This document shows, one piece after another, positions 1 through 42,218 of a DNA stretch of 42,218 bases (position 1 is its first letter; the number at the start of each line of letters is the position of its first letter). The translations under genes were made by a program, and so were the position numbers. The DNA lies in assembly GCA_947166155.1 (NCBI GenBank), contig CAMVDC010000006.1:1-42218 (forward strand). Reading direction: 5' to 3'. The notes beneath the pieces are model-generated. The model was not told the DNA's origin. It was given only the letters and a program-made list of their open reading frames with translations, and did not search any database. Source of the stretch: an uncultured Prevotellaceae bacterium (GTDB taxonomy: Bacteria > Bacteroidota > Bacteroidia > Bacteroidales > Bacteroidaceae).

Positions 1-171
1 AATTACACATTGGGTATTCAGGAGCAAATCATATTCCCTGAGATTAATATTGATCAGGTAGATAAGATTATGGGTATGAATATCACATTCGTAACCTCAG
101 CTAAGACTGACGAAGAGGGCTATGCTCTTTTGAAAGCATTTGGATTACCATTTAAAGACGCAAATAAATAA
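1..171 (+). CDS. rplE: 50S ribosomal protein L5, C-terminal part (truncated by window edge)
   Basis: Frame 1 reads [15 protein letters not shown]...[15 protein letters not shown], typical of the L5 C-terminus, immediately upstream of rpsN. Confidence 0.93.
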
Positions 172-173
172 TT

Positions 174-473
174 ATGGCAAAAGAATCAATGAAAGCACGC
201 GAGGTAAGACGTGCTAAGTTAGTTGCTAAGTATGCTGCAAAACGTGCGGCTTTGAAGAAGATCGTTGCTACTGGTGAACCAATGGAGGCATATGAGGCTG
301 CACGTAAGTTGCAGTCGATTCCAGCAAATGCAAATCCAATTCGTTTACACAACCGTTGCAAGATCACTGGCCGTCCAAGAGGATATATCCGTCAGTTCGG
401 AATCTCACGTATTCAGTTCCGTGAGATGGCCTCTGCCGGACTTATTCCCGGAGTAAAGAAGGCTAGCTGGTAA
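174..473 (+). CDS. rpsN: 30S ribosomal protein S14
   Basis: 99 aa; ...[40 protein letters not shown] is the S14 signature; operon position. Confidence 0.97.
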
Positions 474-526
474 GAAGAGTTTATTAATTAAATATTGTCG
501 GGGAGTCCCGATTAATTTAAGTTATT

Positions 527-922
527 ATGACAGATCCAATAGCAGATTATCTAACGAGACTGAGAAATGCAATCACGGCTAAACATAAGGTCGTTGAGAT
601 TCCAGCCTCAAACTTGAAAAAAGAAATCACAAAGATTCTTTTTGACAAAGGGTATGTGCTTAATTACAAGTTTCTTGATGACGGCCCACAGGGTACAATT
701 AAGATAGCTCTTAAGTACGATGCCGAAACAAAGACAAGCGCAATTCAGTGCTTGAAACGTGTGTCACGTCCAGGTCTTCGTAAGTATACTGGATATAAAG
801 ACATGCCGAGTGTAATAAACGGATTAGGTATTGCAATAATATCTACATCTCAAGGTGTAATGACAGACAAGGAAGCTTCGCAACTGAAAATTGGTGGCGA
901 GGTGCTTTGCTATGTCTATTAA
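527..922 (+). CDS. rpsH: 30S ribosomal protein S8
   Basis: MTDPIADYLTRLRNA...; operon position. Confidence 0.97.
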   Translation: MTDPIADYLTRLRNAITAKHKVVEIPASNLKKEITKILFDKGYVLNYKFLDDGPQGTIKIALKYDAETKTSAIQCLKRVSRPGLRKYTGYKDMPSVINGLGIAIISTSQGVMTDKEASQLKIGGEVLCYVY

Positions 923-940
923 TTTTGTGGAGGATATATA

Positions 941-1510
941 ATGTCTAGAATTGGTAAGTTACCTATTAGTATTCCTGCAGGAGTGACAGTCACTCATAAG
1001 GATGACATTGTAACGGTTAAGGGCCCCAAGGGTGAGCTCTCTCAGTATGTAAATCCTGCAATTAAAGTTGCAATAGAGGATGGACATGTGACACTTGAAG
1101 AGAACACAGAGCTGATGGCTGACAATACAAAGCAGCGCCATGCATATCACGGATTATATCGCGCGTTACTTAATAATATGGTTGTCGGCGTTTCTGAGGG
1201 TTATAAGAAGACACTTCAATTAGTTGGTGTGGGCTATCGTGTTTCAAATACAGGAAATGTTTTGGAATTCGCACTCGGCTATTCACACTCGATATTGTTC
1301 GCCCTTCCTAAGGAAATAAAGGTTGAAACGAAATCTGAGAGAAACCAAGATCCTCTGATTATGCTTGAGTCATGCGACAAGCAGTTGCTTGGTCAGGTAT
1401 GTGCTAAGATTCGCTCTTTGCGTAAGCCAGAGCCTTACAAGGGCAAGGGTATCCGCTTCCAGGGCGAAGTTGTAAGAAGAAAGTCAGGAAAGTCAGCAAG
1501 TGCTAAATAA
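941..1510 (+). CDS. rplF: 50S ribosomal protein L6
   Basis: MSRIGKLPISIPAGV...KPEPYKGKGIRF. Confidence 0.97.
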   Translation: MSRIGKLPISIPAGVTVTHKDDIVTVKGPKGELSQYVNPAIKVAIEDGHVTLEENTELMADNTKQRHAYHGLYRALLNNMVVGVSEGYKKTLQLVGVGYRVSNTGNVLEFALGYSHSILFALPKEIKVETKSERNQDPLIMLESCDKQLLGQVCAKIRSLRKPEPYKGKGIRFQGEVVRRKSGKSASAK

Positions 1511-1527
1511 TTTAAAACTGTACAGAT

Positions 1528-1869
1528 ATGATAACAAAGATAGAAAGACGTATCAAGATTAAATATAGAGTACGTAATAAGGTTTCTGGTACTGCTGCAC
1601 GTCCTCGTATGTCTGTGTTCAGAAGTAACAAGCAGATTTACGTTCAGATCATAAATGATGAGGAGGCAAAGACTCTTGTTGCAGCTTCTTCATTAGGATT
1701 CGAGAAATGTAGTAAATGTGAACAAGCTGCCAAAGTTGGCGAACTGGTTGCGAAGAAAGCTATCGAGGCAGGCATAACCTCTGTAGTGTTTGACCGTAAC
1801 GGTTACTTGTATCATGGTAGAGTAAAGGAGGTAGCTGAGGCTGCCCGCAAAGCAGGACTTAAATTTTAA
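1528..1869 (+). CDS. rplR: 50S ribosomal protein L18
   Basis: [21 protein letters not shown]...[28 protein letters not shown]. Confidence 0.97.
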
Positions 1870-1877
1870 TTGAAATT

Positions 1878-2387
1878 ATGGTTAATAGAGTAAAAATAGG
1901 AAACGATGTCGAACTTAAGGACCGATTAGTAGCTATTAATCGTGTTACTAAGGTTACGAAAGGTGGTAGAACATTTACTTTTGCTGCCATAGTTGTTGTC
2001 GGAAACGAGAACGGAGTAATTGGATGCGGTCTTGGTAAGGCAGGTGAAGTTACTGCAGCAATAGCCAAAGGTGTAGAAGCTGCAAAGAAAAACCTGATGA
2101 AGGTGTCTATACTCAATGGTACAATACCTCACGAGGCATATGCTAAGTTTGGTGGAGCACGCGTTTTGATTATGCCAGCATCAGCCGGTACAGGAGTGGT
2201 TGCTGGTGGCGCTATGCGTGCCGTTCTTGAGAGTGTTGGCGTGACAGATATCCTTGCAAAGTCAAAGGGATCATCAAATCCTCACAACCTTGTAAAGGCA
2301 ACCATATCTGCTCTTGCCAGCATACGTGACCCAAAGACTGTAGCCCAGAATCGTGGTGTAAGTTTAACAAAAGTGTTTAGAGGATAA
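1878..2387 (+). CDS. rpsE: 30S ribosomal protein S5
   Basis: [31 protein letters not shown]...; operon position. Confidence 0.97.
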
Positions 2388-2398
2388 GGAGGAATCTC

Positions 2399-2575
2399 AT
2401 GGCAACGATTAAAATTAAGCAGATTAAGAGCCGCGCTAACCGTCCGTTGGATCAAAAGCGCACTTTAGATTCACTTGGACTTACCAAGATGAATAGTGTA
2501 GTGGAGCATGAAGATACTCCTTCCATAAGAGGTATGATCAGAAAAGTTCATCACCTTGTTGAGGTTGTAGACTAA
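2399..2575 (+). CDS. rpmD: 50S ribosomal protein L30 (58 aa, too short for the supplied ORF track)
   Basis: Read directly: ATG at 2399, MATIKIKQIKSRANRPLDQKRTLDSLGLTKMNSVVEHEDTPSIRGMIRKVHHLVEVVD*. Confidence 0.95.
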   Translation: MATIKIKQIKSRANRPLDQKRTLDSLGLTKMNSVVEHEDTPSIRGMIRKVHHLVEVVD

Positions 2576-2602
2576 AAGTAATCATTTCTAAAATTAAACA
2601 CA

Positions 2603-3049
2603 ATGGAATTACATAATTTAAAGCCAGCAGAAGGTTCAACGCACAATAGCAAGCGTGTTGGTCGTGGTTACGGTTCTGGAAAAGGTCGTACTTCAACTCG
2701 CGGTCATAAGGGTGCGAAGGCTAGGTCTGGTTACAAGAAGAAGATTGGATTCGAAGGAGGTCAGATGCCTCTCCAGCGTCGTGTTCCTAAGTTCGGATTC
2801 AAGAATATCAACCGTGTAGAGTATAAGGCAATTAATTTGTCTACACTTCAGAAGTTGGCCGACGAAAAGAACCTGAGCAAGATCGGTATTGCAGAATTGA
2901 TTGATGCCGGCTTTGTAAATTCGAAGCAACTCGTTAAGGTTCTTGCAAAGGGCGAACTCACCTCTAAATTAGAGGTTGAGGCACATGCATTCTCTCAGAA
3001 GGCAGAAGCTATTATAACCGAAAAAGGTGGCAATGTTGTAAAACTCTAA
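2603..3049 (+). CDS. rplO: 50S ribosomal protein L15
   Basis: MELHNLKPAEGSTHNSKRVGRGYGSGKGRTSTRGHKGAKARSG. Confidence 0.97.
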   Translation: MELHNLKPAEGSTHNSKRVGRGYGSGKGRTSTRGHKGAKARSGYKKKIGFEGGQMPLQRRVPKFGFKNINRVEYKAINLSTLQKLADEKNLSKIGIAELIDAGFVNSKQLVKVLAKGELTSKLEVEAHAFSQKAEAIITEKGGNVVKL

Positions 3050-3054
3050 TCACA

Positions 3055-4443
3055 ATGGGAAAAGCAATAGATAAACTTAGAAATAACAAGTTTGTTAAGA
3101 CGATATCAAACATATTCAAGATCGAAGACTTGCGTACTCGTATCTTGATTACCTTAGCGTTTGTGGCAGTATATCGTTTCGGCTCGTATGTAGTGCTTCC
3201 TGGCATTGATACTCAGGCCTTGGCGAGTTTACATGAGCAAACCACCGGTGGTCTGATGTCTTTGCTTGATATGTTCTCTGGTGGTGCTTTCTCCAAAGCG
3301 TCAATCTTTGCTCTCGGAATCATGCCATACATCTCTGCATCAATTGTAATGCAGTTGCTTGGTCTGGCTGTTCCGTATTTCCAGAAGATGCAGCGCGAAG
3401 GTGAGAGTGGAAGGCGTAAGATGAACCAGTATACCCGCTATCTTACAATAGCAATTCTGTTGGTTCAGGGTCCTTCATTCCTCTTCAATCTGGAGAGAAT
3501 CACCCAAGGAACAGCTCTTTATTCTAGTCTTCAGGCAAGTGGTGGATGGACTTGGTTCTATATCTATTCTACCATCATTCTTGCAGCAGGCAGTATGTTT
3601 ATCCTGTGGTTAGGTGAGAGAATTACAGATAAGGGTATCGGACAGGGTGTGTCTTTGATAATCATGATTGGTATCATCGCACGTTTCCCAGAAGCCATCA
3701 AGCAAGAGTTTTTAACAAGTCTTGATTCGATGAATTCTGGTGGCCTTATAGGATTCCTTGTTGAGATTGTAGTCCTGCTCGTCGTAATTGCTGCAGCTAT
3801 TTTGCTTGTTCAGGGAGTTCGTAGGGTTCCGGTACAGTATGCAAAGCGTGTCGTTGGAAACCGTCAGTATGGTGGCGCACGCCAGTATATACCTCTGAAG
3901 CCTTATGCTGCCAACGTGATGCCTATCATTTTTGCTCAGGCAATCATGTTCATACCTCTTACCTTGATTGATTTCATGGGGGTTCAGCAGAATACAGTCA
4001 CTGCACAGTTGGTAGACCATACGAGCGCATTGTATAATGTTATCTTAGCCGTATTGATTATTGTATTTACATATTTGTATACTGCAATAACAATTAATCC
4101 GACCCAGATGGCAGAGGATATGAAGCGCAATAATGGTTTCATCCCGGGAGTAAAGCCTGGCAAGAACACCGCAGAATATTTAGATCGTATTATGTCTCGT
4201 ATCACCCTGCCGGGCTCTTTGTTCCTTGCATTCATAGCCATTATGCCTGCATTTGCCAGCTTGTTTGGTGTTCAGCAGTCATTTGCCCAGTTCTTTGGTG
4301 GTACATCATTGCTGATTCTCGTTGGTGTGGTACTTGATACCCTTCAGCATATCGAGAGTCATCTGCTTATGAGACATTATGATGGTCTGCTTGAAACTGG
4401 ACGCATCCGTGGTGCTCACGCAAATATTGGTGGCGCATATTAA
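3055..4443 (+). CDS. secY: Preprotein translocase subunit SecY
   Basis: 462 aa, multiple TM helices; LRTRILITLAFVAVYRFGSYVVLPGID, GIGQGVSLIIMIGI. Confidence 0.97.
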   Translation: MGKAIDKLRNNKFVKTISNIFKIEDLRTRILITLAFVAVYRFGSYVVLPGIDTQALASLHEQTTGGLMSLLDMFSGGAFSKASIFALGIMPYISASIVMQLLGLAVPYFQKMQREGESGRRKMNQYTRYLTIAILLVQGPSFLFNLERITQGTALYSSLQASGGWTWFYIYSTIILAAGSMFILWLGERITDKGIGQGVSLIIMIGIIARFPEAIKQEFLTSLDSMNSGGLIGFLVEIVVLLVVIAAAILLVQGVRRVPVQYAKRVVGNRQYGGARQYIPLKPYAANVMPIIFAQAIMFIPLTLIDFMGVQQNTVTAQLVDHTSALYNVILAVLIIVFTYLYTAITINPTQMAEDMKRNNGFIPGVKPGKNTAEYLDRIMSRITLPGSLFLAFIAIMPAFASLFGVQQSFAQFFGGTSLLILVGVVLDTLQHIESHLLMRHYDGLLETGRIRGAHANIGGAY

Positions 4444-4452
4444 GATGTTAGG

Positions 4453-5247
4453 ATGGTCTATCTGAAAACAGATGATGAGGTAGAACTTCTGCGAGAGGCG
4501 AACCTTTTAGTTGGTAAGACTCTCGCAGAGTTGGCCAAGATTATACACCCTGGTGTTACAACTCGCCAGTTGGATGTCTTAGCGGAGACATTCATTCGCG
4601 ATCATGGTGCAGTACCAACTTTCAAGGGCTTTCCTAATCCATACGGTGGCCCGTTCCCTGCAAGTGTATGCACATCAGTTAACAGCCAGGTAGTTCATGG
4701 AATTCCGAATGATGTACCACTTGAGGAAGGAGATATTGTATCAGTTGATTGTGGCACATTACTCAATGGATATTGCGGAGATTCATGTTATACATTTGCT
4801 GTTGGTGAAATATCAGCCGAAGCAAAAGCGTTGCTGCAAACGACAAAGGAGGCTCTTTACAAAGGTATTGAGCAGGCAGTTGTCGGGCATCGCTTAGGAG
4901 ATATTTCTTATGCAGTTCAGGCTCATTGTGAGTCCCATGGATATGGAGTCGTACGTGAGTTTGTAGGGCATGGTATCGGCAAGGAAATGCATGAAGATCC
5001 TCAAGTACCGAACTATGGTAAACGTGGTAACGGCATGATGCTGAAGAATGGACTTTGCATAGCGATTGAGCCGATGATAACTCAAGGCACACGTGAAGTT
5101 TATCTTCAACCCGACAAGTGGGGCATCGTGACGCGCGATGGGCTTTTGGCGGCACATTTCGAACATTCGGTATGTGTGCGTAATGGTAAGGCCGACATCT
5201 TATCATCATTTGATGAGATAGAACGAGTAATTCAAACTAATAATTAA
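4453..5247 (+). CDS. map: Methionine aminopeptidase type I
   Basis: FPNPYGGPFPASVCTSVNSQVVHGIPND...GHGIGKEMHEDPQVPNYG; metal-ligand motifs present. Confidence 0.96.
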   Translation: MVYLKTDDEVELLREANLLVGKTLAELAKIIHPGVTTRQLDVLAETFIRDHGAVPTFKGFPNPYGGPFPASVCTSVNSQVVHGIPNDVPLEEGDIVSVDCGTLLNGYCGDSCYTFAVGEISAEAKALLQTTKEALYKGIEQAVVGHRLGDISYAVQAHCESHGYGVVREFVGHGIGKEMHEDPQVPNYGKRGNGMMLKNGLCIAIEPMITQGTREVYLQPDKWGIVTRDGLLAAHFEHSVCVRNGKADILSSFDEIERVIQTNN

Positions 5248-5250
5248 AAT

Positions 5251-5469
5251 ATGGCTAAACAGTCAGCAATAGAGCAAGATGGTACGATTGTCGAGGCATT
5301 GTCGAATGCAATGTTTCGTGTTGAACTAGAAAATGGTCATGAGATTATCGCCCATATATCAGGCAAGATGCGTATGCATTACATCAAGATACTGCCTGGC
5401 GATAAGATCCGGGTCGAGATGTCTCCTTATGACCTTTCTAAGGGAAGAATAGTATTTAGATATAAATAA
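5251..5469 (+). CDS. infA: Translation initiation factor IF-1
   Basis: [41 protein letters not shown]... Confidence 0.97.
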
Positions 5470-5480
5470 GCGCAATATAT

Positions 5481-5597
5481 ATGAAAACAAAAGCATCTCT
5501 CAAGAAACGCACTCCTGATTGTGTCATCGTACGACGCAAGGGACGTTTATTCGTAATTAATAAGAAGAATCCTAAGTACAAGATGCGTCAAGGATGA
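5481..5597 (+). CDS. rpmJ: 50S ribosomal protein L36 (38 aa, missing from ORF track)
   Basis: Read directly: [38 protein letters not shown]; one Cys only, so the zinc-less form. Confidence 0.95.
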
Positions 5598-5628
5598 TTC
5601 TGTTGTTTGCAAATAAATTAATATCAAT

Positions 5629-6009
5629 ATGGCAATAAGAATTGTTGGTGTAGACCTCCCTCAGAATAAGAGAGGAGAAATTGCGTTAACATACATCTAT
5701 GGTATTGGACGCAGCAGCTCAGCTAAGATATTGGAAAAAGCTGGCGTAGACAAGGATTTGAAAGTAAAGGATTGGACCGATGACCAAGCCTCCAAAATCC
5801 GTGAAATCATTGGTGCTGACTATAAGGTTGAAGGTGATCTCCGTTCCGAGATTCAGCTTAACATCAAGCGATTGATGGACATTGGTTGCTACCGTGGTAT
5901 CCGTCATCGTATTGGTCTTCCTGTTCGTGGTCAGAGTACAAAGAACAATGCCCGTACTCGTAAGGGTAAGAAGAAGACTGTTGCAAACAAGAAAAAAGCT
6001 ACTAAATAA
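5629..6009 (+). CDS. rpsM: 30S ribosomal protein S13
   Basis: [31 protein letters not shown]...[22 protein letters not shown]. Confidence 0.97.
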
Positions 6010-6018
6010 TAATCAAGT

Positions 6019-6408
6019 ATGGCAAAGAAAACAACATCTGCTAAGAAGAGGAATGTCAAGGTTGGTGCTCAGGGACAGCTTCATGTTCACTCATCGTTCA
6101 ACAACATTATTGTTACCTTGGCAAATAGTGAAGGTCAGGTCATATCTTGGTCTTCAGCAGGTAAGATGGGCTTCCGTGGATCAAAGAAGAACACTCCTTA
6201 TGCTGCCCAGATGGCGGCTCAGGATTGTGCCAAAGTGGCCTACGATCTTGGTTTGAGAAAGGTCGTTGCTTATGTAAAAGGTCCGGGCAATGGTCGTGAA
6301 TCTGCTATTCGTGGTGTGTACGGTGCCGGTATTGAGGTGACAGAGATTGTTGATGTCACTCCACTGCCACACAACGGTTGCCGTCCTCCAAAGAGAAGAA
6401 GAGTTTAA
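6019..6408 (+). CDS. rpsK: 30S ribosomal protein S11
   Basis: [43 protein letters not shown]...[12 protein letters not shown]. Confidence 0.97.
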
Positions 6409-6426
6409 TTAAAGTTAATAGCATTT

Positions 6427-6499
6427 AGCCAAAGTATATTTTTAGACGGCATCATTTCCTTTCTGCCGTTGCGGCTGCATACTTGGCTTTTGCGCAAAA
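6427..6499 (+). promoter_or_regulatory. Candidate structured leader upstream of rpsD (possible S4 autoregulatory RNA)
   Basis: Nested inverted repeats in the rpsK-rpsD gap: AGCCAAAGTAT (6427-6437) / ATACTTGGCT (6479-6488, one bulge), inner ACGGCA (6446-6451) / TGCCGT (6464-6469), then palindrome TTTTGCGCAAAA (6488-6499). Confidence 0.45.
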
Positions 6500-6514
6500 C
6501 ATTATAGAATTGAT

Positions 6515-7120
6515 ATGGCAAGATATATTGGCCCAAAATCAAGAATTTCTCGTCGTTTCGGTGAGGCAATATATGGACCAGATAAGGTTCTTTCCAAAAG
6601 AAACTACCCAGCTGGTCAGCATGGAAACAATCGTCGCAAGAAGACCTCTGAATATGGTCTGATGCTTGCAGAAAAACAGAAGGCGAAATACACTTATGGA
6701 GTGTTGGAGCGTCAGTTCCGCAACCTGTTTGAAAAGGCAGCTTCTTCTGATGGCGTTACTGGTGAGGTTCTTCTCCAGTCGCTTGAAGCACGTCTCGACA
6801 ACGTAGTATATCGTCTGGGTATAGCCCCTACACGTGCAGCTGCTCGTCAGTTGGTATCCCACAAACACATCACAGTTGACGGTCAGGTGGTCAACATACC
6901 ATCTTATTCGGTAAAGCCTGGTCAGCTGGTTGCAGTTCGTGAAAAGGCAAAGTCTCTTGAAGTCATTGCATCGTCGTTGGCTGGTTTCAACCACAGCAAA
7001 TATCCTTGGATAGAGTGGAACGAAGAGGCCAAGGGTGGTAAGTTGTTACACTTGCCCGAGCGTGCAGACATTCCTGAGAATATTAAGGAGCAGATGATAG
7101 TCGAGTTGTACTCTAAATAA
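6515..7120 (+). CDS. rpsD: 30S ribosomal protein S4
   Basis: [21 protein letters not shown]...[42 protein letters not shown]. Confidence 0.97.
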
Positions 7121-7129
7121 ACATTAACA

Positions 7130-8122
7130 ATGGCGGTATTAGCATTTCAAAAACCTGAAAAAGTAATAATGTTGGAATCCGACGACAAGTACGGAAAGTT
7201 TGAATTCCGTCCTTTGGAACCTGGGTTCGGAATTACTATTGGTAATTCACTTCGTCGCATTCTTCTTTCCTCTCTTGAGGGCTATGCAATCAATACGATT
7301 CGCATAGCTGGTGTCGAGCATGAGTTTGCCACGGTGCCAGGGGTTAAGGAGGACGTTACCAACATTATCTTGAACCTTAAGAAGGTGAGGTTCAAGCAAA
7401 TCGTCGATAGCGTGGAGTCGGAAAAGGTCTCCATCGTCATCGAGAATTCCACTGAGTTCAAAGCTGGTGATATCACGAAATATCTCAACGGATTTGGAGT
7501 GTTAAATCCTGAATTGGTTATTTGTCATTTAGATCAGCAAGCAACGCTTGAAATTGAACTCAATATCAACAAGGGACGTGGTTATGTTCCATCTGATGAG
7601 AACCGTGTCTATTGCAAGGAAATCAACGAACTTGCTATAGACTCAACCTATACCCCCATACGTAATGTCAAGTTCTTGGTAGAGCCTTATCGTGTGCAGC
7701 AGAAGACCGACTATGATAAGTTGGTACTCGAAATCACGACCGACGGCTCGATTCATCCGAAGGATGCCCTTCGTGAGGCAGCCAAGATTCTGATTTATCA
7801 CTTCATGCTCTTCTCCGACGATAAGATTACGCTTGATAATGCTGATCTTGACGGAAATGAAGAGTTTGATGAAGAGATATTGCGTATGCGCCAGTTGCTC
7901 AAGACAAAACTTACCGACATGAACCTGTCAGTCCGTGCCCTAAACTGTCTGAAAGCTGCCAATGTATCAACATTGGGCGAGCTGGTGAGATACCAGAAGA
8001 GCGAGTTGCTTAAGTTCCGCAACTTTGGTAAGAAATCACTTACAGAGCTCGATGAACTGCTCGAAAAGCATGGACTTACATTCGGGACCGACACTTCAAA
8101 GTATAAACTGGATAAAGATTAA
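7130..8122 (+). CDS. rpoA: DNA-directed RNA polymerase subunit alpha
   Basis: [37 protein letters not shown]...[21 protein letters not shown]. Confidence 0.97.
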
Positions 8123-8128
8123 TCAACG

Positions 8129-8641
8129 ATGAGACACAATAAGAAATTCAATCATCTGAGTCGTACAGCTTCTCACAGAGCTGCAATGTTGTCCAACATG
8201 GCAACATCACTGATTATGCACAAGCGTATCACTACGACTTTGCAGAAGGCAAAGGCTCTCAGGGTGTATGTAGAGCCTCTGATAACAAAAGCAAAGGAAG
8301 ACACAACCGCATCTCGCCGTGTTGTTTTCAGCTATTTGCAGAACAAGTATGCCATTACCGAACTCTTTGGCACCGTGGCAACAAAGGTGGGCAACCGTCC
8401 TGGTGGCTATACACGTATTATCAAGTTGGGTAAGCGTGCATCAGACGATGCCGATATGGCATTCATCGAGTTGGTAGACTTCGATGAGAACATGGCTAAG
8501 ACTGAGAAGAAGGCAACTCGCACTCGCCGCTCGCGCAAGTCTGCTCCAAAGGCAGAGGCTCCAAAGGCAGAGGTTGCTGAAGAGGCTACAGTCGAGGCTC
8601 CTGCCGAAGAGGCTCCAGCAACTGAAGCTGCTGCAGAATAA
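8129..8641 (+). CDS. rplQ: 50S ribosomal protein L17 with Lys/Ala/Glu-rich C-terminal tail
   Basis: [45 protein letters not shown]...; tail [33 protein letters not shown]. Confidence 0.96.
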
Positions 8642-8684
8642 TGAATCCGTGATGGTGGTTGCTCACCATCGACTGATACTAATC

Positions 8685-8720
8685 AACTGCGTTTCCATAG
8701 GATGGGAGCGCAGTTTTTTA
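8685..8720 (+). terminator. Intrinsic terminator of the ribosomal operon
   Basis: AACTGCG (8685-8691) / CGCAGTT (8709-8715) followed by a T run; preceded by a second hairpin GATGGTG-gttgct-CACCATC (8651-8670). Confidence 0.75.
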
Positions 8721-8723
8721 TTT

Positions 8724-8836
8724 ATGTGTTGTGTGTGCTTTTTTTATGTGTTTTGAGTTTATTCTTCATGTATTGTGTGTCCATTTCTTCATGTGTTTTG
8801 CGTCTTTTTCTTCATGTGTTGTGTGTTTTCTATTAA
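8724..8836. repeat. Degenerate T/G-rich array, 5 units, period 22-23 bp
   Basis: ATGTgTTgTGTGT-like units start at 8724, 8746, 8768, 8791 and 8814 (spacings 22, 22, 23, 23). Confidence 0.7.
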
Positions 8837-8885
8837 TTGCGGTCTGGTAAATACGTTGAATTATTTGATATGTAAAAATGTAGGG

Positions 8886-8939
8886 TCCTATAAGCCTTAT
8901 AAACCTTACATTCCCTAAATATCCTGCAAACCTTATCCA
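8886..8939. repeat. Short degenerate array of six 9-bp units
   Basis: TCCTATAAG/CCTTATAAA/CCTTACATT/CCCTAAATA/TCCTGCAAA/CCTTATCCA. Confidence 0.55.
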
Positions 8940-9100
8940 TTGGCAGAAGCCTGCCTATGTCGTAATCCCGAACAGAGCGAGAGGATATTATAAGTGCAAA
9001 GCATTTTACAAAAATAACGTAAGTTGCCTTGCAACTTTAAGATATGCTCTTACTCCTGCGTCGTAATCGATATGACAGAAGGGGGAGGTACTACAATATA

Positions 9101-9146
9101 GGGGAGGGTGCAGCAAACTTGTGAGTTATTGCAATTCACCCCTCCC
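9101..9146. other. Possible structured intergenic RNA or DNA element
   Basis: GGGGAGGGTG (9101-9110) pairs with CACCCCTCCC (9137-9146) with one bulge; nearby perfect hairpin AAGTTGC-ctt-GCAACTT at 9021-9037. Confidence 0.3.
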
Positions 9147-9274
9147 GAGGGTTCCCAATGGTTTTACCGGACAGCAATATTCTTTATTATCGGTGCTCGG
9201 AAAATATGATTAAGCATCTATGATCAACGGTTTCGGGTGCGATGCTCCTTATCAGTCTTTTCAGTGAAACTTAC

Positions 9275-9494
9275 ACAAGCAGACGTGCGGTTTCAAACAT
9301 GCTGGCATACGATTTCGAACATGCTAATTCGTGGTCTCGAACATGTGATTGCACTGTCTCGGACATGTGATTGCACTGTCTCGAACATGCTAATTCGTGG
9401 TCTTGATTTTGCGAGTGCGCACTCTCGGGCTTGCGAGTGCGCACTCTCGGGCCTGCGAGTGCGCAGTCTCGGGCATGCGAGTGCGCGGTCATTT
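9275..9494. repeat. Array 1: ten 22-bp units, non-coding
   Basis: Units at exact 22-bp steps: ACATGCTAATTCGTGGTCTCGA, ACATGTGATTGCACTGTCTCGG (x2 types), then GCNTGCGAGTGCGCACTCTCGG; terminates in ...GTGCGCGGTCATTTTT. Stop-free ORFs appear on both strands because of the repeat, not coding. Confidence 0.93.
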
Positions 9495-9690
9495 TTATGT
9501 GCGCGTGTGGACCATGATTTGTTAGAGTTGTATTGTGTGTGATACCACGAGTTTCGACGGGTCGTTTTTTTACTGTGTGGCGTTTCTAAAAAACTGCGCG
9601 ATTAATACTTTTTAAACTATTTTATATATAAAATAGGTCGTGTCGAGTGATTTTTTTGTTAAAAGTTATTATCATATCAAAAAAAATGCG

Positions 9691-9698
9691 TAAGTTTG
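9691..9698 (+). promoter_or_regulatory. Candidate Bacteroidetes -7 element (TAAGTTTG) upstream of the CotH/FAS1/SusCD locus
   Basis: Matches TAnnTTTG; no convincing -33 TTTG at 19-21 bp. Confidence 0.35.
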
Positions 9699-9751
9699 TA
9701 GCCGATTAGAATTACCTACGGTACCACAGGTTAAGAACAAAGAATTGATAA

Positions 9752-12226
9752 ATGAAACTTGCAAGTAAAATATTTACACTTACGCTGGCCATGGCGATGG
9801 CTGGCTCTGCCTGTGCACAGAAGTGGTATAAGGTTAATGTGCATGAATCCAACTATGGTTTCGAGTGGAGTTTCCCTTACGAAACCGAACATTTCTCTCA
9901 TTTTGATTTTTCTGCCGACGGCAATGAGCTTCGCGCCCACCGCATAGACGAGGTTGAGGGCGTGGTGAATTATGTGCCGTTTATGACTGACAATGTCGAC
10001 AGCGTGGTCTTTGCCGACGAATTGGCAGAAGAACTTCAGACCCACAACAAATATCAGGTCTACTCGATGAACATCACCACAGATGGCTCTGTCGGTGTTT
10101 TGTCGAAGGATGAATATGTGAATTGCTACATTTCCCTCGATGGTCGCGACGGCTACAACATGTATTCTGGCACGGGTCGCATCCGTGGACGTGGCAATTC
10201 CACTTGGAAGTGGTATGACAAGAAGCCTTATCGCATCAAGCTCGACACAAAGCATAAGATGTTGGGACTTGATTCAAACAAGGATTGGGTGCTTCTGGCC
10301 AACTTCCGCGATGTTACCGACCTTATGAACACCTTCATGTTCGAGGTAGCTCGCTGGATGGGCATGCCTTACTGCAACCACACCCGCTACGTGGAGCTTT
10401 TCCTCGATGGCGAGTACCGCGGCCTCTATCAACTCACCGAGCAGGTGGAGCAAGGCAACAGCCGTGTGGCTGTGGCCGACAACGGAGGTATTCTCCTAGG
10501 TATGGACGTCGACGATGGTCCCGAGCTCTGTCCCGATGCAACCGACAACTTCTGGTCGAAGGTCTACAGCATGCCGATGGTGGTGAAGTATCCCAAGGAT
10601 GTAGATGCCCAGACCAAGGACTCAATCCGGGGCCTCCTTGCCGAACTTGAAAATGTAATAAAGTCGGCCGACTATGACGCCCTCGACTCAATCATGGACA
10701 TGCGCTCGTTTATGACCATGGCCATGCTTCAGGAATACAGCTACAACGTAGAGCTGGCAGCTCCGCGCAGTATCTTTATGTATAAGGATGTCAATGGCAA
10801 GTGGGCCATGGGTCCATTCTGGGACTGGGATGCCGGTTTCGACTTCGACTGGAGCGACATGTATACAGGTCACGTCTTCTTCAACAACTATCGCAACCTG
10901 CTACTCGGTACCGACCCCGCCAACCGCATCGGCGCTCGCGGCGGAGTGCCACGCTACTTCACCGACATGTTCAAGTCCGACCGCTACACACGTGAATACA
11001 AAGCCTTGTGGAACTCGGTGAAAGACTCAATCTTCACCCGCAACTGGGCCGAGATGGAACGCTATATCAGCGAACTCAACAAAGGCGCCTATGCACGCGA
11101 CCTTCAGCGCTGGCCGCTCACCTACACAACCGGCGGAGGCTGGTGGGGCGGACAGACAGTGTCGTATGTCATAGCCGACGAGATAGAGAAAATGCGTAAG
11201 TGGCTTGTCGGCCGCACAGCATATCTCGACAACATAATCAATGCATACCCCGTTGGCGGCAACGAAGGTGATGACCAGGAACCCGAATACGGAGTACTCA
11301 ACACCTACACCAACGGTACCAACATCGACATCTACGTCAAGATGAAAAAAGCCGCTGGATATACACAAAGCGACCAAATCGAAATCGACCCCTCAATGCT
11401 TGCCCAGGCACTCGGGCTCAGCGAGTCGGAAATCAATAGCGCCACCGTCAGCCTCACCTCGCTCAACAGCAACGGAAGCGTAGGCCGCAACACCGGTGAA
11501 GGCACATGGGGAGCATGGTTCAACGACAATGGCGATGTAGTCAGCTGGAACAGCGAATCACACGTATATATCAACCCGAGCAACACCGCCACCAGCGATG
11601 TCTACTCGTGGTCATACGGCTGCCATCCAAACATCTGCTCTTCAGGCGACCAACACATAGTCAAGATGCGCTACAGCGTGACCCGCAGCCGTCAGACACT
11701 TTATGTTTACGTCACCGTCCACTTCGGCATCGACGTCTTGCCCACCGGAACCTACGACAACATCAACGTCGACCCCTCCCTCTTCTCATGGCGCAACATG
11801 CAGAGCGTGGGAGAAGAAACCATAACTCGCAGCTACGACCTCGCCACCGTCGCCGCCTATGCCAAGCAGCCTATTTCAATCAATTTAGATGGCATTACAG
11901 CACAATTTCCCGACGGGGCAACCATCAACGACCTTACATACATGGTATGCAAAGACGTCAAGACCGGCGAACTCATCTCGCGCTCCACGGCATATAATAA
12001 CGAAACCTCGTCCAACGGTTTCTACATGCTCTTCGACGGCACCGCAGCTGCATGGGGCAGCAGCGACTGTAAAGTGGGCTACAACCCATCGAGCAGCACC
12101 ATCGACTTCGCCTACACCGCCGACACCTCGCGCCCACAAAATGGCACGACCTGCAATGCATCGGTGTTTCTTGTGTACGAAAACAAATACTATTATCGCT
12201 TGCGAATGAACATAACTTTAGTCTGA
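9752..12226 (+). CDS. CotH kinase-family surface protein with signal peptide and C-terminal DUF4859-like region
   Basis: 824 aa; N-terminal signal MKLASKIFTLTLAMAMAGSACAQ; CotH hallmark GRIRGRGNSTWKWYDKKPYRIKLD and IFMYKDVNGKWAMGPFWDWDAGFD; C-terminal WGAWFNDNGDVVSW...YVYVTVHFG. Confidence 0.85.
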   Translation: MKLASKIFTLTLAMAMAGSACAQKWYKVNVHESNYGFEWSFPYETEHFSHFDFSADGNELRAHRIDEVEGVVNYVPFMTDNVDSVVFADELAEELQTHNKYQVYSMNITTDGSVGVLSKDEYVNCYISLDGRDGYNMYSGTGRIRGRGNSTWKWYDKKPYRIKLDTKHKMLGLDSNKDWVLLANFRDVTDLMNTFMFEVARWMGMPYCNHTRYVELFLDGEYRGLYQLTEQVEQGNSRVAVADNGGILLGMDVDDGPELCPDATDNFWSKVYSMPMVVKYPKDVDAQTKDSIRGLLAELENVIKSADYDALDSIMDMRSFMTMAMLQEYSYNVELAAPRSIFMYKDVNGKWAMGPFWDWDAGFDFDWSDMYTGHVFFNNYRNLLLGTDPANRIGARGGVPRYFTDMFKSDRYTREYKALWNSVKDSIFTRNWAEMERYISELNKGAYARDLQRWPLTYTTGGGWWGGQTVSYVIADEIEKMRKWLVGRTAYLDNIINAYPVGGNEGDDQEPEYGVLNTYTNGTNIDIYVKMKKAAGYTQSDQIEIDPSMLAQALGLSESEINSATVSLTSLNSNGSVGRNTGEGTWGAWFNDNGDVVSWNSESHVYINPSNTATSDVYSWSYGCHPNICSSGDQHIVKMRYSVTRSRQTLYVYVTVHFGIDVLPTGTYDNINVDPSLFSWRNMQSVGEETITRSYDLATVAAYAKQPISINLDGITAQFPDGATINDLTYMVCKDVKTGELISRSTAYNNETSSNGFYMLFDGTAAAWGSSDCKVGYNPSSSTIDFAYTADTSRPQNGTTCNASVFLVYENKYYYRLRMNITLV

Positions 12227-12268
12227 GTGTAATTAACAAATAAATAACCAATCAAACCTCGAAACCAT

Positions 12269-12331
12269 ATGGACAAAAAGACAACATCGAAAAAAGACCT
12301 CTACTTCAGCCGCGGTCCCACACCAAACTGA
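12269..12331 (+). CDS. Candidate 20-aa micro-ORF (MDKKTTSKKDLYFSRGPTPN) between cotH and FAS1 genes
   Basis: ATG at 12269 after an A/T-rich leader, TGA at 12329-12331; same frame stays open for 28 more codons to TAA at 12416-12418. Confidence 0.35.
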   Translation: MDKKTTSKKDLYFSRGPTPN

Positions 12332-12433
12332 GGTGGGCAAAGCCGCAAACCAACCGGCAACACCCACGGCCGTAAGGCCACCCAAACAACGAAACAAATC
12401 AATAATCAAATTAATTAATAATCTTAAAATTTT

Positions 12434-15253
12434 ATGTTGTTTAACTTTCAGAGTAACAAATTACACAAACATCTTCTGGTAGGAGGTGCTTTGTGTGCTG
12501 CAGCTCTTGGATTCAACGGTTGTACCGACACTTATGACCTGGATGACAAACAGCCAACCGGCTTGAACACCATCTACGGTTATATGAACGACCAAGGCAA
12601 CTACAAGAACTTCTTGCAGCTCATTGACGACCTGGGCGAGAAAGAAACACTTTCGAAAACAGGTTCCAAAACCCTGTTCATTGCTGATGATAATGCATTC
12701 AATGCATTCTATCACAACAATAAATGGGGCGTGACAAGTTATGATCAACTGACCCTGGCACAGAAGAAAATCATTCTGCGCTCGGCCATGATCGACAACC
12801 CTTACCCAATCAGTATGCTTTCGAGCGTGCAGGGACCTATCGAAGGCGAGTGTATGCGTCGTACCGCTTCATTGCAAGTCTACGACTCAGTACTCGTGTT
12901 GCGTACCGACGACCCACAGCTGCCTAAAACCAGCTACTGGACCAACCTGGCACAAACACACGACACAATCGTGCTCTTCAAGGACGGATCAGGTGCATCG
13001 CCAATGATTCACTTCCTGCCACGATTCCTCGAGCAAAACATGATTACAGGTGAAGACGTAGACCGCCTCTACAACCTGCCTGTCGGAACCCATGTCTCTG
13101 ACGATGCATTCGTCAACGACTGTAAGGTCATTGAAGCAAACATCTTCTGTAAGAACGGATTCTTACATAAAGTAGATAAGGTGATGCTTCCACTCGACAA
13201 CATGGCAGAGGTGATTCGCACAAAACCACAACTCAGTCAGTACAGCGAACTGATCGAGCGATTCTGCGGACCAATCTACAGCTACGACCTCACCGAGCGC
13301 TACAACCAAATCTACGGCACACAAATCGACTCTGTATACCAGAAGTCATACTTCGCCGATCGTGGTAGCGCAAGTACAGGAACTACCAACACACAGCGCA
13401 CCGAGGACAAAGACCACAACCCTGTGACCGACATCATCAAGTACGACCCGGGATGGAACCGCTATCAGCCAGGTACAATCCTCGACCAGAACCGCGACGA
13501 GGTGATGGAAGACATGGGATGTATGATCGTACCAACCAACGAAGCACTCCAGGAATGGTGGGACAAAGGCGGCGGAAAGCCACTGAAGGACAACTTCGGT
13601 TCATGGGATAAGGTGCCAAACAAAGTGGTGCGCGAGCTCATCAACAACAATATGCTCAAGTCATTCGTGGCATCAGTACCATCAAAGTTCCACTCTGTGC
13701 TCAACGATGCAGCCATGGAGATGGGCATCAAGACCGAAAACCTCGACAGCGTGTTCCTTGCTTGCAACGGTGCAGTATACCAGACCAACAAGGTGTTCAC
13801 ACCTACAAGCTACTCTTCAGTGCTCTTCCCGGCAGTAGTGACCGAAGCCATGAGTATCATCTACAACGCCATCCAGGTGCTCCAGTTCGATGCATACCTC
13901 AACTCAATGGTGTCAAGATATAGCTTCTTCATCCCGCTCAACGACGGTATGCTCACATACGTCGACCCAGTGACACTCGGACAGAGCGAGACCAACATCT
14001 GGAAGTTCTACTTCGACCCCGATGGACGTTCACTCCAAGCTCGTGTCAAGGCCGTTGTTTACCATGCCGAACTGCAGGAAGACGGCACATGGCTTAAGGG
14101 CGACTCACTCCGTACCGTCACCGGTGGTGGAACAGTAGGTAGCGCCGGAAGCTCAGACCCAGTCTACAACCGCTTGCAGGAAATCCTCGACAACATCATC
14201 GTAATCGGTGACCTCGAGGAAGGCAAATACTACTATCGCACCAAGGGACTCAACTTCATCAAGGTCGGCGGACAAATCAATGTTCCAGGCTCAATGACAG
14301 CAGCCGGTGGATGGCAACTCGAAAACGGCGAACCACTCGTAGTTTCACAGGTTTATCCTATGGAAAATGGTACGTCATACGTTTGCGAAACACCACTCTA
14401 CTCAACAGTCAAGGCAACCAGCGACGTGCTGGCAAGCAACGAAAACTTCAGCGAGTTCTTTGCAATGCTGACAGAATGTGGAGCATTGTCAACCAGCCCA
14501 CGCGCAGCACTCAACTGGTCTTCAGTATCACGCAATGGTAACTTGATTTACAGCCCGGCCAACACAAGCGAGAGTGTGGGATACCTGCTCAACACATATC
14601 ACTACACCATCTACGCTCCTACAAACGAAGCTATGGCCGATGCATACAGCAAGGGTCTCCCGACACTCGAAATGCTCGATGAAGCACGCGAGATTGACGA
14701 CGACGACTCAACAGTCATCGTAGTAGCACCAGGCGATACTATCAAGTACGCAGAAATCAACGACTCAGCAGCACATCTGCAGAAGGTGATGCTCGACTTC
14801 GTAAAGTATCACATCCAAGATAACTCAATCTACATTGACAAGGGCTTTGAAAGCGGAAACTACGAGTCAGGAAAAATCAATCCTTCAACCGGACGTTCCT
14901 TCAAACTTGCTGTCAATGTTGATAATGCTGGAACCACAATGACCGTAAAGGGCATCTGCTCACCAGCCCAGGAAATCAACAAGTCTGTGATGTACAACAA
15001 GATGGCACGTGAGTTCTGGCTCAACAACACCAATGTCAACAATGCCACACTCATCAACACCTCATCAGGCGTTGTGGTACATGCAATCGACAAGCCACTC
15101 CTTTATAAGTATTATGCAGATAGAGACCTGGCTTTGCCTGAAAACAACCAGTTCATATACTCACCAAACGAAGTTTACACCGAGGAAGAGGAATATGAAA
15201 TAAGAAAGCGTGCAGAAATCTATAAGCTCAATAAGCGTATAAATAAGAAATAG
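12434..15253 (+). CDS. Large FAS1 (fasciclin) domain lipoprotein
   Basis: 939 aa; lipobox-like LCAAALGFNGC; FAS1 signatures KTLFIADDNAFNAFY and YTIYAPTNEAMADAY. Confidence 0.82.
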   Translation: MLFNFQSNKLHKHLLVGGALCAAALGFNGCTDTYDLDDKQPTGLNTIYGYMNDQGNYKNFLQLIDDLGEKETLSKTGSKTLFIADDNAFNAFYHNNKWGVTSYDQLTLAQKKIILRSAMIDNPYPISMLSSVQGPIEGECMRRTASLQVYDSVLVLRTDDPQLPKTSYWTNLAQTHDTIVLFKDGSGASPMIHFLPRFLEQNMITGEDVDRLYNLPVGTHVSDDAFVNDCKVIEANIFCKNGFLHKVDKVMLPLDNMAEVIRTKPQLSQYSELIERFCGPIYSYDLTERYNQIYGTQIDSVYQKSYFADRGSASTGTTNTQRTEDKDHNPVTDIIKYDPGWNRYQPGTILDQNRDEVMEDMGCMIVPTNEALQEWWDKGGGKPLKDNFGSWDKVPNKVVRELINNNMLKSFVASVPSKFHSVLNDAAMEMGIKTENLDSVFLACNGAVYQTNKVFTPTSYSSVLFPAVVTEAMSIIYNAIQVLQFDAYLNSMVSRYSFFIPLNDGMLTYVDPVTLGQSETNIWKFYFDPDGRSLQARVKAVVYHAELQEDGTWLKGDSLRTVTGGGTVGSAGSSDPVYNRLQEILDNIIVIGDLEEGKYYYRTKGLNFIKVGGQINVPGSMTAAGGWQLENGEPLVVSQVYPMENGTSYVCETPLYSTVKATSDVLASNENFSEFFAMLTECGALSTSPRAALNWSSVSRNGNLIYSPANTSESVGYLLNTYHYTIYAPTNEAMADAYSKGLPTLEMLDEAREIDDDDSTVIVVAPGDTIKYAEINDSAAHLQKVMLDFVKYHIQDNSIYIDKGFESGNYESGKINPSTGRSFKLAVNVDNAGTTMTVKGICSPAQEINKSVMYNKMAREFWLNNTNVNNATLINTSSGVVVHAIDKPLLYKYYADRDLALPENNQFIYSPNEVYTEEEEYEIRKRAEIYKLNKRINKK

Positions 15254-15254
15254 T

Positions 15255-18200
15255 ATGAAAAGAATAATATCAATGTTAATGCTATTAGCTTGCTTCTGTA
15301 CACTGGCACAGGCGCAGGTGAAGGCAGGCGATATAATCTCAGGTACCGTTTCCGATGACATCGAACCTCTGATGATGGTGAATGTGGTCGAAATCGACGC
15401 CAACAACCGTATTGTCGCCCACGGAGTTACTGATATCAATGGTAACTTCTCATTCAAATGTGTAAACCCGAGGGACCACATTCAGGTTTCATACATTGGA
15501 TACAAGACACAAAACCTACCTATTAATAAAAAGGTGTTCAAGATAATCATGCAGAGCGACACCCAAATCGAGACGGTGACCATCACCGCTACCCAAATGA
15601 CAGACGGTACAGGACTCTCAATCCCTATCACCGAAATCTCGACAGCTCAGCAGACTATCAGCATGACCGAGTTTGAAGGACTTGCAATGACATCAGTCGA
15701 TGAAGCACTGCAGGGACGTATCTCAGGTCTTGACATCGTGATGAACTCTGGTAACCTCGGTGCTGGTACTACAATGCGTCTGCGTGGTGTAAGTACAATC
15801 ACTGGTAACGCCGAGCCACTGATCGTCGTAAACGGTAATATCTGGTCGGAAAACCTCGACGGAAGCTTCGACTACAACAACGCAACCGAGGAACGATTTG
15901 CAGAACTGCTGCAGGTTAACCCTGAAGATATCGAGAGCATCACAGTGCTCAAGGACGCTGCCGCAACAGCTATTTGGGGTTCACACGGTGCAAACGGTGT
16001 AATCGAAATCAAGACTAAACGTGGACAACGTGGTAAGACACGCGTAAGCTATTCATACCGCTTCTCAGGCACATGGCAGCCCGACGGAATGAAGATACTC
16101 AACGGTGACGACTACACCATGTTCCTCAAGGAGTCATACTTCAACCCGACACTCAACAGTACAATCGCCGACAACACATCGTCGAGCTACATACCCGAAA
16201 TCAACTACGACCCCAACTACTCACAGTATCACATGTTCAACAACAACACTGACTGGGAAGACGTAGTTAAGCAGTTCGGTCAAAACCACCAGCACTATGT
16301 ATCACTCTCCGGTGGTGGTGAAAGAGCACGATTCCGTGTATCAGGCGGATACGACTATCAAATCGGTACCGTAATCAAGCAGAGACTCAACCGTTACACC
16401 ACACGTGTTGCACTCGACTACAACATCTCGAACCGCATCACTGTATCGACCAACTTCTCACTCTCCTACACTCACAACAAACACACATTCGGAGGTGACC
16501 CACTCGGTATAGCATACAAAAAGATGCCAAACGTTGCAATCTACGAAGAAGATGCAAATGAAATACCATCCGACAACTTCTACATCATGCAGAAGGAGTT
16601 CACATCTTCACAGCTCAACGACCAACTCGGTGTAGCCAACCCTGTGGCAAACGCACACCTCGGTAAGAGTATAGACAACAACCTCTCGCTCTCGCCTGAG
16701 TTCATCATGAAATACGACATCCTCGGTACTCGTGGCGACCAGCATCGACTCACATACCAGGGACAAGTTTCATTCAGTGTCAACAGTTCAGACTCTAAGA
16801 CATTCGCTCCATCAGTGCTCCAGACCGACGGTTGGACAGGAAGCAATGCCAACGTTGCCAACTCTTCTCAAAACAAGAGCCACAACTTCACCACACGTCA
16901 CAGCCTCACCTTCGCTCCACACTTCAACAACGAAGACCACAGCTTGCAATTCATGGTACGTGCTGAGTATGGTGCAGGAAACTCTTCTTCACAAGGCATC
17001 GGACGCCGCTGGCTCCCAACAAGTGACATCACATCGGCCCTGGCCGGAGGTGTTATCTCAAACTTCAGCTCAGGCGTAGGACGCTCAAAGAATGAGAACT
17101 TCGCAACTCAGATGCACTACGCATTCCGCGGAATGTATATCTTCGACTTCACAGCACGTTTCGATAAGTCAAACGGACACCCGAAAGAGTGGGGTAAGTA
17201 CTTCGGTATTTCAGGACGTTGGAACATCACCGGCGAGAAATTCATGGAAAAACTCAAGTGGATCAATATGCTTTCTATGAGCCTCGGTTGGGGACGTTCA
17301 GGACGTACAGCAAGTAATGCAACAAACATGTACAGTACATATAGCTCAAGCGGCTCGTACATGGGAGTTCAGGCTGTTGCTCCACAACAAATCCGACTCT
17401 CTGTCATCCGTCCTGCAAACCAGGATACATGGGACTTCGGTTCTAACTTCGCATTCCTCAACAACCGACTGAGCGGTGATATCCACCTCTATACCAACAA
17501 GTCGGAGCAGATGATGGCCTACCCAATCCCAACATCTTCTGGTTTCAAAACCATTCCTTCAAAGATTTACGGTTTGGTTCGTAATAACGGATGGGAATTC
17601 AATATCAGCGCCAACGACGTCTTCCGTCGCGGTAAGTTCTCTATGACATTCAATATGGCATTCTCGAACAACCGTAACCAAATCCTCGAAATGGACGACA
17701 TGATTCTGGAAAGTTACAACGATGAGTTCAACAAGTCGAACGGACAATACCTCTCTCGTGTACAGCTCCACAACCCAGTCGGCTCAATCTACGGATTCCG
17801 CTATAAGGGCGTATATGCTTACAGCGAATACAGCGAGGTAGAAGTTCCTGGCGTGAGCGGCCCCGATGCACCTGTGGCACGCAATGCAAAAGGCGAAGTC
17901 ATCCTTAACGAAAACGGACGTACCAAGCCAATGATGTTCGACTTCGAAGGTCAAAACTATGAGTTCAAGGGCGGTGATGCCAAGTACGAAGATATCAACC
18001 ACGATGGTAACATCAACGAGCTCGATATCGTTTACCTCGGCTCATCACTTCCAAAACTCACCGGTGGTTTCGGATTCCGTATCCGCTACGATAAATTCAA
18101 TGTTAACTTCCAGTTCAACTACCGTGTTGGACAGAAGGTGCTCAACACCGCACGTATGAATGGTGAAAGCATGTACGACAACAACAACCAATTGAGAGCC

Positions 18201-18516
18201 GTGAACTGGCGCTGGCACAACGAAGGTGATATCGCACCTATTCCACGTGCACTCCACAACTACGGTTACAACTGGCTCGGTTCTGACCGCTTCATGGAGG
18301 AAGCCACAGTTCTCTTACAACTTTGACTCACGTCGTCTCACACAGTTCGGTATCAAGTCGATCAACACAAGCTTCAACTTGAACAACCCGTTCGTACTCA
18401 CCAAGTACTCAGGTGCCGACCCAGAACACCCACAGGGTGGTTATGGTCCTGCAACCGACGGTGGACGTACACCTCGTTCAAAGTCTTTCACTCTTAGCTT
18501 AAATATTGGATTCTAA
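15255..18516 (+). pseudogene. SusC/RagA-type TonB-dependent outer membrane protein with frame break near 18306-18320
   Basis: ORF 15255-18326 carries the carboxypeptidase-regulatory-like and plug domains (MRLRGVSTITGNAEPLIVVNG, VLKDAAATAIWGSHGANGVIEIKTKRG) and ends ...DRFMEEATVLLQL*; the typical C-terminus FSYNFDSRRLTQFGIKSINTSFNLNNPFVLTKYSGADPE...FTLSLNIGF continues in the +1 frame to 18516. Confidence 0.82.
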
Positions 18517-18528
18517 AACTCATTAACG

Positions 18529-20376
18529 ATGAAAATACATAATATAATAAGGACAATAGGCGTAGCATTGTTTGCAGGTACGACATTCGTATCGTGCGAT
18601 GTTGAGTTGCTACCTCTTAACACCGTTATCCTTGAGAACTATTGGACCAATAAGGATGACGTGCAAAGTGTTGTCACATCCTGTTATGCCGGTCTGTGTT
18701 CATCAGACGTTATCACACGAATGGTTATCTGGGGCGAAGTCCGTTCAGATAACTGTGAGCCTGGACAGCAGATAGCAAATGCAGGAAATGACCTGAAATA
18801 CCTTCTCAGCGGAAACATCCTTGAAACCAACAGCTACTGCGAATGGTCTTCATTCTACAATGTAATCAACCGATGCAACACCGTCGAGATGTATGCACCT
18901 ATAGTGCAGGAACGCGACCCTAACTTCACCGAGTCAGACCTCCGTCAGACCATGGCCGAGATTAAGGCAATTCGTGCCCTGTGCTACTTCTATCTTATTC
19001 GTACATTCGGCGACGTACCATTCACATTCACTCCGTCAATCGACGATGGACAGGAATTTGTTATACCTGCAACCAAGCAGGAACTCATTCTTGACACACT
19101 GATTATGGACGTTGAGTCGTATATGATGTACGCACCGAAACGCTATGTAGTCGACAACGAGACTTCAGGAAAGATTAGCCGCAATGGTGTATATGCACTT
19201 CTGGCCGACCTCTATCTCTGGAGAGCATCCAATGCTAAGGTTGACCCGGCAAAGCGTAACGAGGACTACCTCAAGTGTATCGAATACTGCGACAAGGTGA
19301 TTGCAGCCAAGATCGACGAATACAAGGAAGACCGCTATGGCAACCTCAAGCGTCAGATTAGTCGCGACATATATGGCGAAAACGGATATCCTCTGATTGA
19401 AGAGTGGTCTGAAGCAGACCAGAACTCTGGTACAGGTGTCAATGCCAAAGCTTACGCATTGATTTTCGGTACTGGTCACTCATTCGAGAGCCTCTTTGAA
19501 CTTTCGTTCTCTTCAAACTCTGCATCAGGCGGTACTACCAACTCGACCCTGTCGACTCTGTATGGAAGCAACAGCAGTGCTGAAAACGGAGCACAGTTGG
19601 CTGCTACCGAAGCTTTGATGTCAAGCAAACCTAACAACCAATATCAGTACGACAACAGCCTTCTGTTCACTTCTTACGACTTCCGTAGCCAGGAGAACTT
19701 CCAGTGGCACGAAACCAACGTGTTCAACATCCGTAAGTATGTGACCGACCAGGCTCGAGTTGTCTGTGGTTCTCCTCAGCAATGGGCCGTACAACAGCCA
19801 AGCTACCGTACAGAAAACTATGCCAACTGGATCATCTATCGTCTCACCGACATCATGTTGCTGAAAGCTGAGGCCGAAGTTCAGGTGGCAGACTATATTG
19901 ATAACTATGTTCCCGACACATCAAGTGTCAAGACTCGTGTTGAGCAAGTATATGGCAATGTATACACTACATCAAAGGAATACTACGACGATGCGTTCAA
20001 CATTGTTGATGCCATCTACAAGCGCTCTGCACCAAATGCTCCTGCACAATACAAGCCAGTGCGTAACAGCGTGACCAACAAGCGCGACTTTGACAACCTT
20101 GTGGAAGCTGAGCGTCGCCGCGAACTTATGTTCGAAGGCAAGCGTTATTACGACCTCCTGCGTAAGGCTCGTCGTGACGGATCTACTACCAATGTTGTAG
20201 GTCAGCTCAGTAGCAAGTATCAGAGCAACTCTTCGGCTATGCGAATCAAGATGACTATGCTTGAGTTCCTCTACATGCCATATGCAAAGGAAGAGCTGAG
20301 ACGTAACAAACTGCTGAAGCAGAACCCAGCATTTGATAAGGAAAAGAAGAATAACAGAACTGGATTTAGCGACTAA
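18529..20376 (+). CDS. SusD/RagB-family nutrient-binding outer membrane lipoprotein
   Basis: Lipoprotein signal ...TTFVSCDVELLPLN; EIKAIRALCYFYLIRTFGDVPF; C-terminal EAERRRELMFEGKRYYDLLR. Confidence 0.93.
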   Translation: MKIHNIIRTIGVALFAGTTFVSCDVELLPLNTVILENYWTNKDDVQSVVTSCYAGLCSSDVITRMVIWGEVRSDNCEPGQQIANAGNDLKYLLSGNILETNSYCEWSSFYNVINRCNTVEMYAPIVQERDPNFTESDLRQTMAEIKAIRALCYFYLIRTFGDVPFTFTPSIDDGQEFVIPATKQELILDTLIMDVESYMMYAPKRYVVDNETSGKISRNGVYALLADLYLWRASNAKVDPAKRNEDYLKCIEYCDKVIAAKIDEYKEDRYGNLKRQISRDIYGENGYPLIEEWSEADQNSGTGVNAKAYALIFGTGHSFESLFELSFSSNSASGGTTNSTLSTLYGSNSSAENGAQLAATEALMSSKPNNQYQYDNSLLFTSYDFRSQENFQWHETNVFNIRKYVTDQARVVCGSPQQWAVQQPSYRTENYANWIIYRLTDIMLLKAEAEVQVADYIDNYVPDTSSVKTRVEQVYGNVYTTSKEYYDDAFNIVDAIYKRSAPNAPAQYKPVRNSVTNKRDFDNLVEAERRRELMFEGKRYYDLLRKARRDGSTTNVVGQLSSKYQSNSSAMRIKMTMLEFLYMPYAKEELRRNKLLKQNPAFDKEKKNNRTGFSD

Positions 20377-20384
20377 TTAGAACT

Positions 20385-22460
20385 ATGAATATCAATAAAA
20401 TTAAATATCTTTTTGCGGTAGTGACCGTGGCTTTGGCTGCGTTCAGTGTTGGATGCTCCGACGACCCTGGAGTGGAAAACTACTACACTGCCAAAGGTGA
20501 TATGGCAAGCACATATCTCACCAACCGATCTGAGACATTCAGTGAGTTCATAGAGATTATCAACAGGTCGAACATGGTTCGCTTCGACCTGCTCGGAACA
20601 TATGGCTCCTACACTGTCTTTGCTCCAACCAATGAGGCTGTCGACAAGTATCTTGCTGGTCGTGGTTTCTCGTCGATTGATGAACTGACAACCGAAGATT
20701 GTGATACCATTGCAGCTACTCACATCATCGAACAGTCGTTCTTCACCACCGACTTCTCGAATGCCACGCTGCCTGCGCAGAACATGCTCGACCGTTACCT
20801 CACCATCACATGCGATTCCGACTCAGTGTCGGTACCGGATGCTATCAACATCGTTTACTACATCAACAGTAGTGCACGTCTTATAAATTACGACGACTCT
20901 GTTGAAAACGGTGTGGTACACACAGTCGACCGAATCATCGATGCCACCACCGAGATGCTTCCCGACCTTATGATGAAGGACACTACAATAAGTCTCTTCT
21001 ACGAAGCCCTGAAGCTGACCCACATGGACGACTCGATGCGTTACTACATGTATGAGGACTATCATTGCTCGCCCGACTCGTTTGAGGAAGGACACTGCTA
21101 TTCTACAGCAGTAGAGTATGATAACGTGTTCTACATGGAACATCGGTACTATGGCTTTACAGGCTTTGTCGAGCAAGACAAGGTGTATGCAGAACATGGA
21201 ATCAACAATATTGAGGACCTGAAAGCATATGCCAAGGAGGTTTACGACGAGATGTATCCCGAATGTGCCGATATCGACGACCCCACCGACCGTCGCAACT
21301 CTCTCAACCGATTCGTATCTTACCACTTCCTCGACCGTCGTGCCCACTACGACGACCTTACAGTTAAGACAGCAGGATTGAACTGCTTCGACCGTCGTCA
21401 CTGGGATGTAGCCGACTGGTATGAGACTATGGCTCCTTACTCGCTGATGAAGATATCCTATCCGTCGGGCAACCAGGCAGGTCGCTATGTGAACCGCCGC
21501 GGTGTCCAGAACCGTAAGGATACAAGGGGCGTGTTTGTCCCAGGTGCTAAGATTTTGACTCCATCCGATGCCGGCAGAAGTCAGGAAGCCGTGAATGGTG
21601 TATATCACTACATCACCGACATCATTACCTACGGACGCGAGACACAGGAAGTAGTACTCAACGAGCGTATGCGTATGGATGCCTCGACCCTCTCGCCCGA
21701 CTTCATGACCAGTGGCGCACGTGGCCACATGGTAGGACAGTTCGGTGTGGGTGGTATTGGTGGAAGTCCTCAGTACCCATATCAATATGGTCAGCAGTCA
21801 AACAGTACAGACCCGAAGAAGAATGTGAATACTTGTCTTGGCTTCAAGGCAGGCTCAGCTCGCAACTTCATTTATTCAGACGTGACTACTCACCTCCATG
21901 TACGTCCCCGCTACCTCAACTTCTGGTCTTATGAGGGCGACGAAGTTACCATCTGTGGTATGTATGACATTCAGTTCAAGTTGCCGCCAGTGCCGGAAGG
22001 CGACTACGAGTTCCGCATCGCTACCTGTATCGACTTCTCGAACCGTGGTATCGTTCAGGTTTATCTCGACGGCGAACCTTGTGGCATTCCACTTGACATG
22101 CGTATCTCAGGTACTCACCCAAGCGTAGGCTTCCGTGCAGACTCAGAGTTCTCGAGTGGCACCGACCAGGAAGGCATAGCCGCCTACGACAAGGCCATGC
22201 ACAACCGTGGCTGGATGAAGGGTCCATCTTCATATGGCAACATTGCAGCCGATGGTACAGGTCAGCCCGACTGGTTCCGTGGACACGTAAACACCCTGCG
22301 TCGTATATTTGCGACCTTCCACTCCGACGGCCGCCGCGACCACTGGGTACGTGTACAGCAGAAGTTGGAATCGACTAATGGTACATTTGCATTCGACTAT
22401 ATCGAGCTTTGTCCAAGGAGTGTTTACAACAATGAGCTTTATCCAGAAGACAAGTTATAA
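20385..22460 (+). CDS. FAS1 (fasciclin) domain lipoprotein
   Basis: Lipobox AAFSVGC; GTYGSYTVFAPTNEAVDKYLAGRGFSSIDELTTEDCDTIAATHII. Confidence 0.87.
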   Translation: MNINKIKYLFAVVTVALAAFSVGCSDDPGVENYYTAKGDMASTYLTNRSETFSEFIEIINRSNMVRFDLLGTYGSYTVFAPTNEAVDKYLAGRGFSSIDELTTEDCDTIAATHIIEQSFFTTDFSNATLPAQNMLDRYLTITCDSDSVSVPDAINIVYYINSSARLINYDDSVENGVVHTVDRIIDATTEMLPDLMMKDTTISLFYEALKLTHMDDSMRYYMYEDYHCSPDSFEEGHCYSTAVEYDNVFYMEHRYYGFTGFVEQDKVYAEHGINNIEDLKAYAKEVYDEMYPECADIDDPTDRRNSLNRFVSYHFLDRRAHYDDLTVKTAGLNCFDRRHWDVADWYETMAPYSLMKISYPSGNQAGRYVNRRGVQNRKDTRGVFVPGAKILTPSDAGRSQEAVNGVYHYITDIITYGRETQEVVLNERMRMDASTLSPDFMTSGARGHMVGQFGVGGIGGSPQYPYQYGQQSNSTDPKKNVNTCLGFKAGSARNFIYSDVTTHLHVRPRYLNFWSYEGDEVTICGMYDIQFKLPPVPEGDYEFRIATCIDFSNRGIVQVYLDGEPCGIPLDMRISGTHPSVGFRADSEFSSGTDQEGIAAYDKAMHNRGWMKGPSSYGNIAADGTGQPDWFRGHVNTLRRIFATFHSDGRRDHWVRVQQKLESTNGTFAFDYIELCPRSVYNNELYPEDKL

Positions 22461-22484
22461 TTCTTAATAAACAACAATATTCGT

Positions 22485-24254
22485 ATGAATAAGAATATAT
22501 ATAAAACAATCCGCATGGGAGCAGTAGCAGTGGCAAGTTTACTTGCCTGCTACTCCTGCTCGGATACATGGGACGACCACTATAATGCAGGAACCGATGC
22601 TTTGGTGGTTGATGCAACCATTTATCAGCAATTGCAAGCAGAGAAAGCCAAAGTGAGTGACTTCCTTGAAATAATAGATGCCACTGGATACAAGGCTCTT
22701 CTCGACGAAACTCAGATAGTGACGGTGTTTGCACCTGTCAATGGGTCTTTCAATAAAGACAGCCTTATGGCCGAAATCAATAACGGACATAAGGAATTGG
22801 TGATAACCCGTTTCGTGAAGAATCACATCGCACGTTACAACTATTCAGGCAATTCAGAAGTTCAGGATGTGGAACTTCTCAACAAGAAGTTTACAACCCT
22901 GTCAGACGGCTTTGTTTCTGAAGACTCTATTTCTTCAACTGAAACAATTTGTAACAACGGTGTGCTTCACATCATGTCTTCAATGCTTCCGTTCCATACC
23001 AACATCTACGAGTTGCTTGAGACGGAGACTGGTACTGACTCGATCTATACCATACTTAATAACTACGACGAAGACTCACTCGATGTCAACCGTAGTATTT
23101 ACCGTGGTGTAGACTCCGACGGTAACCGTATATATGTTGACTCTGTGATTATCCACACCAACGACCTCATGTCGCGCTTGGTAGGATATGTTCATCGTGA
23201 GGACTCTAACTACACATTCATTGCTCCTACCAACGAGGCTTTCATAGAACGACTGAATGAAGCTCGCAATTACTTTGTGTACAACTTGCATGAGGATAAT
23301 CGCGACTCGCTGCAGAACTTCTATAGCAATTACTTCACAATCAAGCCGCTCATCTTCAACAACAACGTGAATTTGCATCAGGACGACTCGCTTGTAACCA
23401 CAACCTACTCAAAGGGCGATCCTAAGTACAATGTGTTCTACAAGCCATTCGAGCGTGGAGGTATCCTTGCTCCTGGCACTTACACCGAGAAAGTTGATTG
23501 CAGCAACGGAGTTGTTTACCTTACCGATACTTATCCTTCAAGCATCTACGATTCATTCTTCCGCGAGATTGACGTAGAGTGTGAGAACACAGGAAGTGTC
23601 AACCGTGATGAGGACGACAAGGGTAATGCTCTTTTCACACGTCAGTGCAACTACTCGTATGTCACTATTAACGACGATCAGGTATCTCACCGTGCTTACC
23701 TCGATGTACGTCCATCCAACACCTCGGCACAGCCTTACATCGCATACAACATCCCTAACACATTGGCAGGTGAGTATGACATGTATCTTGTGACTGTTCC
23801 ATTGTCGATGGGTGTGAATATTATACCCGAGGATTCACTCAAGCCTTACCAGTTCCGTGTCAACATGTTCTACCGTACCAACCGTCCGAATGATGTGACA
23901 TCCAACTGGCCGACCAACCGTAGCGAGACTCTGAAGAATCCTAAGGGCGGCTCAAACTTTGTGAGTGATCCAACCAAGGTTGATACCATCTATCTTGGTA
24001 CGACTAAGTTCACCGAGTGCTATTATCACTCAGCATGGGCTGGCGTTATGATTCAGATTCAGTCTTACATTTCGTCTGCTCAGACCAAGAATTACTCACG
24101 TCGTATGCTTCTCGACCGCATCATACTCATGCCTGCAGGTCAGTCTCTGACTGCACTGAGAGGTAAGGAAGCACGTGAAGCTGAACTGGCCGAAGAAGAA
24201 TCTGGCGAGGTTGACGTGACCATTCCTGAGACAGAAGAGCCAACAGACGAATAA
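22485..24254 (+). CDS. FAS1 (fasciclin) domain lipoprotein, two FAS1-like modules
   Basis: Lipobox LLACYSC; IVTVFAPVNGSFNKDSLM and YTFIAPTNEAFIERLNEA. Confidence 0.83.
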   Translation: MNKNIYKTIRMGAVAVASLLACYSCSDTWDDHYNAGTDALVVDATIYQQLQAEKAKVSDFLEIIDATGYKALLDETQIVTVFAPVNGSFNKDSLMAEINNGHKELVITRFVKNHIARYNYSGNSEVQDVELLNKKFTTLSDGFVSEDSISSTETICNNGVLHIMSSMLPFHTNIYELLETETGTDSIYTILNNYDEDSLDVNRSIYRGVDSDGNRIYVDSVIIHTNDLMSRLVGYVHREDSNYTFIAPTNEAFIERLNEARNYFVYNLHEDNRDSLQNFYSNYFTIKPLIFNNNVNLHQDDSLVTTTYSKGDPKYNVFYKPFERGGILAPGTYTEKVDCSNGVVYLTDTYPSSIYDSFFREIDVECENTGSVNRDEDDKGNALFTRQCNYSYVTINDDQVSHRAYLDVRPSNTSAQPYIAYNIPNTLAGEYDMYLVTVPLSMGVNIIPEDSLKPYQFRVNMFYRTNRPNDVTSNWPTNRSETLKNPKGGSNFVSDPTKVDTIYLGTTKFTECYYHSAWAGVMIQIQSYISSAQTKNYSRRMLLDRIILMPAGQSLTALRGKEAREAELAEEESGEVDVTIPETEEPTDE

Positions 24255-24264
24255 CTCCTAAAAT

Positions 24265-27200
24265 ATGAAATGTATGAAAAGATATATTAATGACAATATT
24301 CTGCATTTCTGCAAGGCAGGAATCGCAGCGATGATATTCTGTATAGGAGTACTTCCAGTGTCGGCTCAAGACGACGATGCCGATGTCGCAGAAGAGGCTC
24401 CTGCTGAAAAGAAGGCCAAGAAGCCCATTAAGCAATATCCGATGGTAGAGGTGTCGGGTAAGGTAGTGGATGCTGCAACTGGAGAGGGACTTCCCGGTGT
24501 CAGAATCCGTTCCTACAACAACAATTTCTATGCTGCCATGACCGACTCTGCCGGTAACTACAGCATCAGTGTTCCGACATTTGTTACATCGCTTTCGGCC
24601 AATATCGATGACTACAACCTCAGTCAGGTTGCCATCAATGGCCGTACGTCAGGTGTCGATTTCCACCTCTATTCAGCTAAGTACAATGCCGACTACGAAG
24701 CAAAGACTTCTGGCTCACGCGCTGTAAGCACTCAAGGATTTGAGTACACCACATCGCTCACAGCCGATCAGGAGATTCAGAATCGTTTCGGAAGTGACGT
24801 TCGTGCCATCTCACGCTCTGGTATCCCAGGCCAAGGTGTCAGCATGTTTATTGAAGGTTTCCACTCAATCAACGCTACATCACAGCCTCTCATCGTGATT
24901 GATGGTGTGGTGCACGACCAGATGTATTCTTCTACGATGCTTCACAACGGATATTACAATGACCTGCTCACAACGCTCAACATGGACGATGTGTTGGAAA
25001 TCAAGGTTCTCAAGAATGGTACTGCCCTCTATGGTGCAGCAGCTGCAAATGGTGTAATTCTCATTTCAACCAAGCGCAACACCAGCATGGCTACTCGCAT
25101 TGATGTGAACATCAGTGGTGGAGTTGAAATCCGTCCGAAGTCAATCGATGTGATGGATGCCAATGAATATCGCTCCTACGCATCAGGTCTGTTGAAGACT
25201 GCCGGTAGTAAGCTCGACGACTTCAAGTTCTTGAAGACCGACCCCAACTACTATTATTATAATATGTATCACAACAACACCGACTGGAAGAAGATTGCAT
25301 ATCGTGAGGCTCTCACTCAGAACTATGGCATCCACATCCAGGGTGGTGACGATGTTGCCAACTACAACCTCTCTGTTGCATACATGAGGGCAGAGTCGAC
25401 TCTGAAGAAGAACGACATGAGCCGCTTCAACATCCGCTTCAACTCCGACATCGTGCTGACGGAGAAGCTCTCTACTCGTTTCGACGTTTCTTATGTCAAC
25501 ATCACTCGTGACCTTCGCGATGATGGTTTGTCAAAGTCTGTTCAGCCCAACTCTATCTCGTCACCCAATGTGCTGACACTCGTCAAGTCACCGTTTGTGG
25601 CTCCTTACGACTTCTCGACCGCTGGTGTGATGTCTAACTTCGTATCCGATGCCGACGATTACCTCTACGAGGCTTTGGGTGCAACAGCATCAGTAGCCAA
25701 CCCGCTCGGTATCCTGCAGTATGGTGAGGCACTCAACAAGAACCGTGTCGACAATACATCGGTTGATATAGCCATCACTCCGGTATGGCACATCTCACGC
25801 GATATGTCGATTCAGGAGCAGTTTGGTTACTCTTCTTACAGCTTTGACGAGAACTACTACACTCCACTTGTAGGTATGCCAAATCACTACATCCAGGACA
25901 TTGGCGTTGTGACCAACACCGTGGGTTCAAACTTCTCTAAGCACAATGCTGTACAGAGCGACACTCGTTTCAACTGGAACATTCCTATGGGTGCACATCG
26001 TCTCGACTTCTTTGGTGGCGTACGCTACATGAACAACAACTACAAGGCATCCGAGCTCTATTCGTTCAGCACTGGTAACGATAAGACTCCATCGCTCAGC
26101 AGTTCTACTGGTAAGCGTCGTGCCGATGGTATCGACGACACTTGGAAGTCAATCACATGGTATGGCGACTTCGACTACAACTACCGTGAGAAGTATTATC
26201 TGCATGGTATCTTGGCTCTCCAGTCATCATCTCGTTTCGGTAAGGATGCAAAGGCTGGTATCGGTATGTTTGGCGTACGTTGGGGATTCTTCCCATCAAT
26301 CCAGGGTGCTTGGGTTCTCAGCAATGAAAAGTGGTTCCGTCCTAACAACGGTATCAACATGTTGAAGCTCAACGCTGGTTTCGAGTCTGTAGGTAACGAC
26401 TCTTACGACAACAATGCCGCATTCACCTACATGTCGAGCCGTCCGTTCCTCCAGGAGAAAGCTGTGGGTATCGGCCTCACCAACATTGGTAACACCAAGT
26501 TGCGTTGGGAAACTACCGACCGCTTCAATGCAGGACTTGAAGGTAACTTCTTCAACAACCGACTCAATGTCAAGTTCAACTACTTCTACTCAAAGACCAG
26601 CAACCTCGTAACTCTCGGAACCATTGCATACGTAACGGGTCTGAAAGACTACTGGACCAACGACGGTGCTTTGAAGAACCAGGGCTTCGACGTGTCGGCC
26701 GATGCCAAGATTGTCAACACCAAGCCATTCAAGTTCTCTTTGGGTGCAAGTGTAGGTCATTACAAGAACAAGATTACTCAGCTTCCAGAAAATGCAGAGT
26801 CGATAGAGCATACACTCTATGAAGGCACCGTCCTCACCAAGGTGGGTAGTCCTCTGGGTATGTTCTACGGCTTCAAGACCAACGGTGTTTATGCAACCTC
26901 TGCCGATGCAGCTCGCGAAGACCTCGGTATCACCAACGAGGCTGGCAACAAGGTTAACTTCGGTGCTGGTGATGTTCGCTTCGTCGATACTTATGCTGAT
27001 GGAATCATCTCCGATGGTACTGACGGCAACAAGGACGACCGTGTCATCATTGGCGACCCCAACCCCGACATCTATGGTAATATCCGTGCCAATTTCTTCT
27101 TTGGCAAGAACCTGAGCGTAGGCTTCAACTTCAACTACAGCCTGGGCAACGACATCTACAACTATCAGCGTGCACTGCTCGAAGGTGGCAAGGCATTCCT

Positions 27201-27555
27201 CAACCAGACCACAGCGCTCAACCGCCGTTGGATTGCTGAGGGCCAGAACACCGATATCCCACAGGCCGTCTATGGCGACCCAATGGGCAACAGCCGTTTC
27301 TCTGACCGCTGGATTGAAGATGGTTCATACCTCCGTCTGAAGAATGTTACAGTAAGCTATCAACTTCCTATCTCTGACGAATACTTCCGTGGCCTCACCA
27401 TCTGGGCTGCTGCCAACAACCTCTTCACCCTTACCAAGTATCTGGGTAGCGATCCTGAGGTTTCATGTGGCAATGGTTCCCTCCTCCAGGGCATCGATGC
27501 AGGTTTCACTCCTGCCGGACGTAGTTTCACACTCGGAGTTAAGATTAACTTGTAA
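24265..27555 (+). CDS. SusC/RagA-type TonB-dependent outer membrane protein (intact)
   Basis: VSGKVVDAATGEGLPGVRIRSYN...; plug VLKNGTALYGAAAANGVILISTKRN; C-terminal DGSYLRLKNVTVSYQLP...RSFTLGVKINL. Confidence 0.93.
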   Translation: MKCMKRYINDNILHFCKAGIAAMIFCIGVLPVSAQDDDADVAEEAPAEKKAKKPIKQYPMVEVSGKVVDAATGEGLPGVRIRSYNNNFYAAMTDSAGNYSISVPTFVTSLSANIDDYNLSQVAINGRTSGVDFHLYSAKYNADYEAKTSGSRAVSTQGFEYTTSLTADQEIQNRFGSDVRAISRSGIPGQGVSMFIEGFHSINATSQPLIVIDGVVHDQMYSSTMLHNGYYNDLLTTLNMDDVLEIKVLKNGTALYGAAAANGVILISTKRNTSMATRIDVNISGGVEIRPKSIDVMDANEYRSYASGLLKTAGSKLDDFKFLKTDPNYYYYNMYHNNTDWKKIAYREALTQNYGIHIQGGDDVANYNLSVAYMRAESTLKKNDMSRFNIRFNSDIVLTEKLSTRFDVSYVNITRDLRDDGLSKSVQPNSISSPNVLTLVKSPFVAPYDFSTAGVMSNFVSDADDYLYEALGATASVANPLGILQYGEALNKNRVDNTSVDIAITPVWHISRDMSIQEQFGYSSYSFDENYYTPLVGMPNHYIQDIGVVTNTVGSNFSKHNAVQSDTRFNWNIPMGAHRLDFFGGVRYMNNNYKASELYSFSTGNDKTPSLSSSTGKRRADGIDDTWKSITWYGDFDYNYREKYYLHGILALQSSSRFGKDAKAGIGMFGVRWGFFPSIQGAWVLSNEKWFRPNNGINMLKLNAGFESVGNDSYDNNAAFTYMSSRPFLQEKAVGIGLTNIGNTKLRWETTDRFNAGLEGNFFNNRLNVKFNYFYSKTSNLVTLGTIAYVTGLKDYWTNDGALKNQGFDVSADAKIVNTKPFKFSLGASVGHYKNKITQLPENAESIEHTLYEGTVLTKVGSPLGMFYGFKTNGVYATSADAAREDLGITNEAGNKVNFGAGDVRFVDTYADGIISDGTDGNKDDRVIIGDPNPDIYGNIRANFFFGKNLSVGFNFNYSLGNDIYNYQRALLEGGKAFLNQTTALNRRWIAEGQNTDIPQAVYGDPMGNSRFSDRWIEDGSYLRLKNVTVSYQLPISDEYFRGLTIWAAANNLFTLTKYLGSDPEVSCGNGSLLQGIDAGFTPAGRSFTLGVKINL

Positions 27556-27583
27556 TAACACCTCACCTCATCTCTCTTACCTC

Positions 27584-27614
27584 GCGGCCTTCCGACCTAT
27601 GTGTCGATGGCCGC
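27584..27614 (+). other. Stem-loop between susC and susD of the second pair
   Basis: GCGGCC (27584-27589) / GGCCGC (27609-27614) with inner CGAC (27593-27596) / GTCG (27603-27606). Confidence 0.6.
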
Positions 27615-27648
27615 AGGGGGAGGGCGAGGAAACAAAACGAAATTCTAT

Positions 27649-29829
27649 ATGAAAACAAAATCAATCATATTTTCAGGTTTGCTCCTTGCGCTTCTTGGAG
27701 CAACAACCACTTCGTGCGAGGATATGCTGAACGTGGAAGATGAGTTGCATACACAGAATCTTGCTCCTCAGGACACCGTCTATCAGATGTTTGGCATCAT
27801 CAATCGTATCCAGAGCCTTGCCGACCGCATTGTGGTGCTTGGCGAGTTGCGTGCTGACCTCATCGAGGTTGACCCCGACGTGGCCAAGACCTCACTGCAG
27901 GAAGTGATGAACAACAACATCACAACCGACAACGAGTACAACCAGATTGCCGACTACTATGCAGTTATCAATGCCTGCAACACTTATCTCGCTTATGTCG
28001 ACTCTACGTTTGTGTCGCACAACAAGCTACACTATGAACGCGAGATTCAGGCCGTGAAGACATTCCGTGCATGGACCTACCTCGAGTTGGCCAAGGTCTA
28101 TGGCACTGTGCCATTCGTAATCGAGCCGGTACTCTCATCGGCTAAGGCCGACGACATCGTGGCTTCAACCACCAACCGTGTCAACATGGGTCAGATATGC
28201 GACTACTTCATCGAGGACCTTCTCCCTTATGCATCGAAGTATGTCGAGACTCCTAACTTCGGAACAGTGAACTCGTTCAACAGCACACTGTTCTTCATAC
28301 CTACCCGCCTCATGCTCGCTGAGCTCTATTTGTGGCGTGGTGCGTTCAACCAGAGTCAGGATGACTATGTTCAGGCTTGTCGCTACTATCACGACTACTT
28401 CACCTATCCAAACCACACGATTACCACCGGTACTGCCAGCACCAAGTGGGGTAATGCCATGTTCACTGGAAACCCCAACGACTCTTATTCAGGATCGTTC
28501 AACGGCGATGCAGTCACTATCATCCCTCTCGATACCTGTGCTTACGACGGTACATGGAGCCAACTCTATGCAATCTTCAACTCACAGTTTGAGAACAACT
28601 ACTTCGTGCCTGTATATCCATCCGAGCGCGTTCGCGAGATTTCACGCGATCAGGTTTACTGCTACTACTCGTATGTCAACCTTCGCCGCGATACCATCTA
28701 CAGCACTCAGAAGCAGGAATGGGAAGACTCGCTGCTCAAGGGTGACCTCCGTCTCGGAGCTGTTTACGACCGCTCTTACGTGAGCAACATGTATACCGAT
28801 ATTTACAGCTACCAGCGTCAGCACATCATGAAGTTTGCCACATCGTCAAGCAATAATGGACCTGACCAGAAGCTGCGCCGCCTCAACCTCTTCCGCAAGA
28901 ACATCATCTGGCTCCACTTTGCTGAAGCCCTCAACCGTGCCGGATTCCCACAGACAGCATTCGTCATCCTCAAGTATGGTCTCGACCGCTATTCTATCCA
29001 GAATTATGTTGATTATAATGAAAGCATGCGCCTGAGGGAAGTTCCAACCTTCTTCAACGGAAACCTTGGTTCATGGAGCGAACTTGACTTTGTGACCGAG
29101 ATATCGCCACGTGCTACCGACGGTACCACCAGTCGTGTCAACCAGCAGGGTATTCACTCGCGTGGATGTGGCGACAGCCGTTACAACGACTTCTACGATC
29201 TGCCTCGCGACAGTGCGCTGTGGGCTGTTTCCGATTCACTCTATGACTTGTACACTCAGATTTCAACAACGAGGCTTCTATTCCAAAGTGACTATGCCGT
29301 ACCTGAAACAATACATGTTGACACCATATACGACGTTTTATATGATCAATATACTGATGAAAATGGAAATGAAGTCATCGACACTTTGTACAATTATCAT
29401 CAAGTCTATGATTATGTGAGATATACATATTCTGACACTACATTCATTCCAGTATCCGATGCAATCGCCGATTCTCTGATATTGACATTCTTTGATGCTG
29501 ATACCATGTCATTGGCAGAAATAAACGATATATTATCCTCAAATTCTTCGCGCGTTTATAATGAATATAGAGACGCCCACGACGTGGCTTACGAGCACGA
29601 CTTCCCATTATGGCAAGAAGCACTCCATCAGATGATTCTCGACGAGCAAGCCCTCGAAGGAATGTTTGAAGGATATCGCTTCTACGACCTCATGCGCTAT
29701 GCCATGTATACCGGCGACAAAGACTATATCGCCCGCGAGGTGGCCAAGCGTAAGGGCCTCAACGAGCACGACAGCCGTGCCGATGCCCTGCTCGGAGGCA
29801 ACTGGTATCTGCCACTGCCAAAGCGATAG
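27649..29829 (+). CDS. SusD/RagB-family outer membrane lipoprotein
   Basis: ATG at 27649 gives MKTKSIIFSGLLLALLGATTTSCEDMLN (the track's 27601 start is a GTG ahead of the signal peptide); EIQAVKTFRAWTYLELAKVYGTVPFV; LEGMFEGYRFYDLMRYA. Confidence 0.9.
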   Translation: MKTKSIIFSGLLLALLGATTTSCEDMLNVEDELHTQNLAPQDTVYQMFGIINRIQSLADRIVVLGELRADLIEVDPDVAKTSLQEVMNNNITTDNEYNQIADYYAVINACNTYLAYVDSTFVSHNKLHYEREIQAVKTFRAWTYLELAKVYGTVPFVIEPVLSSAKADDIVASTTNRVNMGQICDYFIEDLLPYASKYVETPNFGTVNSFNSTLFFIPTRLMLAELYLWRGAFNQSQDDYVQACRYYHDYFTYPNHTITTGTASTKWGNAMFTGNPNDSYSGSFNGDAVTIIPLDTCAYDGTWSQLYAIFNSQFENNYFVPVYPSERVREISRDQVYCYYSYVNLRRDTIYSTQKQEWEDSLLKGDLRLGAVYDRSYVSNMYTDIYSYQRQHIMKFATSSSNNGPDQKLRRLNLFRKNIIWLHFAEALNRAGFPQTAFVILKYGLDRYSIQNYVDYNESMRLREVPTFFNGNLGSWSELDFVTEISPRATDGTTSRVNQQGIHSRGCGDSRYNDFYDLPRDSALWAVSDSLYDLYTQISTTRLLFQSDYAVPETIHVDTIYDVLYDQYTDENGNEVIDTLYNYHQVYDYVRYTYSDTTFIPVSDAIADSLILTFFDADTMSLAEINDILSSNSSRVYNEYRDAHDVAYEHDFPLWQEALHQMILDEQALEGMFEGYRFYDLMRYAMYTGDKDYIAREVAKRKGLNEHDSRADALLGGNWYLPLPKR

Positions 29830-29865
29830 GAACTACATTTCCCAGAAACAAATAAACTCTCAATA

Positions 29866-29901
29866 CAGTGCCGGGCCATCTTCGACCCGGCACTGATTTT
29901 T
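29866..29901 (+). terminator. Intrinsic terminator after the second susD
   Basis: Perfect 10-bp stem CAGTGCCGGG (29866-29875) / CCCGGCACTG (29886-29895) followed by ATTTTT. Confidence 0.9.
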
Positions 29902-29921
29902 ATGTACCTGCTGCAGCGCCC

Positions 29922-30075
29922 GTCTGCAATCGCGCACTTTCCGATTCGCAATCGCGCACTCTCCGATTTGCAATCGCGCACTTTCCGATTTGCGAGTGCG
30001 CACTTTCGGCTCTGCGAGTGCGCACTCTCGGGCCTGCGAGCGCGCACTCTCGGGCCCGCGAGTGCGCACTCATTT
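29922..30075. repeat. Array 2: seven 22-bp units, non-coding
   Basis: ATTTGCAATCGCGCACTTTCCG-type units (x3) then GCCTGCGAGTGCGCACTCTCGG-type units (x4), exact 22-bp steps; terminates ...GTGCGCACTCATTTTT like array 1. Confidence 0.93.
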
Positions 30076-30128
30076 TTCGATGTTTGTAGAGACTTGATTA
30101 TCAGCACTGCAAGTTTTTGCTGTAAACG

Positions 30129-30160
30129 CTTGCACGGTCCGCTTTTTTTCCTTACCTTTG
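30129..30160 (+). promoter_or_regulatory. Candidate Bacteroidetes promoter for engB
   Basis: CTTG (30129-30132), 20-bp gap, TACCTTTG (30153-30160). Confidence 0.6.
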
Positions 30161-30182
30161 CATCATCAATCTTTCGATCAAT

Positions 30183-30779
30183 ATGGCAATTACATCGGCT
30201 GAATTTAAGTGCAGTAGTCCCCGTGCCGACATGTGTCCGGCAACCACACTACCCGAATATGCGTTCATCGGACGCAGCAATGTGGGCAAGTCGAGTCTTA
30301 TCAACATGCTCACCGGCCGCAGCAAGCTGGCCCTCACATCGAGTACCCCGGGCAAGACTATGCTCATCAACCACTTCCTCATCAACAACTCGTGGTACCT
30401 GGTCGACCTTCCTGGCTACGGTTTCGCTGCCCGTGGCAAGCGCGAGATGGACAAACTGTGGAACCTCATCAGCCACTACGTGCTTGACCGCCAGCAACTC
30501 ACATGCCTCTGCCTCCTGCTCGACATACGTCACGAGCCACAGCGCAAAGACCTCGACTTCATCGACTTCCTGGGCGAAAACGGAGTCCCGTTCATCATCG
30601 TTTTCACCAAGGCCGACAAACTGTCGCGCAGCAAGCAACAACAGAATGTGGATGCCTACCTGCGCCAACTATCCGAGCAATGGGAGGAACTGCCCCCGTA
30701 TTTTGTGACGAGTGCCACCACGCGTCAGGGACGCGACGAACTGGTGAAATATATCGAGGACATCAACCGCAGCCTTTGA
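30183..30779 (+). CDS. yihA: Ribosome biogenesis GTPase EngB/YihA/YsxC
   Basis: [61 protein letters not shown]. Confidence 0.95.
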
Positions 30780-30928
30780 TTTCCCTCGCCTCCATTCCAT
30801 TGCCACCATGCTCCGCTACACCCATACATTGCAACCGGCAATGATTAAAACAGGCAATAAACCCTAAAAAATATTCATCTGAATGCAAAAAAACACCATT
30901 ACCACTCCATGTATTATGAATAATTTCG

Positions 30929-30936
30929 TATCTTTG
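30929..30936 (+). promoter_or_regulatory. Candidate -7 element (TATCTTTG) for rho, leaving a ~175-nt leader
   Basis: Matches TAnnTTTG; no clear -33. Confidence 0.4.
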
Positions 30937-31115
30937 CACTCGATTTAGGGTACAAACCCAAAAATCGTCTCCAACGAAATCAATATCTTTCTGTCAGAAA
31001 TGAATTTGCCGATACGCCCTTGGTGCAACATGCTGTGTGGCATGCCATGTGCTGACACGTGTGGCAACATCCTATCCGACAGCCCCAATCCCAGAAAACA
31101 TAAACAACACAATCA

Positions 31116-33170
31116 ATGTACAACAAAGAAGAACTAAACAAGAAAACCCTTGAAGAACTGCAAGCCATAGCTGCCGAGTATGGAATCAATGCCGGCAAGA
31201 TGGAGCAGCAAGACCTGATATATGAAATTCTCGACCACTCGGCCATCGAGACTGCCGCACAGCGCAGTGCAGTGGAAAAACCCAGAAAGCGCAGCCGCAT
31301 CAAGACGGTCGACCATGTATATTCGGCCAATCAGCTCAAGGCAAAAAAGATAGAGAAGCAGACCACAATGCCTACCAACACTTCACTCTTCAACGACCTC
31401 TCGTTCCAGGAAATCGAGATGCTCGATGCCACCAACGACGGCGACACCGAGACTGCTGAAGTGACACCCGAGGCCGGCATCACAGCCACACCTGCCGACG
31501 AACCCATAGAGGCACCGAAGCGCAAACGCGGACGTCCACGCAAGAATCCCGAGCCCGAAGCACCAGCTGCCAACGATGCCGATGCCGACACCGCCGAACC
31601 GGCTTCAGAACCAATCTCCGACAATTCCACCGACGACAGTCAGTCTGCCCAATCGTCGGACGACATGGAACTTCCCGCCGAGGCAGTCGAGGCACCGAAG
31701 CGCAAACGCGGACGCCCACGCAAGAACCCCGAAACAGTGGCCGAAGATACCGTCACACCCGATGTCGACGACGAACCATACACCGAGCGTGAGCCCATGC
31801 CACTCGTTTCCAAAGTGCCTATTGCAGGCGGCCTCTACGACGACGAGTCGGACTTCATCATACTCGAAAACATACCCGCCGACGAAGACACGATGGACAC
31901 CGTGCCAGTGAGCATTTTCGACAAGTATCGAAACATGAACGCCGACCACAACCCCGGTACCGACGAGCACCAGCCATCATACTACGACGAGGTTCCGGCA
32001 GCAAACTTCAGCGAAACCTACGAACCAACCAACGACGTAGAACCCTACGACTTCAGCGACATAGTCCACATATCGGGAGTCCTCGATGCCACCCCCGATG
32101 GATTCGGATTCCTACGCAGTTCCGACTACAACTACCTCTCATCGCCCGACGATATATATGTCAATCCGTCACAGGTGAAACACTACGGCCTCAAGACCGG
32201 CGACGTGGTCGAAGGAACCATACGCCCACCACGCGAGGGCGAAAAGTTCTTCCCACTCGTGCGCATCGACAAAATCAATGGCTGCGAACCATCTGTCGTA
32301 CGCGACCGAGTACCATTCGAGTATCTCACCCCCCTCTTCCCCGACGAGAAGTTCCGCCTGTGTAGCGGCAAGGGCGACACCCCGTCATCGCGCATCGTCG
32401 ACCTCTTCTCGCCAATAGGTAAAGGTCAGCGCGCACTCATCGTGGCACAGCCAAAGACTGGTAAGACACTCCTCATGAAGGACATCGCCAACTCCATAGC
32501 GCGCAATCACCCCGAGGCTTACCTCATGATGCTGCTCATCGACGAGCGACCAGAGGAAGTGACCGACATGGCACGCACCGTAAATGCCGAAGTCATTGCA
32601 TCTACATTCGATGCACCAGCCGACAACCATGTGAAAATAGCCAACCTCGTACTCGAAAAAGCTAAGCGCATGGTGGAATGCGGACACGATGTAGTCATCT
32701 TCCTCGACTCCATCACCCGTCTGGCACGCGCCTACAACACCGTGAGTCCGGCATCGGGCAAGGTGCTTACCGGTGGTGTCGATGCCAATGCACTGCAGAA
32801 ACCAAAACGATTCTTCGGAGCTGCACGCAACATCGAAGGCGGTGGATCGCTCACCATCATTGCCACCGCACTCATCGACACCGGCTCGAAGATGGACGAA
32901 GTGATATTCGAGGAATTCAAGGGAACCGGCAACATGGAACTGCAACTCGACCGCATGCTCGCCAACAAGCGAATATTCCCGGCTGTCAACCTCATTGCAT
33001 CGAGCACACGCCGCGACGACCTGTTGCAAGACGAGAACACACGCCGACGCATGTGGATCATACGCAACCACATTGCCGACATGAACAACCTCGAAGCTAT
33101 GGACACAATACTCAAGCACATCGAACGCACCGAAAACAACGAGGAATTCCTTGCTACGATGAACGGATAA
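31116..33170 (+). CDS. rho: Transcription termination factor Rho with long low-complexity N-terminal insert containing two AT-hook-like repeats
   Basis: N-terminal [31 protein letters not shown]; core [50 protein letters not shown]; insert has [14 protein letters not shown] twice. Confidence 0.96.
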
Positions 33171-33187
33171 GATATAATCACAACACA

Positions 33188-33240
33188 GAGCCTTCTGCCA
33201 ACACCGACCAACCCGGTGCAGCAGGAGGCTCCATTTTTTA
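33188..33240 (+). terminator. Intrinsic terminator after rho
   Basis: GAGCCTTCTGC (33188-33198) / GCAGGAGGCTC (33221-33231, one G-U) with inner CACCG/CGGTG, followed by a T run. Confidence 0.88.
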
Positions 33241-33265
33241 TATATATGAACTACACCGACTGTAT

Positions 33266-33985
33266 ATGAACTACACCGACGTATTTATCGACTTCGACGA
33301 CACCCTCTACGACACTCACGGCAATGCCGTAATCGCCCTGCAGGAGCTGTTCGGGCAATTCCAACTAAGCAGGTACTTCACCAATCCCGACCGTTTTTAC
33401 GATGCCTACTGGAAAGCCAACTACGACCTGTGGCATCAGTATGCCTTGGGACAGGTGGAGCGCGATTACCTCGTCGTCGAGCGTTTCCGACGTCCCCTCA
33501 GTGCCGGATTCACACCGCAGGGCACTGCTTTCGAGCCTTCTGAATCACTCTGCCGAGAGATTGGCGATGCCTTCCTCGAACTCTGTGCCGACAAGCCGGG
33601 GGTGGTGGAGGGGGCACACAGGCTGATGCAACACCTGAAACAACGCGGCTACCGAACACACATGTGCAGCAACGGATTCCACGAAGTGCAGTATCGTAAA
33701 CTACGAGCCTCGGGGCTGGACAACTATTTCGACACCGTGGTGCTGTCGGAAGATGCAGGAGCCAACAAACCGTCAAGCGAATACTTCGACTATGCTTTCC
33801 GCATGACACATGCCCGGCCATCGACCACCGTCATGATTGGCGACAACATCTCGACCGACATTATCGGTGCCCATCAGGCTGGCATACACACAATCTTCTT
33901 CAACCGCTTCAATCTCGAGCATCCCAGCAACTCAATCGCAGATGTCGAAGTACGCAGTCTCGACGAAATTTGCAGTATATTGTAG
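33266..33985 (+). CDS. HAD-superfamily hydrolase, YjjG-like (5'-nucleotidase-like)
   Basis: MNYTDVFIDFDDTLYDTHGNAVIAL; KRGYRTHMCSNGFHEVQYRKLRASGL; KPSSEYFDYAF; VMIGDNISTDIIGAHQAGIHTIFFNR. ORF track start 32678 lies inside rho and is spurious. Confidence 0.9.
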   Translation: MNYTDVFIDFDDTLYDTHGNAVIALQELFGQFQLSRYFTNPDRFYDAYWKANYDLWHQYALGQVERDYLVVERFRRPLSAGFTPQGTAFEPSESLCREIGDAFLELCADKPGVVEGAHRLMQHLKQRGYRTHMCSNGFHEVQYRKLRASGLDNYFDTVVLSEDAGANKPSSEYFDYAFRMTHARPSTTVMIGDNISTDIIGAHQAGIHTIFFNRFNLEHPSNSIADVEVRSLDEICSIL

Positions 33986-34064
33986 GCGTTTTTACACATA
34001 AAGTACAAAAAAAGCATGAAATAGGACACAAGATAAACTTTTTTTGAAAATTGTTGTAAAAATA

Positions 34065-34096
34065 TTTGCACGTACTTATAAAATATAGTAAATTTG
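34065..34096 (+). promoter_or_regulatory. Bacteroidetes-type promoter for the DUF4251-like gene
   Basis: TTTG (34065-34068), exactly 20 bp, TAAATTTG (34089-34096). Confidence 0.7.
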
Positions 34097-34154
34097 CCAT
34101 CGATAAGCTATAAGTAATATAGTTTTGCTATAAGGTAAAGACTTTTTCATATTA

Positions 34155-34853
34155 TTGTACGAGCAGACTGTGAAGTTAGCTCGTTTTTTTTTTCCCAACC
34201 AACTGAGGCATACAAATCAAGTCGTTAACACATATCAAACAAACATAAATATGGCATATCAAAGAGACATAAGTATGGCATACCAAAGAGACATAAGTAT
34301 GGTATATCAAAGAGACATAAGTATGGCATCACGAAACAAGACATACATTCATCAACTGCTGCTATTGTTGCGCCACATGTTGATGTTCGCAACATGTATG
34401 GTTGCAGGTATTACCGACACATGGGCTCAGGATTCCGACGTGAAACTGGCTGAGTGGTTCAAAACCACGCAAATCAACGTAAGCGTAACCGACATGTATC
34501 CGCTGAAATACAGCGAGAAGCATGGCTTGTGGGAGTTCTCGCTCACTTTACGCAACGACTCGGCATTGGTCTATTTGCCGTATGTGGGTCAAGTATATAC
34601 AACGGTTTTTCATGGCGACGGCCTTAATTTCGACCATAAGTACAGCGACATGAAGGTGGCATATAGCCGAAAGCACGATGGAAAGGTGATAACATTCATG
34701 CTCAGGCACAAAACCATCGACTATCGGTTTGCCGTCACGGTTTACGACAACCAAAACGCCACCATCGTTGTGATGCCTACGGGAGCCGACATGTGTCGAT
34801 ACGAAGGGAAGTGGACTGCACAGTCGTTTGCTGCAAAACCAGCAATTCCATAG
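34155..34853 (+). CDS. DUF4251-like exported protein; start uncertain (34155, 34251, 34275, 34299 or 34323)
   Basis: SALVYLPYVGQVYTTVFHGDGLNFDHKYSDMKV resembles DUF4251; signal peptide best from MASRNKTYIHQLLLLLRHMLMFATCMVAGITDTWAQ (34323). Confidence 0.7.
   Translation: MYEQTVKLARFFFPNQLRHTNQVVNTYQTNINMAYQRDISMAYQRDISMVYQRDISMASRNKTYIHQLLLLLRHMLMFATCMVAGITDTWAQDSDVKLAEWFKTTQINVSVTDMYPLKYSEKHGLWEFSLTLRNDSALVYLPYVGQVYTTVFHGDGLNFDHKYSDMKVAYSRKHDGKVITFMLRHKTIDYRFAVTVYDNQNATIVVMPTGADMCRYEGKWTAQSFAAKPAIP
34227..34322 (+). repeat. 24-bp tandem repeat spanning leader and N-terminus, each full unit carrying an in-frame ATG
   Basis: ATGGCATATCAAAGAGACATAAGT at 34251, 34275, 34299 plus a degenerate ATG-less copy at 34227-34250. 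Confidence 0.92.
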
Positions 34854-34879
34854 CATCCCACAGGCTTTCTGTTACCTAA

Positions 34880-34937
34880 AAAAAGAAGTCGCTGACGAAC
34901 AAGAGTTGTGCTCTTTGCTCGTCAGCGACTTCTTTTT
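34880..34937. terminator. Bidirectional intrinsic terminator between convergent genes
   Basis: Perfect 19-bp arms AAAAAGAAGTCGCTGACGA (34880-34898) / TCGTCAGCGACTTCTTTTT (34919-34937) with inner AAGAG/CTCTT. Confidence 0.95.
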
Positions 34938-34962
34938 ATCAGTGAATAATACTTGTACGACC

Positions 34963-35610
34963 TTACTTATTAGTGCCGTCGACAAATTTGCTTCCGCGTT
35001 TCAAGATTCTCACTTCGCTGGTTGGCTCGCTTTCTGTTGCACTACGAGTGACGTCGCGCTCCTTTGTGTAGTAAACGGGATAGCCGTCGTAGTACTCATA
35101 GCCATAATAGGTTGAGCGGTCGTAGCGGTTCCAGCCGTTGAAGTCAGCCAGTTTGAAGAGCTTGAAGTTGGTGTAGCCTCCGTTTGAATTACCGATGCGG
35201 CCAGTGAAGTAGTTGCTATCCATGTAGTAGTCGTAGATGGCACAGTCGAGCTGGTGGTCGTAGTTGTAGCGCATGTAGAGCACTCCGTTGGTCACCTGCC
35301 ACACGAAGTAGTAGCTCTGCCAGCGGTATGGACCGAAGCGATAGAAGTCGATCTGCTCGCCATGTCCGTGGCTGCCGCCATCCCAATAGAACCGTATGTT
35401 GGAGTACTCGGCATCGTAGGTCACAGTTACCGGGTAGCCATAAGCATCGTACATGGGACGGCCATAGCGGTCGTATTCCTGTGCTATGGAATACATGCCG
35501 AAGTCGCCGGTCCATTCGCCCTCGAGGCGGATAGCTGTCTCAGTGTCTTCGTCGCAGGCCACAAACGACAAGGCCAGCAACATTGCAAATAGTGTAGTTA
35601 ATCTATTCAT
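34963..35610 (-). CDS. Tyr-rich hypothetical lipoprotein
   Basis: Lipobox LALSFVACDEDTE; about 30 Tyr in 215 aa; CAAAGGTA (35641-35648) is a minus-strand TACCTTTG -7 element just upstream. Confidence 0.75.
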   Translation of the reverse strand: MNRLTTLFAMLLALSFVACDEDTETAIRLEGEWTGDFGMYSIAQEYDRYGRPMYDAYGYPVTVTYDAEYSNIRFYWDGGSHGHGEQIDFYRFGPYRWQSYYFVWQVTNGVLYMRYNYDHQLDCAIYDYYMDSNYFTGRIGNSNGGYTNFKLFKLADFNGWNRYDRSTYYGYEYYDGYPVYYTKERDVTRSATESEPTSEVRILKRGSKFVDGTNK

Positions 35611-35750
35611 AATTCTACTGTTTTATGGTTCTTTCGCCTGCAAAGGTACAACTTTTTATTTGTACCCTTGCAGGAAAAAACATAAAAAGTGTAGGATATG
35701 TCCTATGATAGGTTCACAAACATCTCATTTCAAGGGTTACGGCCGATGTA

Positions 35751-38192
35751 TCAAAGTTTCACTTTCACGGCCTTGCCGCTGTATGAAACAGTCTTTACGT
35801 CGGCCTTGCCTGGCAATGCAACGCGGAATGTGCGGCTGGTAATCATGCCTTTATACGAACCTTGGCGTGTACCGATGGTCAGTGTGTGGCTGCGGTCGTC
35901 CCAATGCATAGGTATGGTGGTGTAGTGACCAGTCTCGTAGTTGTAGTTGTCGCCTTCGTCCTCATAGAGTGTGAAATCGCCGTTGGCACCGGGATACACT
36001 CGCAACTCGAGGTTGTCCCATGCCTTTTCTGTGGCATATTGCACATCAGGACCGATGGGCATGATAGAGCCTGCACGTACGAATAGCGGTATGTCGGCAA
36101 GGGTGGTGGTGAGTGTCACTTCGCGTCCACCTTCGTATGCCTGACCTGTGTTGAAGTCATACCAACGTGTACCGGCTGGCAGGTATTTGGTTGTTGTCTT
36201 GCCCTCGGTGAAGTTGGCTGTAGTGTTGCGTTGGCGCTGTTCAGGGGTGTATTGTGCATCAACAATGGGAGCTGCCAGCAGCTGACGTCCGAACATGTAT
36301 TCGTTGTTCATGTCGAGGCATTTCGAGTCGTTTGGGAAGTCCATCATCAATGCTCGCATGAATGTGCCGCGATGGTTGGTTACGTCCCATGCAGTTGAAT
36401 AAATATATGGCAACAGGCTATAGCGCAGGCGTATGGTCTTGGCTATGGCGTCGTAAGCTGGTTCGCCAGCCTTACCGAAGTAATAGATTTCGCGGTAGGT
36501 TTCGGTGCCGTGACTGCGCATCATAGGGCATAAGGCTCCAAACTGCAGCCATCTGACATAGAGTTCCTGGAACTGTGGGTTGCGTGCTCCGGTCGATGAG
36601 TCGCCGTTGTTGTATGCCGACGAGAAGAAACCGCCTATGTCGCTGTTGAACATAGGGTTGCCGGTGAGCGAGAAGTTGAGTCCCATCGGTATCTGGTTGC
36701 GCAGGTTTTGCCATGTGGATTGCACGTCGCCCGTCCACACGTTGGATGCATAGCGCTGCTGTCCGGCAAAGCCCGAACGTGTGAGTATGAACACGCGCTT
36801 ATCGCTCGATGCCTTGCGCTGATGCTCATATACGCCCTGTGTACAAAGCAATGGGAATGCGTTGCGGACACGCCGGTAGGTCGATGTAGTGCTGATGCCC
36901 GACGATGCCACGTCTAGTGGTGTCGGTTCGTCCAGGTCGGCCTCCTTGAAGCTGTGGTGGTCGGGGTCGGTCGAGTCCATCCACCAGGTGTCGATGCCGA
37001 GGTTGAAGAGGCGTTGCAGGTTGTCCCAGTAGATGTCGCGTGCGTCGGTCACGTATGGCTTATACACACGCACACCGCTTGGGTAGTCCATGTTTGGCGG
37101 CCAGGCGCTCAGTCCGCTCTGCGGCCATGTCTCGTAGTTGTAGAGCAATCCCTTTGGCTCCAGCTGACGGTATCCCTTGGTATGCGGACCAAACGACTGC
37201 CAGATGCTGATGCTCATGTGGGCATTCTGACGGTGTACGTGGTCTATCATAGCCTTCGGATTAGAGAACTCGGGGTTGAGGAACTCCATGGCATTCCACA
37301 GGTAGTTGGTGTCCCAATACTGCCAGTCGAGGATGATGCCGTCGAGCGGCACACCGAGCTGGCGGTATTTATCGACCACCTCAGTCAGTTCGCGGCTGCT
37401 CTTGTATCGTTCACGGCTCTGCCAGTAGCCGTATGCATAGAGCGGAATCATAGGCACGTCGCCTGTGAGTTCGCGTATGAGTGCCACAACTCCGTCGGCT
37501 GTCTCGCCATAGATGAAGTAGTAGTCGAGCAGTTCGCCCACCTCGCTGGAAAGCGTCATTCCGCCATCATTAGGACGATCGGTAAGTTGGGTTGGCGAGT
37601 AGTTGTCCCAGAACACAGCATAGCCCTTCTGACTGTGGAATATGTTCTGGAAGTCTTCGAGGTTGCTTTGCATCATGCGGCGGTTTTCGCCACGCTGATT
37701 CATCTTGCCATTCTCGATAAGACCCACACCATAGATGTGTTCGTCGGCATCGAAGGCAAATGTCTGAGTCACCTTGAAGCATCCACGGTCGAGCCCGCTG
37801 CTGATTGCCTCGAGCTTGTGATTGCCTTCGGCCATGAGCTGCTTGCCTTTTACAGCACTGAAGGTGATGTTACCAGTGTTGGCATCGACCGACACAGTGA
37901 GTGCTTTGGTCGATACCTGCACGGCACCACCTGCCTGCTTCACGCTGAGGCTTTTGCCCTGCACTGCAGGTTTGGCTGTAACTACGAAACTGGCACGAGC
38001 CGGAGCACTGGCCTGCTGTTTCGGATACTTCATCACTCTCACGATGTTGGGGGTGTAGAACATCAGCTCTACTTGGTCGTCGCCGCCGGCAGGTTTTATA
38101 CGCACCCCGCCTTGGGTTGTCTCTGTGGTCTGAGCCTGAAGCGAGAGGCTTATCAGAGCCATGAGCATGAATGTAAGTCTGAAAATTTTCAT
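35751..38192 (-). CDS. Glycoside hydrolase family 31 (alpha-glucosidase/alpha-xylosidase-like), exported
   Basis: VPLDGIILDWQYWDTNYLWNAMEF, DTWWMDSTDPDHHS, FILTRSGFAGQQRYASNVWTGDVQSTWQNLRNQI; signal peptide MKIFRLTFMLMALISLSLQAQ. Confidence 0.93.
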   Translation of the reverse strand: MKIFRLTFMLMALISLSLQAQTTETTQGGVRIKPAGGDDQVELMFYTPNIVRVMKYPKQQASAPARASFVVTAKPAVQGKSLSVKQAGGAVQVSTKALTVSVDANTGNITFSAVKGKQLMAEGNHKLEAISSGLDRGCFKVTQTFAFDADEHIYGVGLIENGKMNQRGENRRMMQSNLEDFQNIFHSQKGYAVFWDNYSPTQLTDRPNDGGMTLSSEVGELLDYYFIYGETADGVVALIRELTGDVPMIPLYAYGYWQSRERYKSSRELTEVVDKYRQLGVPLDGIILDWQYWDTNYLWNAMEFLNPEFSNPKAMIDHVHRQNAHMSISIWQSFGPHTKGYRQLEPKGLLYNYETWPQSGLSAWPPNMDYPSGVRVYKPYVTDARDIYWDNLQRLFNLGIDTWWMDSTDPDHHSFKEADLDEPTPLDVASSGISTTSTYRRVRNAFPLLCTQGVYEHQRKASSDKRVFILTRSGFAGQQRYASNVWTGDVQSTWQNLRNQIPMGLNFSLTGNPMFNSDIGGFFSSAYNNGDSSTGARNPQFQELYVRWLQFGALCPMMRSHGTETYREIYYFGKAGEPAYDAIAKTIRLRYSLLPYIYSTAWDVTNHRGTFMRALMMDFPNDSKCLDMNNEYMFGRQLLAAPIVDAQYTPEQRQRNTTANFTEGKTTTKYLPAGTRWYDFNTGQAYEGGREVTLTTTLADIPLFVRAGSIMPIGPDVQYATEKAWDNLELRVYPGANGDFTLYEDEGDNYNYETGHYTTIPMHWDDRSHTLTIGTRQGSYKGMITSRTFRVALPGKADVKTVSYSGKAVKVKL

Positions 38193-38258
38193 AAAAACAT
38201 GTTTTTAGGTTTATTGAATAGTTGTTATCTATCGTTTATTAGTGCAGGTCGCTATCAT

Positions 38259-38909
38259 CTATTTGCGCAGGTCGGCCGGCGTGGTTATCTTTATATTCTC
38301 GCGATTGCCTTCCACCAGTGTCACCTCGATGCCCATGGCCTCAACCACCGACGCATCGTCGGTGAAGGCCGTGGTGAATTCCTGCTCGTATGCCCGCCGC
38401 AGCAGGTCGGTGCGAAACACCTGAGGTGTCTGTACCAGGCGATAGTCGGCACGCGGCACGGTGATGCTTCGCCCGTCGGGCTCGATATGCCTTATGGTCT
38501 CGACCACAGGTGTGACCGGCACGGCTGCTCCGTATCGGCCTGCTGCATCGAAACATCGTGCAATGGTTTCGTGGCTGACGTATGGTCGCACACCATCGTG
38601 TACTGCCACCAACCCACATTCGGCCGGCACGACAGCCAGCCCGTTCTTCACCGAATGGAATCGTTCCTTGCCGCCTGTGGCAATGGTGTGACGGATGTCG
38701 AACCCATACTCCTGGCACAACTCACGCCAATACTGCTGCTGACTTTCGGGCAGCACCACGACTATCTCCATCGTGCCGTCCCACTCCGCAAACCTGCTGA
38801 TGGTGTGCATCAGTATCGGCATTCCATCGACCACAAGAAACTGCTTGGGGATGTCGCCACCCATGCGCAGTCCCTTCCCGCCTGCAACTATGATTACTGC
38901 ATTACGCAT
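38259..38909 (-). CDS. ispD: 2-C-methyl-D-erythritol 4-phosphate cytidylyltransferase
   Basis: [68 protein letters not shown]. Confidence 0.94.
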
Positions 38910-38960
38910 CTTCTACAATTTACGTTCTTATTCCTTTTTGAAAATGTCAATAGTCAACTG

Positions 38961-39056
38961 GTAATTGTTAATCCCCGGCTGTCGATTACAATTCTTAATT
39001 GCCTGTTGTCTATTGCAATTCTTAATTGTCGATTGCCTGTTGCTGATTGCCAATCC
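38961..39056. repeat. Imperfect CAATTCTTAATTG-type intergenic repeats
   Basis: CAATTCTTAATTG at 38989 and 39016, degenerate CAATCCTTAAT at 39051, with TTGCCTGTTG linkers. Confidence 0.6.
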
Positions 39057-39608
39057 TTAATACGGCCATACCATGCTGGCAGCCACCTTTTTGGCTTCAG
39101 CCTCGCCCATGAGGTATGCAACGATGGCAAGTCCGAAATCGATGGCGGCACCTGGTCCGTGACCTGTAATGAACTGTCCGTCAACCTCGACGGTGGCACC
39201 TGTAGGAGTGGCGCCGGTGAGTTCAGGCTCAAATCCAGGATAGCATGTGGCCCTGCGACCTTCGAGCAGACACATGCGTCCCAGCACAAGGGGTGCGGCA
39301 CAGATGGCAGCTACGGGACGACCTGCCTTGACGTGGCTGGCGATGAGGTTGCGCAGCGGAGTGCAGTTGTATAGGTTTTCGCTTCCAGGCATACCGCCAG
39401 GCAGTACGAGCATGTCGGCATCGGGCAGTGTGTCACGACCCATCACGAGGTCGGCTTTCACCACAACTCCGTTCGAACTTTCAACCATCTGCTCGCCAGT
39501 GACCGATACGGTCTTTATGTCGATTGCGGTACGCTTGCATATTGTCACTTGTGCCAAGGCTTCGGTCTCTTGAAAACCTGTAGCGAGGAAAAGTAATACG
39601 GTCTTCAT
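39057..39608 (-). CDS. DJ-1/PfpI family protein
   Basis: VLLFLATGFQETEALAQVTICKRTAIDIKTVSVTG; DMLVLPGGMPGSENL; GRPVAAICAAPLVLG. Confidence 0.92.
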   Translation of the reverse strand: MKTVLLFLATGFQETEALAQVTICKRTAIDIKTVSVTGEQMVESSNGVVVKADLVMGRDTLPDADMLVLPGGMPGSENLYNCTPLRNLIASHVKAGRPVAAICAAPLVLGRMCLLEGRRATCYPGFEPELTGATPTGATVEVDGQFITGHGPGAAIDFGLAIVAYLMGEAEAKKVAASMVWPY

Positions 39609-39658
39609 AATATAATGAATAATTAGTAATTAATAATGAATAGCGGGTGATTGGGAAC

Positions 39659-39679
39659 CCGCGAGACCAAATCTCGCGG
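39659..39679. other. Hairpin between DJ-1 and recG
   Basis: CCGCGAGA-ccaaa-TCTCGCGG perfect 8-bp stem. Confidence 0.55.
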
Positions 39680-39702
39680 CACAAACGCTAGGGAAGCATT
39701 GC

Positions 39703-39768
39703 TTGTGTTTCACCCGTGTAGTTGTTGTGTTTCACCCGTGTAGTTGTTGTATTTCGGTTGTATACCTG
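39703..39768. repeat. 22-bp-period array downstream of recG: two near-identical units plus a degenerate third
   Basis: TTGTGTTTCACCCGTGTAGTTG at 39703 and 39725; TTGTATTTCGGTTGTATACCTG at 39747. Confidence 0.8.
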
Positions 39769-39818
39769 TTGCGTATCCTTGCGTGCCTCTCTCCCTTTGG
39801 GGGAGTAAGGAGGGGGCC

Positions 39819-41921
39819 TCAGCTGATTGCTCCCCAGTATATGTTGGTTTTCCGCAGTTCCTTGAGGCGGCGCCATAGGATGGCGTTCTGCGGGTCGGCC
39901 TCGTCGGGGTCGTGGTCGATGATGAACTGAGCGGCATCGCGTGCAAGGTTTAGGATCTGTCCGTCGGTTGCTATGTTGGCAATCTTGAGGTCGAAGGCCA
40001 TGCCGCTTTGCTGTGTACCCTCGAGGTCGCCTGGGCCGCGCAGCTTGAGGTCTTGCTCTGCTATCTCGAATCCGTCGGTCGAATCGACCATGATTTGCAG
40101 GCGGCGACGTGTGTCGTTGCCTATTTCGTAGTTGGTCACCAGGATGCAATACGACTGGTCGGCTCCACGACCTACGCGTCCGCGCAGCTGGTGCAGCTGA
40201 CTCAGGCCGAAGCGCTCGGCATTCTCGATGACCATCACACTGGCATTAGGCACATTCACACCCACTTCTATCACCGTGGTTGCCACGAGTATCTGGGTCT
40301 CGCCTGCGGCAAACCGCTGCATCTCGGCGTCTTTGTCGGCTGGTTTCATCTGTCCGTGCACCTTGCCTACCTTGTAGCCGGGGAACTGGCGGCATACCTG
40401 CACATAGCCTTCCTCCAGGTTCTTCATGTCGCTCTTCTCGCTTTCCTTGATGAGCGGATAGACGATATACACCTGTCGTCCCTGCTCCATCTCGCGCAAC
40501 ACCTTTTTATATATACTCGCGCGATGCGAGTCGAACATGTGTACGGTTGCTATGGGTTTTCGTCCTGGTGGCAGTTCGTCGATTACGCTCACGTCGAGGT
40601 CGCCATATAGTGTCATGGCCAGTGTGCGCGGAATGGGCGTGGCAGTCATGACCAGCACGTGTGGCGGTGTGTCGTTTTTCTGCCACATCTTGGCGCGCTG
40701 TGCCACTCCGAATCGGTGTTGCTCGTCGATGACGGCAAGTCCGAGCCGTGCGAACACCACATTGTCTTCGATTATGGCATGTGTGCCGACCAGGATGTTG
40801 ATGGTTCCGGCCGTGAGGTCGGCGAGTATCGTCGAGCGTCGCTTGCCTTTCACGCTTCCAGTGAGCAGTTCCACCCTCACTGGCATGTCGCCCAGCAGGT
40901 TGCGCAGTGTCTGGAGGTGTTGCTCGGCGAGTATCTCGGTAGGGGCCATGATGCACGCCTGGAATCCGTTGTCGATGGCGATGAGTGCGCTGAGCAGTGC
41001 CACGAGTGTCTTGCCGCTACCCACATCGCCTTGCAGCAGGCGGTTCATCTGGCGGCCCGAGCGCATGTCTTCCCTTATTTCGCGCACCACCCGCTTCTGT
41101 GCTCCTGTGAGTTCGAACGGCAGGTGCTGATGGTAGAAGGTGTTGAAGGCGGTGCCGATGTGTGGCATCATGAGTCCGCGGTAGCGGCGGATGCGGTCGC
41201 GCACGTATCGCAGGATGTTGAGTTGTACGTAGAACAGTTCTTCGAACTTCAGTCGCACCTGTGCGCGTCGCAGCAGTTCGGCCGATTCGGGGAAGTGTAT
41301 GTTGCGTATGGCGGTGTCGTAGGGTATGAGGTGGTAGTGCTCGGTGAGGTATGGTGTGAGTGTCTCGGCAAACGGGTGGTCGAATAGCGAAAGCATGTGG
41401 CGGGTGAGTTTTGCCATTGCTGCCGAGTTGAGCCCGCCGCGTTTCATGCGGTCGGTGGTGTTGTAGGCAGGCATGAATGTCGCCGTCTTGCTCGTTTCGA
41501 GTTGGTCGGGGCGCACTTCCTCGAGTTCGGGGTGGGCTATGTTGATGCGTCCGCCGAATACTGTGGGCTTGCCAAAGACAATGTATTCCTTCGACACATC
41601 GTATGGCCGCAGTGCATATTTCAACCCTTTGAACCACACCAGCTCGATGACTCCGGTGCCGTCGCCGAAGCGTGCCACCAGCCTGCGGCCGCTGCCTTCA
41701 CCCACTATGTCGGCCGACAGTATTCGGCCCTTCACCTGCACGTATGGCATGTTGCCGTCGATGTCGGCAATGCTGTAGATGTGCGTGCGGTCGATGTATT
41801 TGTAGGGGTAATAGGTGAGCAGGTCGCCTATGGTCTTGATGGCGAGTTCGCGCTCGAGGGTTTGAGCCTTGGCTGGCCCCACGCCTTTGAGGTACTGTAT
41901 GTCTTGGCCGGGTTGTATCAA
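39819..41921 (-). CDS. recG: ATP-dependent DNA helicase RecG (probable TTG start at 41921)
   Basis: IQYLKGVGPAKAQTLERELAI; LLQGDVGSGKTLVALLSAL; VIDEQHRFGVAQR; QLHQLRGRVGRGADQSYCILV. ORF track extension to 42071 overlaps the PPIase gene and has no homology-like sequence. Confidence 0.93.
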   Translation of the reverse strand: MIQPGQDIQYLKGVGPAKAQTLERELAIKTIGDLLTYYPYKYIDRTHIYSIADIDGNMPYVQVKGRILSADIVGEGSGRRLVARFGDGTGVIELVWFKGLKYALRPYDVSKEYIVFGKPTVFGGRINIAHPELEEVRPDQLETSKTATFMPAYNTTDRMKRGGLNSAAMAKLTRHMLSLFDHPFAETLTPYLTEHYHLIPYDTAIRNIHFPESAELLRRAQVRLKFEELFYVQLNILRYVRDRIRRYRGLMMPHIGTAFNTFYHQHLPFELTGAQKRVVREIREDMRSGRQMNRLLQGDVGSGKTLVALLSALIAIDNGFQACIMAPTEILAEQHLQTLRNLLGDMPVRVELLTGSVKGKRRSTILADLTAGTINILVGTHAIIEDNVVFARLGLAVIDEQHRFGVAQRAKMWQKNDTPPHVLVMTATPIPRTLAMTLYGDLDVSVIDELPPGRKPIATVHMFDSHRASIYKKVLREMEQGRQVYIVYPLIKESEKSDMKNLEEGYVQVCRQFPGYKVGKVHGQMKPADKDAEMQRFAAGETQILVATTVIEVGVNVPNASVMVIENAERFGLSQLHQLRGRVGRGADQSYCILVTNYEIGNDTRRRLQIMVDSTDGFEIAEQDLKLRGPGDLEGTQQSGMAFDLKIANIATDGQILNLARDAAQFIIDHDPDEADPQNAILWRRLKELRKTNIYWGAIS

Positions 41922-41929
41922 GATGGGTA

Positions 41930-42218
41930 TTATTCTACTATGTAGGCTTTCGTAATCTTCACTTCGGTCAGTGGGCGGTCGTTGGCATCGGTTTTCACTT
42001 TCTCGATAGCCAGCACGGTCTTCATGCCTTCCACCACTTCGCCAAAGACGGTGTATTCGCCGTCGAGCCATGGTGCTCCCCCGTTGATGCGATATGCTCG
42101 TTTCTGCTCTTCGTTGAATGGTGCCGGTGGATTTTTCGATGTCTCGTATTTTGCTTCGTCGAGCAGTTTTTCGAGCATGTTGCTCAGTCCCTGAGTGTCG
42201 CGAGCCTTGCGCAGGGCT
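41930..42218 (-). CDS. Cyclophilin-type peptidyl-prolyl cis-trans isomerase, C-terminal part (truncated by window edge)
   Basis: GGAPWLDGEYTVFGEVVEGMKTVLAIEKVKTDANDRPLTEVKITKAYIVE*; frame stays open to window end. Confidence 0.88.
   Translation of the reverse strand, partial: ALRKARDTQGLSNMLEKLLDEAKYETSKNPPAPFNEEQKRAYRINGGAPWLDGEYTVFGEVVEGMKTVLAIEKVKTDANDRPLTEVKITKAYIVE

Follow-up and report, generated by a model that had tools for sequence, protein, structure and literature searches.

A conserved FAS1 and tandem SusCD gene cassette as the probable import core of a hemicellulose utilization system in an uncultured Prevotellaceae bacterium

Seven consecutive genes of an uncultured Prevotellaceae bacterium, from FAS1-1 to SusD2, probably encode the core of a hemicellulose utilization system by which glycans are bound and imported at the outer membrane; (glucurono)arabinoxylan is the most likely substrate. 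This reading rests on a conserved gene cassette, lipoprotein-type signals, a CBM-like fold, the linkage of enzyme genes to the cassette in related organisms, and the presence of the same enzyme families at unlinked sites in this genome. The window examined here is the whole 42,218-nucleotide stretch of contig CAMVDC010000006.1. Pfam and NCBIfam profiles identified eight genes on one strand at positions 9752–29829, and the gene order, shared direction and family calls of the initial annotation were thereby confirmed. The features are as follows:

9691..9698, + strand: TAAGTTTG, a weak match resembling the Bacteroidales -7 promoter element, 53 bp 5' of the CotH gene (motif scan)
9752..12226, + strand: secreted CotH-fold protein with a DUF4859 domain (Pfam CotH, DUF4859)
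12434..15253, + strand: FAS1-1, large lipoprotein with FAS1 stretches, cassette gene 1 (Pfam Fasciclin, E = 1.3e-14)
15255..18326, + strand: SusC1, truncated SusC/RagA TonB-dependent transporter, cassette gene 2 (TIGR04056, 539 bits)
18253..18513, + strand: out-of-frame remnant of the SusC1 C-terminus (TIGR04056 positions 904–981, tblastn)
18529..20376, + strand: SusD1 lipoprotein, cassette gene 3 (Pfam SusD_RagB, E = 7.4e-18; SusD-like_3, E = 1.9e-8)
20385..22460, + strand: FAS1-2 lipoprotein, FAS1 with a predicted C-terminal CBM-like jelly roll, cassette gene 4 (Pfam, E = 3.5e-16)
22485..24254, + strand: FAS1-3 lipoprotein, FAS1 with a predicted C-terminal CBM35-like jelly roll, cassette gene 5 (Pfam, E = 3.6e-13)
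24265..27555, + strand: SusC2, SusC/RagA TonB-dependent transporter, cassette gene 6 (TIGR04056, 534 bits)
27601..29829, + strand: SusD2, divergent SusD-like lipoprotein, cassette gene 7 (Pfam SusD-like_3, E = 3.3e-6; SusD_RagB, E = 1e-5)

Both SusC proteins matched TIGR04056 (SusC/RagA) and both SusD proteins matched SusD families; two adjacent SusC/SusD pairs are present, with SusC1 being frame-broken. The gaps of about 1–25 bp initially reported from FAS1-1 through SusC2 do not extend to SusC1 and SusD1, which lie 202 bp apart because the frame of SusC1 is broken near 18.3 kb. The spacing is 207 bp between the CotH gene and FAS1-1 and 45 bp between SusC2 and SusD2. Matches to the Bacteroidales -7 promoter motif in the window were no commoner than expected by chance, and the Rfam and tRNA scans gave no match.

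None of the eight proteins displayed a hydrolase or peptidase domain at E ≤ 1e-3 in Pfam or NCBIfam. A hydrolase hidden in one of the FAS1 proteins, which would have spoken against the initial interpretation, was not revealed by Pfam, NCBIfam, PDB profile or fold searches. No gene for a linked carbohydrate-active enzyme was found by Pfam and NCBIfam in positions 9752–29829, and the scanned ORFs of the window included no HTCS or ECF sigma regulator. HTCS-like genes, recognized by motif and similarity rather than by Pfam, occur beside the cassettes of seven related loci. We therefore refer to the locus as a PUL transport core and not as a complete PUL, since linked enzymes are absent from this stretch. 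A GH31 gene (35751–38192, minus strand) is located 5.9 kb downstream, past engB, rho and a HAD gene. The earlier statement that no degradative enzyme accompanies these genes is correct for positions 9752–29829, but an intrinsic lack of enzymes is not supported, as homologous cassettes sit in hemicellulose-degradation loci. The enzyme-free appearance of the locus is probably due solely to the location of the matching enzymes at other sites of the genome.

An identical seven-gene order from FAS1-1 to SusD2 was present in 53 of the 80 related loci, well above chance, with median intergenic gaps of 3–31 bp in the conserved cassettes. Hallella seregens, a culturable Prevotella relative, carries several cassettes. 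The flanks of Prevotella-type cassettes carry hemicellulose enzymes, chiefly of xylan type; the families confirmed by Pfam or NCBIfam were GH43, GH30 (XynC-like), GH98, GH8, GH51, GH67, GH10, feruloyl-esterase-like proteins and a GPH symporter. At least one GH30, GH43, GH51, GH67, GH98, GH8 or esterase gene was detected in the fetched flanks of all 16 Prevotella-type genomes, as compared to one of 12 control stretches from these genomes. Such genes numbered 7.8 per 100 kb in the flanks and 1.3 in the control stretches, which were picked by contig number and not randomly. In an order-wide set of 295 genomes, GH67 co-occurred with FAS1-2 (16 of 31 genomes versus 22 of 264; Fisher p = 2e-8, phylogeny ignored), and the two genes share one contig in two genomes.

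The substrate is deduced from the neighbouring genes and may instead be arabinan or a different hemicellulose. An import system of the same kind with pectic arabinan or another arabinose-rich glycan as ligand, in place of xylan, is an unlikely alternative. GH51 and GH43 enzymes act on arabinan too; GH51 genes occur beside some cassettes and orphan FAS1-2 genes, and the GH43 protein encoded immediately before FAS1-1 in four related genomes is closest to the arabinan endo-arabinosidase AbnB. However, the GH30 XynC-like, GH67, GH98, GH8, GH10 and feruloyl-esterase-like genes of the flanks belong to xylan-type families, and the enzyme clusters of the genome under study, with GH98, GH115, GH67 and GH10, point in the same direction.

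The survey of this genome revealed two SusC genes above the cut-off and two SusD genes, all of them within the window; further SusCD genes or a hidden linkage are possible, since the genome is 85% complete and split into 235 contigs. It also encodes more than 15 GH43 proteins (26 matches), three GH10 and one GH67, so that tandem SusCD pairs and xylan-degrading enzymes, the combination typical of Xus-type systems, occur in one genome. Two enzyme clusters are devoid of SusCD genes, namely GH98-GH115-GH95-GH43/CBM6-GH10/esterase and GPH-GH10-GH43-GH67. Several of the enzymes are 50–67% identical to those flanking the cassettes of relatives. Two orphan paralogues of FAS1-2, syntenic in relatives, are located elsewhere in the genome; that FAS1-2 alone was repeatedly duplicated to unlinked sites was unexpected. 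A further, less probable possibility is that lipoproteins of the FAS1-2 type are interchangeable subunits that bind ligands for a common dual-SusCD importer, with three copies feeding the only SusCD system of the genome and a single transporter serving scattered enzymes.

The SusC1 profile match spans positions 3–914 of 981 in TIGR04056, and the final ~70–80 residues were recovered in another frame at 18253–18513 by tblastn with relatives, in which SusC1 is intact and about 1100 amino acids long. Together with the lack of enzymes in the locus and a genome-wide total of just two SusC genes, this break could indicate a decaying relic that lost its linked enzymes, retains SusC1 as a pseudogene and is partly or wholly non-functional. 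We consider such decay distinctly unlikely, since the other seven long ORFs are intact, SusC1 is unbroken at the same chromosomal place in genomes G295 and G296, and both FAS1-2 paralogues have been kept in syntenic positions; the break itself may be an assembly error.

FAS1 proteins are usually taken for adhesins. All three FAS1 proteins of the cassette matched the Pfam Fasciclin profile PF02469 with 50–60 bits (cut-off 22), the profile of FAS1-1 led to FAS1 structures of periostin and TGFBIp, and Cys30 of FAS1-1 is invariant. Judging from their AF2 models (pLDDT 86 and 87, respectively), the FAS1 region of FAS1-2 and of FAS1-3 is accompanied by a C-terminal beta-sandwich. The only credible Foldseek matches of both models were FAS1 and carbohydrate-binding folds: MiXBM 7ehg and CBM35 2w47 for FAS1-2, and MiXBM 7ehg and CBM35 2w1w/2w47 for FAS1-3. 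The C-terminal jelly roll, whose position was set by secondary structure and not by Foldseek query ranges, resembles CBM35 and xanthan-binding modules. The likeness to CBM35 is one of fold only (TM by target 0.52–0.67), and no CBM sequence profile in Pfam matched a cassette protein. Foldseek matches to xanthan lyase, beta-glucuronidase and Cry toxin were of low TM, consistent with beta-sandwich domains, and were rejected.

As lipoproteins encoded between the SusCD pairs and equipped with a CBM35-like C-terminal module, the FAS1 proteins very probably take the place of surface glycan-binding proteins, as the initial annotation had proposed. SGBP-B/C of known PULs are likewise lipoproteins encoded beside SusD with a beta-sandwich module of glycan-binding type, but those of the cassette are built on FAS1 and their glycan binding is putative. 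With periostin, TGFBIp and bacterial FAS1 proteins they share the FAS1 fold (Pfam, Foldseek); they differ in the fused CBM35-like jelly roll and in being encoded in a SusCD operon. FAS1-1, FAS1-2 and FAS1-3 would be exposed on the cell surface, where the CBM-like modules of the latter two may catch glycan chains. The SusD1 and SusD2 lids would then hand oligosaccharides to the SusC1 and SusC2 transporters, and enzymes encoded on other contigs would act in trans. Enzymes and a regulator are encoded beside the cassette in Prevotella, whereas the lineage studied here, with enzymes on other contigs, would possess a split system.

The CotH protein contains a CotH domain (PF08757, residues 144–492, E = 8.6e-38) and DUF4859 (E = 1.2e-13). 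A profile alignment to the spore-coat kinase CotH 5jd9 (E = 0.0096) showed that the acidic WDWD motif is kept; the two share the CotH Pfam domain and a metal-binding-like WD(W/Y)D motif, but the protein studied here is very distant, fused to DUF4859 and from a Gram-negative bacterium, and its kinase activity is putative. Haemoglobin matches near its N terminus were apparently due to chance. A CotH gene accompanied only six of the 63 cassette loci, the one studied here included. The slot before FAS1-1 is occupied by CotH in loci L140, L142 and L144 and by GH43 in L130, L134 and L136; in sister lineages, GH43 is located exactly between rplQ and FAS1-1. Five further CotH sites were found in the genome, one adjoining a GH43 gene. 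On these gene neighbourhoods, CotH is a clade-specific neighbour outside the conserved cassette. Of the co-occurrence of FAS1, SusCD and CotH proposed at the outset as a check, the association of FAS1 with SusCD is strongly conserved, while that of CotH is restricted to its clade. A surface adhesion or surface-protein phosphorylation system was also suggested initially; in such a system, FAS1 would bind host matrix and CotH would phosphorylate the FAS1 proteins. The periostin/TGFBIp-like FAS1 domains and the retained CotH fold and WDWD motif agree with this idea, but it is very improbable given the rarity and replaceability of CotH, its occurrence at other sites, the hemicellulose loci around homologous cassettes, the CBM-like modules on FAS1 proteins and the enzymes on other contigs of the same genome.

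Among known systems, the import core resembles the tandem-SusCD xylan PULs of P. bryantii (xusABCD), Bacteroides ovatus and Segatella copri in its two SusCD pairs and in its association with GH10, GH43, GH67, GH30, GH98 and GH115. It differs in the three FAS1 lipoproteins of the cassette, and the copy in the window also in the lack of enzymes and a regulator and in its place after the ribosomal operon, which adjoins the cassette in relatives as well. Enzyme clusters of such systems may lie at unlinked sites, which has been described for xylan in S. copri (PMC11784079) and for P. bryantii (PMC8002723). A FAS1 gene is named in a figure legend for a Gramella PUL (PMC4891872); our literature search for FAS1 or fasciclin with SusCD, PUL, Prevotella or xylan gave passing mentions only and no description of the cassette. 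FAS1 proteins are here a constant component of a cassette that probably imports glycans. If so, many Bacteroidales proteins now annotated with a 'fasciclin domain' would have to be re-read as predicted hemicellulose binders, and importers of this kind would escape enzyme-based PUL predictors. Many GH43 genes with apparently one SusCD locus would make this genome a simple natural case of one importer with unlinked enzymes. The cassette is common in rumen and gut genomes of Prevotella and Bacteroidaceae.

Family searches confirmed the positions and families of all eight genes that the initial annotation had placed in the locus, and its observation was for the most part correct. These genes and their relevant neighbours are as follows:

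8129-8641, rplQ, last gene of the upstream ribosomal-protein operon (named from its sequence)
9752-12226, CotH with DUF4859
12434-15253, FAS1-1
15255-18326, SusC1 (frame-broken)
18529-20376, SusD1
20385-22460, FAS1-2
22485-24254, FAS1-3
24265-27555, SusC2
27601-29829, SusD2
35751-38192, minus strand, GH31 gene, 5.9 kb downstream of the locus

An engB-like GTPase gene and rho lie downstream of the locus. The GH31 gene resembles models of the alpha-glucosidase MalA and of alpha-xylosidase alike, and falls under both cut-offs. No hydrolase or peptidase domain was found within the locus, including the FAS1 proteins, in which a hidden hydrolase had been considered. SusC1 is intact in relatives, and their proteins align to one frame until about 18.31 kb, beyond which the alignment continues in a different frame until 18513. 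Because of this switch, the SusC1 ORF lacks its final ~70-80 residues (the out-of-frame C-terminal part occupies 18253-18513) and is separated from SusD1 by a 202-bp gap. The break may be a genuine mutation or an assembly error.

Both FAS1-2 and FAS1-3 begin with a lipoprotein-type N terminus that carries an invariant cysteine. Their AlphaFold models, built from 41 and 36 homologues, respectively, have mean pLDDT values of 86-87. Foldseek matched these models to FAS1 domains of periostin/TGFBIp and, separately, to carbohydrate-binding jelly rolls, namely the MiXBM module (7ehg) and C. thermocellum CBM35 (2w47 for both proteins, 2w1w for FAS1-3); it revealed no catalytic fold in either model. 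Since the C-terminal secondary structure is all-beta, the jelly-roll match probably sits in the C-terminal part. Pfam did not recognise this module as a CBM, and the claim is therefore limited to fold likeness.

Searching species-representative genomes with a FAS1-2 profile detected over 580 related stretches, of which the best 80 were fetched. All 80 belong to Bacteroidales; most come from MAGs of Prevotella/Prevotellaceae and Bacteroidaceae, and many are of ruminant origin. Cassette genes were present in 62 of the best 80 stretches, the remaining 18 being orphan FAS1-2 genes. In 53 of the stretches, FAS1-1, SusC1, SusD1, FAS1-2, FAS1-3, SusC2, and SusD2 follow one another in this unbroken order, the median gaps being 3-31 bp; there are several cassettes in Hallella seregens ATCC 51272. 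The suggested co-occurrence of FAS1, SusCD, and CotH thus holds for the fixed FAS1/SusCD order but not for CotH, which adjoins FAS1-1 in the window and, across the best 80 stretches, in just five relatives (L042, L043, L050, L062, and L076). In a phylum-wide sample, 3 of 396 genomes, including the window's own, matched the FAS1-2 profile at E<=1e-40; the family is therefore concentrated in parts of Bacteroidales. It was absent from other sampled genomes of the window's own family.

The premise of an enzyme-less system was misleading. All 16 Prevotella-type genomes carry at least one GH30, GH43, GH51, GH67, GH98, GH8, or esterase gene in the fetched cassette flanks (38 genes, 7.8 per 100 kb), versus 1 of 12 genomes for control stretches (1.3 per 100 kb). 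Pfam and NCBIfam searches of cassette neighbours identified GH43 with a xylosidase C-terminal domain, GH98, GH8, GH51, GH67, GH10, a GH30 akin to glucuronoarabinoxylanase XynC, a feruloyl-esterase-like gene, and a GPH pentoside symporter. Genes resembling hybrid two-component regulators (HTCS) often adjoin cassettes. In Hallella seregens, GH43 precedes the cassette, while GH30, esterase, GPH symporter, GH43, HTCS, and GH67 genes follow it. Among 295 genomes of the order, FAS1-2 and GH67 coincide more often than expected (16/31 versus 22/264; Fisher p=2e-8), as do full-length FAS1-2 matches (10/13; p=9e-8), both tests ignoring phylogeny. In genomes G291 and G111, the two genes are 13-19 kb apart on one contig. 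A secreted protein family of ~1100 aa with no Pfam match also frequently adjoins the cassette in Prevotella (L072:18515-21877, L160:11955-15245); it is possibly a novel glycan-binding or catalytic family.

A cassette lies directly 3' of the ribosomal operon in the window and in genomes G295, G296, and G299-G304. The interval between rplQ and FAS1-1 is occupied by CotH in the window, G295, G296, and G299, by an AbnB-like GH43 with GH43_C and LamG domains in G300, G301, G303, and G304, and by another, different GH43 in G302. CotH therefore sits in an enzyme's slot. The window protein retains the CotH fold and acidic motif and is possibly a kinase acting on FAS1 or Sus proteins. The window genome has CotH domains at six sites, and a further CotH-domain protein of 976 aa (L228, contig C120) immediately adjoins a GH43 gene.

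The window genome spans 2.79 Mb in 235 contigs and is 85% complete; its sole proteins above the SusC cut-off are SusC1 and SusC2, and its sole SusD_RagB matches are SusD1 and SusD2. Relatives have more SusC proteins above this threshold: about four for G295, three for G296, and many for others. Even so, the window genome yielded 26 GH43 matches, some of which are fragments of a single gene, together with three GH10 and one GH67. Contig C13 contains a GH98-GH115-GH95-GH43/CBM6-GH10/esterase cluster and contig C31 a GPH-GH10-GH43-GH67 cluster, with no SusCD beside either in the stretches read. Their GH98, GH115, GH10, GH43, and GH67 proteins share 50-67% identity with cassette-flanking proteins of other genomes. 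This enzyme set is like that used by Bacteroides for glucuronoarabinoxylan, which comprises GH30, GH43, GH98, GH31, GH95, and GH115 (PMC8002723). SusCD loci apart from enzyme clusters have already been described for xylan in Segatella copri (PMC11784079).

The gene layout, its conservation, the enzyme linkage in relatives, and the folds are direct observations; we infer the ligand, location, complex, and enzyme action in trans as follows. Most likely, FAS1-CBM lipoproteins at the surface would capture hemicellulose chains, SusD lids would hand fragments on to SusC, and enzymes of unlinked loci would do the trimming. The general mode of action of such an importer is already familiar; notable for the specialist are the fixed FAS1-SusCD cassette and the seemingly single SusCD locus.

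Two orphan FAS1-2 paralogues (L007:10070-12121 and L008:11487-13547), 64-70% identical, occur at unlinked sites of the window genome (neighbours named from sequence):

Contig C32, FAS1-2 paralogue between alaS and glf
Contig C8, FAS1-2 paralogue between mdh and a DPP3-like peptidase gene

Both paralogues are syntenic in relatives, the two sites being seen again in L041 and L047. A 46-row maximum-likelihood tree requires no fewer than six switches between cassette and orphan on branches with good support; orphans therefore arose repeatedly. Those of other genomes adjoin GH8, GH51, or GH43 genes, and contig ends lie near some (L051, L052, L053, and L056).

On either side of the locus (9293-9490 and 29903-30078) lie intergenic arrays of tandem repeats whose period is exactly 22 nt and whose palindromic core is GAGTGCGCACTC. 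The 20-mer GCGAGTGCGCACTCTCGGGC has 255 copies in the window genome (<=2 mismatches) versus 0 for the reversed control. Another array (8714-8837), directly 3' of rplQ, has a distinct T-rich unit with 22-23 nt spacing.
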